The notes beneath the pieces are model-generated. The model did no database searches and was not told where the DNA came from. It saw only the letters and a program-made list of their open reading frames with translations. Below are positions 1 to 64,000 of a stretch of DNA of 64,000 nt, piece by piece (position 1 is the first letter of the stretch; every line of letters starts with the position of its first letter). The stretch lies in assembly GCF_026340675.1 (NCBI RefSeq), contig NZ_JAPEOX010000001.1, forward strand, positions 4,340,001 to 4,404,000, given 5' to 3'. Source of the stretch: Streptomyces sp. NBC_01264 (GTDB lineage Bacteria > Actinomycetota > Actinomycetes > Streptomycetales > Streptomycetaceae). Position numbers and translations under genes: made by a program.

Positions 1-163
1 CGGTACACCGTCACTCCCCGGCGGCAGAAGACCTGAATGGAATATGCCACTCGGTCGGGTGAACGCCCCCTTCGCACAACGGGCGCTGCGGGTAGCGTCG
101 ATCACGTCAGCCGGAGCAATGGCCGACATGACACCGGAACCACTCGCTGAACCGGAGAGAAAC

Positions 164-373
164 ATGGCTATTCGTCAAGGTGCAACGGAAAACTGGACCA
201 AGTCCTCGTACTCCGCCAACGGTGCCTGCGTCGAAGTCAAGTCCCCCGTCATGGAGGCCATCGCGGTCCGTGACTCGAAGGTGCAGGACGGCCCGTCCCT
301 CACCTTCGCCCCCGGCTCCTGGACCTCGTTCGTCGCCGACGTGACCGAGGGCCGCCTGGGACGCCTCGTCTGA
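164..373 (+). CDS. DUF397 domain protein
   Basis: Small cytoplasmic protein of 69 residues. The DUF397 hallmarks are visible: WTKSSYSANGACVEV near the N-terminus, AVRDSK in the middle and SWTSFVADV at the end. The ATG at 164 is chosen because GGAGAGA lies just upstream; an in-frame start at 44 would add 40 residues unlike the family. DUF397 genes usually follow an XRE-DUF5753 regulator, as a second copy does at 15418. Any such partner here would lie before the window. Family role: small partner in putative regulator or toxin-antitoxin-like modules; the biochemical function is not established. Confidence 0.88.
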   Translation: MAIRQGATENWTKSSYSANGACVEVKSPVMEAIAVRDSKVQDGPSLTFAPGSWTSFVADVTEGRLGRLV

Positions 374-536
374 ACGTCGAAGCGACCCTCCCGGCCCGTC
401 GTCACACGATCAGCGCCACCGGCTTCACCGCAAGACCAGCACCACCTGCACCACTGACTGGAGCCCTCTCGCCCGGCCCGCCGTCGCCTGCCGAGGGGGC
501 TCGGCCATGTCCGAGCCCCCGGGCCCAGCTCCCTCG

Positions 537-1382
537 CTACCTCAGCTGGTCGACGTACCGGTCCGTCCCCGGCACCGTCGGGACGAACGGGGCCACCAGC
601 TCCACCCGCCCCAGCCCCGACTCCGCGACCTCCGCGTCCAGCCCCTGGAACCGGTCCCAGCACTCGCGCGGGTCGGCCTCCAGGAACCACAGCAGGGTCA
701 GCCGGGTGTCGACCCCCTCCACCTGCTTGACGTACGTCATCCGGTCGCCGGGCAGCGGCGTCGGCCGGAAGACCGTCACCATCGCGGCCGGTGAGCCGGC
801 CAGCCGCTTCGGCAGGGCCCGCGAGCGCAGCCACTCCAGCAGTTCGGCCCGCTGCTCCGAGCCCTCCGCGTCGATGACCTGGACCACGAGCCCGCCGTAC
901 GGGTGGTCGAGGGCGTGGAAGTCGCGGGGCCCGGCGGCGCCGTCCCGGTAGACGGTGGCCTCGTGGTCCTGGAACGCGGTGAAGACGTGGGTGCGGTCCT
1001 GGTAGACCCGGCCGTCGCGGTTGAGGCGCTTGTTGATGCCGACGGTCCACTTCATGTGCTCGTCGTAGCGGCCCTCGGTGACCCAGTACGTGGAGATGTA
1101 GCACCCGGCGGTCACGGGCTGGGCCACGGCCGACTTCTCCGGGTAGCGCAGCTCCTGGAGGTCGCGGGTGGCGACCCAGCGGCGGCCGGCGAACATCCAG
1201 GGCATGGCCATGGCACCGGCGTAGTAGTGGTCGTCCTCGTACCAGCGGTTGTACGCGAACTCGTGGCCCGGGTGCGGCTCGACCATGGTGATCAGCGCGT
1301 GGCCGGGGTGGACTCCGTAGGGGCCGACCGAGGCGAGCTCGGCATAGTCGTCGGCCCGGGTGTTCCGCTCGTCTGCTGTCAT
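537..1382 (-). CDS. EthD-like dimeric alpha/beta-barrel protein
   Basis: Protein of 281 residues with no signal peptide or membrane segment. Residues about 30-60 contain EFAYNRWYEDDHYYAG, which resembles the NRWY(D/E)xxH signature of EthD/dimeric alpha-beta barrel proteins. The length would fit two such barrels in tandem. Such proteins often accompany catabolic oxygenases or lyases, but I cannot name a reaction. A copy of the CTGACG-N3-CGTCAG palindrome (one mismatch) lies 15 bp before the ATG. That links it to the LLM oxidoreductase, SDR and amidohydrolase genes elsewhere in the window. Gene call secure; family moderate; function unknown. Confidence 0.82.
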   Translation of the reverse strand: MTADERNTRADDYAELASVGPYGVHPGHALITMVEPHPGHEFAYNRWYEDDHYYAGAMAMPWMFAGRRWVATRDLQELRYPEKSAVAQPVTAGCYISTYWVTEGRYDEHMKWTVGINKRLNRDGRVYQDRTHVFTAFQDHEATVYRDGAAGPRDFHALDHPYGGLVVQVIDAEGSEQRAELLEWLRSRALPKRLAGSPAAMVTVFRPTPLPGDRMTYVKQVEGVDTRLTLLWFLEADPRECWDRFQGLDAEVAESGLGRVELVAPFVPTVPGTDRYVDQLR

Positions 1383-1396
1383 GAGAGACGGTCTAG

Positions 1397-1411
1397 CTGA
1401 TGCGGCGTCAG
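1397..1411. promoter_or_regulatory. Palindromic operator, regulon motif copy 1
   Basis: CTGATGCGGCGTCAG, one mismatch from the perfect form CTGACG-N3-CGTCAG seen four times elsewhere. It lies 15 bp upstream of the EthD-like gene and between two divergent genes. A TetR-type repressor is the inferred ligand; no candidate regulator is in the window. Confidence 0.6.
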
Positions 1412-1510
1412 ATGGGGAGCCCTTGGGGGGCGTTCAGCATCCGATACATAGGTGCCGTCTACACCTTCCCGCGGCTACGATGCGCGCACCCGCCCCCCGA
1501 AGGAGCCCCC

Positions 1511-2758
1511 GTGCCCGCCTCCGCGCCCGCCTCCGCACGCTCCCGCACCACGCCGGTCGCCGCCCCGGCCGCGCCGTCCGCCCCGGCCACCCCTCCCCCG
1601 CCCTTCGCCGCGCGGATCCGTACGACCGCGCCCTCCGCCGTGCGCGAGATCCTCGCCGTCACCGCCCAGCCCGGCATGACCTCCTTCGCCGGCGGCCTGC
1701 CCGCCCCCGAGCTCTTCGACGCCGAGGGCCTGCGGGCGGCGTACGACTCCGCCTTCGCGCGGTCCGCCCGCCGCGCCCTCCAGTACTCGACCACCGAGGG
1801 CGCCCCCGAGCTGCGCGCGGCGGTGGCGGCCCGGCTCTGCGCGCAGGGGCTGGCGACCACCCCGGACGACCTGCTGATCACCACCGGATCGCAGCAGGGG
1901 CTCGGCCTGATCACGACCGCGCTGATCGAGCCGGGCGACGTGGTGCTCGTCGAGAACCCCACCTACCTGGCGGCGCTCCAGGGGTTCGAGCTCGCCGGCG
2001 CCCGGGTGGTCCCCGCGCCGTGCGACGACCAGGGCATCCTTCCCGACGCGCTGGCCGGGCTCGTCGCCCGCGAACGCCCCAAGCTGCTCTACACGATCCC
2101 CACCTTCCAGAACCCGACCGGCCGCACCCTCCCCGCCGACCGCCGCGCCGAGATCGCGGCGGTCGCGGCCCGGCTCGGCCTGTGGCTCCTGGAGGACGAC
2201 CCGTACGGGGAACTGCGCTACGAGGGCCGCGAACTGCCCCGGCTCGCCTCCTACCCCGGGGCCGAGGACCGTACGGCGCTCCTCGGCAGCTTCTCGAAGG
2301 TCATGGCCCCCGGGCTCCGGCTCGGCTGGCTGCGCGCCCCGGCCGCGCTGCTGCGCGGAGCGGTGCTCGCGAAGCAGGCGGCGGACCTGCACACCTCGAC
2401 GGTCGACCAGCTGGCGGCGGCGGAGTACCTGCGGACGGCGGACCTCGACGCGCACGTCGGCCGGGTCCGCGACGCGTACCGGGTCCGGCGCGACGCCCTC
2501 CTGTCGGGCCTGGCCGCCGCGCTGCCGCCGGGCTCCACGTGGAACCGCCCGGAGGGCGGCATGTTCGTCTGGGCCCGCCTGCCCGAGGGCCACGACGCGA
2601 CGGACCTGTTCCGCTCGGCCACCTCCCGGGGCGTCGCCTTCGTCCCCGGAGCCCCCTTCTTCGCCCGCGCCCCGGACCCCCGCACCCTGCGGCTGTCGTT
2701 CACGACGCACACGCCGGAGGAGATCGAGGAGGGCCTGCGCAGGCTGGCGGGAGCCTGA
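1511..2758 (+). CDS. PLP-dependent aminotransferase, class I/II
   Basis: Cytosolic fold-type I aminotransferase of 415 residues, most like the 2-aminoadipate/aromatic (MocR C-domain-like) group but without a GntR DNA-binding domain. Visible landmarks: FAGGLPAPELF near residue 60, ENPTYLAAL, TIPTFQNPTGRTL (substrate/PLP contact), EDDPYGELRYEG, and the Schiff-base lysine in SFSKVMAPGLRLGW (about K263). The GTG at 1511 follows AAGGAG by a normal spacing and replaces an in-frame ATG at 1400, which would lie inside the operator region. The Ala/Pro-rich first 40 residues are probably disordered. Substrate not inferable. Confidence 0.9.
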   Translation: MPASAPASARSRTTPVAAPAAPSAPATPPPPFAARIRTTAPSAVREILAVTAQPGMTSFAGGLPAPELFDAEGLRAAYDSAFARSARRALQYSTTEGAPELRAAVAARLCAQGLATTPDDLLITTGSQQGLGLITTALIEPGDVVLVENPTYLAALQGFELAGARVVPAPCDDQGILPDALAGLVARERPKLLYTIPTFQNPTGRTLPADRRAEIAAVAARLGLWLLEDDPYGELRYEGRELPRLASYPGAEDRTALLGSFSKVMAPGLRLGWLRAPAALLRGAVLAKQAADLHTSTVDQLAAAEYLRTADLDAHVGRVRDAYRVRRDALLSGLAAALPPGSTWNRPEGGMFVWARLPEGHDATDLFRSATSRGVAFVPGAPFFARAPDPRTLRLSFTTHTPEEIEEGLRRLAGA

Positions 2759-2778
2759 GCCTCACCGGGCGGCCGCGG

Positions 2779-3399
2779 TCACCGGGTCGGCAGCCAGGCG
2801 TCGAGGGCGGCTGCCAGCTCGGCGTGCCCGGTGAAGACGTGTCCGCTCATGCCGAGGGCCCGCGCCGCCCGCACGTTCTCCTCGCGGTCGTCGACGAAGA
2901 GGAAGTCGGCGGGGTCGGCCTTCAGGGCGATCACGCAGTGGCGGAACGCCGCCGGGTCCGGCTTGGCCGCGTGGATCTTCCCGGAGAAGGCGACGTGGTC
3001 GAGGTCGTGCAGCCAGGGCTGGGCGGCGAGGAAGGCGTCCGCGTGATCGGCGGGGATGTTGGACAGCAGGGCGACCTCGGCGACCTCCCGCAGGGACTGC
3101 GCGTAGGCGACCATGCGCTCATCGACGCGTGACCAGCTGTCGATGTCGGCGAGCCGCAGCTGCTCGACGGTGTCGGGGTGGGCGGGGAGTGACAGCTGGT
3201 GCAGGACTGCCGTCCAGTACTCGGCTGCGGAGAACTGCCCCGCGTCGTAGGGCAGGCGGCAGGCCCAGTAGGCGGCGTCGAAGGCGTCCGCCGGAGCGCC
3301 ACCGCTCAGCAGGGCCATCGCGTCCATGGCGCCGGGGCGCTGGTGGCGTGCGATGACGCCGAAGAGGTCGAACAGCACGATGGGTCGGTCCGTGGACAC
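2779..3399 (-). CDS. HAD-superfamily hydrolase, subfamily IA
   Basis: Phosphatase-type HAD protein of 206 residues. Motif I is FDLFGV (nucleophile Asp near residue 11, with Leu in place of the more usual second-position residue), motif II is LLSN, motif III includes KPDP, and motif IV is FVDDREENV. The small alpha-helical cap between motifs I and II fits subfamily IA, so a small phosphorylated metabolite is the likely substrate. Starts at GTG behind AAGGA. Converges with the aminotransferase, leaving 20 bp between stop codons. Function beyond phosphatase or haloacid dehalogenase-like is not inferable. Confidence 0.9.
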   Translation of the reverse strand: MSTDRPIVLFDLFGVIARHQRPGAMDAMALLSGGAPADAFDAAYWACRLPYDAGQFSAAEYWTAVLHQLSLPAHPDTVEQLRLADIDSWSRVDERMVAYAQSLREVAEVALLSNIPADHADAFLAAQPWLHDLDHVAFSGKIHAAKPDPAAFRHCVIALKADPADFLFVDDREENVRAARALGMSGHVFTGHAELAAALDAWLPTR

Positions 3400-3471
3400 G
3401 GCGGGGGTTCCTTCCGCGCGGGGGTGGGGGGCAAGGCGCCTCGTGCCAGAGGCGGGTGGGGGCGGTCTGCG

Positions 3472-3654
3472 TCAGGCCCGAGCGGAGCAGCCGTACGGGC
3501 ACGGGCACCGGCCCTCACCGGAGCCGGTACCGGGCTCGCCCTGGAGCAGATCATGCGGGGCCAGGGCCAGGCTCGAGGCGAAGAACGCCGAGGCCATGAC
3601 GCGGGAGGTGGTGCGCAGGCGTCGCAGCAGCGGTGTGCGGGGGGACGTACTCAT
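3472..3654 (-). CDS. Small ORF coupled to MFS gene (CPCPYGC tail)
   Basis: Predicted 60-residue protein whose ATG overlaps the TGA of the upstream MFS gene by four bases (ATGA), a common sign of translational coupling. It starts MSTSPRTPLLRRLRTTSR, has a short hydrophobic stretch (VMASAFFASSLALA) and ends GRCPCPYGCSARA with three cysteines. I do not recognise a family. It could be a metal-binding or membrane-associated accessory of the exporter, a small peptide precursor, or a chance frame. The coupling and the amphipathic-then-Cys layout make it worth recording. Confidence 0.45.
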   Translation of the reverse strand: MSTSPRTPLLRRLRTTSRVMASAFFASSLALAPHDLLQGEPGTGSGEGRCPCPYGCSARA

Positions 3655-4940
3655 GTCGGAGCTCCTGGAGCGGTGTGGGCGGCAGGGGTGTGGGCCGAGG
3701 GGGTGTGCGGGGAGGGGTTCGGGCGCGGGCGGCCGCCGTCGGATCCGGTGCGCAGGACCCCGGCGGCCACGGCGGTGGTTCCGCAGAGCAGGGTCAGCAG
3801 GAGGAAGGCGTGGTTCAGGGCGACGAGGTGGGACAGCCAGCCGATGACGGCGGGGCCGGCGAGCATGCCGACGTAGCCGAGCCCCGCGACCCGGGAGACG
3901 TTGGCGCCGGCGGCGGCCGGGTCGGCGTGCCCGGCGGCGCTGAACAGCTGCGGGACACAGCCCGACAGGCCCAGGCCGAACAGGGCCCAGCCGGTGAACG
4001 CGGCCCACATCCACGGGCCGAGGGCCACGAGCGTGATGCCGACGGCGGCCGTGGCGGCGCCGTGGCGCAGGATCGCCACGGAGCCGAACCGGGAGACGAA
4101 GCGGTCGGCGAGGAGCCGGCCGGCTGTCATCGCCGCGGCGAAGGTGCCGTAGGCGAAGGCGGCCGTGGCGGCGGAAGCGCCGAGTACGTCCTTCAGGTGC
4201 AGGGCGCTCCAGTCGTTGGCGGCGCCCTCGCAGAGCATGACCATCAGCGCGAGGACGGCGAGGAGCCGGATGCGCCGCGCGGTGCCCCGGTGCGCGGCGT
4301 CCGGTGACGCCCCGGCCTCCGCCGCCGGGCCGCCGTCGGTAGCAGCGGGGGCCCCGGTGGCGGCGGGGCCCTCGGGAGCAGGGGCGGTCGGCAGCAGGGC
4401 GCGTGCCGAGGCCAGGGCGATCACGATGCCCACGGCTCCCGTGGCGGCCAGCGCCGCGGCCGGGTTCAGGCCGGCGCTCGCGGCGCCCGCCGCGACGAGC
4501 GCGGCCAGGACTCCGCCGACGGAGAAGGTGGCGTGGAAGCCCGACATGACGGGCCGGCCGTACGCCTTCTCCACGTGCACGGCGTGGGCGTTCATGCCCA
4601 CGTCCAGACAGCCGTTGCAGAAGCCGAAGACCAGCAGGGCGCCTGCCAGCGTCCACGGATCGCGGGCCAGACCGGGCAGCACCAGGGTCGCGGCGCACAG
4701 CACGCCGGCGGCGGGGATCACGAGGCGCGCGCCGAGTCGGTCGGTGAGGCGACCGGCCACGCGCATCCCGAGGAAGGCGCCGAGCCCGAGCAGTACCAGC
4801 AGGCCGCCCAGGGCCGCGTGGCTGATGCCCACGCGCTCCTCAATGGCGGGGATGTGCACCACCCATGCGCCCATCAGGGTGCCGCACAGGACGAAGTAGA
4901 CGTAGGTCGCCACTCGGGCGGTTCGAAGCGAACGTTCCAT
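3651..4940 (-). CDS. MFS transporter
   Basis: Integral membrane carrier of 429 residues with about twelve hydrophobic segments. MFS signatures: GMRVAGRLTDRLGARLV after TM2 (motif A-like) and GRLLADRFVSRFG in the second half, with a central loop rich in Ala/Pro/Gly (about 200-230). An ATG at 4961 also exists but sits inside a perfect inverted repeat that looks like an operator. The ATG at 4940, behind GGTGGG, is therefore preferred. Divergent from the DeoR regulator and probably controlled by it. The substrate may be a sugar, sugar phosphate or nucleoside, judging from the regulator family. Confidence 0.88.
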   Translation of the reverse strand: MERSLRTARVATYVYFVLCGTLMGAWVVHIPAIEERVGISHAALGGLLVLLGLGAFLGMRVAGRLTDRLGARLVIPAAGVLCAATLVLPGLARDPWTLAGALLVFGFCNGCLDVGMNAHAVHVEKAYGRPVMSGFHATFSVGGVLAALVAAGAASAGLNPAAALAATGAVGIVIALASARALLPTAPAPEGPAATGAPAATDGGPAAEAGASPDAAHRGTARRIRLLAVLALMVMLCEGAANDWSALHLKDVLGASAATAAFAYGTFAAAMTAGRLLADRFVSRFGSVAILRHGAATAAVGITLVALGPWMWAAFTGWALFGLGLSGCVPQLFSAAGHADPAAAGANVSRVAGLGYVGMLAGPAVIGWLSHLVALNHAFLLLTLLCGTTAVAAGVLRTGSDGGRPRPNPSPHTPSAHTPAAHTAPGAPT

Positions 4941-5006
4941 GCGACCCACCATAACGAACATGATTGATGTTCGTAAACCGCACTATCGAACATTTTGAAT
5001 GTTTGA
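4921..5006. promoter_or_regulatory. Operator array for DeoR-family regulator
   Basis: The divergent MFS/DeoR gap carries repeated GAACA/TGTTC half-sites. Positions 4954-4974 form a perfect inverted repeat with arms ACGAACAT and ATGTTCGT around a 5-nt centre. Positions 4986-5006 form a second dyad (TCGAACATT and AATGTTTGA, one mismatch). Further GTTCGAA-like half-sites lie at 4921-4937. The region is AT-rich against its surroundings. Arrays of such half-sites in a divergent gap are typical of DeoR/GlpR autoregulation. Confidence 0.7.
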
Positions 5007-5030
5007 AGCTCGATGGTGTTCAATCGCGGC

Positions 5031-5792
5031 ATGAGCAACGCAGACCGCCACGGGCTGATCGCGAAGGCCGTCAGGGACTCGGGCAGCGCCACGGTCCAGG
5101 AGCTCGCGGAGCTGACCGGGGCCTCCGAGATGACCATCCGGCGCGACCTCGACGCCCTGGCCGCCCAGGGCGCCCTCGAACGCGTCCGCGGCGGGGCGCG
5201 CACCCTGCTGCTCCGGGGCGAGGAGCCGCCCTTCGCGCTGCGCGCGCACGAGGCGGTCGAGGCCAAGCGCCGGATCGCGGCCGAGGTCTCCGCGCTCATC
5301 GCCGACGGCGAGAGCGTGCTGCTGGACAGCGGCACCACCTGCCTGGAGGTCGCCCGGCTCCTGCGCGAGCGGCCCGTCACCGTGATGCCGCTGTCCTTGC
5401 AGGCCATCCACCTGCTCAGCGAGACGCCCGGCCGGGCCACCCTGGTGGTGCCCGGCGGACAGCCCCGCGCCGCGGAGCAGGCCCTCACCGGCCCCCTCAC
5501 CCTGGCCTCACTGGCGGCCCTGCGCTTCGACACCGCCGTCATCGGCTGCTGCGGGCTGAGCGCGGCCGACGGGCTGACCGCCTTCGACCTCGACGACGCC
5601 GCGGTGAAGAAGGCGGGCATCGCCGTGGCCCGCCGCACCATCGTCGCCGCGGACGGCGGCAAGCTCGGCCGCACCGCCTACGCCCACGTGGGCCCCTCCA
5701 CGCTCCTGCACACCCTCGTCACCGACACGACCGCACCCGCCGCCGAGGTGGCCGCGCTGGAAGACGCCGGAACCGTCGTCAGAACCGCCTGA
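5031..5792 (+). CDS. DeoR/GlpR-family transcriptional regulator
   Basis: DNA-binding regulator of 253 residues. The N-terminal DeoR helix-turn-helix is clear (VQELAELTGASEMTIRRDLD, about residues 22-41, followed by LERVRGGA). The remaining part is the DeoRC sensor domain, with LLDSGTTCLEVARLL and IVAADGGKLGR, which in this family bind a phosphorylated sugar effector. An in-frame ATG 18 bp upstream (5013) is possible; neither start has a strong ribosome binding site. Divergent from the MFS gene across the GAACA/TGTTC array, so it is probably its regulator and autoregulated. Confidence 0.9.
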   Translation: MSNADRHGLIAKAVRDSGSATVQELAELTGASEMTIRRDLDALAAQGALERVRGGARTLLLRGEEPPFALRAHEAVEAKRRIAAEVSALIADGESVLLDSGTTCLEVARLLRERPVTVMPLSLQAIHLLSETPGRATLVVPGGQPRAAEQALTGPLTLASLAALRFDTAVIGCCGLSAADGLTAFDLDDAAVKKAGIAVARRTIVAADGGKLGRTAYAHVGPSTLLHTLVTDTTAPAAEVAALEDAGTVVRTA

Positions 5793-5862
5793 CCGGGCCT
5801 TCGGCAACGCCGCGGCGACGGCGCCGCCCATCCCCTTCCCTCCCCGCGCCCCGCCCCGTAGC

Positions 5863-5877
5863 CTGACGCCCCGTCAG
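5863..5877. promoter_or_regulatory. Palindromic operator, regulon motif copy 2 (perfect)
   Basis: CTGACGCCCCGTCAG, a perfect 6-bp inverted repeat around three bases, 28 bp before the SDR start codon. Same motif as at 31288, 33217 and 49915. Confidence 0.7.
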
Positions 5878-5905
5878 ATCCATTGGGTCGTCAGGAGGCC
5901 GCACC

Positions 5906-6697
5906 ATGTCGCCGCTACTGCTGCAGGGCAAGACCGTCATCGTCTCCGGCGTGGGCGCCGGTCTGGGCCATAAGGTCGCCGCCACCGTCGTCCGCGACGG
6001 CGGCAACGCCGTGCTCGGGGCCCGGACCGAGGCCAACCTCGCCAAGTCCGCCGCCGAGATCGACCCCGACGGCACGCACACCGCGTACCTGCCGACCGAC
6101 ATCTCCGACGAGCGCCAGTGCGAGGCCCTCGCCGCCCTCGCCCAGGAGCGGTTCGGCGGGGTCGACGCCGTCGTCCACGTCGCCGCCTGGGACTCGTACT
6201 TCGGCGGCCTCCAGGACGCCGACTTCGGCACCTGGCAGCAGATCCTCGACGTGAACCTGCTCGGCACCCTGCGCATGACCCGCGCCTGCCTTCCCGCGCT
6301 GAAGGCCGCCGGCGGCTCCGTCGTCATCATCGGCACCCAGTCCGCCATCGCCTCCCCCAACGAGGTGCAGCAGGCCGCCTACGCCGCCTCCAAGGGCGCG
6401 CTGACCTCCGCCATGTACTCCATGGCCCGCGAGCTCGGCCCGCACCGCATCCGCGTGAACACCGTGCTCCCCGGCTGGATGTGGGGTCCCCCGGTCCAGG
6501 CCTTCGTCACCTTCACCGCGCACACCGAAGGCGTGCCCGAGGCCGAGGTCCACGCACGGCTCACCGACCGGATGGCGCTGCCCGATCTGGCCACCGACGG
6601 GGACGTCGCGGACGCCGCGGCCTTCCTCGCATCGGACCGCGCACGGGCGATAACCGGCCAGTCATTGCTGGTCAACGCCGGGGAGCTGATGCGATGA
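5906..6697 (+). CDS. SDR-family oxidoreductase
   Basis: Short-chain dehydrogenase/reductase of 263 residues. The cofactor loop is SGVGAGLGH (GxxxGxG), the conserved NAG region reads HVAAW, the active-site tyrosine and lysine are in YAASKG, and the C-terminus has the usual [12 protein letters not shown]. The Asn of the classical NNAG motif is replaced (VHVAAWDS), a variation seen in some SDRs. GGAGG precedes the ATG. The gene is the first after a perfect regulon palindrome, and fbiC follows only 40 bp downstream on the same strand, so the two may form one transcript. Substrate unknown; an alcohol or ketone in the same pathway as the LLM oxidoreductases is the inference. Confidence 0.9.
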
Positions 6698-6737
6698 GCC
6701 CCTCCGTGCCCGTGCGAGCGGATCGTATGCTCGGGCC

Positions 6738-9335
6738 ATGACCACTCCGAGTGACGCTCCGACCGAGAACTCGATGCGCCGCGCGCTCCGCCGCGCCCGC
6801 GACGGCGTCGCGCTCGACGCGACCGAGGCGGCCGTACTCCTCCAGGCGCGCGGCGAGGCCCTGAAGGACCTCGCCGCCTCCGCCGCACGGGTGAGGGACT
6901 CCGGGCTCGAGGCCGCGGGCCGGCCCGGCGTCATCACGTACTCGCGCAAGGTCTTCATCCCCCTGACCCGGCTGTGCCGGGACAAGTGTCACTACTGCAC
7001 CTTCGTCACGGTCCCCGGCAAACTGCGCCGCGAGGGCCACGGGATGTACCTGTCCCCCGACGAGGTCCTCGACATAGCCCGCAAGGGCGCCGCCATGGGC
7101 TGCAAGGAAGCCCTGTTCACGCTCGGCGACCGGCCCGAGGACCGCTGGCCCGAAGCCCGCGAGTGGCTCGACGCGCACGGCTACGACGACACCCTCGCCT
7201 ACGTGCGCGCCATGGCCATCCGCGTCCTGGAGGAGACCGGTCTCCTCCCCCACCTCAACCCCGGCGTGCTGTCCTGGTCGGACCTCCAGCGCCTCAAGCC
7301 CGTCGCCCCGTCCATGGGGATGATGCTGGAGACCACCGCCACCCGCCTGTGGTCCGAGCCCGGCGGCCCGCACCACGGCTCCCCCGACAAGGACCCGGCC
7401 GTCCGGCTGCGCGTGCTCGAGGACGCGGGCCGCTCCAACGTCCCGTTCACCACCGGGGTGCTGATCGGCATCGGCGAGTCCTACGGGGAGCGCGCGGACG
7501 CGTTCTTCGAGCTGCGCCGGATCCAGCGCAGCTACCACGGCATCCAGGAAGTCATCGTCCAGAACTTCCGGGCCAAGCCCGACACGGCCATGCGCGGCAT
7601 GCCCGACGCGGAGCTGGAGGAGCTCGCGGCGGCCATCGCCGTGGCCCGCCACATCCTCGGCCCGAGCGCCCGCATCCAGGCCCCGCCGAACCTGGTGGAC
7701 TCCGAGTACGCGCTGCTCATCGGCGCCGGCATCGACGACTGGGGCGGGGTCTCCCCGCTCACCCCCGACCACGTGAACCCCGAGCGCCCCTGGCCGCACA
7801 TCGAGGAACTGGCCGCGCGCACCGCCGCCGCGGGCTTCGAGCTGCGCGAACGCCTCACGATCTACCCGGAGTTCCTCCAGCGCGGCGAGCCGTGGCTGGA
7901 CCCGCGCCTCCTGCCCCACGTGCGCGCGCTGGCCGACGCGGACAGCGGGCTCGCGGACGAGTCCGCGACCGTCGAGGGCCGGCCGTGGCAGGAACCGGAC
8001 GAGGGCTTCACCGCCTACGGCCGCACCGACCTGCACACCACCATCGACACGCAGGGCCGTACCGGCGACCGCCGCGACGACTTCGACGAGGTCTACGGCG
8101 ACTGGGAGGCCCTGCGCGAGGCCGCGGCCCCCGGGATGGTCCCCGACCCCGAGCGCATCGACAGCGACGTACGGGGGGCGCTCGCGCAGGCCGCCGACGA
8201 CCCGACGAAGCTCACCGACGAGCAGGCGCTCGCCCTGCTGCACGCGGACGGCCCGGCGCTGGACGCGCTGTGCCGGATCGCGGACGACCTGCGGAAATCG
8301 GTGGTCGGCGAGGACGTCACGTACATCGTGACCCGCAACATCAACTTCACCAACGTCTGTTACACCGGCTGCCGCTTCTGCGCCTTCGCGCAGCGCCGTA
8401 CGGACGCGGACGCGTACACCCTCTCGCTGGACCAGGTCGCCGACCGGGCCGCGCAGGCGTGGGACGTGGGCGCGGTCGAGGTGTGCATGCAGGGCGGCAT
8501 CCACCCGGACCTGCCCGGGACGGCCTACTTCGACATCGCGCGGGCGGTGAAGGAGCGCGCCCCCGGCATGCACGTGCACGCCTTCTCCCCGATGGAGGTC
8601 GTCAACGGGGCGACCCGCACGGGGATGTCGGTACGGGACTGGCTGACCGCGGCCAAGGAGGCCGGCCTCGACTCCATCCCCGGGACGGCCGCGGAGATCC
8701 TGGACGACGAGGTCCGCTGGGTCCTCACCAAGGGCAAGCTGCCGACGGCGGACTGGATCGACGTGGTCTCCACCGCGCACGAGCTCGGCATCCGCTCCTC
8801 CTCCACGATGATGTACGGCCACGTGGACCAGCCCCGCCACTGGCTGGGCCACTTCCGCACGCTGGCGCGCATGCAGCAGGAGGCGCGGGCCAAGGGGGTG
8901 GAGGGCTTCACGGAGTTCGTGACCCTGCCCTTCATCCACACCAACGCCCCCGTCTACCTGGCGGGCATCGCCCGCCCCGGCCCGACGGTGCGCGACAACC
9001 GCGCCGTGACGGCGATGGCCCGCATCCTGCTCCACCCGCACATCACCAACATCCAGACCAGCTGGGTGAAGCTGGGCTCGGAGGGCGCGGCCGAGATGCT
9101 CCGCTCGGGCGCCAACGACCTGGGCGGAACCCTGATGGAGGAGACCATCTCCCGGATGGCCGGATCCAGTTACGGCTCGTACAAGTCCGTCCAGGACCTG
9201 ATCGCCGTCGCCGAGGCGGCCGGCCGGCCCGCGAAGGCCCGTACGACCCTCTACGGCGAGGTCCCGGAGGAACGCCAGGCCGCGGCCCGCGCCTCGGACG
9301 GCCACCTGCCGGAGCTGCTGCCGGTCCTGGACTGA
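6738..9335 (+). CDS. fbiC: Bifunctional FO synthase (CofG/CofH fusion)
   Basis: Makes 7,8-didemethyl-8-hydroxy-5-deazariboflavin (FO), the chromophore of coenzyme F420, from tyrosine and the ribityl-aminouracil intermediate of flavin synthesis. The 865 residues contain two radical-SAM domains, each with a CxxxCxxC iron-sulfur motif: CRDKCHYC (C80, C84, C87) in the CofG half and CYTGCRFC (C541, C545, C548) in the CofH half. This fused form and length are normal for Actinobacteria. The gene sits 40 bp after the SDR and may share its operator. Three LLM-class, probably F420-using, oxidoreductases lie in the same window, so cofactor supply and use are close together. Confidence 0.97.
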
Positions 9336-9353
9336 CGCGCCGGCCCCGCGAAC

Positions 9354-9398
9354 GCGTGCGGGCCCTGCCAGGGGGACAGCCCGGCAGGGCCCGCACGC
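9354..9398. terminator. Bidirectional terminator after fbiC
   Basis: Perfect 16-bp stem (arms 9354-9369 and 9383-9398, core GCGGGCCCTGCC) with a 13-nt loop between two convergent genes. There is no T-run, as is common in high-GC actinobacteria. Confidence 0.8.
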
Positions 9399-9414
9399 CG
9401 AACCCCTTCGGGGT

Positions 9415-10494
9415 CTAGCCGACCAGGAGGTCCTTCTTCAGCTGCTTCAGCTCGCGGCCGTCGATGCCGAGGCCGTCCTTGAGGTAGGTGTCGAAGCTGC
9501 CGAACTTCGCGGTGACCTCGTCGTACCCGGCGTTGAGGTACTCGGGGCGCACGTCGAGCAGCGGCTTGTACACGGCGGCCTGGGCGGCCGGCAGGTGCGA
9601 GAGGATCGCGTCGTTGGCGGCCTTGCGGTAGTCGTTGCTGGCCAGGTAATCGGCCATCACGGTCTCGCTCGGCACGCCGAGGGCGGTCAGCAGGGAGGCG
9701 TTCGCCCAGCCCGTACGGTCCTTGCCCGCGGTGCAGTGGAACAGGACGGAGCGGTTGCGGTCGCGCTCGATGCCCTCGAAGACCTGGGTGTAGGCCTTCT
9801 TGCCGCCCTCGCCGCTGACCATGCCCTTTTCGGCGTCGACCATGGCCTTGACGGCCTCGTCGGGGGTCCTGGGCATGGTCTGGAAGGAGCCGGAGCCGGC
9901 GAAGACGTCGGCGACGACGTAGGTGGCGCCAGCCGGGACCTTGTCCACGTCCGTGGTGCGCTCGCTCTCCATGCGGAGGTCGAAGATGGTCTTGACGCGC
10001 AGGCGCTGGAGCTTGGCGAGGTCGTTCTCGGTGAGCTTGTTCAGCGCGTCGGAGCGGTAGATCTCGCCCATCTTGACCCACTGGCCGTTCGTGGTGCGGT
10101 AGCCGCCCGCGTCACGGAAGTTGGCGGTGCCGTCCAGCTTGATCAGCCGGTCGGCCAGGCGCAGGCCCTCGCCGCGCTCGGGCTCGAAGTCGAACCACTG
10201 GCGGTCGGCGGCGGGCAGCCCGCGGACCACGGCCTCGCCCTGGGCGCCGCCCTTGGCGACGACCTTGCCGTTCGCCTTGATCTCCACGCGCTTGGTGCCC
10301 TTGGCGTTCCACTTCAGGGTGAACGCCCCGTCGGCACCGGCGGTGACGGTGGCCTCGGTGAAGGGGATGGAGGAGTTGCCGTGGTGACCGCCCCAGTGGA
10401 AGTCCCACCCGTGGGCGGAGGCGGCGGGGGCCGCGACGATGGCGACGGTGAGCGTGGATGCGACGACGGTCGCGGCGAGCAGTGCCTTCTTCAT
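9415..10494 (-). CDS. Secreted tyrosine-protein phosphatase
   Basis: Exported protein of 359 residues. A Sec-type signal peptide (MKKALLAATVV, hydrophobic core, ASAHG cleavage region) is followed by an Ig-like segment of about 90 residues. Then comes a Tyr_phosphatase_3/PtpB-like catalytic domain starting at LDGTANFRDAGG. The P-loop HCTAGKDRTG (nucleophile Cys near 254) fits the CxxGxxR signature of this family, which acts on phosphotyrosine or phosphoinositides. Upstream in-frame extension is possible in sequence but lacks a ribosome binding site and would bury the signal peptide. Probably monocistronic. Confidence 0.92.
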   Translation of the reverse strand: MKKALLAATVVASTLTVAIVAAPAASAHGWDFHWGGHHGNSSIPFTEATVTAGADGAFTLKWNAKGTKRVEIKANGKVVAKGGAQGEAVVRGLPAADRQWFDFEPERGEGLRLADRLIKLDGTANFRDAGGYRTTNGQWVKMGEIYRSDALNKLTENDLAKLQRLRVKTIFDLRMESERTTDVDKVPAGATYVVADVFAGSGSFQTMPRTPDEAVKAMVDAEKGMVSGEGGKKAYTQVFEGIERDRNRSVLFHCTAGKDRTGWANASLLTALGVPSETVMADYLASNDYRKAANDAILSHLPAAQAAVYKPLLDVRPEYLNAGYDEVTAKFGSFDTYLKDGLGIDGRELKQLKKDLLVG

Positions 10495-10608
10495 GCCCCC
10501 GAGACTCTTGGCCTCCGAATAACGCAACGTGAACTCTGCATGGCCGAAATCGACCGGGCGTAAGTCCACTGTCAAAACGTGCCACCCATCTGGCCGGCGC
10601 CCCTCCCT

Positions 10609-10720
10609 GACGCGGAGCCCGCACCGCTGCGCGGGCTTCGCCCCGCTGCGCCGGGCACCTTCTCGACGCGGAGCTCGCACCGCTGCGCGGGCTTCACCCC
10701 GCTGCGCCGGACACCGTCCG
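10609..10720. repeat. Tandem 56-bp repeat, two copies, in a 414-bp gene-free gap
   Basis: Two head-to-tail copies begin GACGCGGAGC at 10609 and 10665. Each holds a GC hairpin built from CCGCTGCGCGGG and CCCCGCTGCGCC. The rest of the gap (10495-10908) shows no gene and presumably contains the promoter for the downstream gene; I see no consensus hexamers. Confidence 0.7.
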
Positions 10721-10908
10721 GCGGTGGCTGGGCGGCGGTGCCGCCGTGGCCGCGTGGTGCGGGGCCGCGCCGCGCGTCGAATCGGGGGGCGGAATCCAGC
10801 CGTTCCCCGGCCCCATACCCCCCACACGACCGACTACTTCCGGACCCGATCGGTACTGTCCACTACAGTGCCCGCCAGAGCACGCGCGGGCAGTCCGGGG
10901 GGATCGAC

Positions 10909-12174
10909 ATGGACACGGCGACGGAAACGTCCGGGGAGCAGCAGAGCAGGCCCGGGGCCGCCCAGCCCCTCCAGGCGGCGCCCCCACCCACCGGCGGAGC
11001 CACCCGCGGGGCCACCAGCCTGGGCCCCGCCACCGGTCCCGCCGCCGGCGCCACCCTGGGCGGCCGCGCCGCCGTCACCACCGGTCTCTGGGGCCGCACC
11101 GAGCAGCAGGACTTCCGTAGCCGCGTCAGAGGAACCCTCCTCGGCTCCGCGATCGGCGACGCCCTCGGCGCGCCCGTCACCCCGCTCTCCCTCCCCGAGC
11201 TCCTCGAGACCCACGGCCCGGCGGGCCTGACCGAGCCGGCCCCCCACACCAGGGTCACCGCCGCCACGCAGCTCGGCCTCTTCACCCTGGACGGCCTGAT
11301 ACGGGCCCACGTACGCCGGGACACCGGCGCCTGGCACCCGCCGACCGACGTGCACCGCGCCTACCTCCGCTGGGCCCTCACCCAGAGCGACTGGGGCCCC
11401 GACGAGCGCCGCGAGGACAACGGCTGGCTCGCGCAGGAGGAGTGGCTCTACGCCCGCCGCTCCCCCGCCCGTTCCTCCTTGACCGGCTTCGCCGACGGAG
11501 TCCTCGGCACGCTCGCCCAGCCGAAGAACCCGACCGCCGTGGACCCGGCCGCCGCCACCCGTTCCGCCCCCTTCGGGCTGCTGGTCGGCTGGGAGCCCGC
11601 CCTGGTCCTCCAACTCGCCGTCGAGTGCGCCGTGCAGAGCCACGGACACCCCACCGCGTACCTGTCGGCCGGCGCGCACGCCGTCATCGTCCACGGCCTG
11701 ACCCGCGGCGAGTCCCTCGACTCCGCCGTCCAGCGCGCACTGGGCCTGCTCGGCGTCCGCACCGGCCACCAGCCCGTCACCGACGCCCTGCAGCGCGCGC
11801 TGGGCGCCGTCACCGCGGGCGCCCCCTCACCGCAGACGGTCGAGGGCCTGTCCCCCGGCCAGGGCGGCTCCGCCGAAGAGGTACTCGCCGTCGCCGTGTA
11901 CTGCGCCCTCGTCGCTGAGAACGTGGCGCACGGCCTGCGCCTCGCCGTGAACCACAGCGGGGACTCCGCGGCCACCGGCGCCCTGTGCGGCTCCCTGCTC
12001 GGCGCCCAGCACGGTGAAACGGCCCTCCCGGCGGCCTGGCTCGCCGGCCTGGAGGGCCGGGCCACGGTCCTGGAACTCGCCGACGACTTCGCCCTGGAGA
12101 TGACCCAGGGCCCCGCCCTCCACGGCCCGGCGGCCACGTCCACGGCCTGGCTGACGCGATACCCGCGGGGGTGA
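10909..12174 (+). CDS. ADP-ribosylglycohydrolase-fold protein, metal ligands lost
   Basis: Protein of 421 residues with a disordered Gly/Pro/Ala N-terminus (about 60 residues), then a DraG/ADP-ribosylglycohydrolase fold recognisable from VRGTLLGSAIGDALGAPV and the C-terminal NHSGDSAATGALCGSLLG. The residues that bind the dinuclear Mg site in this family are changed. The usual (S/T)DDTQ is TAATQ here (A118, A119), and the usual GDSDSTG is GDSAATG (A354, A355; D352 kept). The hydrolase activity is therefore probably lost and a binding or regulatory role is more likely. The start at 10909 follows GGGGGGAT. Length and fold are otherwise intact, so this does not look like random decay. Confidence 0.85.
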   Translation: MDTATETSGEQQSRPGAAQPLQAAPPPTGGATRGATSLGPATGPAAGATLGGRAAVTTGLWGRTEQQDFRSRVRGTLLGSAIGDALGAPVTPLSLPELLETHGPAGLTEPAPHTRVTAATQLGLFTLDGLIRAHVRRDTGAWHPPTDVHRAYLRWALTQSDWGPDERREDNGWLAQEEWLYARRSPARSSLTGFADGVLGTLAQPKNPTAVDPAAATRSAPFGLLVGWEPALVLQLAVECAVQSHGHPTAYLSAGAHAVIVHGLTRGESLDSAVQRALGLLGVRTGHQPVTDALQRALGAVTAGAPSPQTVEGLSPGQGGSAEEVLAVAVYCALVAENVAHGLRLAVNHSGDSAATGALCGSLLGAQHGETALPAAWLAGLEGRATVLELADDFALEMTQGPALHGPAATSTAWLTRYPRG

Positions 12175-12290
12175 CCGCGGGAGTGACCGCGGGAGTGACC
12201 GCGGGGCGCCTCGGGGGTGCCTCAGGGCGACCTCGGGGGTGACCTCGGGGGCGACTTCCGGGGTGCCTCGGAGGTGACCTCAGGGAGGAC
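12171..12290. repeat. Short tandem repeats after the ADP-ribosylglycohydrolase-like gene
   Basis: The 12-mer GTGACCGCGGGA occurs almost three times in a row from 12171, the first unit containing the gene's TGA stop. It is followed by degenerate copies of CTCGGGGGTGAC. No function is evident. Confidence 0.6.
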
Positions 12291-12421
12291 CTCGGGCCGC
12301 CGCCCCGGGCCACGTCCACGACCGTGACCGCCGCCACGTCCGTGGCCGACGCACGCCCCTGCCCTCCGCACGCGCGAAGCCGTACTTTGGCCCTCCCCAG
12401 ACCACGGAGGTGTCAGCGCAC

Positions 12422-13282
12422 ATGCGGATCGCCACGACCGTCTTCCTGACCGACCGCACCATCGCTCCCGTACCCCTCGCCCACGCGCTGGAGGAACGCG
12501 GCTTCTCCGGCCTCTACCTCCCCGAGCACACCCACATCCCGGTCAGCCGCGTCACCCCGGCCCCGATGGGTGGCGAGCTCCCGGAGATGTACGGCCGCAC
12601 CCTGGACCCCTTCGTCGCCCTCGGCCAGGCCTCCGCCGTCACCGAGCGGCTCCAGCTCGGCACCGGCATCACCCTCGTCACCCAGCACGACCCCATCGAC
12701 CTCGCGAAGCAGGTCGCCACGCTCGACCACCTGTCCGGCGGCCGCGTCACCCTCGGCATCGGCTACGGCTGGAACGTGGAGGAGGCCGCCGACCACGGAG
12801 TCGAGTGGCGCACCCGCCGCGAACTGGTCCGCGACCGGATGGCCCTGATGCGGTCCCTGTGGTCCCCGCAGCCCACGGCGTACGTGGGCGAGTTCTCCTC
12901 CGTACAGGCCAGCTCGGCGCACCCCAAGCCGGCCCAGCCCCCGCGCGAACTCGCCCCGGGCGTCCCCCTGTACGGCCCCCGCACCCTGATCGGCGGCCAG
13001 GCCGGCCCGAAGCTCTTCGCAGCCATCGCCGACCACAGCGACGGCTGGCTCCCGATCGGCGGAGGCGGCCTGACGGAGTCCCTCCCGGCCCTGCGCCAGG
13101 TCTGGGAGGCCGCGGGCCGCGACCCCAAGTCCCTCCAGGTGGTCCCGTACGCCGTCCAGCCGACCCCGGGGAAGATGTCCCACTACGCGGACCTGGGCAT
13201 CGAGGAGGTCGTCCTCCAGCTCCCCTCGGAGGGGGAGGAGGAGATCCTGCGGGTGCTGGACGGGTTCGGGCAGTACTTGTGA
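12422..13282 (+). CDS. LLM-class F420-dependent oxidoreductase
   Basis: Luciferase-like monooxygenase-fold protein of 286 residues, closest in feel to the F420-dependent group that begins MRIATTVFLTD. Landmarks: YLPEHTHIPV, LGTGITLVTQHDP, TLDHLSGGRVTLGIGYGWN (the conserved cofactor-proximal block, about residues 100-120) and IGGQAGPKLF. GGAGG at 12406-12410 favours the ATG at 12422 over a GTG at 12410 that overlaps the binding site itself. No copy of the regulon palindrome was found upstream, unlike the LLM genes at 30143 and 32205. Substrate unknown. Confidence 0.9.
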   Translation: MRIATTVFLTDRTIAPVPLAHALEERGFSGLYLPEHTHIPVSRVTPAPMGGELPEMYGRTLDPFVALGQASAVTERLQLGTGITLVTQHDPIDLAKQVATLDHLSGGRVTLGIGYGWNVEEAADHGVEWRTRRELVRDRMALMRSLWSPQPTAYVGEFSSVQASSAHPKPAQPPRELAPGVPLYGPRTLIGGQAGPKLFAAIADHSDGWLPIGGGGLTESLPALRQVWEAAGRDPKSLQVVPYAVQPTPGKMSHYADLGIEEVVLQLPSEGEEEILRVLDGFGQYL

Positions 13283-13304
13283 CTGCGCCTTCAGCCCCGA
13301 GGGA

Positions 13305-13709
13305 TCAGCCGGCGATGCGGCGGACCGGCTGGCCCGTGATGCGCGCGATGGTCTCGAAGCCCGCGTCCTGGTGGAGGACCGTGAGCTTGTGATGCTGTGC
13401 GGTCACGGCAACGAGCAGGTCGACAGGGCTGGCGCACTGGTGGCAGCCCTCGTCGGCCAGCTTCTGCTGGAGTGCCGCCGTCTCCTCCCATACGGAGTCC
13501 CTGGCCACGAAGTACGGGAAGGTCTCCCGGAGCAAGCCATCGGCCTCGTAATAGGCCGGACGGCCGCCCACGGCGCGCAGGAACTCCTGGCGCACCGGTT
13601 CGCAGAGGCCCGCCTTTCCGGCCGTGACCACCTCGTCCCAGGCAGGTGCGGCCTGTCGACGGTAGAAGCGGACGAGTGCGCTCGTGTCGATCAGGAAGTT
13701 CTCGCTCAC
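13305..13709 (-). CDS. vapC: VapC-type PIN-domain toxin
   Basis: PIN-domain ribonuclease of 134 residues, the toxin half of a type II toxin-antitoxin pair. Acidic active-site candidates are visible in LIDTSALVRFY (D8), in a central QEFLRA segment and in SPVDLLVAVTA. The family cleaves RNA using Mg. Its ATG overlaps the stop of the upstream antitoxin by four bases, the usual antitoxin-first, coupled arrangement. Typical length for VapC. No flanking mobile element is seen. Confidence 0.92.
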   Translation of the reverse strand: MSENFLIDTSALVRFYRRQAAPAWDEVVTAGKAGLCEPVRQEFLRAVGGRPAYYEADGLLRETFPYFVARDSVWEETAALQQKLADEGCHQCASPVDLLVAVTAQHHKLTVLHQDAGFETIARITGQPVRRIAG

Positions 13710-13978
13710 GCTGCCGGTCGCTCGCCGGGCGTCTGCTCGCCCTCGCTGACCTCTGCGCCCTCTGCGCCCTCACTGACCTCTACGCCCTCGATCGCCGAGA
13801 AATCGATCTCTCCGTCAGCGACCATCTCCCGCATACGTGCCACCGCCGCCGCTCTACGACGGCGGTCCGCGATCTCCCGCAGGGCGGCATTGACCGTGTC
13901 CCGCTTGGTCGTGGTCCCAAGGTGGCGGGCGGCCTCCGCCAGCGCTTCGTCGTCGAGGTCGATCACCGTGCGCGACAT
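13706..13978 (-). CDS. vapB: VapB-type antitoxin
   Basis: Antitoxin of 90 residues. The N-terminus SRTVIDLDDEALAEAA followed by GTTTKRDTVNAAL is the ribbon-helix-helix fold of VapB family 2, which binds DNA and autoregulates the operon. The C-terminal part normally wraps the toxin; here it ends in an unusual acidic duplication (EVSEGAEGAEVSEG). The start at 13978 is set by the conserved MSRTVIDLDD beginning. A much longer frame runs upstream but is only the shadow of the divergent XRE gene. Confidence 0.9.
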   Translation of the reverse strand: MSRTVIDLDDEALAEAARHLGTTTKRDTVNAALREIADRRRRAAAVARMREMVADGEIDFSAIEGVEVSEGAEGAEVSEGEQTPGERPAA

Positions 13979-14022
13979 GATGGCCTCCAAGACGGGCGTA
14001 TATACGATTCCCAAATAAGATA

Positions 14023-14457
14023 TCACCGGAGCCTCAGCTCCGCCCAGACCGTCTTCCCGACCAGCCGGTCCCTGCCCCCCCCCCAGTCGGCGGCGACGGC
14101 GTCGACGATGCGCAGGCCGTAGCCGGTCTCGGCCCCGGCGCCGTACTCGTGCGGCAGGACGGCCGGACGGCGGTCCCGGCGGGCGTCGGACACCTCGATG
14201 CGCAGCGCCCCGGGGAGCAGGCTCAGGCGGAGCTCGAAGTCCCGGCCGGGGACCCGGCCGTGGGCCACGGCGTTGGCGGTGAGCTCGGCTACGAGGAGCC
14301 CGGCGTCCTCGGAGAGGCCGGACCGGTCGGGGATGCCCCAGTCGTGCAGCTCGACGAGCGCGAGGTGCCGGGCCAGGCGGGCTCCGCGCCGGGTGGAACT
14401 GAAACGCTGAGTGAACGTGCGTGCGAGGGTCTGGGGGGCGTCCGAGGGTGCGGTCAT
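14023..14457 (-). CDS. Anti-sigma-factor-type ATP-binding protein
   Basis: HATPase_c_2 (RsbW/SpoIIAB-like) protein of 144 residues. The N box is in LLVAELTANAVAHG, and the G boxes are represented by IEVSDARRDRRP and TGYGLRIVDAVA. Such small Streptomyces ATPases bind ATP and may phosphorylate or sequester partner sigma or anti-anti-sigma factors. The start at 14457 (MTAPSDAPQ) is preferred to an in-frame start 39 bp upstream. Divergent from the XRE/DUF397 unit, a neighbourhood very common for this family in Streptomyces, which suggests shared regulation. Confidence 0.87.
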   Translation of the reverse strand: MTAPSDAPQTLARTFTQRFSSTRRGARLARHLALVELHDWGIPDRSGLSEDAGLLVAELTANAVAHGRVPGRDFELRLSLLPGALRIEVSDARRDRRPAVLPHEYGAGAETGYGLRIVDAVAADWGGGRDRLVGKTVWAELRLR

Positions 14458-14584
14458 GCGGCCAACGTCCCGTGTGGGCTGGGGTGTTCCCAGCACCTGG
14501 ACCGCTACTTTTCATCTGTACGAGTTCGCGCTCTGGACAGTGGTGGTCACCGACCGTGAGGCTGTTCGCGGGGAGGTGACCGCC

Positions 14585-15421
14585 GTGGCGAGCGTGGACG
14601 AGAGCGGTGACGACGAGGTCGAGCAGGACAGCGACCTCGAAAGCTTCGGGGACATGATCAAGGCGTTCCGCAAACGGGCCGACCTGACACAGGAACAGCT
14701 CGCGACCCTGATCCGCTACTCCGTCCAGTACATCGGCTCGGTGGAACAGGGCCGCCGCCACCCGTCGACCAAGTTCGTCGACCGGGTGGAGGAGAAGCTC
14801 GACGCCTTCGGCGTCATCCGCATCGCGGCGAACCAGCTGACGCGACGGCGGGGACTGGCGAAGTGGTTCCGGCGGTGGGCGGAGTTGGAACAGGGGGCGA
14901 TCACCCTCCATACGTACGAGTGCCGCTCGATCCCAGGCCTGCTCCAGACCGAGGCCTACGCGCGGGCCCAGATCCGGGACGTACCCCCGCTGCCGACACC
15001 GGAGGACGCGGAGGCACGCGTGGTACTGCGGCTGCGCCGCCAGGCGCTGCTGCGCAAGACGCCGTTCATCGCCTTCAGCTTCATCATCGAGCAGTCGGTG
15101 ATCGAGCGGCAGACTGGCGGCGCGGAGGTCACTGGGGAGCTGGTCGACCATCTGGTGGGGTGCGGGAGCCTGCCTAATGTGGATTTGCAGATCATGCCTA
15201 CGGTGAGTCCTGTGCATGCTGGCACCGATGGCCCCTTTCGCCTCCTCGAAACCGAGGAGCACGAGCGGGCCGGTTACAGCGAGGGCCAGAAGACAGGCCA
15301 CGTCATCACGGACCCGAAAGCCGTCAGCGTGCTCCACCAGCGGTATGCCAAACTTCGCATCCAGGCCCTCAATCCCGCCGAAAGCGCGGGCCTGTTGATG
15401 CGATTGCGAGGATCCCTGTGA
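14585..15421 (+). CDS. XRE regulator with DUF5753 domain
   Basis: Protein of 278 residues. The helix-turn-helix is DLTQEQLATLIRYSVQYIGS (about residues 35-55), and the remainder is the DUF5753 (Scr1-type) domain starting near LEQGAITLHTYE with IPGLLQTEAYARA. GTG at 14585 is preceded by GGGAGG with 8-nt spacing; a longer in-frame upstream start has no such support. The stop overlaps the DUF397 start by four bases (GTGA), so the two are translationally coupled. These pairs are proposed toxin-antitoxin-like or bald/whi-type developmental modulators; the exact role here is unknown. Confidence 0.9.
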   Translation: MASVDESGDDEVEQDSDLESFGDMIKAFRKRADLTQEQLATLIRYSVQYIGSVEQGRRHPSTKFVDRVEEKLDAFGVIRIAANQLTRRRGLAKWFRRWAELEQGAITLHTYECRSIPGLLQTEAYARAQIRDVPPLPTPEDAEARVVLRLRRQALLRKTPFIAFSFIIEQSVIERQTGGAEVTGELVDHLVGCGSLPNVDLQIMPTVSPVHAGTDGPFRLLETEEHERAGYSEGQKTGHVITDPKAVSVLHQRYAKLRIQALNPAESAGLLMRLRGSL

Positions 15422-15603
15422 ACAGCTCCCAGATCCGGTGGTTCAAGAGCAGCTACAGCGGCAGCGAGGGCGACGACTGCGTCGAGGTCGCGAGTTGCCC
15501 CGACTCCGTCCACATCCGGGACTCGAAGCTGACCGCCAGTCCCGAGCTGGCGGTGTCCCCCCGGACCTGGGCTGCGTTCGTGGGCGGGGTCACCGGGGCC
15601 TGA
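15418..15603 (+). CDS. DUF397 domain protein, partner of XRE
   Basis: Small protein of 61 residues with WFKSSYSGSEGDDCVEVA, HIRDSK and TWAAFVGGV, all DUF397 hallmarks. GTG start inside a GTGA overlap with the XRE gene. The GC-rich repeat element begins a few bases after its stop. Confidence 0.9.
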   Translation: MNSSQIRWFKSSYSGSEGDDCVEVASCPDSVHIRDSKLTASPELAVSPRTWAAFVGGVTGA

Positions 15604-15620
15604 GCTGCGGGCTGATCCTT

Positions 15621-15990
15621 GGCGTTGACAGGGTCCGGGGGGAGCCCGGCAGTCCAGTGTCCTTTCGGTGCGGGCCGGTCCCTCAAGGGCGCTCCCTGCG
15701 GTCGCGTCGCTTCGCGATGGCCTTCGGCCACCCTTGACCGACCGGCCCACCCCGAAACGCCACAAGACTTCCGGGATCCCCCCGGGGAACGGCCGGGAGG
15801 GACGAGTGGGGAGGGGCGGGCAGGCCGGAGAGGCGCAGCCTGCCTGTGGCCGGTGGGCATCTGGACACGGGCCCGGCAGGACCGTGAGCTCAGCCGGAAC
15901 GGACGCGCGGGGCGGTCAGAGCATCCAGGGCCGGGGGGCTGGACACCCTTCCCGTGACGGTCGACAGCCACCACCGGCCGTGGCTGATCT
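15621..15990. repeat. Modular intergenic repeat, copy A (internally deleted)
   Basis: About 370 bp, shared almost base for base with the inverted copy B at 19596-20091 over its left 200 bp (from GGCGTTGACAGGGTCCGG through the CTTCCGGGATCC region) and again at its right end (CACCGGCCGTGGCTGATCT). It lacks about 85 bp present near the right end of B and C. No credible gene in it. The stretch 15991-16145 beyond it holds nothing I can name apart from the ribosome binding site of the lectin gene. Confidence 0.85.
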
Positions 15991-16145
15991 AGCGGGCGAC
16001 CTGGTCCCGCCGCTCCTGACGGGCCACGCGGTGCGCAAAGCCCGAACTGGGCGGTATAGACCATCAGTTAGGGCACGAGACCTATGCGATCATGAGCGTC
16101 GATTTCCGGCCGCTTGCCGGATTCTCATATTGATTGCAGAGGACC

Positions 16146-16688
16146 ATGAAGCTCAACGTGTTCGCCCGTGTTCGGCAAGGACTGCTTGTTCTTGCTGCCT
16201 CCGTCGGTCTCGTGTTCGGTGTCTCGACGGCTCCGGCCCACGCCGCTGAGACGGTCTACTACGTCTCCATCGTCGAGATCCGCGCGAACCACTCCGGCAT
16301 GTGCCTTGAGGTGGCTGACTGGAGCACCGCGAACGGTGCGGCCGTCCGTCAGTGGCCCTGTACGGGTGGCGCCAACCAGAAGTGGTACCGCGCCTACAAG
16401 TCGGGCACGCCTGTCGACGCGTACTTCTACGTGAACGTCAACAGCGGCAAGTGCATGGAGATCGGCGGCTGGAAGACCAACAACGGCGCACCCGCCAACC
16501 AGTGGGACTGCCACTACGGCCTCAACCAGCTCTTCTACGGCAGCGTCGGTCTCAACATGGACTTCTGGTACGCCCGCCAGAACATGTGCCTGGAGATAGC
16601 CGACTGGAGCACGCAGGCGGGTGCCCCCGCGCGACTGTGGACGTGCACCGGTGGCGCCAACCAGAGGTTCGACCTCAGGATCGTGTGA
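16146..16688 (+). CDS. Secreted ricin-type beta-trefoil lectin
   Basis: Exported protein of 180 residues: signal peptide MKLNVFARVRQGLLVLAAS with a cut near APAHA-AE, then a single ricin B-like trefoil. Three internal repeats are easy to see, each starting with a Cys-Met or Met-Cys turn (SGMCLEVADWS, SGKCMEIGGWK, QNMCLEIADWS) and ending in a Q-x-W/F motif (ANQKW, LNQLF, ANQRF). Such domains bind carbohydrate; there is no attached enzyme domain. AGAGGA lies before the ATG. It lies inside the segment bracketed by inverted repeats and has somewhat lower GC at wobble positions in its first part than neighbours. Confidence 0.9.
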   Translation: MKLNVFARVRQGLLVLAASVGLVFGVSTAPAHAAETVYYVSIVEIRANHSGMCLEVADWSTANGAAVRQWPCTGGANQKWYRAYKSGTPVDAYFYVNVNSGKCMEIGGWKTNNGAPANQWDCHYGLNQLFYGSVGLNMDFWYARQNMCLEIADWSTQAGAPARLWTCTGGANQRFDLRIV

Positions 16689-16732
16689 TCCCCCGGGTGG
16701 GCGCCGGGCACCTGCCCGGTGCCCACCCGTGG

Positions 16733-17368
16733 TCAGATCGTGACGGGGCCGTGGGCGGTGGCGAACTCGACCGAGACCAGGCCCGGTTCCTCGTCCTCGG
16801 CCCAGGTGACGTCGATCTGGTCGAGGGGGTGGTCGGCCGGCTCTCCGAGGAATTCGGAGATGAAGGCGGCGTCGCCGGCGAGGGAGACCCCGTGGATGGT
16901 GGTGGCGGTGCGCGGGTCGGCGCTCGGGCGCTCCTCGTCGGGAACCAGCCACTGGAGGAAGAACGGTAGTTGCGGGTCCTCCATCAGGTCCAGCACGCCG
17001 ATCTGCTTCCACCTCAGGTCGAACCCGTCGGGGCGGACGCGGTGGCCCTCGGCCGAGGTGCGGCCGAGGCGGGCCTCGACCGGGGCGATGTCGTCGACGG
17101 AGACCACCCAACCGAGCCAGCCGCCGCCCTCGGCGGCGCGGCGCGCGACCGCCTGGCCGAAGGGCGCGCGGTCGGCGGCGGGGTGGTCGAGCGTGGTGAC
17201 GACCTCGACGTAGGTGCCGCCGCTCAGCGGAAGAATGAAATTGCGGGTGCCGAACCGCGGGTGCACGCCACCGTCGACGAACCCGGCGCCCAGGGACGAC
17301 CCGATCCACTGGACGGTCGAGACGAAGCTGTCGCGGGCCACCGCATAGGACACGTGATCAAGTCGCAC
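16733..17368 (-). CDS. VOC/glyoxalase-like domain protein
   Basis: Protein of 211 residues from the GTG at 17368 (RLDHVSYAVA), with Glyoxalase_3-like features: LDHVSYAV at the start, RFGTRNFILPL, GTYVEVVTTLDHPAA, and a second half with TTIHGVSLAGD. These are consistent with two betaalphabetabetabeta modules. Metal ligands would be H4-type and E-type residues of the paired modules, but the substrate is not inferable. An in-frame start 30 bp further upstream exists. The IS element begins about 50 bp beyond its 5' end and may have displaced its original promoter. Confidence 0.82.
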   Translation of the reverse strand: MRLDHVSYAVARDSFVSTVQWIGSSLGAGFVDGGVHPRFGTRNFILPLSGGTYVEVVTTLDHPAADRAPFGQAVARRAAEGGGWLGWVVSVDDIAPVEARLGRTSAEGHRVRPDGFDLRWKQIGVLDLMEDPQLPFFLQWLVPDEERPSADPRTATTIHGVSLAGDAAFISEFLGEPADHPLDQIDVTWAEDEEPGLVSVEFATAHGPVTI

Positions 17369-17416
17369 CGCGCCATCATCACCCGACAACCCGCACAAAT
17401 CCCCACGCCACGCCCG

Positions 17417-18312
17417 CTAGGGCGTGTCCGCAATGTCAGTTGGGGAGCCATAGCCGTAGGCAGGCAAGGGTGACCAGGGCTTTGTAGTGGCGGGCTCGTT
17501 TGTCGTAGCGGGTGGCGAGGGCCTTGTTCTGCTTGAGCCGGTTGAAGCAGCGTTCGACGACGTTGCGGCGCCGGTAGACCGCACGGTCGAAACGGCACAG
17601 GCTCTCGCCGCGCCGCATACGCCCGCTGATCTGGTCGACGCGCTCGGGGATCGTGCAGGCGATGCCGCGTCGCCGCAGGTAGGAGCGGATCTTGCGGGAC
17701 GAGTAGCCCTTGTCGCCGACCACCCGCTCCGGCCGGGTGCGGGGCCGGCCGGGCCCGCACCGTTTGATGCGGATGCGGGCCATGACCGGCTCGAACTGCG
17801 TGCAGTCGTTCACGTTCCCGCCGGTGATCGTGAACGCGAGAGGCCGGCCCTGCCCGTCGCAGGAGAGGTGGATTTTCGTGCTCAGTCCGCCGCGGGAGCG
17901 TCCGAGTGCTTCGCCGGTCCAGGGCCCCCTTTTCGGGCCCCGGCTGCGTGCTGGTGAGCTCGCACGATCGTCGAGTCGACGCAGACGATCGTCCAGTCGA
18001 CCTCGCCGATCGCATCCGCGTGCTGCTGGACGTGGGCCAGGAGCCGGTCCCAGGTTCCGTCGGCTGACCAGCGGCGGAACCGTTCATAGACCGTCTTCCA
18101 CGGCCCATACCGCTCCGGCAGATCCCGCCAGGCCGCACCCGTGGACAGCTTCCACAGGATCCCGTTGAGGACCTGACGCCGGTCTCGCACCGGACGACCC
18201 ATCCGGGGCGGAGCCAGCAACGGCCCGATGACATCCCAGGCCTGATCAGTCAGTTCATGACGTCGCACCACGAACGGAGTAACGACCGATCGACATTGCG
18301 GACACGCCCTAG
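17417..18312 (-). mobile_element. IS5-family insertion sequence, complete
   Basis: Element of about 0.9 kb with perfect terminal inverted repeats GGGCGTGTCCGCAATGTC (left 17420-17437, right complement 18292-18309). A CTAG at each end (17417-17420, 18309-18312) fits the CTAG/YTAR target preference and short duplication known for this family. It contains one transposase read through a frameshift. The right CTAG also supplies the stop codon of the adjoining GNAT gene. Perfect ends suggest a recent and possibly active insertion. Confidence 0.93.
17436..18271 (-). CDS. IS5-family transposase (programmed frameshift)
   Basis: Two overlapping frames. The first (129 codons from 18271) begins MVRRHELTDQAWDVIGPLL and includes the first catalytic Asp in VCVDSTIVRAHQHAAG. 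The second runs to 17436 with VGDKGYSSR (second Asp) and RNVVERCFNRLKQNKALATR (catalytic Glu). A run of A4G5 (coding strand, about 17930-17940) sits where the frames must join. A -1 shift there gives the expected continuous GEALGRSRGGLSTKIHL. This layout is normal for IS5/IS427-type elements, so the gene is judged intact rather than broken. Confidence 0.92.
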
Positions 18313-18845
18313 GTCTTCGGGTTCCAGTCCTGGGCCAGGAGGCCGAACAGGACCTCGTCCAGGAACTCGCCCATCACCCAGGCCGAGGAACGCAGCACTC
18401 CCTCACGGACGAAGCCGTTGCGCTCCGTGGCACGGATCATCGCGATGTTGTCCGCCAGCGTCTCGATCTGCAGCCGGTGCAGGCCGCGTACGACGAAGCC
18501 GTAGTGACACAGGACCGCGACCACGTCCGTGCTGTAGCCCTTGCCCCGGGCAGACGGCAACAGCCCGAGCCCGACGTGCGCGGACCGACTGTGGTTGTCG
18601 ATCCCCCACAGCGTCGCGGTACCGAGCAGCGCACCGCTCTCCAGATCCACCACGGAGAACGGGACGTGCCCCTGTTCGCTGTCGTCGACCATGAACGACA
18701 GGCTCTTCGAGCCGGCCATCAGCGGTCGCCACGGTTGACCCGTGGCCCGGGACGCGGTGACCACGTCGTCGTGGAGTCCGGCATGAAGGATCGGAATGTC
18801 GTCCTCGTGCCGGGCCCTGAGCCCAACCGTCTTGCCTTTTAGCAT
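18309..18845 (-). CDS. GNAT-family N-acetyltransferase (RimJ/RimL-like)
   Basis: Protein of 178 residues with a complete GNAT fold: LRARHEDDIPILHAGLHDD at the start, then GTATLWGIDNHSRSAHVGLGL, the acetyl-CoA pyrophosphate loop in LLPSARGKGYSTDVV, and ETLADNIAMIRATERNGF. It is most like acetyltransferases of ribosomal proteins or amino sugars. Its TAG stop is formed by the CTAG target at the edge of the IS element. Length is normal, so at most a few C-terminal residues changed on insertion. Confidence 0.9.
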   Translation of the reverse strand: MLKGKTVGLRARHEDDIPILHAGLHDDVVTASRATGQPWRPLMAGSKSLSFMVDDSEQGHVPFSVVDLESGALLGTATLWGIDNHSRSAHVGLGLLPSARGKGYSTDVVAVLCHYGFVVRGLHRLQIETLADNIAMIRATERNGFVREGVLRSSAWVMGEFLDEVLFGLLAQDWNPKT

Positions 18846-18894
18846 GCAAGTGTCCTATCCGACCGCAGCCCCCGACGGCAACTGAATAGACCGG

Positions 18895-19527
18895 CTACAG
18901 AACCTCATCGTCCGCGTGCGCGCCGAACTCGGCGACGCGCACCTCCGCGATGTGCTCGTACCGGGCGATCCGGTCGGTCCACTCCGCGTCCACGCCGAAC
19001 GCCACCTGCGCGAAGCCCACCTGCCGGACGGCCTCGGCCATGCCCGGATCGCCAGGGGCCAGCAGCCGCACCGGCGCGTCAAGCGCCACGGTGTGCGGCG
19101 GCACGAAGTACTCGTCCGGCAGAACGGTGCGCGCATGGACGAACGCACCGACGGCGACAACCGACCCGGCGCCCAACCGTGCGCGCTGCAGGACCGTTGC
19201 CGAGGTCGCCACATAGACGCACCGGCCGACCTCGCAGCCCAGCAGCGTGGCATGCGGCCCCACGAAGACGTGGTCACCGACAAGCACCGGCTGATCGCCG
19301 GCGACCGCAGACCCGCGCAACACCGCGTTCTCGCAGATCACCGCCGCCTCCCCGACCTCGATCCGAGACCCCTCGGCATCAAGCACCGCCCCGTACATCA
19401 CCCGCGCCCTGGGCCCCACACGAACATCACCGACGAGCGTGGCCATCGGGGCGACGTAGGCGGTGGGATGAACCTGCGGTTCATGCCCGCGATGCCGGAT
19501 ACGGATTCCCTGCGCTTCAGTGGCCAT
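18895..19527 (-). CDS. Hexapeptide-repeat / gamma-carbonic-anhydrase-like protein
   Basis: Left-handed beta-helix protein of 210 residues. Regular hexapeptides (VAPMATLVGDVRVGPRARV, ENAVLRG, GCEVGRCVYVATSATVL) and two of the histidines expected of gamma-carbonic anhydrases (HVFVGPHATLLG) are visible. A C-terminal helix of about 70 residues follows. Activity could be carbonic anhydrase-like or acyl transfer. GAGGA before the ATG at 19527 favours it over an ATG 18 bp upstream. Immediately downstream of the inverted repeat copy B in the gene's upstream direction. Confidence 0.85.
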   Translation of the reverse strand: MATEAQGIRIRHRGHEPQVHPTAYVAPMATLVGDVRVGPRARVMYGAVLDAEGSRIEVGEAAVICENAVLRGSAVAGDQPVLVGDHVFVGPHATLLGCEVGRCVYVATSATVLQRARLGAGSVVAVGAFVHARTVLPDEYFVPPHTVALDAPVRLLAPGDPGMAEAVRQVGFAQVAFGVDAEWTDRIARYEHIAEVRVAEFGAHADDEVL

Positions 19528-19595
19528 GAGCGGATCCTCGCCCAACCGACCACGAGCATGCTGGCGGATTTCCGACGTCGCGCTACAACGCCACT

Positions 19596-20091
19596 AGATC
19601 AGCCACGGCCGGTGGGTAGCCGCTAAGCCGAGTGGGAGCACGTAACGATCTGTCGCGCCCCCCGACCCTGAGGCCGTCCTCATCCCCCTCTAGCTCCTAG
19701 TGGCTGCCGACCGTCACGGGAAGGGTGTCCAGCCCCCCGGCCCTGGATGCTCTGACCGCCCCGCGCCCCCGTCCCGGCTGAGCTCACGGTCCTGCCGGGG
19801 CGGTGCATGGATGCCCACCGGCCGGAGGGGGCTGCGCACAGCCAACCGGCCCGCTCCTCCCCACTCGTCCCTCCCGGCCGTTCCCCGGGGGGATCCCGGA
19901 AGTCTTGTGGCGTTTCGGGGTGGGCCGGTCGGTCAAGGGTGGCCGAAGGCCATCGCGAAGCGACGCGACCGCAGGGAGCGCCCTTGAGGGACCGGCCCGC
20001 ACCGAAAGGACACTGGACTGCCGGGCTCCCCCCGGACCCTGTCAACGCCCCGCCCACCCCGCAGCACAAGCCCCCACCACCCCGCCCACCC
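19596..20091. repeat. Modular intergenic repeat, copy B (longest)
   Basis: About 496 bp, inverted relative to copies A (15621) and C (40648). It carries every block seen in the other two: AGATCAGCCACGGCCGGTGG at one end, the AGCTCCTAGTGGCTGCC block, the CTTCCGGGATCC/GGATCCCCCCGGGG block, and GTTGACAGGG plus a G-rich tail at the other. A long frame in it runs on into lysE but looks like chance. Fills most of the 600-bp gap between the acyltransferase and the LysE gene. Confidence 0.87.
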
Positions 20092-20127
20092 AAAAACCCC
20101 TTCCCCTCCCCCCACCCGTCCGGAACC

Positions 20128-20775
20128 ATGAACCGCATGGTGTCCACTGACCGGCTGCTGGCGTTCGCCGCCATGTCGTTGCTGCTGATCCTCATCCCCG
20201 GGCCGAGCGTGCTCTTCGTCATCGGGCGGGCGTTGTCCCAGGGGTGGCGGGCCGCGCTGATCACCGTGGCCGGGAACACGCTGGGGGCGTACGTGCTCGT
20301 CGTCGCCGTGGCCTTCGGGGTGGGGTCCGTCGTGGAGCGGTCCGTGCTCGTGTTCACGGCGCTCAAGCTCGCGGGGGCGGCCTACCTCGTCTACCTGGGG
20401 GTCAAGGCCTTCCGGCAGCGGCGTTCGCTCCGTGCGGAGTTCGGGGCGGGCGCAGCCGAGTACGGGAACTGGCGCTCGCTGTGGGAAGGGTTCGCCGTCG
20501 GGGTGGCCAATCCGAAGACGATCGTGTTCTTCGCAGCGGTCCTGCCGCAGTTCGTGGACCGGGACCAGGGGCACGTCACGGCCCAAATGCTGCTCCTCGG
20601 GCTCGTGTTCAACCTCATCGCCGTAGTCTGCGACAGCACCTGGGGCATGGTCGCCGCGACCGCTCGTAGCTGGTTCTCGCGCTCCCCGCAGCGGCTCTCC
20701 GCCGTCGGCGGAGCCGGCGGGCTCGCGATGATCGGCCTGGGTGTGACCGTCGCCGCGACCGGGCGCAAGGACTGA
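20128..20775 (+). CDS. LysE-family amino-acid/metabolite exporter
   Basis: Membrane protein of 215 residues with six hydrophobic segments, matching the LysE/RhtB family length. Characteristic pieces: IPGPSVLFVIGRALSQGWRA after TM1, LKLAGAAYLVYLGVKAFR in the first third, and VGVANPKTIVFFAAVLPQF. It exports amino acids or related small molecules across the inner membrane. ATG at 20128 chosen; ATG at 20137 is also possible. Directly downstream of repeat copy B, which therefore holds its promoter. Confidence 0.9.
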   Translation: MNRMVSTDRLLAFAAMSLLLILIPGPSVLFVIGRALSQGWRAALITVAGNTLGAYVLVVAVAFGVGSVVERSVLVFTALKLAGAAYLVYLGVKAFRQRRSLRAEFGAGAAEYGNWRSLWEGFAVGVANPKTIVFFAAVLPQFVDRDQGHVTAQMLLLGLVFNLIAVVCDSTWGMVAATARSWFSRSPQRLSAVGGAGGLAMIGLGVTVAATGRKD

Positions 20776-20778
20776 TCC

Positions 20779-21356
20779 TCGGGTCGATCGCTGAGGCCGA
20801 GGACGCGGTCCAGGAGGCCTGGCTGCGGTTGAGCCGGACCGATGTCAGTGACGTGGAGAACCTGACTGACTGACTGACTGACTGACGACGGTCGTGGCCC
20901 GGCTCTGCCTGAACGGGCTGCGGGCCCGCGAGACGCGCCGGGAGGACTCCCTCGACGACCGGCTGGAGCGTGCTCCCCGCATGCCCGACCCCGTCCTCGC
21001 CCGGGAGGGTGGCGTGGTCGACCCCGAGCACGAAGTGCTGCCCCGATGTGGCGCTGCGGTCGGACGGCGGTACGGCGCGTGCCGGCCAGTCGGTGGTGCT
21101 CAGCGGGGCCCGGATCGTGGAGTCGCAGGCGGCCCTCTACAGCTCCCTCGCCCCGTTCGTCCGTCCGGTGCTCGTCAACGGGGCCGCCGGCGTGCTGTGC
21201 GTGGTCGAGGGCCGGCTGATGTCGGTGATGGCCTTCACCGTCACCGACGACGGCCGGATCGCCGCCATCGACGTGCTCACCGATCCCGACCGGGTGGACC
21301 TGGTCGAGCTCGGCCCCCTCCTCTTCGGCCCCCTCCTCTTCGACCCCCTCCTCTGA
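20779..21356 (+). pseudogene. Decayed SigJ-type (ECF41) sigma factor gene
   Basis: Pieces of an ECF41 sigma factor occur in order but in different frames. AEAEDAVQEAWLRLSR (region 2) comes first, then TVVARLCLNGLRARETRRED after the (CTGA)6 tract. VDPEHEV follows, then a jump across the missing sigma-4 region to the C-terminal SnoaL-like part with ALRSDGGTARAGQSVV, PVLVNGAAG and TDPDRVDLVEL. The start of region 2 and roughly 80-100 central residues are absent. The intact paralogue at 55497 shows what is missing. The last residues repeat GPLLFGPLLFDPLL, another small expansion. Confidence 0.85.
20863..20886. repeat. Tetranucleotide microsatellite (CTGA)6
   Basis: Six perfect CTGA units exactly where the SigJ-like pseudogene loses its frame, replacing codons for the usual GGWL after ENL. 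Tetranucleotide tracts are rare in Streptomyces. Confidence 0.9.
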
Positions 21357-21388
21357 CGCCCGGACCCCCCGCCCGTACCCTCTCCCCC

Positions 21389-21787
21389 ATGATCGACTCA
21401 CGCGCGCACATCCGGATCGCCCGGCCCTCCCTCGACCTCGCCGCCGCCGAGCGGTTCTACGTGGGAGGGCTCGGGCTCGACGTGCAGTGGCGGTCCACCG
21501 AGCGGGTCTCCGGGGAGCACGACCTGCTGATGGTCGGCCCCCTCGGGGGCGGCTGGCACTTCGAGCTGACCCATGACCCCGAGAACCCGGTGGCGCCCTC
21601 CCCCACCCCCGAGGACCTCTTCGTCGTCTACCTCGGCGAGGCCCCCGACGAGGCCCTGGTGGCCCGGCTCGTCGAGCACGGCGGGACCCGTACGCCCGCT
21701 CACAACCCCTACTGGGACACCTACGGGGTCACCGTCACCGACCCCGACGGCTACCAGCTCGTACTGTCCTCCCGCACCTGGGGCTGA
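21389..21787 (+). CDS. VOC-family (glyoxalase/bleomycin resistance) protein
   Basis: Single-module or paired-module VOC protein of 132 residues: AHIRIARPSLDLAAAERFY at the N-terminus, GGWHFELTH in the middle, and a C-terminal NPYWDTYGVTVTDPDGYQ that is typical of the family's last beta hairpin. H7-, H-and E-type metal ligands are plausible (AHIRIA, WHFEL). Role may be lyase, isomerase or drug binding; no specific substrate. The upstream in-frame extension belongs to the sigma pseudogene and is not part of the protein. Confidence 0.88.
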   Translation: MIDSRAHIRIARPSLDLAAAERFYVGGLGLDVQWRSTERVSGEHDLLMVGPLGGGWHFELTHDPENPVAPSPTPEDLFVVYLGEAPDEALVARLVEHGGTRTPAHNPYWDTYGVTVTDPDGYQLVLSSRTWG

Positions 21788-21890
21788 CGGGGGCCCAGTC
21801 TGTGCCCGGCCCGGTTCTCCCGACTCCCGGTCCCCCCGGCCGGTCGGGTGGGAGACTCGGCCGGACGCGACGATCTGAGGAGTTCCAGGC

Positions 21891-22583
21891 ATGGCAACAG
21901 GCGCCCCCGACGCAGCGGTTCCGGAACCAGCCATACCCGGGCAGCGGGTCCTCGACCTCCTGGACAAGGCGATCGACCTCCAGACCCCGCTCGTGCGCAA
22001 GAACATCGCCCGGGCCCGCCAGCGGAACCCGGAGGCGACACCGGAACAGGTGATTCGCGGTCTGGAGCGGATGTACGTCACCGCCCTGGCCGGGACGGGT
22101 GCCGCGGTGGGAGGAACCGCGGCCGCGCCCGGAGTCGGCACGGGGATCGCACTGGCCCTGTCGGCGGGCGAGGCCCTCTCCTCCCTCGAGCTGAGCGCCC
22201 TCTTCGCGCTCTCGATCGCCGAGGTCCACGGGGTCCCCATCGACGAGGTCGAGCGCCGCCGGACGATCGTGATGGGGATCCTGCTCGGCGGGAGCGGCAC
22301 CGCCACCATCTCCAAGGTCGCCGAGCGGACGGGTCAGCACTGGGGACGTCAGGTCGTCGCCAAGGTGCCCATCGAGACGTTGCGCCAGATCAACAAGGTC
22401 CTGGGGAAGAACTTCATCACGAAGTACGGGACCAAGCAGGGGATCATCGTGCTCGGTCGAGTGGCACCGTTCGGGATCGGCGCCGTGATCGGCGGTGGCG
22501 CCAACGCCGCCATCGGCACCTTGTCCGTCCGAGCCGGCCGTCGCGCGTTCGGCCCGCCCCCGACGTCCTGGCCCGGCGCCTGA
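21891..22583 (+). CDS. Conserved hypothetical, EcsC-like
   Basis: Protein of 230 residues, ATG preceded by GAGGAG. A glycine/alanine-rich hydrophobic stretch (ALAGTGAAVGGTAAAPGVGTG, split over residues 65-85) and a second near the C-terminus (IGAVIGGGANAAIG) suggest membrane association or hydrophobic helices. The segment DEVERRRTIVMGILLGG and the overall plan resemble EcsC-family proteins of actinobacteria. No catalytic motif is visible. Converges with the DUF4239 gene. Confidence 0.75.
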   Translation: MATGAPDAAVPEPAIPGQRVLDLLDKAIDLQTPLVRKNIARARQRNPEATPEQVIRGLERMYVTALAGTGAAVGGTAAAPGVGTGIALALSAGEALSSLELSALFALSIAEVHGVPIDEVERRRTIVMGILLGGSGTATISKVAERTGQHWGRQVVAKVPIETLRQINKVLGKNFITKYGTKQGIIVLGRVAPFGIGAVIGGGANAAIGTLSVRAGRRAFGPPPTSWPGA

Positions 22584-22594
22584 CCGGCCGTTCA

Positions 22595-23383
22595 CTACCG
22601 CCAGAACTGCGCCAGGGCCGCGTCCTTGAACGGTGCCGGGCTCACGCTCAGTTCCCCGGCGAACGGCCGGTCGAGGGCCACCACCAGCAGCAGGCTGAAG
22701 CCGATCAGGCCCGCCACCGCCGAGACGAACAGCAGCTGCATCTTCAGGCTCCGCAGCCCGAAGAGGAAGGTGAGCGGGAGGATCACGAACGCGCCTCCGT
22801 ACACCAGGACTTGGAGCAGTGGTGGCAGCGAGGTCTCGGCCATCGTCACCCGCGCCCGGCGCTGCGCGGCGACGTCGTTGAGGCGGCCGACGGCCTCCCC
22901 GTAGAAGGTTTCGCTCCGGGGGCCGGAGGGCTCGTAGGCCTGGAGTGCCGTGTACAGGGCGTGCGTCTGGTCGGCGGTGGCCTCGTAGCTGGGGCGGCCC
23001 TCGCGCATGAGGGGCCACTGGATCTCGACGACGGCGTGCACGTAGTCCCCCACCGCCCGGTCCACTCGGGCGCGTTCGGCGGGCGGGAAGACCTCTGCGC
23101 TGCGGACGACCAGGGCGAGGTCGGTGGCCTCGGTCGCGACGATGGTCTGGGTGTTCTCCAGTTGCGTCCACAGGGTGACGACGACGAAGGCGAGGATGAT
23201 GCCGTAGATCGCGCCGAACATCCCCAGGGCCACCCCGACCATCTCGTTGTGGTCGCCGTCCGCGAGGTGCGGGAAGCGGCGGCGCGCGGCCAGGCTGCCG
23301 CCGATGGCGAGGGCGACGAAGCCGCCGACGAGGAGGACGCCGAGGAAGAATGTGCTGAGGTGATTGAGCAACCAGAGGATCAT
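22595..23383 (-). CDS. DUF4239 membrane protein (bestrophin-like)
   Basis: Integral membrane protein of 262 residues. Two hydrophobic segments occur near the N-terminus (LSTFFLGVLLVGGFVALAIG and GAIYGIILAFVVVTLW), a charged cytoplasmic or periplasmic middle of about 100 residues follows, and two more lie near the C-terminus (LVYGGAFVILPLTFLFG and VAGLIGFSLLLVVAL). This pattern is that of DUF4239/bestrophin-like proteins, whose function is unproven. ATG at 23383 follows GCAGGA; a GTG 18 bp upstream is the alternative. Confidence 0.85.
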   Translation of the reverse strand: MILWLLNHLSTFFLGVLLVGGFVALAIGGSLAARRRFPHLADGDHNEMVGVALGMFGAIYGIILAFVVVTLWTQLENTQTIVATEATDLALVVRSAEVFPPAERARVDRAVGDYVHAVVEIQWPLMREGRPSYEATADQTHALYTALQAYEPSGPRSETFYGEAVGRLNDVAAQRRARVTMAETSLPPLLQVLVYGGAFVILPLTFLFGLRSLKMQLLFVSAVAGLIGFSLLLVVALDRPFAGELSVSPAPFKDAALAQFWR

Positions 23384-23448
23384 GTCCTGCCCAACGACCA
23401 CCCCGTCGGGAGGGACCGCCCCGAAATCCGCGCGAGCGGGATCAGCGG

Positions 23449-23731
23449 GTGAGGGCGTACTCGACCCGGCGCGCCGGGCACCACCCGGCCTGGTACCTGA
23501 ACCTGCGCGCCGACCCGACCGTCACCCTCCAGGTCGGCGCCGAGAGCTTCCCGGCGCTCGCCCGCCCCGCGACCCCGACGGAGGCGGAGGCGGAGCGGCT
23601 GTGGCCCGTGGTGGTGGCCTCGATGCTCGATGCCCGCCTGCGCGGCCTACCCGGACGCGGCCGCGCGGACGGGCGGCCGGGAGGTCCCGCTGGTCCTGGT
23701 CACCCGGCGGGACACCTCCCTCCGCGGCTGA
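23449..23731 (+). pseudogene. Remnant of F420-dependent nitroreductase-family (Ddn) gene
   Basis: The segment HHPAWYLNLRADPTVTLQVG followed by TPTEAEAERLWPVVV is characteristic of deazaflavin-dependent nitroreductase family proteins. The N-terminal third is missing. After the central Ala/Leu segment the reading frame changes, and the natural C-terminus AARTGGREVPLVLVTRR is found in another frame, ending at 23731. It is both truncated and frameshifted, and not expected to be functional. Confidence 0.78.
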
Positions 23732-23734
23732 ACC

Positions 23735-24031
23735 TCAGCCACGCACCTTCGGCGCCTTCGGCAGCCCGGACGACAGCGCGGTCCCGGCTCCGCCGAGGGA
23801 GGCGTCGGTCGCCTTGGAGGCGGACCCGGCGGCCGAGGCGGTGATCTCCACCGCCGTCTTCGCGTCCTTCACGGCGCCGCCGGGGTGGTCGACGATCTCG
23901 CCGACGCGCTGGGTGATCGGGGGCCCCTGGATGGCGGGCTCGTCGGCGGCGTGCGCGAGGGCGGGGCTGAGGGCGAGGGCCGCCCCTCCGGACAGGACGA
24001 GGGCGGCGAGGCTGCGCTTGATGGCGTTCAT
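23735..24031 (-). CDS. Small secreted protein
   Basis: Protein of 98 residues with a clear signal peptide (MNAIKRSLAALVLSGGAALA, cut after AHA) and a mature part of about 70 residues rich in Ala, Ser, Thr and Lys, without cysteines or recognised motifs. Family members of this sort occur in Streptomyces as hypothetical exported proteins. Function unknown. Confidence 0.75.
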   Translation of the reverse strand: MNAIKRSLAALVLSGGAALALSPALAHAADEPAIQGPPITQRVGEIVDHPGGAVKDAKTAVEITASAAGSASKATDASLGGAGTALSSGLPKAPKVRG

Positions 24032-24104
24032 GCCCGTCCCAACGACCCCGCGCGCCTACGGGTCACCGCCCGGCCCCGCCAACTCTCATCCAGATCAGCA
24101 AGGC

Positions 24105-24214
24105 CATCACGGCTGGCGGCCGGCGACCGGCAAGGTGGGTACCGCTCCTCCATCCCGCGGGCCGAGGCGGCGTACCAGGATGACGTGACACAGCAGGAGG
24201 AGGACACCCCGTGA
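24105..24214 (+). pseudogene. 3' remnant of a RelE/HigB-type toxin gene
   Basis: The last codons before the antitoxin read LAAGDRQGGYRSSIPRAEAA and end QEEDTP. They correspond to the C-terminus of RelE/ParE-like toxins (usual form LxxGDKxGx-WYxxxIPxAE). The stop overlaps the antitoxin start by four bases, as in intact pairs. Nothing resembling the toxin N-terminus or centre precedes it, so the toxin appears lost. Confidence 0.55.
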
Positions 24215-24522
24215 GCCCGACACCCGACCGGAGCGCCAAGGCCGCCCGCCGGGACGACCTCGTCGAGGAGTTCGCCTTCTTGCCCGCCGAGCAGGCGGAG
24301 ATCGACCGAGGGGCGGCGGAGATGATCGCCGTCGTCCGCGCGCACCGCCTCGCGGAGGTCCGCAAGCGGCAGCACATCACCCAGGTACAGGTCGCGGAAG
24401 CCATGGGGGTGACCCAGGCACGCGTTTCCCGGATCGAGAACGGCGAGCTGGAGCGCAGCGAGGTCGAGACCCTCGCCGCCTACGTGCGTGCCCTCGGCGA
24501 CGATCAGTACACCCTCGGCTGA
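24211..24522 (+). CDS. XRE-family antitoxin (orphan)
   Basis: Protein of 103 residues with a C-terminal helix-turn-helix: VRKRQHITQVQVAEAMGVTQ and ARVSRIENGELERSEVET. This is the antitoxin layout of HigA/RelB-like XRE proteins that follow their toxin gene. GTG start in a GTGA overlap with the toxin remnant. With the toxin gone it may persist as an autonomous DNA-binding protein. Followed by a strong terminator. Confidence 0.87.
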   Translation: MSPTPDRSAKAARRDDLVEEFAFLPAEQAEIDRGAAEMIAVVRAHRLAEVRKRQHITQVQVAEAMGVTQARVSRIENGELERSEVETLAAYVRALGDDQYTLG

Positions 24523-24525
24523 CAA

Positions 24526-24569
24526 CGCCCGCGGCCCCGGATCGGAGGATCGATCCGGGGCCGCGGGCG
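24526..24569. terminator. Bidirectional terminator between antitoxin and APC permease
   Basis: Perfect 17-bp stem, arms CGCCCGCGGCCCCGGAT at 24526-24542 and its complement at 24553-24569, with a 10-nt loop, located between convergent genes. Confidence 0.85.
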
Positions 24570-24612
24570 TGCATGACACAGCGGGGGGGGGGAGGGGCCG
24601 GGGGCCCCGGGG

Positions 24613-26187
24613 TCAGTCCTGGACCACCAGGGACGGGGTGGACTTCGTCAGGACCTCGCCGCGGAAGAAGGCGGGGCTGCGGCGTTCGGTGACGAACATG
24701 ACGACCAGGCCGAGGGCCAGCAGGCCGACGCCGATGATGAAGACGCTGCCGACGCCGAAGACCGTGGAGCCGGAGCCGTACGACGGGTTCCACATGTCGA
24801 TCAGGGTCTTGAAGAAGACCGTGGCGAGGAGGAGGCCGCCGAGGACCGGGAAGACGCCCTTGAAGAACAGGTCGCGGGTCGAGCGGCGCAGGTCGCCACG
24901 GAAGTACCAGGCGCAGGCGAAGGCCGTCAGCGAGTAGTAGAAGCAGATCATCAGGCCGAGCGCGAAGATCGTGTCGGTGAGGACGTTCTCGCTGAGCAGG
25001 GTCATCACCGTGTAGAAGACGCCGGTGGCGACGCCCGCCATGATCGTGGCGCGGCCAGGGGTCTTGAACTTCGGGTGGACCTTGGCGTAGGAGGGCGGCA
25101 GCGCCTCGTACGTGGACATGGCCAGGACCGTGCGGGCCACCGGGATGAAGGTGGTCTGCAGGGAGGCCGTCGCGGAGGCCAGGACGGCGATGAAGAGCAG
25201 GATGCCGAGCATCGGGCCCATCACCGGGCCGGCGAGGGCGGCGAAGACGTTGTCGGAGGTCTCCGGGTTGCCGAGGCCGAGGCCTTCGGTGCCGGAGCCG
25301 ACGGCCATCTGGGCGGCGATGCCGGTGGCCAGGTACGAGCCGACCAGGACGACCATCGCGATGAGCGAGGCGCGGCCCGGGGTCTTCGCGGAGCCGGTGG
25401 TCTCCTCGTTGGTGGCCAGGCAGGCGTCCCAGCCCCAGTACATGAAGATCGAGAGCGAGAGTCCGGCGGTGAAGGCCGCCATGGACTCGACCGCGAAGGG
25501 GTTCATCCACTGCCAGGAGAAGTCCAGGCCGGTGTCGAAGGTGCCGGCGGAGGCCTTCTGGAAGGCCATCGCCACGAAGATGGCGAGGACGGCGAGCTGG
25601 AGGCCGACCAGCGCGTACTGGACGCCCTTGGTGGCCGTCATGCCGCGGTAGCTGATGGCGGTCGCGGCGGCGATGAGGGTGAGGCAGGTAGCGATGTGGA
25701 CGAGCTTGTTGTCGTCCAGGGCGGAGATCGCCGGGTTGTTCGTGACCTCGCCCGCGAGGAGCCAGAAGTACGAGGTGGCGACGCCGGCCAGGTTGGAGAG
25801 CACGATGATCGTGGCGATCACCAGGCCCCAGCCGCACATCCAGCCGATCCGCGGGCCGAAGGCCTTCACGGTCCAGGTGAAGGAGGTGCCGCAGTCCGGC
25901 ATGGCCTTGTTGAGCTCGCGGTACGCGAAGGCCACCAGCAGCATCGGGAGGAATCCGGCCAGGAAGACGGCCGGCATCTGCACGCCGACCTCACCGGCGG
26001 TGGAGCCGAGGGTGGAGGTCAGGCAGTAGACCGGGGCGACGGTGGAGATGCCGATGACGGCGCTTCCCACGAGGCCGACGGAGCCCTTGCCGAGGCCCTT
26101 GCCCCGTACGTCACCATCGGAGCCACCCCGGGGGGTGGCTCCGTCTACCGTGTCTCCGGCCTGGGGCCGGACGTCCAGCTGTGTCAT
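24613..26187 (-). CDS. APC-family amino acid permease
   Basis: Polytopic membrane transporter of 524 residues with about twelve to fourteen hydrophobic segments. The N-terminal half has GSAVIGISTVAPVYCLTSTL (TM1 with the broken-helix GxxG-type turn expected of APC carriers), FAYRELNKAMPDCGTSFTW (TM2 loop region), and MYWGWDACLATNEET in TM6-7. These features point to amino acid or amine uptake by proton symport. Transcribed toward the antitoxin; the stretch upstream (26188-26438) separates it from the ALDH operon, so it probably has its own promoter there. Confidence 0.92.
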   Translation of the reverse strand: MTQLDVRPQAGDTVDGATPRGGSDGDVRGKGLGKGSVGLVGSAVIGISTVAPVYCLTSTLGSTAGEVGVQMPAVFLAGFLPMLLVAFAYRELNKAMPDCGTSFTWTVKAFGPRIGWMCGWGLVIATIIVLSNLAGVATSYFWLLAGEVTNNPAISALDDNKLVHIATCLTLIAAATAISYRGMTATKGVQYALVGLQLAVLAIFVAMAFQKASAGTFDTGLDFSWQWMNPFAVESMAAFTAGLSLSIFMYWGWDACLATNEETTGSAKTPGRASLIAMVVLVGSYLATGIAAQMAVGSGTEGLGLGNPETSDNVFAALAGPVMGPMLGILLFIAVLASATASLQTTFIPVARTVLAMSTYEALPPSYAKVHPKFKTPGRATIMAGVATGVFYTVMTLLSENVLTDTIFALGLMICFYYSLTAFACAWYFRGDLRRSTRDLFFKGVFPVLGGLLLATVFFKTLIDMWNPSYGSGSTVFGVGSVFIIGVGLLALGLVVMFVTERRSPAFFRGEVLTKSTPSLVVQD

Positions 26188-26310
26188 ACCTCAGGACGTT
26201 AGACGCTGCGTTTTCCACATCTGGAGGACTTAGGTCCGGATCCCCACATCCCGAAAGCCCTTGGAATCCCGAGACCGAGACTCTTCACGAGGATGTAATA
26301 CAAGGTTCAC

Positions 26311-26340
26311 AGGCCTGCCGATCATCGTTTCGGCAGGCCT
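26311..26340. terminator. Hairpin in the 250-bp gap between ALDH and APC genes
   Basis: Perfect 11-bp stem AGGCCTGCCGA / TCGGCAGGCCT with an 8-nt loop, about 100 bp past the ALDH stop. It may end the ALDH operon on the minus strand; the T-rich side (CCTTTTATTT) faces the plus strand. The rest of the gap (26188-26438) has no gene and is AT-richer than its surroundings. Confidence 0.6.
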
Positions 26341-26414
26341 GGACCTTTTATTTCGCGATGCGGAAACCGCAGCACTGTCCGTTTTGACCGGCTTCAAACT
26401 TTCCGGGTCAATCT

Positions 26415-26451
26415 TTGGTCAAGCCCAGACGTTCTTGGTCAAGCCCAGACG
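26415..26451. repeat. 17-bp direct duplication at the ALDH 3' end
   Basis: TTGGTCAAGCCCAGACG occurs at 26415 and 26435. The second copy spans the last codons and the stop of the ALDH gene, so the end of the gene was duplicated in tandem. Confidence 0.85.
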
Positions 26452-27953
26452 ATCGACTGCATCTCGCTGTAGGCGTGCAGTGCGTACGAGCCCACGTCCC
26501 GCCCCACCCCGGACCGCTTGAAGCCGCCGAACGGCGCCTCCATGTTCCGCCCGATGGTGTTCACGCCGACCCCGCCCGCCCGCAGCCGCCGCGCCACGCG
26601 GAAGGCGCGCGCCGCGTCCGCGGACCACACGTAGCTGATCAGGCCGAAGTCGCTGTCGTTGGCCAGCGCCACCGCCTCGTCGTCGTCCCCGTCGAAGGGG
26701 ACCACGACGACCACCGGCCCGAAGATCTCCTCCCGGACCACGCGCATGTCGTTGGTGCAGTCGACCAGCAGGGTCGGAGCCACGTAGAAGCCCTTGCCCG
26801 CAGCGGCGCCTTCACCCACCACCGGGCGCTCGCCGCCGAAGGCGATCCGGGCGCCCTCCTTCCGGCCCAGCTCGATGTACGACTCCACGCGGTCCCGGTG
26901 CGCCGCCGAGATGACCGGGCCCACCACGGTGCCGCGCACCGCCGGATCCCCGACCTTCATGAAGGCCAGGTACCCCTGCAGCTTCTCCACCAGCTGCTCG
27001 TACACCGACCGGTGGACGATCACCCGGGTCGGAGCCGTGCAGATCTGCCCGGAGTAGAAGGAGAAGGTGGTGCCGATCCCCATCACCGCCGCGTCCAGGT
27101 CGGCGTCCGCGAGCACGACCGCCGCGCCCTTGCCGCCCAGCTCCATCAGCTGCCGCTTCATGGTGCGGCCGCAGACCTCGGCGATGCGCTGCCCGACGCC
27201 CGTGGAGCCGGTGAAGGACACCATGTCCACGTCGGGTGAGTCCACGGCCGCCTCGCCGACCTCCACCGAGGTGCCGGAGACCACGTTGACCACGCCCGCC
27301 GGGACCCCGGCCTCGTGCAGGGCCTCGGCCATCCGGAACACCGACAGCGGGTCCTGCGGGGCCGGCTTGACGACCACCGTGTTGCCCATGGCCAGCGCCG
27401 GGGCCACCTTGCCCGCCGGGTTGGCCCACGGGTTGTTGTACGAGGTGATGCAGGTGACGACCCCGACCGGCTGGCGCACCTCCAGCGCGCCGAGGATGCT
27501 CGCCGCACCCATCGGGCCCGCCTCGGTGACCTGCGGCGGCAGCCCGCGCTCGACCGGTTCCAGCGCGCCCTTCGCGTACCGGCGGAAGCGGGCCACGCCC
27601 ACCCCGACCTGCATGCCGCGCGCGATCCCGGTGGGGGCGCCCGTCTCGGCCTGGGCCAGCGCCGACCAGGGCTCGTACCCGCGCTGGATGATGTCCGCGG
27701 CCCGGTCCAGGATCGCCGCCCGCTCCTCCGGCTTCGTCCGGGACCAGCCCTCGAAGGCCGCGGCCGCGGCGCGCGCCGCGTCCTCGACCTGGCCGCGCGA
27801 GGCCTCGGGGGCCAGGCCGACGACGGATTCGTCGGCCGGGTTGACCACCTCGTAGTGCCCGCCGGCCGGCTCGACCCACTCGCCGCCGATGAAGAGTCTC
27901 TGGGCGTGGGGCTTCTGCGGGTTGTCCTGCGCGTTGCCCGTAGCGCTGCTCAC
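26439..27953 (-). CDS. Aldehyde dehydrogenase family protein
   Basis: NAD(P)-dependent ALDH of 504 residues, normal length. Visible: substrate/cofactor entry TCITSYNNPWANP, NTVVVKPAPQDPLSV, the nucleotide loop FTGSTGVGQRI, the general-base glutamate in MELGGKGAAVV, the catalytic cysteine in YSGQICTAPTR, and EEIFGPVVVV. It oxidises an aldehyde to an acid. GTG start overlaps the amidohydrolase stop by four bases (GTGA), so the two are coupled. Expected to act on an aldehyde released in the same pathway as the amidohydrolase and LLM genes upstream. Confidence 0.93.
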   Translation of the reverse strand: MSSATGNAQDNPQKPHAQRLFIGGEWVEPAGGHYEVVNPADESVVGLAPEASRGQVEDAARAAAAAFEGWSRTKPEERAAILDRAADIIQRGYEPWSALAQAETGAPTGIARGMQVGVGVARFRRYAKGALEPVERGLPPQVTEAGPMGAASILGALEVRQPVGVVTCITSYNNPWANPAGKVAPALAMGNTVVVKPAPQDPLSVFRMAEALHEAGVPAGVVNVVSGTSVEVGEAAVDSPDVDMVSFTGSTGVGQRIAEVCGRTMKRQLMELGGKGAAVVLADADLDAAVMGIGTTFSFYSGQICTAPTRVIVHRSVYEQLVEKLQGYLAFMKVGDPAVRGTVVGPVISAAHRDRVESYIELGRKEGARIAFGGERPVVGEGAAAGKGFYVAPTLLVDCTNDMRVVREEIFGPVVVVVPFDGDDDEAVALANDSDFGLISYVWSADAARAFRVARRLRAGGVGVNTIGRNMEAPFGGFKRSGVGRDVGSYALHAYSEMQSIVWA

Positions 27954-29689
27954 CTGGTGCTCACCGTCCTCGTGTCCCGGCCCGAACGGAGCACGATCCC
28001 CGGGATCGCCCCCGTGACCTCGTCGTCGCGGATGGTCTCCACGCCGTTGACGCGTACGGACACCATGCCGATGGCCCGCGCGTCCAGCCGCGGGCTGTCC
28101 CCGGGCAGGTCGTGCACGAGCGTCGCGGGGCCGGCCTCGATCCGCTCCGGGTCGAAGAGCACCAGGTCCGCGTGGAAGCCCTCGGTGATCCGGCCGCGCT
28201 CGCGCAGCCCGAACAGCTGGGCCGGGTCGTCGGTGAGCATCCGTACCGCCTGCTCCAGCGGCACCAGCTTGCGCCCGCGCAGGCAGTCCCCGAGGAACCG
28301 GGTCGTGTACGGGGCTCCGCACATCCGGTCCAGGTGGGCGCCGGCGTCGGAGCCGCCGAGCATGACGTCCTCGTGCTGCCAGGTCTCGGCGCGCAGCGCC
28401 CAGCTCGCCGGGTCGTTGTCGGTGGGCATGGGCCAGAGCACCGTACGCAGGTCGTCGTTGGCGCAGATCTCCACCAGGCACTGGAAGGCGTCCTGGCCGC
28501 GCTCGGCGGCGATGTCGTTGACGACGCGGCCGGACAGGCCCTCGTTGGCCTCGCTGTAGGTGTCGCCGATGACGTAGCGGCCGAAGTTGGCCAGGCGCCG
28601 GAAGACCCCGGCCTCCTTGCTGGCCGCGCGGACCAGCATCTCGGCGCGCACGTCGGCGTCGCGCAGCTTCGCGATGCGCTCGGGGACGGGCAGGCCCAGG
28701 ATCTCGCCCCAGCCGGGGATGAGGTTGAGGGCGCAGAAGGTGCCGAGCGACATGTTCATGGGCGTCAGGATCGGCATCGTCAGCGCGACGATGCGGCCGC
28801 CGGCCTTGCGGGCGCGCTCGCTGGGGATCAGCTGGCGCGGCACGCGCTCGGGGACGGAGGCGTCGATGGTGAGCACGTTCCAGTTCAGGGGCCGTCCGGC
28901 GGCCGCGCTCATCTCGACGAAGAGGTCGATCTCCTCGTCGGCGAACTGGTCGAGGCAGCCCGCGACGATCGCTTCGAGCTGGGTGCCCTCGTGCTCGGAG
29001 ACCGCCCGGGAGAGCGCGAGGAGCTCCTCGGGCTTGGCGTGCCGGGAGGCGACGGGGGCGCCGGAGCCGTCGGAGTGGGTGGAGGACTGGGTGGTCGACA
29101 GGCCCCAGGCGCCGGCGTTCATGGCGTCGTGGAACAGGTCGAGCATCGCCTGCATCTGCTCTTCGGTGGGCTGGCCGCCGACGGCGTCCTCGCCCATGAC
29201 GTGCCGGCGCAGCGCGCAGTGGCCGACCATGAAGCCGGCGTTGACCGCGATGCGGCCGTCGAGCGCGTCGAGGTACTCGCCGAAGGTGGACCAGGTCCAG
29301 TCGACGCCCTCTTCGAGGGCCTTGAGCGCCATGCCCTCGACCTTGCTCATCATGCGGCGGGTGTAGTCGGCGTCTTCCGGGCGGGCCGGGTTGAGGGGGG
29401 CCAGGGTGAATCCGCAGTTGCCGCCCGCGACGGTGGTCACTCCGTGGTTCATGGAGGGGGTCGCGTACGGGTCCCAGAAGAGCTGGGCGTCGTAGTGCGT
29501 GTGGGGGTCTATGAAGCCGGGGGTGAGTACGAGGCCTTGCGCGTCCTCGCTGGTCGTGGCGGGTTCGGTGACGGTGCCGGGCTCGGCGATGACGGCGATC
29601 CGGCCGTCGCGTATCCCGACGTCGGCGACGCGGGCGGGGGCGCCGGTGCCGTCCACGACGGTGGCGCCCTTGATCAAGTGGTCGAGCAT
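27950..29689 (-). CDS. Amidohydrolase, N-acyl-D-amino-acid deacylase type
   Basis: Zinc amidohydrolase of 579 residues (family 3, D-aminoacylase-like). Metal ligands: HTHYD in FIDPHTHYDAQ, the central Cys/His elements GGNCGFTLAP and MVGHCALRR, and the late aspartate in MLGGSDAGAHLD. The usual C-terminal ADLVLFDPE closes the beta-sandwich. The length is the common one for the long actinobacterial branch, whose members hydrolyse amides, ureas or ring amides; substrate here unknown. First gene of a coupled pair with ALDH, 453 bp downstream of the LLM gene on the same strand. Confidence 0.92.
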   Translation of the reverse strand: MLDHLIKGATVVDGTGAPARVADVGIRDGRIAVIAEPGTVTEPATTSEDAQGLVLTPGFIDPHTHYDAQLFWDPYATPSMNHGVTTVAGGNCGFTLAPLNPARPEDADYTRRMMSKVEGMALKALEEGVDWTWSTFGEYLDALDGRIAVNAGFMVGHCALRRHVMGEDAVGGQPTEEQMQAMLDLFHDAMNAGAWGLSTTQSSTHSDGSGAPVASRHAKPEELLALSRAVSEHEGTQLEAIVAGCLDQFADEEIDLFVEMSAAAGRPLNWNVLTIDASVPERVPRQLIPSERARKAGGRIVALTMPILTPMNMSLGTFCALNLIPGWGEILGLPVPERIAKLRDADVRAEMLVRAASKEAGVFRRLANFGRYVIGDTYSEANEGLSGRVVNDIAAERGQDAFQCLVEICANDDLRTVLWPMPTDNDPASWALRAETWQHEDVMLGGSDAGAHLDRMCGAPYTTRFLGDCLRGRKLVPLEQAVRMLTDDPAQLFGLRERGRITEGFHADLVLFDPERIEAGPATLVHDLPGDSPRLDARAIGMVSVRVNGVETIRDDEVTGAIPGIVLRSGRDTRTVSTR

Positions 29690-29755
29690 GACGTCCTCTC
29701 TGCCGGTGTTCGCGTTACGCGCCGTCTCCTGGGGCTCCGCCCCAGACCCCGCTCC

Positions 29756-29952
29756 TCAAACGCCGGAGGGGCTGGATTCGGCCGGCGTGGCCCGCACGTG
29801 CGGGTCGCAGGTCCCTGCCGAATCCGGCCCCTCCGGGCAAGATCCAGCCCCGCCGGCGTTTGAGGCGCCGCCGGAGGCGCATGTGGCCGGGCCCACGAGC
29901 CAGGCGCGGGAGGAGGCCGGCCTCAGCCGGATCCAGCCCCTCCGGCGTTTGA
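29756..29952. repeat. REP-like intergenic elements, three copies in a 453-bp gap
   Basis: TCAAACGCCGG-(A/C)-GGGGCTGGAT occurs at 29756 (forward) and in inverted orientation near 29842 and 29931, interspersed with GC-rich hairpins such as CTGGGGCTCCGCCCCAG at 29730. This element is very common between Streptomyces genes. No coding sequence is credible between 29690 and 30142. Confidence 0.8.
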
Positions 29953-30142
29953 GGAGCGGGGGTCCGGGGGCTGGTCCCCGGGAGCGGTGCCGCAGGGGGC
30001 CGACCCCGGGAGCGGGGCCGCGGGCGGACCGCCCAGGGCCCCGGTCGGGGGTCTTCGGCCGGCCGCGGCCTCCGTGCAACCCCCGGCCGGGGCCGGTACG
30101 GGGCGGCGGTCCGGGAAGACGCCGCCCCCGTTCCCCCGCGGG

Positions 30143-31264
30143 CTACGCGCCTTCGCGGAAGCGCGTGGTGCGGTGCACCGGGTCGGTGTCGATGTGCGGG
30201 ATGACGTGCTCGCCGATGAGCTTGATGGTGGTCATCGTGTCCTCGGGCGAGACGCCGGTCGGCAGGCCGAAGGAGAGCTGGTCGGCGCCGGCCTCCTCCC
30301 AGCGCTTGCACTGGGCGCGCACCTCGGAGGGGTCGCCGCAGATGAGCAGCTCCTCCTCGATCAGCAGCTCGATGATCTCCGCGTTGTACTCGGGGAGGAT
30401 CTCGGGCCACTCGGGGATCATCTCGGGGCGCGGGAAGGTGTCGTGGTAGCGGAAGACCAGCGACTGGAAGCGGTTCATGTTGGCGTTGACGGCGATCTCG
30501 ACGGCCTTGTCGTGGGTCTCGGCGCAGATCGCGGTCGAGGTGACCATGACGTTGTCGTTGACGAAGGCGCCGATGGCCTTCGCCTCCTGGATCGCGGTCT
30601 TGTACTGCTCCAGCACCCAGGCCATGTCGGAGACCTTCTGGACGCTGAAGCCGAGGACTCCGAGGCCCTTCTTGGCGGCCATTGCGTACGAGGAGGGGGA
30701 GCCGGCGGCGTACCACATGGCCGGGTGGGCCTTGCCGTACGGCTTGGGGAAGATCTTCCGGGGCGGGAGGGACCAGTGCTTGCCCTGGAACCCCTCGTAC
30801 TCCTCCTGGAGGAACATCTTGGGGAACTCGGCGATGGTCTCTTCCCAGATCTCCTTGGTGCCGTTCATGTCCTCGATGCCGGGAAGGAAACCGAGGATCT
30901 CGTGGCTGCCGGCGCCGCGGCCGGTGCCGAACTCGAAGCGCCCCTTGGAGAGGTGGTCGAGCATGGCGACCTTCTCGGCCACCTTGACCGGGTGGTTGAC
31001 CGGGGCGAGCGGGTTGAAGATGCCGGAGCCGAGGTGGATGCGCTCGGTGGCGTGAGCGAGGTACCCGAGGAACACCTCGTTCGCCGAAAGGTGCGAGTAC
31101 TCCTCCAGGAAGTGGTGCTCGGAGGCCCAGGCGTACTTGAACCCGGACTTGTCCGCCTGGATGACGTACTCGGTCTCCTCGATCAGCGCCTTGTGCTCTG
31201 CCTCGGGGTCGACCTTGGACCGTGCCTCAGGCACGTATCCCTGCACAAAGAGCCCGAATTCCAA
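30143..31264 (-). CDS. LLM-class flavin/F420-dependent oxidoreductase
   Basis: Luciferase-like protein of 373 residues. FGLFVQGYVPEARSK opens the barrel, then YAWASEHHFLEEYSHL (the EHHF block found in bacterial-luciferase-type enzymes), IHLGSGIFNPLAPVNHPV, and EKVAMLDHLSKGRFEFGTGRG, the conserved cofactor-site block around residues 100-125. FMN or F420 could be the cofactor; F420 is favoured by nearby fbiC. Two copies of the regulon palindrome lie upstream at 24 and 86 bp. Probably an early oxidation step for the substrate later handled by the amidohydrolase and ALDH. Confidence 0.92.
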   Translation of the reverse strand: MEFGLFVQGYVPEARSKVDPEAEHKALIEETEYVIQADKSGFKYAWASEHHFLEEYSHLSANEVFLGYLAHATERIHLGSGIFNPLAPVNHPVKVAEKVAMLDHLSKGRFEFGTGRGAGSHEILGFLPGIEDMNGTKEIWEETIAEFPKMFLQEEYEGFQGKHWSLPPRKIFPKPYGKAHPAMWYAAGSPSSYAMAAKKGLGVLGFSVQKVSDMAWVLEQYKTAIQEAKAIGAFVNDNVMVTSTAICAETHDKAVEIAVNANMNRFQSLVFRYHDTFPRPEMIPEWPEILPEYNAEIIELLIEEELLICGDPSEVRAQCKRWEEAGADQLSFGLPTGVSPEDTMTTIKLIGEHVIPHIDTDPVHRTTRFREGA

Positions 31265-31287
31265 GGGGATTCACCGTCCTTCTGTTT

Positions 31288-31302
31288 CTGACGTTGCGTC
31301 AG
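31288..31302. promoter_or_regulatory. Palindromic operator, regulon motif copy 3 (perfect)
   Basis: CTGACGTTGCGTCAG, 24 bp upstream of the LLM start codon at 31264. Confidence 0.72.
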
Positions 31303-31349
31303 ATTTGATGTCACGACTGTTCCATCGCGGGGGCGGGAGCGTCAATACC

Positions 31350-31364
31350 TGACGCTCCATCAGA
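31350..31364. promoter_or_regulatory. Palindromic operator, regulon motif copy 4 (one mismatch)
   Basis: CTGACGCTCCATCAG, 62 bp from copy 3 (about six helical turns), so two bound dimers would face the same side of the DNA. Confidence 0.6.
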
Positions 31365-31391
31365 TACGGTCGGAGGGTCGCGGGAGGACCG

Positions 31392-32186
31392 CTAGGCGAT
31401 GCTGACGCCCGCCATCCAGCCGCCGTCGATCACGAACGGCTGGCCGGTGATGTACGAGGAGTCCTCGCTGGTCAGGAACAGCGCCAGCTTGGCTATCTCC
31501 TCCGGCTGACCCACCCGGCCCATCGGCACCACGCGCTTGTAGAGGTCCGCCATGGCGTCCCGGGCCTCCTGCGGCAGGTCCGCCGGATTCGTGTTCCCGG
31601 GCGTGGCCATCGCGGTGTCCACGGCCCCCGGGCACATCGCGTTGACCCGGATGTTCTTCGCGGCCAGTTCCAGCGCGGCCACCCGGGTCAGGCCGAGGAT
31701 CGCCGCCTTGGTCGCCGCGTACGTGCCCACGTACGCCATGCCCGTCAGGCCCGTGTACGAGGAGGTGTTCACGATCGTGCCGCCGCCGGCCGCCTCGATC
31801 TCCGGGGCCACCGACTTGATGCCGAGGAAGGCACCGACCTGGTTGACCTGGACCACCTGCTGGAACTCCTCCAGCGGGGTCGCGGTCAGTTCGTTGAAGC
31901 GCAGGATGCCCGCGTTGTTGACCAGGCCGTTGATCTCGCCGAAGGCCTCCTTGGCCACCGCGATGGCGGCCGCCCAGTCCTCCTCCCGGCTCACGTCCAT
32001 CCGTACGTACCGGGCCCGGTCCTCGCCGATCTCCTTGGCGACCGCCGCGCCCTGCTCGTCCAGCACGTCGCCCAGGAGCACCTTGGCGCCCTCCGCGGCG
32101 AAGAGCCGGGCCTCCTGCTCGCCCTGGCCGCGCGCGGCGCCCGTGATGATGACGACGCGTCCGTCCAGCTTGCCTGGCTTGCCCAT
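31392..32186 (-). CDS. SDR oxidoreductase, hydroxysteroid-dehydrogenase-like
   Basis: Classical SDR of 264 residues: ITGAARGQGEQEA cofactor loop, GDVLDEQG acidic turn favouring NAD, NNAGI, the Ser of NTSSYTGL, YAATKA (Tyr and Lys), and C-terminal DGGWMAG. The pattern is close to 3-alpha,20-beta-hydroxysteroid dehydrogenase from Streptomyces, though that does not prove a steroid substrate. It starts 18 bp after the LLM gene at 32205 and is presumably co-transcribed with it from the operator at 33217. Confidence 0.93.
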   Translation of the reverse strand: MGKPGKLDGRVVIITGAARGQGEQEARLFAAEGAKVLLGDVLDEQGAAVAKEIGEDRARYVRMDVSREEDWAAAIAVAKEAFGEINGLVNNAGILRFNELTATPLEEFQQVVQVNQVGAFLGIKSVAPEIEAAGGGTIVNTSSYTGLTGMAYVGTYAATKAAILGLTRVAALELAAKNIRVNAMCPGAVDTAMATPGNTNPADLPQEARDAMADLYKRVVPMGRVGQPEEIAKLALFLTSEDSSYITGQPFVIDGGWMAGVSIA

Positions 32187-32204
32187 GCGTTGACCCCTAG
32201 CTCG

Positions 32205-33191
32205 CTAGTCGTTGAGGAGCGGGCCCACTTCGGACCCGAAAGCCGTGATCTGGTCGATGAGTTCGGCCCGGTCGCGGTTGCGGAAGCGGACCTGGATCTG
32301 GTCGATGCCGATCGCCTTGTACGCGCGCAGCGACTCGGCGAGCGCCTCCGCCTTGCCGGTGAGGGTCCGGCGGCCGGTTTCCCAGCCGGGCTCGCCGACG
32401 TACAGCGGGGCGGTGATCGCGCCGAACTCCACGGGTCCCGTGACCCCGGCCTCGGCGCGCAGCTCCTTGATCCGGGCGATCTGCGCCGGGAGCTTGTCGA
32501 GGGGGTCGCCCTGCGGGAGCCAGCCGTCGCCGCGCACGGCGGCCCGGCGGACGGCGGCGGGCGAGGAGCCGCCCACCCAGACCGGGATCCGGGACTGGAC
32601 GGGCCGGGGCAGCTGCCCGAGGTCCTTGAAGGAGAACAGCTCGCCCTCGAACTCCGGGTACTCCTCGGGGCCCAGCGCGGCGCGCAGGGCGTCGAGGGTC
32701 TCGTCGAGGACGGCGCCGCGGCGCGCGAAGTCCACGCCGAGCACCTCGAACTCCTCCTTCACGTGCCCGGCGCCGACGCCGAGGATCAGCCGGCCGCCGG
32801 AGAGGTGGTCGACGGTGGCGTACTGCTTGGCGCTGAGCAGCGGGTGGCGCAGGCCAAGGATGGCGACGTGGCTGAGCAGCCGTACGTTCTCGGTGATCCC
32901 GGCCAGGAAGGAGAGGGTGGCGATCGGGTCGTACCAGATGGTGCTCATGGGGCCGGCCATGTGCCGCGGGATGGCCACGTGGTCGCAGGTGGCGACGTAG
33001 CCGAAGCCCGCCCGGTCGGCCGCCCTCGCTATCGCGGCGAGGTCCGCCGCGCCCGCCGTGGCCTCCCAGGGCTCGGCGTAGATGGTGCTCTGCGACTGGA
33101 TCGGGAGCTGCATCCCGTAGACCAGCCGACCTTCCGGAAACACGCGCGCCATGGGCCGTACCCGCCTCGTCCTCGACTGCCGATTCGTCAT
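32205..33191 (-). CDS. LLM-class F420-dependent oxidoreductase
   Basis: Luciferase-like protein of 328 residues (315 if it starts at the ATG at 33152). Recognisable blocks: VYGMQLPIQSQST, YVATCDHVAIPRHMAG, VRLLSHVAILGLRHPLLSAK, and TVDHLSGGRLILGVGAGH (cofactor block). This arrangement matches the TIGR03619-type F420-dependent family. The farther start is chosen because it puts the palindromic operator 26 bp upstream, matching the 15-30 bp seen at the other regulon genes; neither start has a strong ribosome binding site. Followed by the SDR in one operon. Confidence 0.9.
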   Translation of the reverse strand: MTNRQSRTRRVRPMARVFPEGRLVYGMQLPIQSQSTIYAEPWEATAGAADLAAIARAADRAGFGYVATCDHVAIPRHMAGPMSTIWYDPIATLSFLAGITENVRLLSHVAILGLRHPLLSAKQYATVDHLSGGRLILGVGAGHVKEEFEVLGVDFARRGAVLDETLDALRAALGPEEYPEFEGELFSFKDLGQLPRPVQSRIPVWVGGSSPAAVRRAAVRGDGWLPQGDPLDKLPAQIARIKELRAEAGVTGPVEFGAITAPLYVGEPGWETGRRTLTGKAEALAESLRAYKAIGIDQIQVRFRNRDRAELIDQITAFGSEVGPLLND

Positions 33192-33216
33192 ACCCGTGCG
33201 GGGGCCATCGTCGTAG

Positions 33217-33231
33217 CTGACGGGTCGTCAG
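33217..33231. promoter_or_regulatory. Palindromic operator, regulon motif copy 5 (perfect)
   Basis: CTGACGGGTCGTCAG, directly upstream of the LLM-SDR operon. Confidence 0.72.
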
Positions 33232-33327
33232 GCAAGGGGTCGGCGGGATACGCGTCCGCGTCCTGGATGTGAGCCCGTGACCTCGTGAGGGGTGTGCCGC
33301 GAGCGACCGGCCGCTAGGGTGCCGCCC

Positions 33328-33972
33328 GTGGATCTCTTTCTGACACTGGTCAGCGGGCTGGCGTGGACCCTCGTGTACGCCGAGGCGATCCGGGTGGGGC
33401 TGCGCGACCGGACGTACGCGATGCCCGTCGCCGCGCTCGCGCTGAACTTCGCGTGGGAATCGACCTATGCCGTACGGGAGTTCAGCGTCGGGGTCTCCGC
33501 GCAGGGCATCGTCAACGTGGTGTGGGCCCTCGCCGACATCGTCATCGTGTACACGTATCTGCGCTACGGGCGGGCCGAGTTGCCCGGCTTCGTGACCCGG
33601 CCGCTGTTCGCCGTCTGGACCGCGCTCCTCTTCGCGAGCGCCTTCGCCGTGCAGTGGCTCTTCCTCGCCCACTTCGGCCACCACGACGCGAGCCGCTACT
33701 CCGCGTTCCTGCAGAACCTGCTGATGTCCGGCCTGTTCATCGCCTTCTACGCGAGCCGGCGCGGCCCGACCGGACAGTCCCTGGTCATCGCGGTCGCCAA
33801 ATGGCTCGGCACGCTCGCGCCGACCGTCCTCTTCGGTGTCATCGAGGACGCCCCATTCATCCTCGGGCTGGGGCTGCTCTGCTGCGTCTTCGACCTCGCG
33901 TACATCGCACTGCTCGCCCGGAACCCGGCCGCGCGCGAGCCCGTCAGAAGCCCTTCGGCCCCATCACGATGA
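33328..33972 (+). CDS. Membrane protein resembling transmembrane terpene cyclases
   Basis: Integral membrane protein of 214 residues with about seven hydrophobic segments, starting at GTG (MDLFLTLVSGLAWTLVYAE). After TM1 comes GLRDRTYAMPVAALALNFAW, continuing ESTYAV. This matches the K/RDKTYxMP...N-x-x-W-E-x-x-Y signature of the Pyr4/PaxB/DmtA1 class of membrane terpene cyclases, in which that Glu is catalytic. A late Asp in the last helix region (CCVFDLAYIALL) could be the second acid. No prenyltransferase or epoxidase lies beside it. Alternative: an uncharacterised membrane protein of the same fold. Its 3' end overlaps the convergent L,D-transpeptidase by 29 bp. Confidence 0.72.
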   Translation: MDLFLTLVSGLAWTLVYAEAIRVGLRDRTYAMPVAALALNFAWESTYAVREFSVGVSAQGIVNVVWALADIVIVYTYLRYGRAELPGFVTRPLFAVWTALLFASAFAVQWLFLAHFGHHDASRYSAFLQNLLMSGLFIAFYASRRGPTGQSLVIAVAKWLGTLAPTVLFGVIEDAPFILGLGLLCCVFDLAYIALLARNPAAREPVRSPSAPSR

Positions 33973-34861
33973 CCGGCTTGGCCGCCGGGTCGAGGGTCTC
34001 CAGGACCTTCTGCATGGCGGCCTTCGGGATGCCCACGCAGCCCTGAGAGGGGCCGTCGTGGTCCACGTGGAGCCAGATGTTGCCGCCCTTCTGTTCGCCC
34101 TCGGGCTTCGTCGGGTCGAGCGGGCTCACGCCCGTCCTGCGGTTGAAGTCGATGGCGACGACGTAGTCGAAGGAGCCGCTCAGCGACTCCCCGTTGACCC
34201 CGAGGCCGCTCGCCACGAAGCCGCTGTCCTGGTCGTACGGGAACTTCGTGCCCGGCGGCTTCGCCAGTAGCCCGCCCGCGTCGGTCAGCGCGAACACGCC
34301 CTCGGGGGAGGTCAGGTCCCCGTACGTACGCTCCGTCGACCAGCCCTTGGCTCCGTTGCGCGCGGGCCAGCTCTGGCTCTTCAGCCAGTCGGTGCCGGCC
34401 GCGGGGCGGCTGTACAGGGTCGCGGTGGACTCCGAGGAGTCCTTCGCCTTCCCGGTGACCAGGATCAGCTGGCGGGCGTCCGCGGGGATCTTCGCCCGGG
34501 TCCGCTCGCTGACCTCGGGCAGCCCCTGGAAGGGATCGCGCTCGGCGGCCCGCGCGGCCCGCTGCTCGGCGGGCGGGCGGGCGTCCGCTGCCGCCGGGGC
34601 GGCGGCGTTGGCCGGCGGGTCGTGCGCCAGGTACACCCAGGCCGCGCCGAAGCCGAGCAGTCCCAGGGCGGCCGCGAAGGCCAGTGGGCGCGAACCGCGC
34701 GGGCCCCGGGGGGCGCGGTCGCCGCGGTCGGCGCGCCGCTTACCGCCGGCCCGGGTGCGCCGGGTCGGGCCGGTCTGGCCGGTCGGGCCGCTCTGGCTGG
34801 TCGCACCGGGTGTGCGGGACGGACGGGTCGCGCGGGAGCCGGCTCGGGCGTGCTTGCTCAT
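33944..34861 (-). CDS. L,D-transpeptidase (YkuD-like), membrane-anchored
   Basis: Protein of 305 residues. A basic, Arg/Thr-rich cytoplasmic tail of about 58 residues is followed by one membrane segment (LAFAAALGLLGFGAAWVYLA), an Ala/Pro linker, and an extracytoplasmic catalytic domain. The signature NIWLHVDHDGPSQGCVGIP contains the catalytic Cys and His of the L,D-transpeptidase fold (H-x-S/T-x-G-C type), so it probably makes 3-3 cross-links or attaches proteins in peptidoglycan. The long tail before the anchor is unusual but occurs in Streptomyces. Confidence 0.88.
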   Translation of the reverse strand: MSKHARAGSRATRPSRTPGATSQSGPTGQTGPTRRTRAGGKRRADRGDRAPRGPRGSRPLAFAAALGLLGFGAAWVYLAHDPPANAAAPAAADARPPAEQRAARAAERDPFQGLPEVSERTRAKIPADARQLILVTGKAKDSSESTATLYSRPAAGTDWLKSQSWPARNGAKGWSTERTYGDLTSPEGVFALTDAGGLLAKPPGTKFPYDQDSGFVASGLGVNGESLSGSFDYVVAIDFNRRTGVSPLDPTKPEGEQKGGNIWLHVDHDGPSQGCVGIPKAAMQKVLETLDPAAKPVIVMGPKGF

Positions 34862-34903
34862 TGACCCGACCGTACACAGCCGATCTTCATTTTTGTTGAC
34901 CGG

Positions 34904-36144
34904 TCAAGCGCCCGGCGTTTCCCCGGCGGATCGCGCGGCCGGTGACCCGGCCGGGAACCAGACCCGGACCGTCAACCCGCCGCCCGGCGCCGGGTTGGCC
35001 CGCGCCGTCAGTTCCGCGCCGTGCGCCCGCGCGATCGACGCGACGATCGAGAGCCCCAACCCGGCGCCCTCGCCCGCCGTATGCTGCCGCTCCGCCCTCC
35101 GCCGGAAGGGCTCCAGCAGCCGCGGCACGTCCTGCGGCTCGAGCACCGGACCGGTGTTGGAGACCGTCAGCACCCCCTCCGGGGACACCGTCACCTCCAG
35201 GCGGCCGCCCGCGCGGTTGTGACGTACGGCATTGGCCAGCAGGTTCCGTACGAGGTGCCCGAGGAGGGTCCGGTCGCCCGTGACGGTCAGCGGCGCGAGG
35301 TCCCGTACGAGGACCAGGTCCTGAGGGGCCGTCGCCTCGACGGCCGCCAGCTCCGTCTCCGCGAGTCCGGCCAGGTCCACCGGCTCCGTCGCCTCCAGCC
35401 CCTCCTCCGAGACGGCGAGCAGGAGCAGCGACTCCACGAGGTGCTGGCTGGAATCCGCGACCTCGATGAGCTTCGAGCGGATCCGGGCCACCTTCTGCGG
35501 CGGCGGGTCCCCCGCCAGGCCGATCTCGGCGGCCGCCCGCTGGACGGCGAGCGGGGTGCGCAGCTCGTGGGCGGCGTTCGCGGCGAACCTGCGCTGCGCC
35601 CCGACCAGGTCCTCCATCCGGTCGAGCATCCCGTCGAAGGTGTCCGCGAGCCGCTTGAGTTCGCCGGGCGGGGCCTGGAGGCCGATCCGCTCGTGGAGGT
35701 TGGCGCCGGACAGCCGCCGGGCCGTCTCGGTGATCACGCTGACGGGGCGCAGGACGCGGCCGGCCATCCACCAGGCCAGCCAGATGGACAGGACGGCGAA
35801 GACGGCGAGGGCGACGAGGGAGACGACCAGCAGCTCGTGGAGGGTGGCCTGCTCGACGGCGGTGGAGAGGTTGCGGGTGGCCTGCCACTGGGCGAGCAGC
35901 TCCGGCGAGGGGGTGGCGCCGGGGTCGAGCTTCTCGGCGGGGACGGGGAACTTCTGGCCCTCCACCGCGGGCGGCGGGGTGCCCTGATAGGCCGGCACGG
36001 TGGTCGTGACGGCTCCGCTGATGCGGCTGTAGAGGCCGTTGCGGAGCAGGATGTTGATCAGTGCGATCAGTCCGCCGCCCGCGAGGAGCAGCAGGGACCC
36101 GTAGAGGGCGGTGAGACGGGCGCGCTCGGATCGGAGCACTGCTC

Positions 36145-36148
<4 letters not shown>
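34904..36148 (-). CDS. Sensor histidine kinase
   Basis: Two-component sensor of 414 residues. TM1 (YGSLLLLAGGGLIALINILL), an extracytoplasmic loop of about 60 residues, TM2 (LLVVSLVALAVFAVLSIWLA), then HAMP (RVLRPVSVITETARRLS), the phosphoacceptor His in NAAHELRTPLAVQ, the N box in RNLLANAVRHN, and the G boxes (VSNTGP, GAGLGLSIV). The sensory ligand is unknown, but the divergent ABC export operon suggests a cell-envelope or peptide-antibiotic stimulus. The start overlaps the response regulator stop by four bases. Confidence 0.93.
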
Positions 36149-36864
<716 letters not shown>

Positions 36865-36954
36865 GGCGTCCTCTTTACCGGAGAGGAGCATTTCGCCGTT
36901 GTAAGCACGAGCCGTTAGAGAAGCGAAACCCGCTGTTCGCGCAGGCTCGGGCCC

Positions 36955-37467
36955 ATGAAGCGATCCACGACCATGACCACGGCCGCGCTCCTCACCGGCC
37001 TCACCCTCTTCGTCACCGCGTGCACGGGCGGCGCCGGCGGCTCCGACGGAAAGAAGGACGAGAAGAACGACTCCTCGAGCTCCAGCGGCACGGGCGGCAG
37101 CGGTGGCGGCGCGGACGCCGACAACGCCCTCAAGCTGCGCAAGTGCCTGCGCGACAACGGCGTCGACGCCCCCGACCCGAAGCCCGGCGAGGACCCGCGC
37201 GGCATGACGCTGGGCGCGGGCGCGGACCAGGAGGTCCTGAAGAAGGCCATGGAGAAGTGCGGGATGCAGGCCCCCGGCTCCGGCGGCGAGACATCGCAGG
37301 CGGAGAAGGACAAGGCCCTCAAGCAGGCCAAGTGCATGCGGGACAACGGCTTCGACATGCCCGACCCTGAGTTCAACGGGAACATGCGGTCCGGGGTCTC
37401 GATACCCGACGGCGCCGACAAGGACAAGTTCATGGCCCAGCTGAACAAGTGCAGCGGGGACCAGTGA
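36955..37467 (+). CDS. Lipoprotein with duplicated Cys motif
   Basis: Lipoprotein of 170 residues. The signal peptide ends in the lipobox FVTAC, so it is anchored to the outer face of the membrane, followed by a Gly/Ser/Lys linker. The mature part contains a duplicated unit (KCLRDNGVDAPDP and KCMRDNGFDMPDP) and two further cysteines (MEKCGMQ, NKCSG), so two disulfides are likely. First gene of the exporter operon. A role as sensor, ligand trap or cofactor of the ABC system is plausible. Its stop overlaps the next start by four bases. Confidence 0.9.
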   Translation: MKRSTTMTTAALLTGLTLFVTACTGGAGGSDGKKDEKNDSSSSSGTGGSGGGADADNALKLRKCLRDNGVDAPDPKPGEDPRGMTLGAGADQEVLKKAMEKCGMQAPGSGGETSQAEKDKALKQAKCMRDNGFDMPDPEFNGNMRSGVSIPDGADKDKFMAQLNKCSGDQ

Positions 37468-38687
37468 GCAAGGGCAAGAAGTGGGTCCTGGGCTCACTGG
37501 CCGTCGTACTCGCCGTCACGGGCGGCGGGTACGCGGTCGTCGCCCAGGCCGGGACGGACGGCGGTGGCGACGGCGGCGGCTCGAAGCAGGGCCGCGCGGA
37601 CGGGCTGCCGGGGGCCACGTCGCCGGTCACGCGGAGCGACCTGAGCGCCGTGGTCAAGGCCGACGGGACGCTGGGCTTCGCGAAGGAGCGCAAGCTCAAC
37701 GCGGTGGGCTTGGACGCGGCGGGCGGGGCGGGTGGGGCAGGTGGCGCCGGTGGCACCCCGGGCGCGGGTGGGGCTGGTGGGGCCGGAGCGGGCTCCGGGT
37801 CCGCCACCCTGACGTGGGTGGCGCCCCCCGGCTCCTCCGTCGAGCGCGACGGCAAGCTCTACGAGGTCAACGGCAAGCCGGTGCGTCTGATGTACGGCTC
37901 CACCCCCATGTACCGGTCCCTGAAGTCCGGGGACAAGGGCGAGGACGTCAAACAGCTCAAGCAGAACCTCCAGGCCCTCGGCTTCGGCACCGGCCTGGAC
38001 ACCACCGACGGCACCTTCACCGACGGCACGGTCACCGCCGTCAAGCGCTGGCAGAAGTCCCACAAGGTGAAGGAGACCGGCGAGGTCGGCAAGGCCGACA
38101 TCGCCTTCGCCTCCGGACCCCAGCGGATCCAGAAGAACGACATGGCCGTCGGCGATGAGGCCGCCGCTGGCAAACCCGTCCTGACCCTGACCGGCACCGA
38201 GCGGATGGTCCGCCTGCAGCTCGACGTGGCCAAGGCCGCCAAGCTCAAGACCGGCGACCCGGTGACCGTGAGCATGCCCAACGGGGGCACCGCCAAGGGC
38301 AAGATCAGTTCGATCGGCACCACCGCCAACGGCGACGACCCGTCCTCGGGGGGCGGGGGCGGGAGCGGGGGCGGAGGCGGCGGGGGCGGCGGGGACCAGA
38401 AGCCCAAGGTCGGCGTCGAGGTCGCCCTCGACAACCCCGCGGAGGCCACGGGCCCCGACCAGTCGCCGGTCTCGGTGAGCCTGACCGGCGAGGTCCGCAA
38501 GGGAGTCCTCTCCGTGCCGGTCAACTCGCTCCTCGCCCTCGCCGGAGGCGGCTTCGGGGTCCAGGTCGTCGAGGACGGCAAGGTCCGCGAGGTCAAGGTC
38601 GAGCTCGGCATGTTCGGCCAGGGCCGGGTGGAGGTGAAGGGGGACGCCCTCAAGGAGGGCATGCTCGTAGGAGTCCCCAAGTCATGA
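37464..38687 (+). CDS. Efflux periplasmic-adaptor-like protein with peptidoglycan-binding domain
   Basis: Membrane-anchored protein of 407 residues: N-terminal hydrophobic anchor (WVLGSLAVVLAVTGGGYAVV), a low-complexity Gly/Ala linker, then a peptidoglycan-binding domain (SGDKGEDVKQLKQNLQALGF near residue 155). After that come MacA/HlyD-type hairpin and barrel parts (LQLDVAKAAKLKTGDPV, GVLSVPVNSLLALAGG), interrupted by a Gly-rich loop. This is the usual adaptor partner for MacB-like ABC exporters in Gram-positive bacteria. GTG start inside the lipoprotein stop. Confidence 0.9.
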   Translation: MSKGKKWVLGSLAVVLAVTGGGYAVVAQAGTDGGGDGGGSKQGRADGLPGATSPVTRSDLSAVVKADGTLGFAKERKLNAVGLDAAGGAGGAGGAGGTPGAGGAGGAGAGSGSATLTWVAPPGSSVERDGKLYEVNGKPVRLMYGSTPMYRSLKSGDKGEDVKQLKQNLQALGFGTGLDTTDGTFTDGTVTAVKRWQKSHKVKETGEVGKADIAFASGPQRIQKNDMAVGDEAAAGKPVLTLTGTERMVRLQLDVAKAAKLKTGDPVTVSMPNGGTAKGKISSIGTTANGDDPSSGGGGGSGGGGGGGGGDQKPKVGVEVALDNPAEATGPDQSPVSVSLTGEVRKGVLSVPVNSLLALAGGGFGVQVVEDGKVREVKVELGMFGQGRVEVKGDALKEGMLVGVPKS

Positions 38688-39412
38688 ACAAACACGCCCA
38701 CGCGGTCGTCGAACTGGCCGGCGTCACCAAGGAGTACCCCGGCGGGGTCGCGGCCCTGCGCGGAGTCGACCTCACGGTCATGAACGGCGAACTCCTCGCC
38801 ATCGTAGGACCGTCGGGCTCGGGCAAGTCGACGCTGCTGCACATCGTGGGGACGCTGGACCGGCCGACCGCCGGCCGCGTCGCCATCGCCGGGTACGACA
38901 TCGCGAGCCTCTCCGACCGGTCGCTGTCGGCGCTGCGCTCCCGCCACGTCGGCTTCGTCTTCCAGTCCTTCCACCTGGTACCGGGCATCAGCGCCCGCGC
39001 CAACGTCGCCGAGGGGCTCCTCTACTCCGGCCTCTCCCGCGCCGAACGCGGACGGCGGGCGGAACGCGCCCTGGAGCGCGTCGGCCTCGGCGACCGCATG
39101 GACCACCGGCCGCACGAACTGTCCGGCGGGCAGAAGCAGCGCGTGGCGATCGCCCGCGCGGTGGCGGGCGAACCGGACCTGCTGCTCGCCGACGAGCCGA
39201 CGGGCGCCCTGGACACGGCGTCCGGCGAGTCGGTCATGGAACTGCTGCACGAGCTCAACCAGGACGGGGCCACCATCGCCGTGATCACCCACGACAACGA
39301 GATCGCGGCGAGCCTGCCCCGCCAGGTCCGCATCCGCGACGGCGAGATCGTGGCCGATGTGTGGAACGCCGATGCGTTGGGGAACACGGACGCGCTGGGG
39401 GTGGGTGCGTAG
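38684..39412 (+). CDS. ABC transporter ATP-binding protein (MacB/LolD-type)
   Basis: ATPase of 242 residues with Walker A GPSGSGKST, Q-loop VFQSFHLVP, signature LSGGQKQRVAIARA, Walker B LLLADEPTGALD and H-loop ITHDNE. This pattern is typical of the MacB/FtsE-type ATPases that power exporters or mechanotransmission systems. Coupled at both ends: a 4-nt overlap with the adaptor and a 1-nt overlap with the permease. Confidence 0.96.
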   Translation: MNKHAHAVVELAGVTKEYPGGVAALRGVDLTVMNGELLAIVGPSGSGKSTLLHIVGTLDRPTAGRVAIAGYDIASLSDRSLSALRSRHVGFVFQSFHLVPGISARANVAEGLLYSGLSRAERGRRAERALERVGLGDRMDHRPHELSGGQKQRVAIARAVAGEPDLLLADEPTGALDTASGESVMELLHELNQDGATIAVITHDNEIAASLPRQVRIRDGEIVADVWNADALGNTDALGVGA

Positions 39413-40644
39413 TGGGTGCCCGTACGAAGGCGCGCGCGGCCGGGAAGAAGGCCCGCAAGCTGTCCCCGCCGCGACTCGGCCCCCGGGACGTGTTCCACGT
39501 GGGATCGGCGGGGCTGCGCTCGCGGCCCATGCGTGTGTTCCTGTCGGCGCTCGGGATCGCGATCGGCATCGCGACGATGATCGCGGTCGTCGGCATCTCC
39601 TCGTCGAGCCAGGCCAAGCTGCTCCAGGAGCTCGACAAGCTCGGTACGAACATGATGGTCGCGACCCCCGCCCCGTCGATGTTCTCGGGACAGGACACCA
39701 AGCTGCCGAAGGACGCCCCCGGCATGATCGCCCGGATCGACGGGGTCGAATCGGTGGGCGCGACGGGCGACGTGAAGGAGTCCGTGCGGCGCAGCGAGAG
39801 CATCCCCAAGGAGGAGACGAACGGCATCGCCCTCAAGGCGGCGAAGGGCGACCTCCTGAAGACGCTGCGGGCCCGGATGCACAGCGGGAGCTGGCTCAAC
39901 GACGCGACGGGCCGCTACCCGTCCGTGGTCCTCGGGCACGTCACCGCCGAGCGCCTGGGCATCACGGGGCCGGGCGGGCAGGTCTTCATCGGCGGGCAGT
40001 ACTTCACCGTGATCGGCGTCCTGGAGCCGATCCCCCTCGCGCCGGAGATCGAACGCTCGGCGCTCATCGGCTGGGGTGCCGCGCAGAGCCTCCTGGGCTT
40101 CGACGGCCATCCCACGTCCGTCTACGAACGCTCCGCCGACGACCGCGTCAAGGAGGTCCGGAACCTCATCGCCAAGACGGCCAACCCCGAGAGCCCGAGC
40201 ACGGTCGCCGTCACGGACCCGTCGGCGGCCCTCCAGGCGAAGGCCGCCACCGAGGGCGCCTTCAGCACCCTCCTCCTCGGCCTGGGCGGCATCGCCCTGC
40301 TGGTGGGCGGGGTCGGGGTGGCCAACACGATGATCATCTCGGTACTGGAACGCCGCCACGAGATCGGCCTGCGCCGCTCCCTGGGCGCCACCAAGGGCCA
40401 GATCCGCATCCAGTTCGTCACGGAGTCACTGCTCCTGTCGGGGCTGGGCGGCCTGGCCGGCATCGTCCTGGGCGGCGCGGCCACGGCGGTCTACGCCCGA
40501 GCCGGCGACCTCCCCTGGGTGGTCCCCCTCTGGGCCGTCACCGGCGGCTTCGCCTCAACCCTGGCCATCGGCACGGTGGCAGGCCTCTACCCGGCGGTCC
40601 GCGCGGCGAAGCTGTCGCCGACGCTGGCACTGCAGGCTGGGTGA
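39412..40644 (+). CDS. ABC transporter permease (MacB/FtsX-like)
   Basis: Permease of 410 residues. TM1 (RVFLSALGIAIGIATMIAVVG), a large extracytoplasmic MacB-PCD domain of about 220 residues, then three hydrophobic helices near the C-terminus with the FtsX-type sequence LERRHEIGLRRSLGATKGQI. GTG at 39412 overlaps the ATPase TAG by one base. The whole operon (lipoprotein, adaptor, ATPase, permease) is tightly coupled and faces the two-component system. Likely exports or senses a peptide or antibiotic. Repeat copy C begins just after its stop. Confidence 0.93.
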   Translation: MGARTKARAAGKKARKLSPPRLGPRDVFHVGSAGLRSRPMRVFLSALGIAIGIATMIAVVGISSSSQAKLLQELDKLGTNMMVATPAPSMFSGQDTKLPKDAPGMIARIDGVESVGATGDVKESVRRSESIPKEETNGIALKAAKGDLLKTLRARMHSGSWLNDATGRYPSVVLGHVTAERLGITGPGGQVFIGGQYFTVIGVLEPIPLAPEIERSALIGWGAAQSLLGFDGHPTSVYERSADDRVKEVRNLIAKTANPESPSTVAVTDPSAALQAKAATEGAFSTLLLGLGGIALLVGGVGVANTMIISVLERRHEIGLRRSLGATKGQIRIQFVTESLLLSGLGGLAGIVLGGAATAVYARAGDLPWVVPLWAVTGGFASTLAIGTVAGLYPAVRAAKLSPTLALQAG

Positions 40645-40647
40645 GGG

Positions 40648-40849
40648 GGGTGGGCGGGGTGGTGGGGGCTTGTGCTGCGGGGTGGGCGGGGGCGTTGACA
40701 GGGTTCGGGGGGCTGAGCACCCTTCCCGTGACCGTCGGCAGCCACTAGGAGCTAGAGGGGGATGAGGACGGCCTCAGGGTCGGGGGGCGCGACAGATCGC
40801 TACGCGCTCCCACTCGGCTTAGCGGCTACCCACCGGCCGTGGCTGATCT
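40648..40849. repeat. Modular intergenic repeat, copy C (short form)
   Basis: About 200 bp in the orientation of copy A. It has the G-rich tail and GTTGACAGGG start seen in copy B, lacks the middle block of about 300 bp, and keeps the CACTAGGAGCTAGAGGGGGA and CACCGGCCGTGGCTGATCT blocks. Its right end runs into the 3' end of the GNAT gene on the other strand. Confidence 0.87.
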
Positions 40850-41397
40850 GGAGTGGGGGCGAGTTCTTCTCGGTTTGCCGGGAGTTCGAAGACGAGGTCG
40901 ATTCCGTCGGTCTCGTTTTCGCGCTCGGCGACTCGGGTGAAGCCGAAGCCGGCGATGGTGGCCAGGGAGGCCGTGTTGTCGGATCGGATCGTGGCCCGGA
41001 CGGTCCTGACGTCGGGTTCTTCGGCGGCCCTGGCCAGGAGGGCGGTCAGCATGGCGCGGGCGTAGCCCTGGCGGCGGTGGGCGGAGACGACGCTGTAGCC
41101 GATCTCGACCACGCCGGATTCGTCGGGCGGGCCGTGGAATCCCGCGTCGCCGATGACCGTCCCGTCCGGTTCCGACACTGCCGCCCGGGTGGTCCAGGGC
41201 GCGGCGGACGGGTCCTTGGCGTGCTGGTCCGCGCGGTAGCCGAAGATCCAGCGGGCGCGGTCGGAGACGAAGTACTCGTCGAGGGCCACCCCTGCCTCGG
41301 CGCTGCCGCCCGCGAGGTCGCCGTCTGCGAGAGCCCGTAGGGCCTTCGCGTTGAGCTTGACGAAGCGGACGCGCTTGGGGAGAAGTTCATTGCTCAT
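40819..41397 (-). CDS. GNAT-family N-acetyltransferase
   Basis: Protein of 192 residues from the ATG at 41397 (a GTG 15 bp upstream is possible). GNAT features: VIGDAGFHGPPDESGVVEIG, the acetyl-CoA loop SAHRRQGYARAML, and SDNTASLATIAGFGF. The last nine residues and the stop (DQPRPVGSR) are encoded by the end of repeat copy C, showing that the element replaced or extended the natural C-terminus. The fold itself is complete. Substrate unknown. Confidence 0.88.
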   Translation of the reverse strand: MSNELLPKRVRFVKLNAKALRALADGDLAGGSAEAGVALDEYFVSDRARWIFGYRADQHAKDPSAAPWTTRAAVSEPDGTVIGDAGFHGPPDESGVVEIGYSVVSAHRRQGYARAMLTALLARAAEEPDVRTVRATIRSDNTASLATIAGFGFTRVAERENETDGIDLVFELPANREELAPTPDQPRPVGSR

Positions 41398-41451
41398 CGC
41401 GGCGATGCTCACCCAGGGTTTGAGGGCTGTCCAGTCGATTTCCGACCCCGG

Positions 41452-42120
41452 TCAGCCCGCCGCCTGCTCGTCCTTCCGGCGTACCAGCTCGGTGATCCAG
41501 GCGGGTGCGTACGGGGAGGTGCAGCCGGGGGGCGTCGGGTAGTCCTTGAGGACCTCCAGGCGTTCGCCGATGGCGAGTGCGCGGGTGCGGTGGGCGGCGT
41601 GCTCGATGCCGATCTGGGTCAGGCAGTGGTTCATCGCCCACTGCAGGCGGTCGGGGGCCTCCTTCATCTCCGCCTCGATGACGTCGAGCAGTCCCGCGAG
41701 ATCCAGGCCGTCCGGCTTCTTCGCCACCCGCTCGGTGGTCAGCGCCCATCCGGCACTCGCGACCACGGGATCGGCATCGGCGAACCACGCGAGGCGCAGC
41801 TCTTCGGCGTGGGGGCTCTTCTTCACCACGTAGTTCACGAGCCAGTCGTGGACCTTGGGCGTGCGCGCGTCGCGCAGCATGGTGTCCAAGTCGTCCTGCT
41901 CGAAGGCCTTCGGGCGGCAGATCAGGATCGCCAGCAGCCTCGCGGCGGTGTCCCCCGTCTCCCACAGCCGGCACGACAGGTCCTGCTGGGTCTTCAGCCG
42001 CTTCGCGACCGCGCGCAGCTTGCCGAGGTTCACCCCGTGATCGTCACCGTGCTTCTCGTTCACCGCCCGGATCTTCGGGTCCTCCAAGGCGGCCAGCTCG
42101 GCCATCACCGTCTCGATCAT
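41452..42120 (-). CDS. DNA alkylation repair (AlkD-like HEAT) protein
   Basis: All-helical protein of 222 residues with several HEAT-like helix pairs: DLSCRLWETGDTAARLLAIL, VHDWLVNYVVKKSP, ELRLAWFADADPVVASAGW. This resembles AlkC/AlkD-type DNA alkylation repair proteins, which remove alkylated bases without base flipping. The start at 42120 follows GAGGAAGA. A longer in-frame extension lies in the divergent gene's region and is not credible. Divergent from the FG-GAP gene. Confidence 0.8.
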   Translation of the reverse strand: MIETVMAELAALEDPKIRAVNEKHGDDHGVNLGKLRAVAKRLKTQQDLSCRLWETGDTAARLLAILICRPKAFEQDDLDTMLRDARTPKVHDWLVNYVVKKSPHAEELRLAWFADADPVVASAGWALTTERVAKKPDGLDLAGLLDVIEAEMKEAPDRLQWAMNHCLTQIGIEHAAHRTRALAIGERLEVLKDYPTPPGCTSPYAPAWITELVRRKDEQAAG

Positions 42121-42393
42121 CGCCGTCTCTTCTTCCTCGCGCACGGGATTCAGCCTACGAGCCTGCACCGCTCCGCAGATCGGCCACGGAGGGTCCAACA
42201 CCCCCGGAATCCATCTTTTGCTGACCCATCGCCCAGGCCCCCTGACCCCCGTAGGAGCACCCCTACCCCGGCTGTACACTGCAGCCACGAATCCGGGGGG
42301 ATGACGCAGCCACGCCATCGCGTCCACTCCGTCTGCCGAGCGCCCATCGCGCGCGCCGGCCCCCCGACCAGTACTTATGTCCCAGGGGGGACC

Positions 42394-44106
42394 TTGAACT
42401 TCTCGCGCCACATGCGCCCCGGCCGTCTCGCGGTCTGCACGGCCATCGTCCTCGCCACCGGCGTGACCCTGGCCGGCACCGCCTCGGCCACCGGGGACCC
42501 CTCCCACGGCACCGTGGCCCGCCCGACCCCGAAGGCGGAAGCTCCGATCGGCCCGCTGCCCGCGAAAGGCAAGAAGGCCTCCGCCGGCCTGCGCGCCGCC
42601 GGTCTCGCCGCCCTGCGCTTCGACGCGGACGGCGACAACATCCCCGACTCGCTCTACCAGGCGATCAACGACGAGTACTTCGTGAACTCCGGTGGCGCCG
42701 CCGAGTCCTTCAAGTACAAGGTGGGCCAGGCCAGCGCCTACTTCGACTACAAGGACCTCATCCCGTTCGGCCGGATCGGCTCCGGTAACGAAACCGACAT
42801 GCTGGGCCTTTCGGCCGACGGTGAGCTGTCCTTGCTCATCTCCTGGGGCCGTGAGGGAGCGGAGCAGAAGTCCTGGTCCGGCCGCGGCTGGGGCATCTAC
42901 AACAAGGTCTTCGCCCCCGGCGACATCAACCGCGACGGCAACATCGACCTGCTGGCCCGCACCCCGGACGGCGTGCTCTACCTCTACCCGGGCAGCGGAA
43001 ACCAGGACTCCCCGCTCAAGGCGCGCATCAAGGTCGGCGCGGGCTGGCAGGCCTACGACCAGCTGGTCGGCACCAACGACATCAACAGCGACGGCATCGC
43101 CGACCTGGTCGCCCGCGACTTCTCCGGCGTCCTCTTCGCCTACCTGGGCACCGGCAGCACCAGCGCCCCGTTCAAGCCCCGCGCCACGATCGGCTCGGGC
43201 TGGAACGCGTACAACCAGATCGTGGGCCTGGACGACTACGACGGCGACGGCCACGGCGACATGGTCGCCCGTACCGTCTCCGGCCAGGCGTACATCTACA
43301 AGGGCAACGGCAACGGCGGCTTCAAGCCGCGCATCAAGGGCAGCACCGGTTGGAACGTCGCCACCCTCTTCACCCAGCAGGGCGGCAACCCCGACTTCGG
43401 GCGCAACGATCTGTTCGCCCGCGACTCCGCCGGCACCCTCTGGTGGTACTACTCCAAGAACAACGGAACCCTCAGCGGCCGCCTGAAGGCCAGTGACACG
43501 GGCGGCTGGAAGGGCGCCAGCATCACCTCGGGCTCCTCCTTCACCAACGAGAACACGAGCGCCATCCTGGAGCAGGGCTCCAACGGCGCCCTCTACATCA
43601 ACGGTGACTACAAGGGCCTCGGCTGGGGCTCGTACAACGCCCTGGCCGCCCCGGGCGACCTCAGCAACGACGGCACCGGCGACCTCCTGGGCCGCGACAA
43701 GTCCGGCAACCTGTACCTGTTCCAGGGCAACGGGGTCGGCGGCACCATGAACAAGATCAAGATCGGCGGCGGCTGGGGCGTCTACAACAAGCTGACCGGC
43801 GCCGGCGACCTCACGGGCGACGGCCGCGCGGACCTGCTGGCCCGCGACGGCTCCGGCAACCTCTACCTGTACGCCGGCACCGGAGTCCCCTCGGCCCCCT
43901 TCAAGCCGCGGGTCCGCATCGGTTGGGGCTACGAGGGCTACAAGCAGCTCGTGGTCACCGGTGACCTCACCGGAGACGGCCGCGCCGACCTCGTCGCCAC
44001 CGACTCCGCGGGCGTCCTGTGGCGCTACGACTCCTACGGCACGGGCAAGCTGACCAGCCGTACCAAGATCGGCACGAACTACCAGATCTACCCGAACCAG
44101 TACTGA
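42394..44106 (+). CDS. Secreted FG-GAP/VCBS-repeat protein
   Basis: Exported protein of 570 residues. Signal peptide RPGRLAVCTAIVLATGVTLA with a cut near TASA, a short Ala/Pro region, then about eight FG-GAP/VCBS-type repeats. Each has a calcium-binding DxDxDGxxD-like loop (INRDGNIDLLAR, INSDGIADLVAR, DYDGDGHGDMVAR, LTGDGRADLLAR) followed by LYLYPG/YLGTG strands, giving a beta-propeller or elongated beta array. TTG at 42394 has GGGGGGA just before it; ATG at 42412 is the alternative. Likely a binding or surface protein; no enzyme domain visible. Confidence 0.88.
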   Translation: MNFSRHMRPGRLAVCTAIVLATGVTLAGTASATGDPSHGTVARPTPKAEAPIGPLPAKGKKASAGLRAAGLAALRFDADGDNIPDSLYQAINDEYFVNSGGAAESFKYKVGQASAYFDYKDLIPFGRIGSGNETDMLGLSADGELSLLISWGREGAEQKSWSGRGWGIYNKVFAPGDINRDGNIDLLARTPDGVLYLYPGSGNQDSPLKARIKVGAGWQAYDQLVGTNDINSDGIADLVARDFSGVLFAYLGTGSTSAPFKPRATIGSGWNAYNQIVGLDDYDGDGHGDMVARTVSGQAYIYKGNGNGGFKPRIKGSTGWNVATLFTQQGGNPDFGRNDLFARDSAGTLWWYYSKNNGTLSGRLKASDTGGWKGASITSGSSFTNENTSAILEQGSNGALYINGDYKGLGWGSYNALAAPGDLSNDGTGDLLGRDKSGNLYLFQGNGVGGTMNKIKIGGGWGVYNKLTGAGDLTGDGRADLLARDGSGNLYLYAGTGVPSAPFKPRVRIGWGYEGYKQLVVTGDLTGDGRADLVATDSAGVLWRYDSYGTGKLTSRTKIGTNYQIYPNQY

Positions 44107-44117
44107 CCCGCTGAAAC

Positions 44118-44161
44118 CCGAGCCGGGGCACCCCTCCACCCGAGGGAGCGCCCCGGCTCGG
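44118..44161 (+). terminator. Terminator of the FG-GAP gene
   Basis: Perfect 12-bp stem CCGAGCCGGGGC / GCCCCGGCTCGG starting 11 bp after the stop codon. Confidence 0.85.
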
Positions 44162-44184
44162 TGCCGTGGTGAGACCGGGGCACT

Positions 44185-44246
44185 TGCTATAATCCTTCTG
44201 TCGGCCTTCGACGCCCCCCAACGGGTGGCGCGCGAAGGCTTTTTTT
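44185..44246 (+). promoter_or_regulatory. Extended -10 promoter and SD-sequestering terminator hairpin
   Basis: TGCTATAAT (TATAAT at 44188-44193 with an upstream TG) is a perfect extended -10. Directly downstream a stem pairs GCCTTCG (44204-44210) with CGAAGGC (44233-44239), with an inner CGCC/GGCG step, followed by seven T (44240-44246) and then the ATG of the MFS gene. The hairpin is a classic intrinsic terminator, and its 3' arm contains the only Shine-Dalgarno-like sequence (AAGG, 8 nt before ATG). Folding would block both elongation and translation, so an attenuator is inferred. Confidence 0.7.
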
Positions 44247-45467
44247 ATGCCCTCCGACACTTCTGCCTCCGGCACGCCTCCCACCACCTACCGTGAGCTG
44301 CTCCGCAACCGTGAGTTCGTCGGCCTGTACGTCAGCTTCACGCTGACGGTGGCCGCGAGCACCTTGTCGGGCTTCGCGCTCGGCACGCTGGTCAACCAGC
44401 AGACCAAGTCCCCGTTCCTGACCGCCGTGAGCATGTACGGCGCCACCTTCGCGACGGTCCTCGGTGCGCTGACGCTGATGTCGGTCGCGGACGGAAACCG
44501 CCCTCGCCGGATCCTCGTCACGCTCCAGTGCGTCTTGCTCGTCAGCGTCGGCGCACAGGCAGTCCCGGGGCTGCCGCTCGCCGCCCGGTTCGGTCTGCTC
44601 CTCGTCCTGGGGTTCTTCCAGTCCCTGGGAACGGGCGCACGGATGGGGCTGCTCACCGAGGTGGTGCCCACCTCCGCCTACGCACTGGCACGTTCGCTGA
44701 TGAACATCACCTCGGGAGGCATGGCCATCCTCGGCTACGCCATCGGCGCCGTACTGCTGCGGTACCTGAGCCCGCAGGAGGTCTTCGCCGTTGCGACGGC
44801 CCTGACCGGCGGCGGGTTGATCATCGTGGCGGTGACGGTCCGGGAACACTCGGTCCGTCTGACCCGTCGCCCCGGACTGCGCCAGACCTGGACCACGAAC
44901 GTCGAGCTCTTCACCCACTCCGGCCAACGCGCGCTGCTGCTGAACCTGTGGATCCCCAATGGCCTGATCGTCGGCTGCGAGGCCCTGTTCATCTCCTACG
45001 CCCCCCATCACGCCGGCGTCTTCCTCGCCGCCGGATCGGCAGGCATGCTCCTCGGTGACCTCGCGGTCGGTCGGCTGTTCACCGCCGAGCGGCGAAGCCG
45101 CTACGCCTTCGCCCTGCGGCTGCTGCTCGCCGTCCCCTACCTGCTGTTCGCCGTCCACCCGCCCGTCCTGGTGGCGACCGCCGCGGTGTTCATCGCCAGT
45201 GTCGGCTTCGCCGCCACCCTGCCGCTCCAGGAGCAGCTCCTGGAGCTGACCCCCGATCCGGTCCGCGGCCAGGTCCAGGGAGTCGAGTCCGCCGGCCGGA
45301 TGACGTGGCAAGGCATCGGAGCCGCGATCGCCGGCGGCATCGCCCAGTACTTCACCGCCGGCACGGCCATCACCCTCGTGGCCGCCGCCTCCGTCGCCAT
45401 CAGCGTCTTCTCCCGGCCCGCCGTGGTGCGCGCCCGAGCCGTCCGCGCCCAGGCGGCCAAGGCGTAG
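44247..45467 (+). CDS. MFS transporter (drug-efflux-like)
   Basis: Membrane carrier of 406 residues with about twelve hydrophobic segments, starting MPSDTSASG and entering TM1 at EFVGLYVSFTLTVAASTLSG. Conserved MFS pieces include MSVADGNRPRRILVTLQCVL (loop 2-3) and GMLLGDLAVGRLFTAERRSR (loop 8-9). The overall plan resembles the DHA3-type exporters. Preceded by the hairpin leader described separately, which suggests inducible expression, as often seen for antibiotic exporters. Substrate unknown. Confidence 0.9.
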   Translation: MPSDTSASGTPPTTYRELLRNREFVGLYVSFTLTVAASTLSGFALGTLVNQQTKSPFLTAVSMYGATFATVLGALTLMSVADGNRPRRILVTLQCVLLVSVGAQAVPGLPLAARFGLLLVLGFFQSLGTGARMGLLTEVVPTSAYALARSLMNITSGGMAILGYAIGAVLLRYLSPQEVFAVATALTGGGLIIVAVTVREHSVRLTRRPGLRQTWTTNVELFTHSGQRALLLNLWIPNGLIVGCEALFISYAPHHAGVFLAAGSAGMLLGDLAVGRLFTAERRSRYAFALRLLLAVPYLLFAVHPPVLVATAAVFIASVGFAATLPLQEQLLELTPDPVRGQVQGVESAGRMTWQGIGAAIAGGIAQYFTAGTAITLVAAASVAISVFSRPAVVRARAVRAQAAKA

Positions 45468-45593
45468 GTTCCCACGACCGTACGAGCGGGGGCGCGGCCG
45501 GACGCGCCCGCCGCACCCCCGCGCATCCGCATCCTCCTCCCCCATAGGCCCGTTGAACCGGCGACCGTACTGCTTGCCGTTCCCGGAGCTTCC

Positions 45594-46239
45594 GTGCCCC
45601 CTTCCTCCCGGCCCGCCCCCTCCCTCCCCACCCCGCCCCCCGGCCTCCTGGCCGCGCGGGTGCGGGATCCGTACCCCTACTTCGCCTGGCTGCGCCGCCA
45701 TTGCCCCGTCCGTGCCGAGCGCCGGGACGGGCGCCCCACCGTGTGGCAGATCTCCCGCTACGAGACGTGCGGGTGCTGCTCACCGACGAGCGGCTGAGCA
45801 AGGACCCGGGGCGGGTGCCCGGTTACGTCGCGGGGCCGGCCGGGCTGAACCCGCCGTGGAAGAGCTCCTGCGCTACGACTCCCCCGTGCGGGACGCCACC
45901 TTCCGCTGCGCAGCAGAATCGATCACCCTCCACGGGCAGGTGATCGGCGAGGGGGACATCGTCAGCCTGCTCATCGGCTCGGCGAACCGGGACGGCCACC
46001 GCTTCCCCGATCCGGACCGGCTCGATCTCGGGCGGACGCCCAACGACCACCTCGCCTTCGGCTACGGCCCCCACTTCTGCATCGGCGCCGCCCTGGCCCG
46101 CCTCGAGGGCGCCGTCGCGCTCCCCCTCCTGCTCCAGCGCCTGGGGCGCGTCGAACTGGCCAAGCCCGCCGAGGAACTCCCCTGGCGGCCGACCCGCGTC
46201 ATGCGCGGACTGGCCTCACTGCCCGTAGTACGGAACTGA
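45594..46239 (+). pseudogene. Cytochrome P450 remnant
   Basis: Three frames join to make a shortened P450. The N-terminal part RDPYPYFAWLRRHCPV...VWQISRYE is followed by a one-base deletion near 45763. The next piece (VRVLLTDERLSKDPG) lies in a second frame. After a deletion of roughly 600 bp (junction near 45853) the C-terminal part begins EELLRYDSPVRDATFR, with the haem-binding FGYGPHFCIGAALAR in a third frame. The I helix and the ExxR motif are gone. The start GTG and its GGAG site remain, so the loss is probably recent. Confidence 0.85.
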
Positions 46240-46291
46240 CCCCTCCGCAGAACCACCCGAGCCCCCCGAGCCCCCAGCCTGGAGCACCCAC

Positions 46292-47092
46292 ATGCCCGAC
46301 CCCGGCCCCGGCCCCGCAGTGCTGACGACCGAACCCACCCCGGGCGTCCTCCTCGTCACCCTCAACAGGCCGCACGTCCGCAACGCCGTCGACCGGCCCC
46401 TCGCCGAGGCGCTCGACGCGGCCCTCACCCGGCTGGAGGACGATCCGTCGCTGGCCGTGGGCATCCTCACCGGCGCGGAGGGCCACTTCTGCTCCGGCAT
46501 GGACCTCAAGGCCTTTCCCACCGAAGGCGTCCCCGTCGTCGCCGGGCGCGGCCTGGCGGGGCTGACCCGGGCCCGGCTGCGCAAGCCGCTCATCGCCGCC
46601 GTCGAGGGTGCGGCCGTCGCGGGCGGCTTCGAGCTGGCCCTCGCCTGCGACCTCATCACCGCGGCCGACACCGCGTTCTTCGCCCTGCCCGAGGTGGCCC
46701 GCGGCCTGATCGCCGCCGAGGGCGGAGCGATCCGTCTGCCCGGCCGGCTCCCGTACCACGTGGCCATGGAGATGCTCCTGACCGCGGCCCCCCTGCCCGC
46801 CGCCGACGCGGCCCGCTACGGCCTGGTCAACCGTCTCACCCCCGAAGGCCAGGCCCTCGAGGCGGCCCTCGCCCTGAGCGCCCGCATCCAGGCGCACTCG
46901 CCCCACGCCGTCCACATCACGAAGCAGATCGTCCAGAACACCCGCGGCCTGGACGACCACGCCGCGTACCGCGTCCAGGACCCCCTCAGCACGCCCGTGT
47001 TCACCACCACGGCCGCCACGGAGGGAGCCCGGGCCTTCACCCAGAAACGCTCACCGGCCTGGGACGGCCCCCCGCCGGGCCGGCACACCTGA
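46292..47092 (+). CDS. Enoyl-CoA hydratase/isomerase family protein
   Basis: Crotonase-fold protein of 266 residues. TLNRPHVRNAVDRPLAEALDA, the oxyanion-hole loop HFCSGMDLKAFP, and the second block KPLIAAVEGAAVAGGFELAL are standard. The catalytic Glu pair of true hydratases is represented by the AVEGAAVAGGFELALACD and PEVARGL regions. It could be a hydratase, isomerase or thioesterase of an acyl-CoA. Lies 52 bp after the P450 remnant on the same strand and once probably shared its operon. Confidence 0.9.
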   Translation: MPDPGPGPAVLTTEPTPGVLLVTLNRPHVRNAVDRPLAEALDAALTRLEDDPSLAVGILTGAEGHFCSGMDLKAFPTEGVPVVAGRGLAGLTRARLRKPLIAAVEGAAVAGGFELALACDLITAADTAFFALPEVARGLIAAEGGAIRLPGRLPYHVAMEMLLTAAPLPAADAARYGLVNRLTPEGQALEAALALSARIQAHSPHAVHITKQIVQNTRGLDDHAAYRVQDPLSTPVFTTTAATEGARAFTQKRSPAWDGPPPGRHT

Positions 47093-47164
47093 TCCCCCGC
47101 TCCCCGCTCCCCGCTCCCCTCCGACCTCTCCCTCCCCCCGCACCCCCGGTCGTACGCTGGTCCG

Positions 47165-47617
47165 ATGCACCCTTCACCTCGAACTCCCCGGCAGGCCGCC
47201 AGAATTGTCGTGCTCAACCCCGCCGGATCCGTGTTCCTCTTCCGCGAGAACAACGTGGAAGTCGGCATCCACTGGCTGCCGCCCGGCGGTGGCATCGATC
47301 CCGGGGAGACGCCCGAGGAGTGCGTACGGCGGGAGTTGCGGGAGGAGACGGGCTGGACGGACCTGCGACCGGAGCGGCTGCTCTGCACCTGGGAGCACGA
47401 CTTCACCCACCAGGGCATCCCCGTACGCCAGCACGAGCACATCTACGTGACCACCGGCCCGCACCGCGATCCGGTACCGGAACACCCCGAGGCCCACTGG
47501 CGATGGCTGTCCCCGCACAGCCTCGCCACCCTCGGCGAACCCCTGTGGCCACCCCGCCTCGCCGAACTCCTCGACGAGTCCCCCACGGAGCCGGTCCACC
47601 TGGGGCTCCTCGCCTGA
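47165..47617 (+). CDS. NUDIX hydrolase
   Basis: Protein of 150 residues with the complete Nudix box GGGIDPGETPEECVRREL-REETG around residues 42-65, which binds the divalent metal and cleaves nucleoside-diphosphate-X substrates. AARIVVLNPAGSVFLFRE upstream is the normal first strand region. Specific substrate not evident. Single gene, convergent with the protease. Confidence 0.92.
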   Translation: MHPSPRTPRQAARIVVLNPAGSVFLFRENNVEVGIHWLPPGGGIDPGETPEECVRRELREETGWTDLRPERLLCTWEHDFTHQGIPVRQHEHIYVTTGPHRDPVPEHPEAHWRWLSPHSLATLGEPLWPPRLAELLDESPTEPVHLGLLA

Positions 47618-47643
47618 CCGCCCCGGTCCGGGGAGGGCCCCGG

Positions 47644-48510
47644 CTAGCGGCCCCCGCCCGCCGGGCCCGTTGCCCGGGCGTACAGGGCGGATGCGTAGTC
47701 GGTCAGGATCGTGCTCGTCGAGACGTCGTCCGTGTCTCCGCCGGTCAGGACTCCGATGATCTTTCCGTCCGCCGCGATCCATGCGCTGCCGCTCGTGCCG
47801 GTGGGGAAGTCCGCGCAGTCGAAGCGCTGTTCCGTGGCGCTGAGCCGTACCGCGCGGGACACGCAGGTGCGCGGGACCTGGCGGCCCGACGGGTAGCCCG
47901 TCACCGTGACCTGTTCGTCCGTGCGGCCCGTGGTGTCCAGGACGGCGGCTCCGGTGACGTCCTCGACGGCGCGGCCCTCGGCGTCGGGGGCGAGGCGGGC
48001 GAAGGCCAGGTCGTAGTCGTCGTCCGTGCCGTCCGACCAGCGCGGGTCCTCGAAGACCTCCGCGATCCTCCAGGTGCCGTACGGGGCCCGCCCGTCCGCG
48101 TACGCGGGTGCGAAGGAGGCTCCGCGTTCGCCGGACCGGCCGGCGCTCAGGCAGTGGCCGGCGGTGGCGATCAGGTTCCGCCCGGGGCTGTGGACGACGG
48201 TCGCCGTGCAGTAGTGGTCGCCGGTCGCATCGCCCGCGAACAGCGCTCCCGCGAAGGCGACGGCCCCGCCCGGCGCGGAGGGTGACGCCGACGGTCCGGG
48301 GTTCCGGCCATCGGACTGTTGACGCCGTTCCGGTGCTTGCGACTGCGATGACGGCTGCGAAGGCGGCCGCGAAGGCGTCGTCGTGCGGGCCGCCTTCGCG
48401 TGCCCGCGGGCCTTGCCGTCACCGGCAGGGACCACCTTCGTCATGGCCGCGGACGCTCCGAGCGCCACCGCCGAGCAGAGCACCGCGGTCACCACGGTCC
48501 GCTTGTCCAT
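47644..48510 (-). CDS. Secreted trypsin-like serine protease
   Basis: Exported protein of 288 residues: hydrophobic N-terminal segment (VVTAVLCSAVALGASAAMT), a Ser/Pro/Gln linker of about 50 residues, then a chymotrypsin-fold domain. The catalytic triad is readable as His in NLIATAGHCLS, Asp in DDYDLAFARL and Ser in FPTGTSGSAW. It probably acts outside the cell. ATG at 48510 follows GGAGGGG; an in-frame GTG 9 bp upstream is the alternative. Confidence 0.9.
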   Translation of the reverse strand: MDKRTVVTAVLCSAVALGASAAMTKVVPAGDGKARGHAKAARTTTPSRPPSQPSSQSQAPERRQQSDGRNPGPSASPSAPGGAVAFAGALFAGDATGDHYCTATVVHSPGRNLIATAGHCLSAGRSGERGASFAPAYADGRAPYGTWRIAEVFEDPRWSDGTDDDYDLAFARLAPDAEGRAVEDVTGAAVLDTTGRTDEQVTVTGYPSGRQVPRTCVSRAVRLSATEQRFDCADFPTGTSGSAWIAADGKIIGVLTGGDTDDVSTSTILTDYASALYARATGPAGGGR

Positions 48511-48673
48511 CAGAGACACCCCTCCCCTTTGCTGCGGCGAAGCATGCCCTGCCCGCGGTGACCCCCGCAAGGCGAGGCGGCCCAGGGGGTCAGGTCAGTG
48601 CGCAGATGCGGCGGCGGCCCCCGGGAGACCTCCCCGGGGGCCGCCGCCCACTACGCCACCGCCACCGCCGCCG

Positions 48674-49894
48674 CTACGCCCCCGGCCACAGCCCTTCCGG
48701 GGTCAGCCCCAGCAGATCGATCGCGTTGCCGCGCACGATCCGGTCCACCACGTCCGGGGCCAGGTGCCCCATCTGGGACTCGCCGACCTCGCGGGATTTA
48801 GGCCACGTGGAGTCGGAGTGGGGGTAGTCGGTCTCGTAGAGGACGTTGGCGACGCCGATGGAGTCCAGGTTCTTCAGGCCGAAGGCGTCGTCGAAGAAGC
48901 AGCCGAAGACGTGCTCCGCGAAGAGCTCCGACGGCGGCCGCAGCACCTTGTCGGCGACGCCGCCCCAGCCGCGGTTCTCCTCCCAGACCACGTTCGCGCG
49001 CTCCAGGATGTACGGGATCCAGCCGATCTGGCCCTCCGCGTACATGATCTTGAGGTTCGGGAAGCGTTCGAACTTGCCGCTCATCAGCCAGTCCACCATC
49101 GAGAAGCAGCAGTTGGCGAAGGTGATGGTGGAGCCCACGGCCGGCGGGGCGTCCGCCGAGGTGGAGGGCATGCGCGAGGAGGAGCCGATGTGCATGGCGA
49201 TGACCGTGCCGGTCTCGTTGCACGCCTCCAGGAAGGGGTCCCACTCGTCCGTGTGGATGGAGGGGAGCCCGAGGTGGGGCGGGATCTCCGAGAAGGCGAC
49301 CGCCCGGACCCCGCGCGCGGCGTTGCGGCGGACCTCGGCGGCGGCCAGGCGGGCGTCCCACAGCGGGATGAGGGTGAGCGGGATGAGGCGGCCGTTCGCC
49401 TCCGGGCCGCACCACTCCTCCACCATCCAGTCGTTGTACGCGCGCACGCCGAGCAGGCCCAGCTGGCGGTCCTTGGCCTCGGTGAAGGTCTGGCCGCAGA
49501 AGCGCGGGAAGGTCGGGAAGCAGAGGGCGGACTGGACGTGGTTGACGTCCATGTCGGCGAGCCGGTCGGGAACCGAGAAGGAGCCCGGGCGCATCTGCTC
49601 GTACGTGATGACTTCGAGCTTGATCTCGTCGCGGCTGTAGCCGACGGCCGTGTCGAGTCGGGTGAGGGGTCGGTGCAGGTCCTCGTACACCCACCAGTCG
49701 CCTATCGGTCCGTCGTCGCCCTTGGCCCCCATCACGGGGGCGAACTTGCCTCCCAGGAAGGTCATTTCTTTCAGGGGGGCGCGGACGACGCGGGGGCCGA
49801 CGTCGTGGTACTTGGACGGGAGCCGGTCCCGCCAGACGTTGGGGGGCTCAACCGTGTGGTCGTCCACCGAGATGATCTTCGGGAAGGTCTCCAT
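48674..49894 (-). CDS. Amidohydrolase family 2 protein
   Basis: TIM-barrel amidohydrolase of 406 residues, of the decarboxylase/ACMSD-related group (PF04909). It opens with ISVDDHTVEPPNVW (metal site, D-x-H-like with Asp in place of the first His). Further barrel residues are at MHIGSSSR, MYAEGQIGW and the late ETDYPHSDSTWP, where the Asp is a common ligand. These proteins hydrolyse or decarboxylate ring-derived acids. A perfect regulon palindrome lies 20 bp upstream, tying it to the LLM/SDR operons. Divergent from the AfsR-like gene. Confidence 0.92.
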   Translation of the reverse strand: METFPKIISVDDHTVEPPNVWRDRLPSKYHDVGPRVVRAPLKEMTFLGGKFAPVMGAKGDDGPIGDWWVYEDLHRPLTRLDTAVGYSRDEIKLEVITYEQMRPGSFSVPDRLADMDVNHVQSALCFPTFPRFCGQTFTEAKDRQLGLLGVRAYNDWMVEEWCGPEANGRLIPLTLIPLWDARLAAAEVRRNAARGVRAVAFSEIPPHLGLPSIHTDEWDPFLEACNETGTVIAMHIGSSSRMPSTSADAPPAVGSTITFANCCFSMVDWLMSGKFERFPNLKIMYAEGQIGWIPYILERANVVWEENRGWGGVADKVLRPPSELFAEHVFGCFFDDAFGLKNLDSIGVANVLYETDYPHSDSTWPKSREVGESQMGHLAPDVVDRIVRGNAIDLLGLTPEGLWPGA

Positions 49895-49914
49895 GTCCTC
49901 ACGGTAGCGTCAAT

Positions 49915-49929
49915 CTGACGAACCGTCAG
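49915..49929. promoter_or_regulatory. Palindromic operator, regulon motif copy 6 (perfect)
   Basis: CTGACGAACCGTCAG, 20 bp upstream of the amidohydrolase start and 24 bp from the 22-bp direct repeats of the divergent regulator gene. Confidence 0.72.
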
Positions 49930-49952
49930 CTAGTTGGGCGCGCCCGGCTGCA

Positions 49953-50040
49953 GGATCCGCACGGACCACGCACCCGATCCGTGCGGACCAGGCACCGGAT
50001 CCGCACGGACCGGCCACCGGATCCGTACGGACTGGGTCCG
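49953..50040 (+). promoter_or_regulatory. Four 22-bp direct repeats upstream of the AfsR-like gene
   Basis: Units with the core GATCCG-N2-CGGAC start at 49954, 49976, 49998 and 50020, exactly 22 bp apart (two helical turns). Each core is itself a small dyad, TCCG-N2-CGGA. SARP/AfsR proteins bind direct repeats spaced by 11 or 22 bp, so an autoregulatory binding array is a reasonable inference. Confidence 0.65.
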
Positions 50041-50113
50041 TTACGGACTGACGTGTACGCGCAACACAGGGCAGACTGGCCCTTACACCTATGGAAGGCA
50101 GGGGGGAGACCAG

Positions 50114-53100
50114 ATGGACGGCACACCGGCCATCCCGCACCAGCGGAACCACCCCGAGTCCGGTGACACCGCCATTGCCGCAGCCGCCGGACCCGAAGTC
50201 GGAACCGGAGCCGGGCCCGGAGTCGAAGCGGCACCCGCCGCGGAAGCCGTCGACGCGGCCCCGGCCCCCACCGCCCCCGGAGGCAACCGGTTCTCCGTGC
50301 TCGGGCCCATCCGGGCCTGGCGCGGCGGCGAGCCGCTGAGCTCCGGGACCCCGCAGCAGCGGGCCCTGCTCGCGGTGCTCCTGCTGCGCGAGGGCCGCAC
50401 CGCGACCGCGCCCGAGCTCATCGACGCCATCTGGGGCGAGGACCCGCCGCCGCAGGCCCTCGCGACCATCCGTACGTACGCCTCCCGCCTGCGCAAGATC
50501 CTCGAACCCGGGCTGCTCGTCAGCGAGTCCGGCGGCTACGCGATCCGCCTGCCCCACCCCGAGGCCCTCGACCTCGGCATCGCCCGGGCCCTCGCCGCCG
50601 ACGCCGAGGCCGCGCGCGCCGGGAAGCCGAAGGACGGCTCCGCCGAGAAGGCCGCCCCCGGTGCCCCCGCCGGCCAGGGCGACCGCGCCCTCGCCCGTAC
50701 GCTGCTGGCCCGCGCCCTGGACGTCTGGGACGGCGAACCGCTGGCCGGCGTACCCGGACCGCACGCCGGCACCCAGCGCACCCGGCTCACCGAGTGGCGC
50801 CTCCAGCTGCTGGAGACCCGCCTCGACCTGGACCTGGAGCTCGGCCACCACGCCGAGGCCGTCTCCGAGCTGACCGCGCTCACCGCCGCCCACCCGCTGC
50901 GGGAGCGGCTGCGCGAGCTGCTGATGCTCGCCCTCTACCGCAGCGGCCGCCAAGCCGAGGCCCTCGCCGTGTACGCCGACACCCGCCGGCTCCTCGCCGA
51001 TGAACTCGGAGTCGACCCGCGCCCCGAACTCGCCGAGCTCCAACAGCGCATCCTGCGCGCCGACTCCGAACTCGCCCGAGCCGAGGACCCGGCCCCGGCG
51101 GCCGCCCCCGTGCACGTGAGGCCCGCCCAATTGCCCGCCACCGTCTCCGACTTCACCGGCCGCTCCAGCTTCGTCCGGGACCTCGGCGAGATCCTCGCCG
51201 GCGCCGAGGGGCAGGTGATGGCGGTCTCCGCCCTCGCCGGCATCGGCGGCGTCGGCAAGACCACCCTCGCCGTGCACGTCGCGCACGCCGCCCGCCCGCA
51301 CTTCCCCGACGGGCAGCTCTACGTCGACCTCCAGGGCACCGAGGCCCGCCCCGCCGAGCCCGAAGCCGTCCTCGGCTCCTTCCTGCGCGCCCTCGGGACC
51401 CCCGACAGCTCCATCCCCGACTCCCCCGCCGAGCGGGCCGCGCTCTACCGCTCCACCCTCGACGGCCGGCGCGTCCTGGTCCTCCTCGACAACGCCCGCG
51501 ACGCCGCCCAGGTCCGCCCGCTGCTGCCGGGCACCGCGGGCTGCGCCGCCCTCGTCACCAGCCGGGTCCGGATGGCGGGCCTGGCCGGCGCGCACCTCGT
51601 CGACCTCGACGTGATGAGCCCCGAGGAGGCGCTCCAGCTGTTCACCCGGATCGTCGGGGCCGAGCGGGTCGGCGCCGAGCGCCAGGCCGCCCTCGACGTG
51701 GTGGGCGCCTGCGGGTTCCTGCCGCTCGCCATCCGCATCGCCGCCTCCCGGCTCGCCGCCCGCCGCACCTGGACCGTCTCCGTGCTCGCCGCGAAGCTCG
51801 CCGACGAGCGCCGCCGCCTGGACGAGCTCCAGGCCGGCGACCTCGCCGTCAAGGCCACCTTCGAGCTGGGCTACGGGCAATTGGAGCCCGCGCAGCAGCG
51901 CGCGTTCCGCCTCCTGGGGCTGCCGGACGGGCCGGACATCTCCCTCGCGGCGGCAGCCGCCGTACTGGACCGGCCGGAGCACGACACCGAGGACCTGCTC
52001 GAAGCCCTGGTGGACTGCTCCCTCCTCGAATCGGCCGCGCCCGGCCGCTACCGCTTCCACGACCTCGTACGCCTCTACGCGCGTGCCTGCGCCGAGCGCG
52101 ACGAGCAGCCGCCGAGCGGGTGCGACCGCGCCCTCGACCGGCTGCTGGACTTCTATCTGGCGACCGCCGCCGGGGTGTACGCCCTGGAGCGGCCCGGAGA
52201 CCGGCTCGTGGCCCACCTGTCGGCCACCCGCCACCCCGGCCTGCGCTTCACCGAGCCGCACTCCGCGCAGGACTGGCTGTACGCCGAGGCCGGCCCGCTG
52301 CTCGCGTGCGTACGGCAGGCCGCCGTGTGCCCGTCCGGGCGCCAGGACCTGCTGCGGCGGGCCGTGGACCTGCTGTGGGCGGCCAAGGACCTCGCCGAAT
52401 CGGGAGCCAACTCCAAGCAGTACGAGTCCGCCGCCACCGCGCTGCGCGACGCCGCCGAGGCCGCGAAGGACCCGTACGCCGAGGGCCGCGCCCGTACCAC
52501 CCTCACCAACACCCACCTGGTCGCGGGCCGCTTCGCCGAGGCCGACGCCGAGGCCAGCCGGGCCATGTCCCTGGCCCGTACCGCGGGGGACCTGCTGCCC
52601 AGCTGCTGGGCGCCCAACGACCGGGGCATCATCGCGATCTACGAGGGCCGCTACGACGACGGCGAGCGGTACCTGCTGGAGGCCATCGCCAACTTCCGGG
52701 CCGACGCGAACCACGTCGGCGCGGCGAGCGCCCTGTGCAACCTCTCCCGCATCCACGTGGAGCAGGGCCGGCTCTCCAGCGCGATCGACCTCGCCCAGCA
52801 GGCCATCGCCATCTACGACCGGATGGGGCTCACCCTGCGCCTGGCCAACGGCCGCTACGCGCTGGGCATCGCCCTCACGCAGGCCGACCGGCTCTCCGAG
52901 GCGCACTCCCAGCTCAGCGACGCGCTGGCGCTGTTCCACGAGAACCGGCAGCCCCTGTGGGAGGGCGTGACGCACTTCCGGCTCGCCAAGGTCCATCTGG
53001 CGGCGCGCAGGCCCACGCTGGCCGCCTCGCACGCCGAACAGGCCATCGCCCTGCGGGGGATAGGCGGCGAGTGGAACCGGGCCAGGGTGCTGACCGTGCT

Positions 53101-53239
53101 CGGCAGGGCGCTGCGCCAGCTGGGGCAGCGGGACCGGGCGCGGGTGTGCTGGCGGGACGCCGAGGTGGTGTTCACCCAGCTCAAGTCGCCGGAACTGGCC
53201 GAGGTCCAGGCGCTGCTGGCGGCGGAGATCGCCGCCTGA
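50114..53239 (+). CDS. AfsR/SARP-family regulator (BTAD, NB-ARC, TPR)
   Basis: Large cytoplasmic regulator of 1041 residues. Residues 1-57 are disordered. An OmpR-type winged helix (about 58-140: FSVLGPIRAWRGG, PQQRALLAVLLLREG, SRLRKILEPG) is followed by the bacterial transcriptional activation domain (to about 320). The NB-ARC ATPase comes next, with P-loop GGVGKTT (near 380) and the LVLLDNARD and LVTSRVRM motifs, then TPR repeats from about 690 to the end. The domain order is that of AfsR, a global activator of secondary metabolism. ATG follows GGGGGGAG. The AfsS-like gene lies 177 bp downstream. Confidence 0.95.
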   Translation: MDGTPAIPHQRNHPESGDTAIAAAAGPEVGTGAGPGVEAAPAAEAVDAAPAPTAPGGNRFSVLGPIRAWRGGEPLSSGTPQQRALLAVLLLREGRTATAPELIDAIWGEDPPPQALATIRTYASRLRKILEPGLLVSESGGYAIRLPHPEALDLGIARALAADAEAARAGKPKDGSAEKAAPGAPAGQGDRALARTLLARALDVWDGEPLAGVPGPHAGTQRTRLTEWRLQLLETRLDLDLELGHHAEAVSELTALTAAHPLRERLRELLMLALYRSGRQAEALAVYADTRRLLADELGVDPRPELAELQQRILRADSELARAEDPAPAAAPVHVRPAQLPATVSDFTGRSSFVRDLGEILAGAEGQVMAVSALAGIGGVGKTTLAVHVAHAARPHFPDGQLYVDLQGTEARPAEPEAVLGSFLRALGTPDSSIPDSPAERAALYRSTLDGRRVLVLLDNARDAAQVRPLLPGTAGCAALVTSRVRMAGLAGAHLVDLDVMSPEEALQLFTRIVGAERVGAERQAALDVVGACGFLPLAIRIAASRLAARRTWTVSVLAAKLADERRRLDELQAGDLAVKATFELGYGQLEPAQQRAFRLLGLPDGPDISLAAAAAVLDRPEHDTEDLLEALVDCSLLESAAPGRYRFHDLVRLYARACAERDEQPPSGCDRALDRLLDFYLATAAGVYALERPGDRLVAHLSATRHPGLRFTEPHSAQDWLYAEAGPLLACVRQAAVCPSGRQDLLRRAVDLLWAAKDLAESGANSKQYESAATALRDAAEAAKDPYAEGRARTTLTNTHLVAGRFAEADAEASRAMSLARTAGDLLPSCWAPNDRGIIAIYEGRYDDGERYLLEAIANFRADANHVGAASALCNLSRIHVEQGRLSSAIDLAQQAIAIYDRMGLTLRLANGRYALGIALTQADRLSEAHSQLSDALALFHENRQPLWEGVTHFRLAKVHLAARRPTLAASHAEQAIALRGIGGEWNRARVLTVLGRALRQLGQRDRARVCWRDAEVVFTQLKSPELAEVQALLAAEIAA

Positions 53240-53269
53240 GCTCGCCGCCCGAGCCGCGTTGAACGAGGC

Positions 53270-53302
53270 GTTCATCGTTCGTTTATCACCACCCGACAGA
53301 AT
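53270..53302 (+). promoter_or_regulatory. Predicted SARP box and promoter of the AfsS-like gene
   Basis: Heptamers GTTCATC (53270) and GTTTATC (53281) are direct repeats spaced 11 bp, followed 9 bp later by CAGAAT as a possible -10 (53297-53302). This matches the geometry described for AfsR at the afsS promoter. The sequence match is mine by eye. Confidence 0.55.
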
Positions 53303-53355
53303 GGGGTCATCGACTCGACGTGTCGGGGGGCACTCCCGGGTCGACCGGAGGACGA

Positions 53356-53391
53356 CCCGTTCGGCGGTCCGCGGGGGAATCGCCGAACGGG
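53356..53391 (+). promoter_or_regulatory. Hairpin in the leader of the AfsS-like gene
   Basis: Perfect 11-bp stem CCCGTTCGGCG / CGCCGAACGGG with a 14-nt loop, 25 bp before the ATG. No T-run; may modulate translation or mRNA stability, or terminate upstream readthrough. Confidence 0.6.
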
Positions 53392-53416
53392 ACCCACTCA
53401 CCCATCAGGAGAACCG

Positions 53417-53605
53417 ATGACGACGAACGAGAACATCCTGCCGCCCGACGGTGACACCGCTCCGCTCGACAACCAGCTTTCGGATGTCGACATCAAGCCG
53501 CTGGACAACGACGCGGCCGGCGTGGAGATCAAGCCGCTCGACAACCACGCCGCCGGCGAGGAGATCGTGACGATGGACAACCACGCGGCCGGCGGCGGCC
53601 TGTAG
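53417..53605 (+). CDS. AfsS-like small repeat protein
   Basis: Acidic, highly hydrophilic protein of 62 residues, ATG behind AGGAG. A DN dipeptide recurs exactly every 12 residues (D18-N19, D30-N31, D42-N43, D54-N55) within units like IKPLDNHAAGEE. AfsS of S. coelicolor is a 63-residue sigma-like activator of antibiotic synthesis with repeated T-x-D-N-H motifs, and it lies beside afsR under AfsR control. The size, repeat type and position after an AfsR-like gene all agree. The HAAG form of the repeat differs from the canonical HMP, so it is called AfsS-like rather than afsS. Confidence 0.85.
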   Translation: MTTNENILPPDGDTAPLDNQLSDVDIKPLDNDAAGVEIKPLDNHAAGEEIVTMDNHAAGGGL

Positions 53606-53643
53606 GTGGGGGCGTAGGCCTCAGGACTCACAGACGCGTACGG

Positions 53644-53752
53644 CCCGGGGAACACGGGGGAACGGGGGATCCGGGCCGTACCGCAGTACGTACCACGGGG
53701 GACCGGGGGTCACGGGGGACCAACGGGGTGCACGGGGGGAACGGCGGCCGCG
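53644..53752. repeat. G-run cluster after the AfsS-like gene
   Basis: About eight copies of ACGGGGGA-like octamers give repeated G4/G5 runs with short spacers, for example CACGGGGGAACGGGGGATCC. A small dyad CGGCCCG/CGGGCCG flanks the first group. The 230-bp gap between the AfsS-like and IclR genes holds no coding sequence. G-quadruplex formation on the plus strand or RNA is plausible. Confidence 0.6.
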
Positions 53753-53836
53753 GTGGCCAGGAGGGGGACCACCGCGGCCGCCGCACGTGTGCGTGCGCCC
53801 GGTGGGGGGGGGACGGGGAGGAGACGGCGGGGCGGC

Positions 53837-54667
53837 TCAGCCGCCGAGCTGGAGCAGCCGCTGGTCGCCCCGGGCGGCTTCCAGCAGCGCCGGCGAGAAC
53901 CGCTCCAGCTCCGCCCGCGTGTGCAGCGAGGCGGCGGCGGTCAGACTGACCGCGCCCACCGGGATGCCCGTACGGTCGAAGACCGGCGCGCCCAGGCAGC
54001 GGGCCGAGCGCTCGTACTCCGCGTCGTCGACGGCGTAGCCGCGTTCCCGGACCGTCCGCAGTTCGTCGGCGAGACCCTCCTCATCTGCGCGGGTCCGCAG
54101 GACGCCCTCGGCCTCCTCCGGCGGCAGGTGCGCGAGGACGGCCCGGCCGATCGCGGTGGCGTGCAGGGGGATGCGCATGCCGACGCGCGAGGAGGTCCGG
54201 TGGGACCCGGAGCCCTCGATCTTGCGGATGTACGTGAGGGCGTTGCCGCTGCGCAGGGCCAGGTGGACGGCCTGCCCGGTGCACTTCTGGAGGAACTCGA
54301 GCAGCTCGACGATGCCCTCGGGCCGGTCGGCGCAGACCTCGGCGGCCAGGGTGCGCAGCCGCAGGCCGACTCCGTAGCTGCCCTCGCCGTCGGTGACGGC
54401 GTAGCCCTGCTCGACGAGGGAGACCAGGATCCGGTAGGTGCTGGATTTGGGCACCCCGGCGGCGGCGGACAGCTCCGCGAGCCGGTGCGGGCCGCCGAAG
54501 GCGGTCAGCGCCTCGGTGATCCGCAGGGTCTTCTCCAGGGCACTGCCGTTCCCCTGGCTGCTCCCGTGGCCGCTCCCGTAGCCGACGCCCTGGCCCCCCA
54601 CACTCTGACCCGGCACCTCACTTCGTATGGCACTGACCACGGAATCCCCAAGGGTTGGCAAAACCAT
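53837..54667 (-). CDS. IclR-family transcriptional regulator
   Basis: Regulator of 276 residues. After a Gly/Ser-rich N-terminal stretch, the winged helix-turn-helix reads LEKTLRITEALTAFGGPHRL-AELSAAAGVPKSSTYRIL (about 45-82), followed by the IclR effector domain (GMRIPLHATAIGRAVLAHLP, DAEYERSARCLGAPVFDRTG). Ligands of the family are usually small aromatic or carboxylic acids. The ATG at 54667 behind AGGGTG is preferred to a GTG 9 bp upstream. Divergent from the methyltransferase gene; it may regulate that gene or a distant catabolic operon. Confidence 0.92.
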   Translation of the reverse strand: MVLPTLGDSVVSAIRSEVPGQSVGGQGVGYGSGHGSSQGNGSALEKTLRITEALTAFGGPHRLAELSAAAGVPKSSTYRILVSLVEQGYAVTDGEGSYGVGLRLRTLAAEVCADRPEGIVELLEFLQKCTGQAVHLALRSGNALTYIRKIEGSGSHRTSSRVGMRIPLHATAIGRAVLAHLPPEEAEGVLRTRADEEGLADELRTVRERGYAVDDAEYERSARCLGAPVFDRTGIPVGAVSLTAAASLHTRAELERFSPALLEAARGDQRLLQLGG

Positions 54668-54761
54668 TCGTTTCACCCTACGTCACGGGATGCCCCTTTT
54701 ACCCGGGGCCGAAGGGCCTGAAATGCCGGGCGGCCGCTCCCTCGCTGACTAGGCTGACCGT

Positions 54762-55481
54762 GTGTTCACCTCCCAGGGCCCGACCCTCCGCGAACTGGCC
54801 GTACAGGCCCTGTCCTCCGTCGAGCGGGGCTACGACCTCCTGGCCCCGAAGTTCGACCGGACCCCCTTCCGCACCCCCGACCGGATGCTCGACGCGGTCG
54901 AGGAGACGCTCGCCCGCCACGAGGGCCCCTTCGACGCCGGACTCGACGTGTGCTGCGGTACGGGCGCGGGCCTCGGCCTGCTGCGCCGGCTGTGCCGGGG
55001 CCGGGTGACCGGGGTGGACCTGAGCTCGGGCATGCTCGCCGAGGCCGGGCTCGCCCACCCCGGGGCGGACCTGCTGAGGGCCGATGCCCGGCACCTGCCC
55101 GCCGCGCTCGGGGACTCGTACGACCTGGCCGTCAGCTTCGGCGCCTTCGGCCATTTCCTCCCGGCCGAGCGCCCCGCGGTCTTCTCCGGGGTCCACGCGG
55201 CGCTGCGCCCCGGCGGCGTGTTCGCCTTCCCGATCGGCGCCCCGATCGCGCCGAGCCGCCCGGCGTGGTGGGCCCTGTCCGGCTTCGACGCGGTGATGCG
55301 CGTGCGCAATGCCGTCTGGCGCCCGCCGTTCGTCATGTACTACCGCACCTTCCCGCTGGGCGGCGTCCGTACGGACCTGCGCGCCGCCGGGTTCACGGTC
55401 GAGACGCTCCCCCTGGACCACTTCGGCCGCCGGCCGGACGGCACGCCGAGGTGGCGACTGGTGCTGGCGCGCCGAGCCTGA
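54762..55481 (+). CDS. Class I SAM-dependent methyltransferase
   Basis: Protein of 239 residues with the SAM-binding glycine motif LDVCCGTGAGLGLL (about 60-73), acidic loop VTGVDLSSGML, the motif II region YDLAVSFGAFGHF, and motif III LRPGGVFAF. Substrate unknown. Ends 16 bp before the convergent SigJ gene. Confidence 0.9.
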   Translation: MFTSQGPTLRELAVQALSSVERGYDLLAPKFDRTPFRTPDRMLDAVEETLARHEGPFDAGLDVCCGTGAGLGLLRRLCRGRVTGVDLSSGMLAEAGLAHPGADLLRADARHLPAALGDSYDLAVSFGAFGHFLPAERPAVFSGVHAALRPGGVFAFPIGAPIAPSRPAWWALSGFDAVMRVRNAVWRPPFVMYYRTFPLGGVRTDLRAAGFTVETLPLDHFGRRPDGTPRWRLVLARRA

Positions 55482-55496
55482 GCCCCGCCCCCTCCC

Positions 55497-56414
55497 CTAC
55501 TTCTCCGGCAGGCGGCCGATGTCGGAGACCGGGCCGAGGTGGCCGAGCTTGTCGGGGTTGGACACGGTGTGGACCGCCCGGACCACGCCGTCGGCGATGT
55601 CGAGCTCGACCACGCTGGCGACCCGCCCCTCGGCGTCGACGATCAGGGCGCCCGGCCGGCCGTTGACCAGCGTCGGCCGCAGGGAGGCGCCGAGCGAGCG
55701 GAGGCGGCGCAGTCCGCCGATGAGCAGCTGTCCGACGCGGCGCGGATCGGTCACCGACCGCGCGACCGCGCGGGCCTTGCCGCCGCCGTCCCCGTGGTAG
55801 ACGACGTCGGGCGCGAGCATGTCGAGCAGGGCGTCCAGCTCACCGCCCGCCGCGGCGTCGAAGAACGTACGGGCGAGCTCCTCGCCCTCCGCCCGCCGGG
55901 CCGGGGTCGGCGGGCCGCCCGCGGCGATGCGTTTCCTCGCCCTGGCGAAGATCTGGCGGCAGTTCGCCTCGGACTTGCCGGTGGCCCGGGCCACCTCCGG
56001 GTACGCGTACCCGAACACCTCGCGCAGCATGAACACCGCGCGCTCCACCGGGGACAGGGCCTCCAGGAGGACGAGGAACGCCATCGACAGGGAGTCGGCC
56101 AGCTCGGCGTGCTCGGCCGGGCCCGGCCGTTCGTCGGACACGACGACGGGCTCGGGCAGCCACTCCCCCACGTACGTCTCGCGCCGGACCCGCGCCGAGC
56201 TCAGGTGGTTGATCCCCAGCCGCGTGACGGAGGTGGTCAGGTACGCCTTCGGGGCGGCGATCCCGGTCCCGGCCCGGTGTGCCTTGGCGAGCCCGAGGAA
56301 CGCGTCCTGGACGATGTCCTCCGCGTCGCCCACCGACCCGGTCATCCCGTAGGCGATGGAGAACAGCAGCGGCCGGTACCTCACCGCGTCCGCGACGTCC
56401 GTTGATCCCTGCAC
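55497..56414 (-). CDS. sigJ: ECF41-family (SigJ-type) RNA polymerase sigma factor
   Basis: Sigma factor of 305 residues: region 2 (YRPLLFSIAYGMTGSVGDAE-DIVQDAFLG), region 4 (LSPVERAVFMLREVFGYAYP-EVARATGKSEANCRQ), and the C-terminal SnoaL-like extension that regulates activity in the ECF41 group, carrying the typical DGGGKA and NPDKL motifs. GTG at 56414 follows GGGGGAGGA. In this group the sigma factor usually controls an adjacent carboxymuconolactone decarboxylase-type gene. One is divergent here at 56616 and has a matching promoter. An older decayed paralogue lies at 20779. Confidence 0.95.
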   Translation of the reverse strand: MQGSTDVADAVRYRPLLFSIAYGMTGSVGDAEDIVQDAFLGLAKAHRAGTGIAAPKAYLTTSVTRLGINHLSSARVRRETYVGEWLPEPVVVSDERPGPAEHAELADSLSMAFLVLLEALSPVERAVFMLREVFGYAYPEVARATGKSEANCRQIFARARKRIAAGGPPTPARRAEGEELARTFFDAAAGGELDALLDMLAPDVVYHGDGGGKARAVARSVTDPRRVGQLLIGGLRRLRSLGASLRPTLVNGRPGALIVDAEGRVASVVELDIADGVVRAVHTVSNPDKLGHLGPVSDIGRLPEK

Positions 56415-56528
56415 GAAATCCTCCCCCGATTCGCTGTGTGCACTGTGTGCGACGTCCGGCAGGTTACCCAAGGGGGATCCGGCTCAACGATCATGAACAG
56501 CCTCGTGACCCGGGTCACACCATCCACG

Positions 56529-56555
56529 TGTCACAGGGCGCGGGGGCGCCTTGTC
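56529..56555 (+). promoter_or_regulatory. Predicted ECF41-dependent promoter
   Basis: TGTCACA (56529-56535), 16-nt spacer, TGTC (56552-56555). The published ECF41 consensus is TGTCACA-N16/17-CGTC, so only one base differs. It lies 60 bp upstream of the AhpD-like gene. Confidence 0.72.
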
Positions 56556-56615
56556 TTAGAGGGAGAACAGCAAGGAACAGCCGCCGAACGACCCACCCCA
56601 GCAAAGGAATCCGCC

Positions 56616-57092
56616 ATGACCGCTCGCCTGAACCTCTTCGCCGACCCGGTCGCCGTCAAGGCGTGGAAGCACATCATCGCCGCGAGCAAGGCGCTCGGGG
56701 AGTCGACCCTGCCGGCCTCGACCCGCGAACTGGTCATGCTGCGCGCCAGCCAGATCAACGGCTGCGCCGGATGCATCGACATGCACACCAAGGACGCGGC
56801 GGCCGCCGGCGAGACCGCGGTACGCCTCCACCTGGTCGCGGCCTGGCGCGAGGCCACGGTGTACACCGACGCCGAGCGCGCGGCCCTGCTCCTGACCGAG
56901 GAGGCCACCCGCATCGCGGACGCGGCGGGCGGGGTCAGCGACGAGGTCTGGGCGAACGCCGCCAAGCACTTCGACGACGAGCAACTCGCCGCCCTGGTCA
57001 CCCAGATCGCGCTCATCAACGCCTTCAACCGCGGCAACGTCATGGTCCAGACCCCGGCGGGCGACTACCAGCCGGGCCAGCTCCAGCACTGA
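56616..57092 (+). CDS. Carboxymuconolactone decarboxylase/AhpD-family protein
   Basis: All-helical protein of 158 residues. The redox-active pair and histidine of AhpD-type peroxidase cofactors are present in NGCAGCIDMHTKDA (CxxC with a His four residues later), followed by RLHLVAAWREA. It is probably a peroxidatic or alkylhydroperoxidase-linked enzyme. AAAGGA precedes the ATG. Divergent from sigJ behind an ECF41-like promoter, exactly the conserved context of this sigma group. DoxX follows 90 bp downstream. Confidence 0.93.
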   Translation: MTARLNLFADPVAVKAWKHIIAASKALGESTLPASTRELVMLRASQINGCAGCIDMHTKDAAAAGETAVRLHLVAAWREATVYTDAERAALLLTEEATRIADAAGGVSDEVWANAAKHFDDEQLAALVTQIALINAFNRGNVMVQTPAGDYQPGQLQH

Positions 57093-57182
57093 CCCACACA
57101 CAGCACGGCTCCTCGCCTCCCCCCTTCCTCTCCCCTCCCTTCCCCTCCCCTCCCTCCCCTCCCCGAAGGACCGAGTGCTCCC

Positions 57183-57569
57183 ATGAACATCGCGCTGTGG
57201 ATCGTCACCGGACTCCTCGCCGTCGCCTACCTGCTCGGCGGCGCCTTCAAGGTGTTCACGCCGAAGGAGAAGATCGCCGCGAGCGGCGCCAGCGCGCGGT
57301 GGGTCGAGGACTTCGGCCCCGGCGCGGTGAAGGCGATCGGAGCCGTGGAGATGCTGGCCGCACTGGGCCTGACCCTCCCGGCCCTCCTGGACATCGCCCC
57401 GGTCCTGGCCCCCCTGGCCGCGGTCGGCCTGGTCCTCCTCATGCTGGGCGCCACCCTCACCCGCTACCGCCGCCACGAGCCCACGTACATGGCGGTGGAC
57501 CTGGCCTACGTCCTCCTGGCCGCCTTCGTGGCCTGGGGCCGCTTCGGCCCGGAATCCTTCACGGGCTGA
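57183..57569 (+). CDS. DoxX-family membrane protein
   Basis: Four-helix membrane protein of 128 residues: IVTGLLAVAYLLGGAFKVF, then a cytoplasmic loop, AIGAVEMLAALGLTLPALL, LAAVGLVLLMLGATLTRY and VDLAYVLLAAFVAWGRFG. DoxX proteins associate with quinone or thiol-redox chemistry. Downstream of the AhpD-like gene across a pyrimidine-rich spacer and probably in the same SigJ-controlled transcript. Overlaps the convergent DUF7848 gene by 11 bp. Confidence 0.9.
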   Translation: MNIALWIVTGLLAVAYLLGGAFKVFTPKEKIAASGASARWVEDFGPGAVKAIGAVEMLAALGLTLPALLDIAPVLAPLAAVGLVLLMLGATLTRYRRHEPTYMAVDLAYVLLAAFVAWGRFGPESFTG

Positions 57570-57780
57570 CCTCGGCATGGTCCGTGACCACACGCCGGAA
57601 CAGCCGGTGACCCGTCCTTCCTGAATGCTGCAGCGCCCAGTCCTGCGCGGTCTCCTGCTCGTCCTGAGGGCACGAATCGGCCCCGCATCCGTAAGCCACA
57701 CAGAACACTTCCCACGCGGATCCGCCGGCGGGCACATGCCGGATGGTGTGCTCTACGAACCGGTAGCTGCTCCTCGGCAT
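57559..57780 (-). CDS. DUF7848-type small protein
   Basis: Small cytosolic protein of 73 residues, starting MPRSSYRFVEHTIRHVP and ending DWALQHSGRTGHRLFRRVV. This pattern is typical of the DUF7848 proteins scattered through Streptomyces genomes. Cys residues in VFCVAYGCGADSC may bind metal, a trait of the family. Its ATG overlaps the stop of the gene upstream (TGATG). Function unknown. Confidence 0.82.
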   Translation of the reverse strand: MPRSSYRFVEHTIRHVPAGGSAWEVFCVAYGCGADSCPQDEQETAQDWALQHSGRTGHRLFRRVVTDHAEVSP

Positions 57781-57974
57781 CAGTGAACCTCCGCCCTGTG
57801 AGCGCGAAGCCGGATGTTCGCATCCGTCACCCCGCTGTAGTCGAGGGCACTGCCCGCGTTCTCTCGCCGGACCGCCAGGCTCAGGCACTCGGGGCATCCC
57901 GGTGCGGCCTTTGGCGGATCGGCAGGAAACGGGTCACGCTGACTGGCCTGCTGCCAAAGCTTGATGGATCCCAC
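57780..57974 (-). CDS. Small protein with CPEC motif, upstream of DUF7848
   Basis: Predicted 64-residue protein, GTG start behind AAGGGG. It has a GCPECLSLAVRRENA segment with a CxxC pair and an Asp/Ala-rich C-terminus. Small CxxC proteins of this type are often encoded immediately before DUF7848 genes, and the TGATG overlap supports one operon. No function is known. Confidence 0.7.
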   Translation of the reverse strand: MGSIKLWQQASQRDPFPADPPKAAPGCPECLSLAVRRENAGSALDYSGVTDANIRLRAHRAEVH

Positions 57975-58067
57975 CGCGTACCCCTTGAGCCGTAGCCGTC
58001 TGTCTCGGGTTCAGGCTTCACCGACGGACAGCTGATCCCCACATCCATGCGCGTCATGGACTAAAGA

Positions 58068-58898
58068 TCACCTGAGGGCGGCTGCGCAGGCCCCGAGGAA
58101 GTCCCGTGCGTCGTCACCGAAGAGGGCCCGGTCCTCTAGGTGCGAGAACTCCTCACGGTGGCTCGCCACGTCCCGGGGGTCCCGGAAGACCATGACTCCG
58201 GTGGACAGTTCGACCGTGGCGATGCGGTCGTCGTAGACGGTGAAGGTGTTCAGCGGTGCGGGACCGGTCGGCACGGTCAGGGGGACGACGCCCAGCCTCA
58301 CGTTCGGCAGGTGGGTGAGCGAGGCCAGGTGGTCGACCTGTACCGCGAGCGCGTCGGGCCCGACCAGGGGCCACCGGACAGCTTGCTCGGTGAGTATGAA
58401 CGTGAACCGCTTGGAACGGTCGTACAGGACCTGTTGCCGTTCCAGCTTCCTGGCGATGGTCCTGGCGTGGTCGCCGGGGATGTGGGCGAGGCTGGCCCGG
58501 ATGTATTCAGGGGTCGAGAGCAAGCCCGTGATCATCGACAGCAGGAAGAACCTAAGCTCGGCTGACGAAGCTTCGAGGCCGGCGAGTTCGAGTTGCTTCC
58601 TCTCCAGGCCCTTGCGCCGCATGCCCCGGGCACCCTGCCACTGCGTATGAGCGAGACGGGCCAGGTTCATGACCCGTGAGACCAGAGCGGGGTCGGCCTC
58701 ACAGGCCCGCAGGATTTGCTCCACGTCCACGAGGGACGGGCGCACCTTTCCGTTCTCGATCCGGCTGACCTTCGACTGGGACATGTTGCAGCGGGCGGCG
58801 GCCCGAGCCCCTGAGAGCCCGGACCGCTTCCGGACGGCCTTCAGCAAGGCCGCCAGCTCTTCGCCGGACTGGCCGAGCTCCTCTGGTTCGACGCTCAC
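58068..58898 (-). CDS. XRE regulator with DUF5753 domain
   Basis: Protein of 276 residues. Helix-turn-helix: LSGARAAARCNMSQSKVSRI (about residues 28-47), ENGKVRPSLVDVEQILRA. The DUF5753 domain follows, with LLSTPEYIRASLAHIPGDHA and the conserved PNVRLGVVPL. It is the last gene of a three-gene minus-strand unit with the DUF6879 gene (4-nt overlap) and a 68-residue protein. Proposed Scr1/TA-like systems have this composition; its role here is not proven. Confidence 0.92.
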   Translation of the reverse strand: MSVEPEELGQSGEELAALLKAVRKRSGLSGARAAARCNMSQSKVSRIENGKVRPSLVDVEQILRACEADPALVSRVMNLARLAHTQWQGARGMRRKGLERKQLELAGLEASSAELRFFLLSMITGLLSTPEYIRASLAHIPGDHARTIARKLERQQVLYDRSKRFTFILTEQAVRWPLVGPDALAVQVDHLASLTHLPNVRLGVVPLTVPTGPAPLNTFTVYDDRIATVELSTGVMVFRDPRDVASHREEFSHLEDRALFGDDARDFLGACAAALR

Positions 58899-59392
58899 GT
58901 ACGGATGTACTCCAGGAACGGCACGGAAGCCTCCACGGCAACGCGCTGGTACTCGATGAACGGCGCGGGATCCCCCTCGTACAGCTCTCGGCTGATCTGT
59001 TTGCCGTCCGGTTCGTAGTGCATGAGCACCACGATGGAGCGGTCGAACATCCAGAAGTCCTCGACATCCGGGAGCGGGTTCGCCCGGTCGGTCACGTCAA
59101 GGATGCGGATCTCTTCTCCTGCCGGTGCCTGATGCTGGTAGTAGCGCTCGAATTCGAACCGCAGGTAGTCGCTCAGCGGCCGAGTGACGATGTGCACACG
59201 CCCTACGCTCCGACTGCGCACCATCTCGGTCCACGAGTCCTCGTACGGTCCGGGGAACCGGGCCCCCGCCTTGAAGGCTGCGAACTCGTCCGCTTCCTGA
59301 GGTACGAGGTACTGGGGCAGTGTCTCAAGCCGCCAGGCCTCCGCCTGGAACGTCTTGAACTTCGATGCCCAGTCCTCACCAACCAAGAGCAC
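58895..59392 (-). CDS. DUF6879 family protein
   Basis: Protein of 165 residues beginning MLLVGEDWASKFKTFQAEAW, with PLSDYLRFEFERYYQHQAPA and EDFWMFDRS, typical of DUF6879 proteins that occur beside XRE-DUF5753 regulators. GTG start follows GGGAGG. The stop overlaps the XRE start by four bases, so production of the two is coupled. Likely the toxin-like or effector partner by analogy with DUF397; not experimentally clear. Confidence 0.9.
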   Translation of the reverse strand: MLLVGEDWASKFKTFQAEAWRLETLPQYLVPQEADEFAAFKAGARFPGPYEDSWTEMVRSRSVGRVHIVTRPLSDYLRFEFERYYQHQAPAGEEIRILDVTDRANPLPDVEDFWMFDRSIVVLMHYEPDGKQISRELYEGDPAPFIEYQRVAVEASVPFLEYIRT

Positions 59393-59582
59393 GGAAGGCC
59401 TCCCTGAGCACTGCCTCGGGGATCTCTACGAGCCCCTCGCCGGTCGGCGGGGTGAAGGCTGCGGATACGTCGCCCTGGACGATGAACGAACCGGACGCGG
59501 TCTGGTAGACGTTCGGGCAGTCGCCCTGCCCGCACTCGCCGTTTCCGTTGCCTGTGAGCCGGGTCAGTTCCTCACGTGCCAT
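59376..59582 (-). CDS. Small protein upstream of DUF6879
   Basis: Small protein of 68 residues, MAREELTRLTGNGNGECGQG followed by DCPNVYQTASGSFIVQG. Proteins of this kind with a CGQGDCPNVY core often precede DUF6879 genes in Streptomyces. Overlaps the DUF6879 gene by 17 bp, consistent with one operon. Probably the leader gene whose promoter is at 59645-59689. Confidence 0.82.
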   Translation of the reverse strand: MAREELTRLTGNGNGECGQGDCPNVYQTASGSFIVQGDVSAAFTPPTGEGLVEIPEAVLREAFRALGW

Positions 59583-59644
59583 GTGAAGCCCCTCGGTCCC
59601 AAACCCCTGCTGGGCCTGATGCCAAGACCGTAGGGATCAACCGG

Positions 59645-59689
59645 TTATGCCGTCTATGCGCGAACGCGACTATGCGCGTCTTGGCATAA
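59645..59689. promoter_or_regulatory. Putative operator of the DUF6879/XRE operon
   Basis: Inverted repeat TTATGCC / GGCATAA at the ends (59645, 59683) encloses two direct copies of CTATGCGCG 16 bp apart (59654, 59670). It lies 63 bp upstream of the first gene and is locally AT-richer. The XRE protein of the operon is the obvious candidate ligand. Confidence 0.5.
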
Positions 59690-59758
59690 AGAGACCCGGC
59701 CTTCCGCGATGATCATGACGGTCCCGCCCGTCTCGGACTTGGGTTCTGAAGGCCGCAC

Positions 59759-59802
59759 CCACCGGGTCGCGGCCGGCCGGGACCCGGTGGGCCGCGGTGC
59801 TT
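59759..59802 (+). terminator. Intrinsic-type terminator with no gene before it
   Basis: 10-bp stem CCACCGGGTC / GACCCGGTGG with a GC loop, then GCTTCTTTT within a 369-bp gene-free gap (59583-59951). Oriented on the plus strand, but no plus-strand gene precedes it; a small RNA of 100-150 nt is possible. The rest of the gap has no coding frame I trust. Confidence 0.5.
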
Positions 59803-59951
59803 CTTTTGGTCTGAGTACTTGGGGAAAGAACCCTTCCCAGACCCCTCCAGCCTCCCGCCGGACAGGCGCTCACTCACACGGGTGAATCGGCCAACTGGGG
59901 TGGATTTCGCGGTGGTTGTCTGGCATATGCTCGCCCCGACAACTCTCAGAC

Positions 59952-60938
59952 ATGAGACGGCCCCCGCCGGGACTGCGAATCCCGATCGAGGGCCTGACCA
60001 ACGAGGAAGTAGCACTCTTCCCTATGGCTTCGGTGCAGTTTACCGCGCCCGCGCGCGCGACATACGGGGTTCGGCACGCCAACGTCCGGCTCACCGGGCG
60101 GTTCACCGTGGTGAGCAACGACCTGATCCAGCATGGTGAGATGTCGGTGCTCGCGCGGTTCCTGGGGATCTACATCCAGTCGCTGCCGGCCGGGACGCCC
60201 ATCGGCATCAAGGACCTGGTCAGGCGGCTGCCCGATGGGGAGATCGCCATCACCAAGGCACTGCGGGAACTGGTGGCGTTCGGCTACCTGGACCGGTCCC
60301 TGGTGAGCCTGCCGGGTGGGCGGATCGTCACCCGTACGGTGTCCTACAACCATCCCCGGGCCGCTGCCGTCGCGGCGGCGCGTCGTGGCCACGGTCCCGC
60401 TGCCCCGCCCACGGCACCCGCACCGGCGGAACCTGCACCGGAGCCGGTGCGCGTTGAGACGCCGCCGCCGGTCGAGGCTGGTCCGGAGCCCGCCGTGCCG
60501 ACGGAGCCGGATGCGGCAGGGGACGTAGAGGTGGCTGCCGCGCCCGGCGGGGGGCTGCCCGGGCCCCGGGAGCGGGACGATCCCGGGCGGCGGCGGCTCG
60601 CGCGTGAGGTGCTCGCGGAGTTGCGGCGGGTCGATCCGCAGCTGTTGCTCGGGGAGCGGGACGTACGGTACCTCGCGGGTGGGGTCGAGGCCTGACTGGA
60701 GCGCGGGGCGGGGGTGCGGGCCACGGTGACCGCCCTTACGGCGAGACTGCCGGCGGGGCTGCGCAATCCGGCCGGGCTGATCGCCCACCGGCTCACGGCC
60801 CAGTTGCCACCGCCGCTGATTCCGCTGCCCCGCGCACCTGCCTTCGTACCTCCCGATCCCTTCGTGATCTGCCCGGAGTGCGAGCGCGCGTTTCGCAGTC
60901 CGACACCCGGGGCGACCTGCAAGGGATGCAGTACGTAG
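59952..60938 (+). pseudogene. Helix-turn-helix/zinc-ribbon protein with in-frame stop
   Basis: The first 248 codons encode a DNA-binding-type protein (VSNDLIQHGEMSVLARFLGI, KDLVRRLPDGEIAITKALRE, VTRTVSYNHP) ending RDVRYLAGGVEA. The TGA at 60693 sits where a Trp codon (TGG) is expected. The same frame continues at once with LERGAGVRATVTALTARLPA and a C-terminal zinc ribbon, CPECERAF...CKGC, ending at 60938. One nonsense mutation, or a sequencing error, therefore splits a normal gene of about 328 codons. The family is common in Streptomyces and resembles replication- or regulation-type DNA-binding proteins. Confidence 0.82.
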
Positions 60939-60944
60939 CGGGGG

Positions 60945-61479
60945 TCAGCGCTCGATGTCGAGCGTGAAGCGCCTGGTGCCCGTCCCGATCGTCTCGGCGT
61001 GGATCGAACCACGGGCCCGGTCGTACTTGCCGGTGCCGCCGGTGATCGCGTTGTCGAACGCGGGCGGAGGGCCCGGGACGAGGTGGCCGAAGACCATGCC
61101 CTGCGCGGCGATCTGGCCGCCCGGGAGGGTGTAGGTCACGACGCAGGCCTCCGCGCCGCCGTTGTCGACCCGGGTGGTCGTGCAGGTGCCGCCGGTCTCG
61201 CCGACCTGGTTGCCGTCCTTGTCGAAGAGCAGCGAGCGGAAGACCGTCCGGTCACCCTGCGCGGCGGCGCCGCCGGGGTTGACGGGGAAGCGCGACTGCT
61301 CCGCGAGCCGGCCGGTGAGGGTGATGACCTGGCCCTTGCCATTGCCGTTGCCCTTGTCGCGGTCGTGGGCGGCACCGATGTCCGTCGTGACGGCGGACGC
61401 GAGGGGGGGCGCAGGCGAGGAGGGCGACCAGTGCGGTGGCGGCCGAGCCGATACAGGCTGTTCTGGTGGGACGGCGCAT
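60945..61479 (-). pseudogene. Secreted allene-oxide-cyclase-barrel-like protein, frameshifted
   Basis: Two frames join: a signal peptide MRRPTRTACIGSAATALVAL, then, after a run of seven C on the coding strand (61403-61409), the mature part in another frame. That part begins LASAVTTDIGAA and continues GQVITLTGRLAEQSRFP, RSLLFDKDGNQVGE, PGGQIAAQGMVFG and GGTGKYDRARGS, which is the pattern of small eight-stranded barrel proteins related to dirigent/allene oxide cyclases. Removing one C restores a clean gene with signal peptide (ACAPLASAV). ATG follows AGGAG. The defect could be phase variation or a homopolymer error. Confidence 0.82.
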
Positions 61480-61510
61480 GGGGGCTCCTGGGGACGGGGC
61501 TCATGGATGG

Positions 61511-61525
61511 TGGATGAATCATCCA
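61511..61525. promoter_or_regulatory. 15-bp palindrome before the barrel-protein gene
   Basis: TGGATGAATCATCCA, a perfect odd-centred palindrome 31 bp upstream of the start at 61479. It looks like an operator and is AT-rich in a GC-rich context. Its ligand is unknown. Confidence 0.6.
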
Positions 61526-61703
61526 TAGCGGCGGATCTCGCGCCGCCGGGAGTGTCCCGGCGCGACCCACCGTCAGATCCGACCGATCGGACCAGCCCGA
61601 AGCCGTTGGTCCTTCCGTGCGGCGCAGCGCGCTCGCACGGCGTGTCCGGATCTGACAGAAGCTCGTCATTGCGGCCGTCGCGGCGGGGCGGAAGGATCAG
61701 CGC

Positions 61704-63192
61704 ATGCCCGTACCGCACAGAGTCGTCATCGCGGCCTTCCCCGGTACCGAACTGCTGGATGTCACCGGCCCGGCCGAGGTGTTCTCCGTCGCCACACGGG
61801 TCGCCGCCACCATCACTGCTACCGGCACCACGGCCACCGGCACCGGCACCCCAGGCCCCGGCTATCTCGTCCGGATCGCCACCGCCGACGGCGGGCCGGT
61901 GACCACCTCCAGCGGTCCGGCTGCTGGCTGACCTGGCCCTGGACGAGGTGCGCGGCCGGGTCGACACCCTGCTCGTGGCCGGCGCGGTCGACCTGGTGGG
62001 CGACCGGGTGGAACCGGTGATCGACAGCGAGGTCACCCGCTGGCTGCGCGAGGCGGCGCCCGTGGCGCGCAGGACCGGGTCGATCTGCGCGGGAGCGCAC
62101 CTGCTGGCCGCGGCGGGCCTGCTCGACGGGCTGGCCGCCACGACCCACTGGCTCACCGCCGCACGGCTGGCCGCCGACCATCCCGAAGTCACGGTGGATC
62201 CGGACCCGATCTTCATCCGGTCCGGGAGCGTGTGGACCTGCGCCGGTGTCACCTCGGGGCTGGACATGGCGCTGGCGATGGTCGCCGAGGACCACGGCCA
62301 GGCCCTCGCCCTCGCCACCGCGCGGATGATGGTCATGTACGTCAAACGCTCGGGCGGGCAGAGCCAGTTCAGCGTTCCGCTCTCGGCCCCGGCCACGTCC
62401 GGCGACCGGATCGACGACCTGCGCGTGTGGATCGCCGACCACCTCACCGAGGACCTCACCGCGGAGGCCCTGGCGGCACGACTGCACCTGAGCGTGCGGC
62501 TCCTGGGCCGGAGGCCCGTGATCGTCGACGCCGGGACGCCCGGCAGCGGCCGGAAGATCCACGACCGGATCACCGAGCTCGGAGTGGACCCCGGGGACGT
62601 CTCGCTGATCGTCCTCACGCACGGGCACATCGACCACTTCGGCTCCGCCGCCGAACTGCACCGGCTCACCGGTGCCCCCGTCGCCGGGCACGTCGCCGAC
62701 CTCGGCCCGTACCGCAGCGGCCGGGTCCGCGAGCCGTACCTGCCCACGGGCCCGATGGGCCGGATCATGGACCGGAGCAAGGAGCTGCACGCTCGGGCCG
62801 AACCCGTCGAACCCCAGGTCCTGATCCGCGGTGAGACCTCCCTGGAGGACTTCGGGCTCGCGGCCCGCATCATGCCGACCCCGGGGCACACCGCCGGGTC
62901 GATCTCCGTCCTCACCGATGACGGGGACCTCGTCGCCGGCGACCTGGTCGCCAACTCCGTCATGGGGCTCATCCCGGGCAAGCCGGCGAACCCGCCGTTC
63001 CACGACGACCCGCGGCGCAACCTCGTCAGCCTGCGCGAGATGCTCGACCTCGCCCCCACCAGGCTCCACGTCGGCCACGGCGCCCCGCTGGAACCCGACC
63101 GGGTCCGCCGCTGGGCCGACCGCGAGCACGCCCGCCTGTCGAAGCGCGAAGCGACCGGCCGGATCGCCACACGTGCCGGGGACGCGGCGTGA
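61704..63192 (+). pseudogene. GlxA-type regulator fused to a metallo-beta-lactamase-fold hydrolase
   Basis: First part: a DJ-1/PfpI domain of the GlxA regulator family (FPGTELLDVTGPAEVFSVA) that loses its frame near 61915-61930. It continues in the next frame (ADLALDEVRGRVDTLLVAGA, RTGSICAGAHLLAAAGLLDG, AMVAEDHGQALALATARMM) and stops after the first helix of the AraC DNA-binding domain (EALAARLHLSVR). At about 62505 the same frame becomes a metallo-hydrolase without its first strand (RRPVIVDAGTPGSG) that keeps LTHGHIDHFG, PTPGHTAGS, AGDLVANS and VGHGAPLE. A deletion evidently fused the two genes. Confidence 0.8.
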
Positions 63193-63279
63193 CCCTCCGT
63201 TCCCCGCTGGGTGTCGGCGCCGCGGGTCATACTCGTGCCGCGGCGCCGGCCGGAGCCGTAGGACGAGGGGAGCGATGAC

Positions 63280-63858
63280 ATGGCCAAGGTGCTGGTCTTC
63301 CACCACGGGCAGGGGCTGACGCCCGGCGTCCGGGCGTTCGCCGGGGAGCTGCGGCGTGCCGGACACGTCGTCCACGTCCCGGACCTGTTCGAAGGGCGGG
63401 TCTTCGACAGCCTCGACGAGGGCATCGGCTACGCCGGGGAGACCGGGTTCACCGCGATCACCGCGCGCGGAACCTCCGCCGCCGAGGTGCTGCCCGCGGG
63501 GCTCGTGTACGTCGGGTTCTCGCTCGGGGTCCTCCCGGCGCAGAAGCTGGCCCAGACCCGGCCCGGCGCGCGGGGCGCGGTGTTGATCGAGGCGTGCGTG
63601 CCCGTCTCGGAGTTCGGTGATGCCTGGCCCGGGGACGTTCCGGTCCAGGTCCACGGCATGGACGCGGATCCGTTCTTCGCCGGGGAAGGCGATGTGGACG
63701 CGGCCCGCGCGCTCGTCGGGACGGCCCGGGACGGACGGCTGTTCCTCTACCCCGGCGACCGCCACCTGTTCTGCGACAGCGGCCTGCCGTCGTACGACGA
63801 GGACGCCGCGCAGCGGGTCACCGGTCGGGTGCTCGCCTTCCTCGACCGCGTCGGATAG
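63280..63858 (+). CDS. Dienelactone hydrolase family protein
   Basis: Alpha/beta hydrolase of 192 residues of the dienelactone-hydrolase type. The nucleophile elbow is in VYVGFSLGVLPA (Ser in place of the Cys of classical enzymes), the acid in VHGMDADPFF and the His in PGDRHLFCDSG. The length fits. GGGGAGC precedes the ATG. It hydrolyses esters or lactones; substrate unknown. Single gene followed by a strong terminator and the convergent acyl-CoA synthetase gene. Confidence 0.9.
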   Translation: MAKVLVFHHGQGLTPGVRAFAGELRRAGHVVHVPDLFEGRVFDSLDEGIGYAGETGFTAITARGTSAAEVLPAGLVYVGFSLGVLPAQKLAQTRPGARGAVLIEACVPVSEFGDAWPGDVPVQVHGMDADPFFAGEGDVDAARALVGTARDGRLFLYPGDRHLFCDSGLPSYDEDAAQRVTGRVLAFLDRVG

Positions 63859-63902
63859 GCCTGGGGGCCGGCCTGGCCGGCCCCCTCCTCCACCCCAGGC
63901 CG
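63858..63902. terminator. Terminator after the dienelactone hydrolase gene
   Basis: Nested hairpin: outer arms GGCCTGGGG / CCCCAGGCC enclose an inner stem GGGGGCCG / CGGCCCCC. It serves both convergent genes. Confidence 0.75.
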
Positions 63903-63924
63903 GCCCCCGGCGTCGTCCGTGTCC

Positions 63925-64000
63925 TCAGCGGGTGCGCAGTTCGCGTTTGAGGACCTTGCCGCTCGCGTTGCGCGGGAGTTCGGTGACGAACTCCACCTCG
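63925..64000 (-). CDS. Acyl-CoA synthetase (AMP-forming), C-terminal fragment
   Basis: The window ends inside this gene. The last 24 codons read EVEFVTELPRNASGKVLKRE followed by LRTR and stop. LPRNASGKVLKRELR is the A10 motif, with the catalytic lysine, of fatty-acid-CoA ligases and related AMP-forming enzymes. Only the end is visible, so substrate class cannot be judged. It probably serves acyl or aryl activation in the same metabolic theme. Confidence 0.85.
   Translation of the reverse strand, partial: EVEFVTELPRNASGKVLKRELRTR

Follow-up and report, generated by a model that had tools for sequence, protein, structure and literature searches.

Predicted palindromic operators of a dispersed, probably catabolic gene set in Streptomyces sp. 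NBC_01264 and a candidate EthR-like PF19352 repressor

Operators and genes of the window

The window, the whole 64-kb stretch of the Streptomyces sp. NBC_01264 genome that was analysed, contains six copies of the palindrome CTGACG-N3-CGTCAG (Table 1). All six copies described in the initial annotation are present, with the proposed division into four perfect copies and two with one mismatch, and five lie exactly where they had been placed; the copy given at 31350 starts at 31349. As had been stated, every copy is intergenic (6/6 by a coding-potential gene finder) and the sixth is paired with another, 31349 with 31288. The distances between operator and start codon are 14, 28, 23, 25 and 20 nt for the starts at 1382, 5906, 31264, 33191 and 49894, respectively. 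The gene finder picked later starts for two target genes, 31246 and 33152.

Table 1. Operators and associated genes of the window; scores of operators are from a position weight matrix (PWM).
Feature	Position	Strand	Details
Operator, one mismatch, CTGATGCGGCGTCAG	1397..1411		Before EthD-like gene; 20.8 bits
Target: EthD-like protein, 281 aa	537..1382	-	Named in the initial annotation
Operator, perfect	5863..5877		Before SDR gene; 20.9 bits
Target: SDR oxidoreductase, 263 aa	5906..6697	+	
fbiC (FO synthase CofGH)	6738..9335	+	40 bp behind SDR; 1518 bits; possible read-through member
Operator, perfect, proximal	31288..31302		Before LLM gene 30143..31264; 27.8 bits
Operator, one mismatch	31349..31363		Second site of the same LLM gene, 61 bp away; 25.8 bits
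Target: luciferase-like (LLM) oxidoreductase	30143..31264	-	TTG start
Target: SDR	31392..32186	-	Second gene, behind LLM gene 32205..33191
Target: F420-dependent LLM oxidoreductase	32205..33191	-	TIGR03619, 237.6 bits (cut-off 166.9)
Operator, perfect	33217..33231		Between LLM–SDR pair and divergent Pyr4-like gene; 19.1 bits
Possible second target: Pyr4-like transmembrane terpene cyclase family protein	33328..33972	+	PF25129, 80.2 bits; divergent from operator
Operator, perfect	49915..49929		Before amidohydrolase-type gene; 29.0 bits
Target: PF04909 protein	48674..49894	-	Closest to DitZ and PtmU3

The proposed targets (the EthD-like protein, an SDR, two LLM oxidoreductases, one with an SDR, and an amidohydrolase-type protein) stand, and the membership of fbiC is doubtful. 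The EthD-like protein has no Pfam or NCBIfam match at E 0.001. The PF04909 protein is a probable dinuclear metal oxygenase rather than a hydrolase.

Statistics and genomic distribution of the motif

The recurrence of the palindrome had been considered not to be due to chance, and the counts agree: the four perfect copies of the window compare with 0.014 expected in 64 kb under a first-order Markov model. The same model predicts 2.3 perfect copies in the 10.67-Mb genome, which has 14, eight of them packed into 93 kb; a reversed-pattern control gave no perfect match. With at most one mismatch, the genome contains 115 motif sites and 27 control sites. At two or fewer mismatches there is no excess in the window (nine found, 7.3 expected), so the signal is confined to sites with at most one mismatch. 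Among the perfect 6-n-6 inverted repeats of the window (spacers 0–8), CTGACG with N3 ranks first in number. Within the surrounding 304 kb, this arm is found eight times with the N3 spacing and once in total with all other spacings from 0 to 11; two further arm words are equally frequent there at N3 (eight each). The full consensus of the operator, 19 bp in length, is ATCTGACG-N3-CGTCAGAT.

A PWM was built from other Streptomyces loci, with training sites selected by consensus. In the 304-kb region it found 16 sites of at least 19 bits, the next best having 12.7 bits, and the 16 are confined to a 109-kb stretch. All of them are intergenic, although 75% of the DNA in this region is coding; equal frequency of the motif in coding DNA, the objection that had been raised against a regulatory role, was thus not observed (0/16). 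Across 80 other Streptomyces loci, six of 290 sites fall in coding DNA. The assumption of a single regulon over 50 kb is supported as to one regulon and falls short as to its extent, the cluster covering 109 kb and further members lying elsewhere.

Of the 115 sites that have no more than one mismatch, 60 were inspected in context, 17 in the 304-kb region and 43 elsewhere; the other 55 are one-mismatch sites that lie on other contigs or, with the 304 kb excepted, on C1 past 3.41 Mb. Of the 43, 30 are intergenic and 13 are within predicted genes. Fourteen of the 43 score at least 16 bits, 13 of these being intergenic, and a 20.6-bit site, C1:1665685, falls within a predicted gene. Six perfect sites lie outside the cluster; two of them, C2:2292197 and C7:37783, have no sensible target. 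Taken together, the sequences suggest that the operator marks the switches of about two dozen catabolic genes.

Conservation at orthologous targets

Absence of the motif upstream of orthologues had been named as a further objection and was not found: orthologous targets keep the operator. A site of at least 16 bits precedes the CYP125 orthologue in 30/30 loci, the amidohydrolase-type orthologue in 29/30 and the EthD orthologue in 26/30 (own locus included in each case; these loci may overlap with the PWM training loci), and control windows contain none (0/180). A perfect site stands before the orthologue of the amidohydrolase-type gene (48674..49894) in all 30 loci, including its own.

In other Streptomyces, 20 regions were compared, and in 13 of them the SDR and EthD genes diverge over one common operator. 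SDR96 is present in 18 of the 20, and in 16 an operator lies close to its start. fbiC is in view in 11 of these regions and directly behind the SDR in one of them; the regulon therefore does not include F420 synthesis as a conserved element, and fbiC was rejected as a conserved feature, its link being lineage-specific.

Candidate regulator

The postulated TetR-type regulator is supported by comparative evidence, and its best candidate is an EthR-like PF19352 gene at C1:4420082-4420729, 16 kb outside the window. A genome search that scored 150 of the 354 candidates from a first screen gave 126 TetR matches, and this gene is the sole one in the cluster. The protein matches PF19352 (TetR_C_38) with 245.4 bits and PF00440 with 26.8 bits (cut-off 24), and its predicted structure is an all-helical TetR fold (pLDDT 91.8). 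The recognition-helix residues, SPATFYQYF, are nearly invariant.

A search for a TetR gene carrying the motif in its own promoter had been proposed; what was found is a conserved, low-scoring variant with two mismatches, CTGACGNCATGACAG, which spans the start codon of the regulator in 80/80 named Streptomyces loci (one of which has a TetR identical to the query). The site scores 9.4 bits with the Streptomyces PWM, and its conservation is partly codon-driven because it overlaps coding bases. The two-mismatch variant at the regulator start also occurs in genomes G010 and G018; near the start there is a perfect site in G154 and a site with one mismatch in G246 and G314. Ten other inspected genomes have no good site near the regulator start (G016, G020, G045, G072, G060, G304, G056, G122, G036 and G070): the best in G020 has two mismatches and is 198 bp away, and one regulator copy of G304 is the third gene behind an operator.

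Co-occurrence of regulator and motif

Among near relatives, a close orthologue and the motif are found together in 20 of 21 genomes; the remaining one, which lacks the motif, has a weak TetR match only. In four genomes of the same order, G014, G017, G018 and G019, the PF19352 gene lies within the site cluster, and in G015 it lies beside two sites; in G016 and G020, the contig of the regulator has none of the listed sites. PF19352 is present in several further families of the phylum, and in 296 Actinomycetota genomes strong matches to it track motif abundance, distant families included. Outside the genus Streptomyces, at least five perfect sites occur in 7/11 genomes with a PF19352 match of at least 80 bits, as against 2/276 others (Fisher p 4e-10, uncorrected for phylogeny and with the 80-bit threshold chosen after the scores were seen).

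The two motif-rich exceptions without strong PF19352 are G182 (seven sites) and G120 (five sites). Four copies were inspected in each: those of G182 have near-identical flanks and look like a repeated element, and in G120 three are coding by eye and the fourth is unclear. Conversely, G070 has a PF19352 protein (119 bits) and no perfect site, and other PF19352-bearing genomes have few (one in G060, one in G036, two in G122). Four genomes with weak PF19352 matches, just above the family cut-off, have 0, 0, 0 and 1 perfect sites.

Enzymes under the operator

The targets, most of them identified by a Pfam or PDB match and some by eye, look like a CoA-dependent catabolic pathway. They include acyl-CoA ligases, single- and double-domain acyl-CoA dehydrogenases (among the latter one of 710 aa), enoyl-CoA hydratases, SDRs, pairs of a ChsH2-like with a thiolase/Ltp2-like gene, F420-type LLM enzymes, a flavin reductase, PF04909 proteins and, encoded outside the cluster, a CYP125 P450. 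This P450 is close in sequence to characterised steroid C26-monooxygenases, scoring 518 bits to a solved CYP125, 320 to CYP124 and 185 to CYP142, and its orthologue is found in 32 of 41 sampled Streptomyces. The PF04909 targets have a fold with three histidine and three carboxylate ligands, the positions of which are deduced from an alignment; they are likely dinuclear oxygenases. In contrast to the amidohydrolase-related dinuclear oxygenases DitZ, PtmU3, AibH2 and SfbO, no Rieske protein is among the annotated targets, which have the flavin reductase instead. An mce import operon is found in the genome and was rejected as a target, its promoter being without an operator; the nearest strong site, C1:407893 (18.7 bits), is about 4 kb upstream and closer to another gene.

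Proposed mechanism and alternative explanations

Very probably, the palindromes serve as operators for an EthR-like PF19352 repressor, possibly autoregulated, that controls a CoA-dependent catabolic regulon. The operators, their conservation, the identity of the targets and the co-occurrence with the regulator were computed here; binding, repression and an inducer we infer. A repressor dimer would occupy ATCTGACG-N3-CGTCAGAT in the core promoter or 5′ leader and hold the targets off until an intermediate of the pathway (a bulky acyl-CoA being the likeliest) entered the C-terminal pocket and released it.

That the palindromes are structural or mobile sequences, be they hairpins resembling terminators or fragments of a repeated element, is scarcely credible: flanks of the window copies are unlike one another, copies stand shortly upstream of start codons, and orthologous promoters retain them while the spacer letters vary, although the G182 copies and the embedding of the C2:2292197 copy in a longer palindrome fit such an origin. 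It is quite unlikely that the operators are real and form one regulon with another reader, either a non-TetR regulator or the second TetR gene, C1:2661967, which is adjoined by an operator-like site of 19.4 bits, while the PF19352 gene is only a passenger of the cluster. Genomes where PF19352 fails, such as G070, speak for this; its co-occurrence with the motif in families far apart in the phylum, the near-invariant recognition helix, the sites at its start in 80/80 loci and near it in three distant genomes, and its position inside four site clusters speak against it.

The same regulator and operators might serve ordinary, full steroid catabolism, as a functional counterpart of the KstR regulon. 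The CYP125 orthologue under the operator, the ChsH2-like and Ltp2-like genes, the double-domain acyl-CoA dehydrogenase and the mce operon are in keeping with this, but we consider it rather improbable: the mce operon lacks an operator, steroid ring-degradation genes are absent among the annotated targets, and a published survey, in the part cited, found no steroid pathway in 55 of 57 Streptomyces genomes (PMC4810484), yet the CYP125 orthologue is widespread in the Streptomyces sampled here. For the regulon of the PF19352 repressor, a polycyclic isoprenoid or sterol-side-chain-like acid is tentatively put forward as the substrate, at slightly less than even chances; this is the weakest step of the explanation. 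More broadly, it is possible, though somewhat less likely than not, that a novel pathway degrading a polycyclic isoprenoid (diterpenoid-, hopanoid- or sterol-side-chain-like) is widespread in Streptomyces, in which steroid pathways are largely lacking, and run across Actinomycetota by one PF19352 repressor; in this reading, the pathway would rely on dinuclear oxygenases of the PF04909 type, on CYP125 and F420-linked enzymes, and on ChsH2/Ltp2-type cleavage in repeated steps, with an operator nearly unchanged between distant families.

Relation to known systems and significance

EthR, the TetR repressor of M. tuberculosis, is the closest fold to the regulator model (TM 0.79/0.87) at a low identity of about 20%, and the best PDB sequence match (E about 1e-7), which covers the N-terminal 75–78 residues only. 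EthR acts on ethA through a long operator, whereas the target set here is dispersed and catabolic and the C-terminal domain belongs to a Pfam family of its own, PF19352. The motifs of KstR and KstR2 differ in sequence from the operator. Like these regulators of sterol regulons in mycobacteria and relatives (PMC9782250, in the part cited), the candidate would be a TetR repressor over many scattered genes of CoA-dependent lipid breakdown, with CYP125 and ChsH2- and Ltp2-like enzymes among its targets; unlike them, it belongs to a genus most members of which are reported, in that part of the survey, to lack steroid pathways (PMC4810484), and PF19352 also spreads over several other families of the phylum. 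MftR, induced by acyl-CoA, is likewise a TetR regulator, of the biosynthesis of the lipid-linked redox cofactor mycofactocin (PMC8728441, in the part cited), but its regulon is different.

Searches of open-licence literature for CTGACG and CGTCAG together with TetR, or for the whole motif written out, returned nothing, the papers listed for a looser spelling of it were unrelated, and no description of the regulon (regulator, F420, amidohydrolase, PtmU3/DitZ, diterpenoid, platensimycin, fbiC, CYP125) was found in open-licence titles and opening lines. The PF19352 TetR family, without an operator or regulon in the literature searched, gains a predicted operator and regulon as well as a phylum-wide distribution. 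As a label, the operator unites scattered genes into one likely pathway. Among them are a CYP125, in a genus from which steroid pathways are mostly missing, and hydrolase-annotated PF04909 proteins with a probable function as oxygenases. Through the operator and its regulator the question of the substrate becomes directly testable.

Operator motif and its conservation

All six copies of the palindrome CTGACG-N3-CGTCAG listed in the initial annotation are present in the window (1397, 5863, 31288, 31349, 33217 and 49915), four of them perfect. Their number is beyond chance, as had been claimed: 0.014 perfect copies are expected in the window under a first-order Markov model, and the whole genome (10.67 Mb) contains 14 against 2.3 expected under the same model. 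The excess over expectation vanishes when two mismatches are allowed, so the signal is confined to sites with at most one mismatch. The 304 kb around the window, which spans C1:4340001-4404000, hold eight perfect and nine one-mismatch sites; 16 of these 17 are intergenic, all between 4341397 and 4450804, and the remaining one is inside a gene outside that stretch. A 19-bp weight matrix trained on 263 unique intergenic sites from other Streptomyces loci has the consensus arms ATCTGACG-N3-CGTCAGAT. In the same 304 kb it finds 16 sites of at least 19 bits, none of them coding, which argues against equal frequency in coding DNA; the next best match scores 12.7 bits.

The motif is also kept upstream of orthologous genes. 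In nine other genomes, it precedes the acyl-CoA ligase, thiolase–ChsH2–hydratase, SDR and cyclase genes, as well as the ADP-forming ligase operon, the paired acyl-CoA dehydrogenases, LLM and EthD. Among 57 sites read in 14 stretches of nine other genomes, four are inside predicted genes, one of which (G009) is an EthD operator overlooked by the gene finder. Three targets were followed through 41 Streptomyces genomes, the own genome included (orthologues in 32, 31 and 31; 30 loci read per target). A matrix score of at least 16 was found upstream of CYP125 in 30/30 loci, of the amidohydrolase-type gene in 29/30, the thirtieth having a perfect site at 15.8, and of EthD in 26/30; the four EthD misses comprise one perfect site at 14.9, one that reads N and two loci without a site. 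None of 180 control windows reaches 16.

Candidate regulator

The genome has 126 TetR_N matches, a count resting on 150 scored of 354 candidates, and one lies inside the site cluster, at C1:4420169. It is a protein of 215 aa with a PF19352 C-terminal domain, and the variant site CTGACGGCATGACAG encloses the start codon of its gene. CTGACGNCATGACAG is found in 80 of the 80 fetched TetR loci, the nearest ones retained from the named collection, all Streptomyces. Three distant genomes (G154, G246 and G314) have a perfect or one-mismatch site near the regulator's own start, and no good site was seen there in ten other genomes; G304, however, has two copies of the regulator gene, of which one comes third downstream of an operator. 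In four genomes of the same order (G014, G017, G018 and G019), the regulator is located within its own site cluster. The recognition helix, SPATFYQYF, is almost invariant across the PF19352 family.

Regulator and motif occur together. A close orthologue (at least 57% identity) is accompanied by 2 to 22 perfect motifs in 20 of 21 genomes, the own and 20 close relatives; the exception, G013, has a weak TetR match only and no motif. Across Actinomycetota, sampled evenly with 296 genomes, the 11 genomes outside the own genus that reach the PF19352 threshold of 80 bits have 0, 1, 1, 2, 5, 5, 7, 7, 11, 11 and 11 perfect sites. Five or more are found in two of the 276 others, which take in four genomes with weak PF19352 matches barely above the family cut-off (0, 0, 0 and 1 sites). 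The p-value of 4e-10 exaggerates the strength of the association, because related genomes are not independent. Four copies were read in each of the exceptions, G182 and G120. Those in G182, a distant actinobacterium (L184, L188, L192 and L196), have near-identical flanks and belong to a repeated element; in G120, three read as coding DNA and the fourth is ambiguous.

Target genes

For the five targets in the window, the operator ends 14 to 28 nt 5′ of the start codon, a distance consistent with repression by blocking the promoter or transcription start. In other Streptomyces, EthD and SDR diverge from one common operator in 13 of 20 regions; in the own genome, they are 4.5 kb apart with one operator apiece. 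The initial annotation had placed fbiC behind the SDR among the targets. The adjacency is real here, but of the 11 other regions that take in fbiC only 1 repeats it; F420 synthesis was therefore rejected as a conserved part of the regulon, and the link either arose by local accident or reflects recent recruitment.

Other predicted genes of the window
Feature	Window position	Strand	Basis
Pyr4-like transmembrane terpene cyclase family protein (PF25129)	33328-33972	+	Profile match
BTAD/NB-ARC/TPR regulator	50114-53239	+	5′ of 62-aa peptide gene
62-aa peptide with repeated DNxAAG units	53417-53605	+	3′ of BTAD/NB-ARC/TPR regulator
Aldehyde dehydrogenase and Amidohydro_3 protein	26439-29689	-	Behind LLM gene
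Short predicted gene, transposase remnant-like	17436-17813	-	By eye

The Pyr4-like gene diverges from the LLM operon across operator 33217, and a terpenoid link is possible. Operator 49915 shares its intergenic region with the BTAD/NB-ARC/TPR regulator gene, which together with the peptide gene has the arrangement of afsR–afsS. The matrix scan of 304 kb revealed no operator upstream of the aldehyde dehydrogenase and Amidohydro_3 genes; their relatives in the distant G304 (53% and 59% identity) each have one directly 5′.

Outside the 304 kb, four of six perfect sites are directly 5′ of genes that fit the regulon. Three of these were identified by eye (ChsH2-like followed by a thiolase, an FAD reductase and an LLM enzyme); the fourth is an acyl-CoA ligase. 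One-mismatch sites of at least 19 bits accompany a CYP125 P450 gene from which a thiolase gene diverges, a gene for a double acyl-CoA dehydrogenase of 710 aa, a nitronate monooxygenase-like gene together with a ligase gene, one encoding a START-type protein and one whose DUF7064 match is slightly below the cut-off; another (C1:2661901, L224) separates an acetoacetate-decarboxylase-fold gene from a TetR gene other than the candidate regulator. The perfect copy at C2:2292197 (L030), within a longer palindrome and with no start codon near, resembles a hairpin more closely than an operator. An operator-like site of 18.7 bits at C1:407893 (L327) stands 178 bp 5′ of a predicted 379-aa gene and about 4 kb before an mce operon. 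At C1:4406875-4409022 (L021 2875-5022), 2.1 kb of lower G+C (0.66) with no called gene, flanked by the thiolase and its ChsH2-like partner, is perhaps a decayed insertion; the two genes are directly consecutive in G014, G019, G009 and G007.

Proposed mechanism

The operator, its conservation, its targets and its co-occurrence with the regulator were established computationally; binding, repression, inducer and substrate we infer. No description of the operator, its assignment to PF19352 or the pathway was found in the open-licence literature searched. A possible KstR inducer is named in an excerpt of PMC9782250. The system would belong to a known kind, the autoregulated TetR catabolic regulons. 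By analogy with KstR and given the predicted EthR-like fold of the PF19352 protein, the targets would be repressed by this regulator, and a bulky acyl-CoA or acid would relieve the repression.
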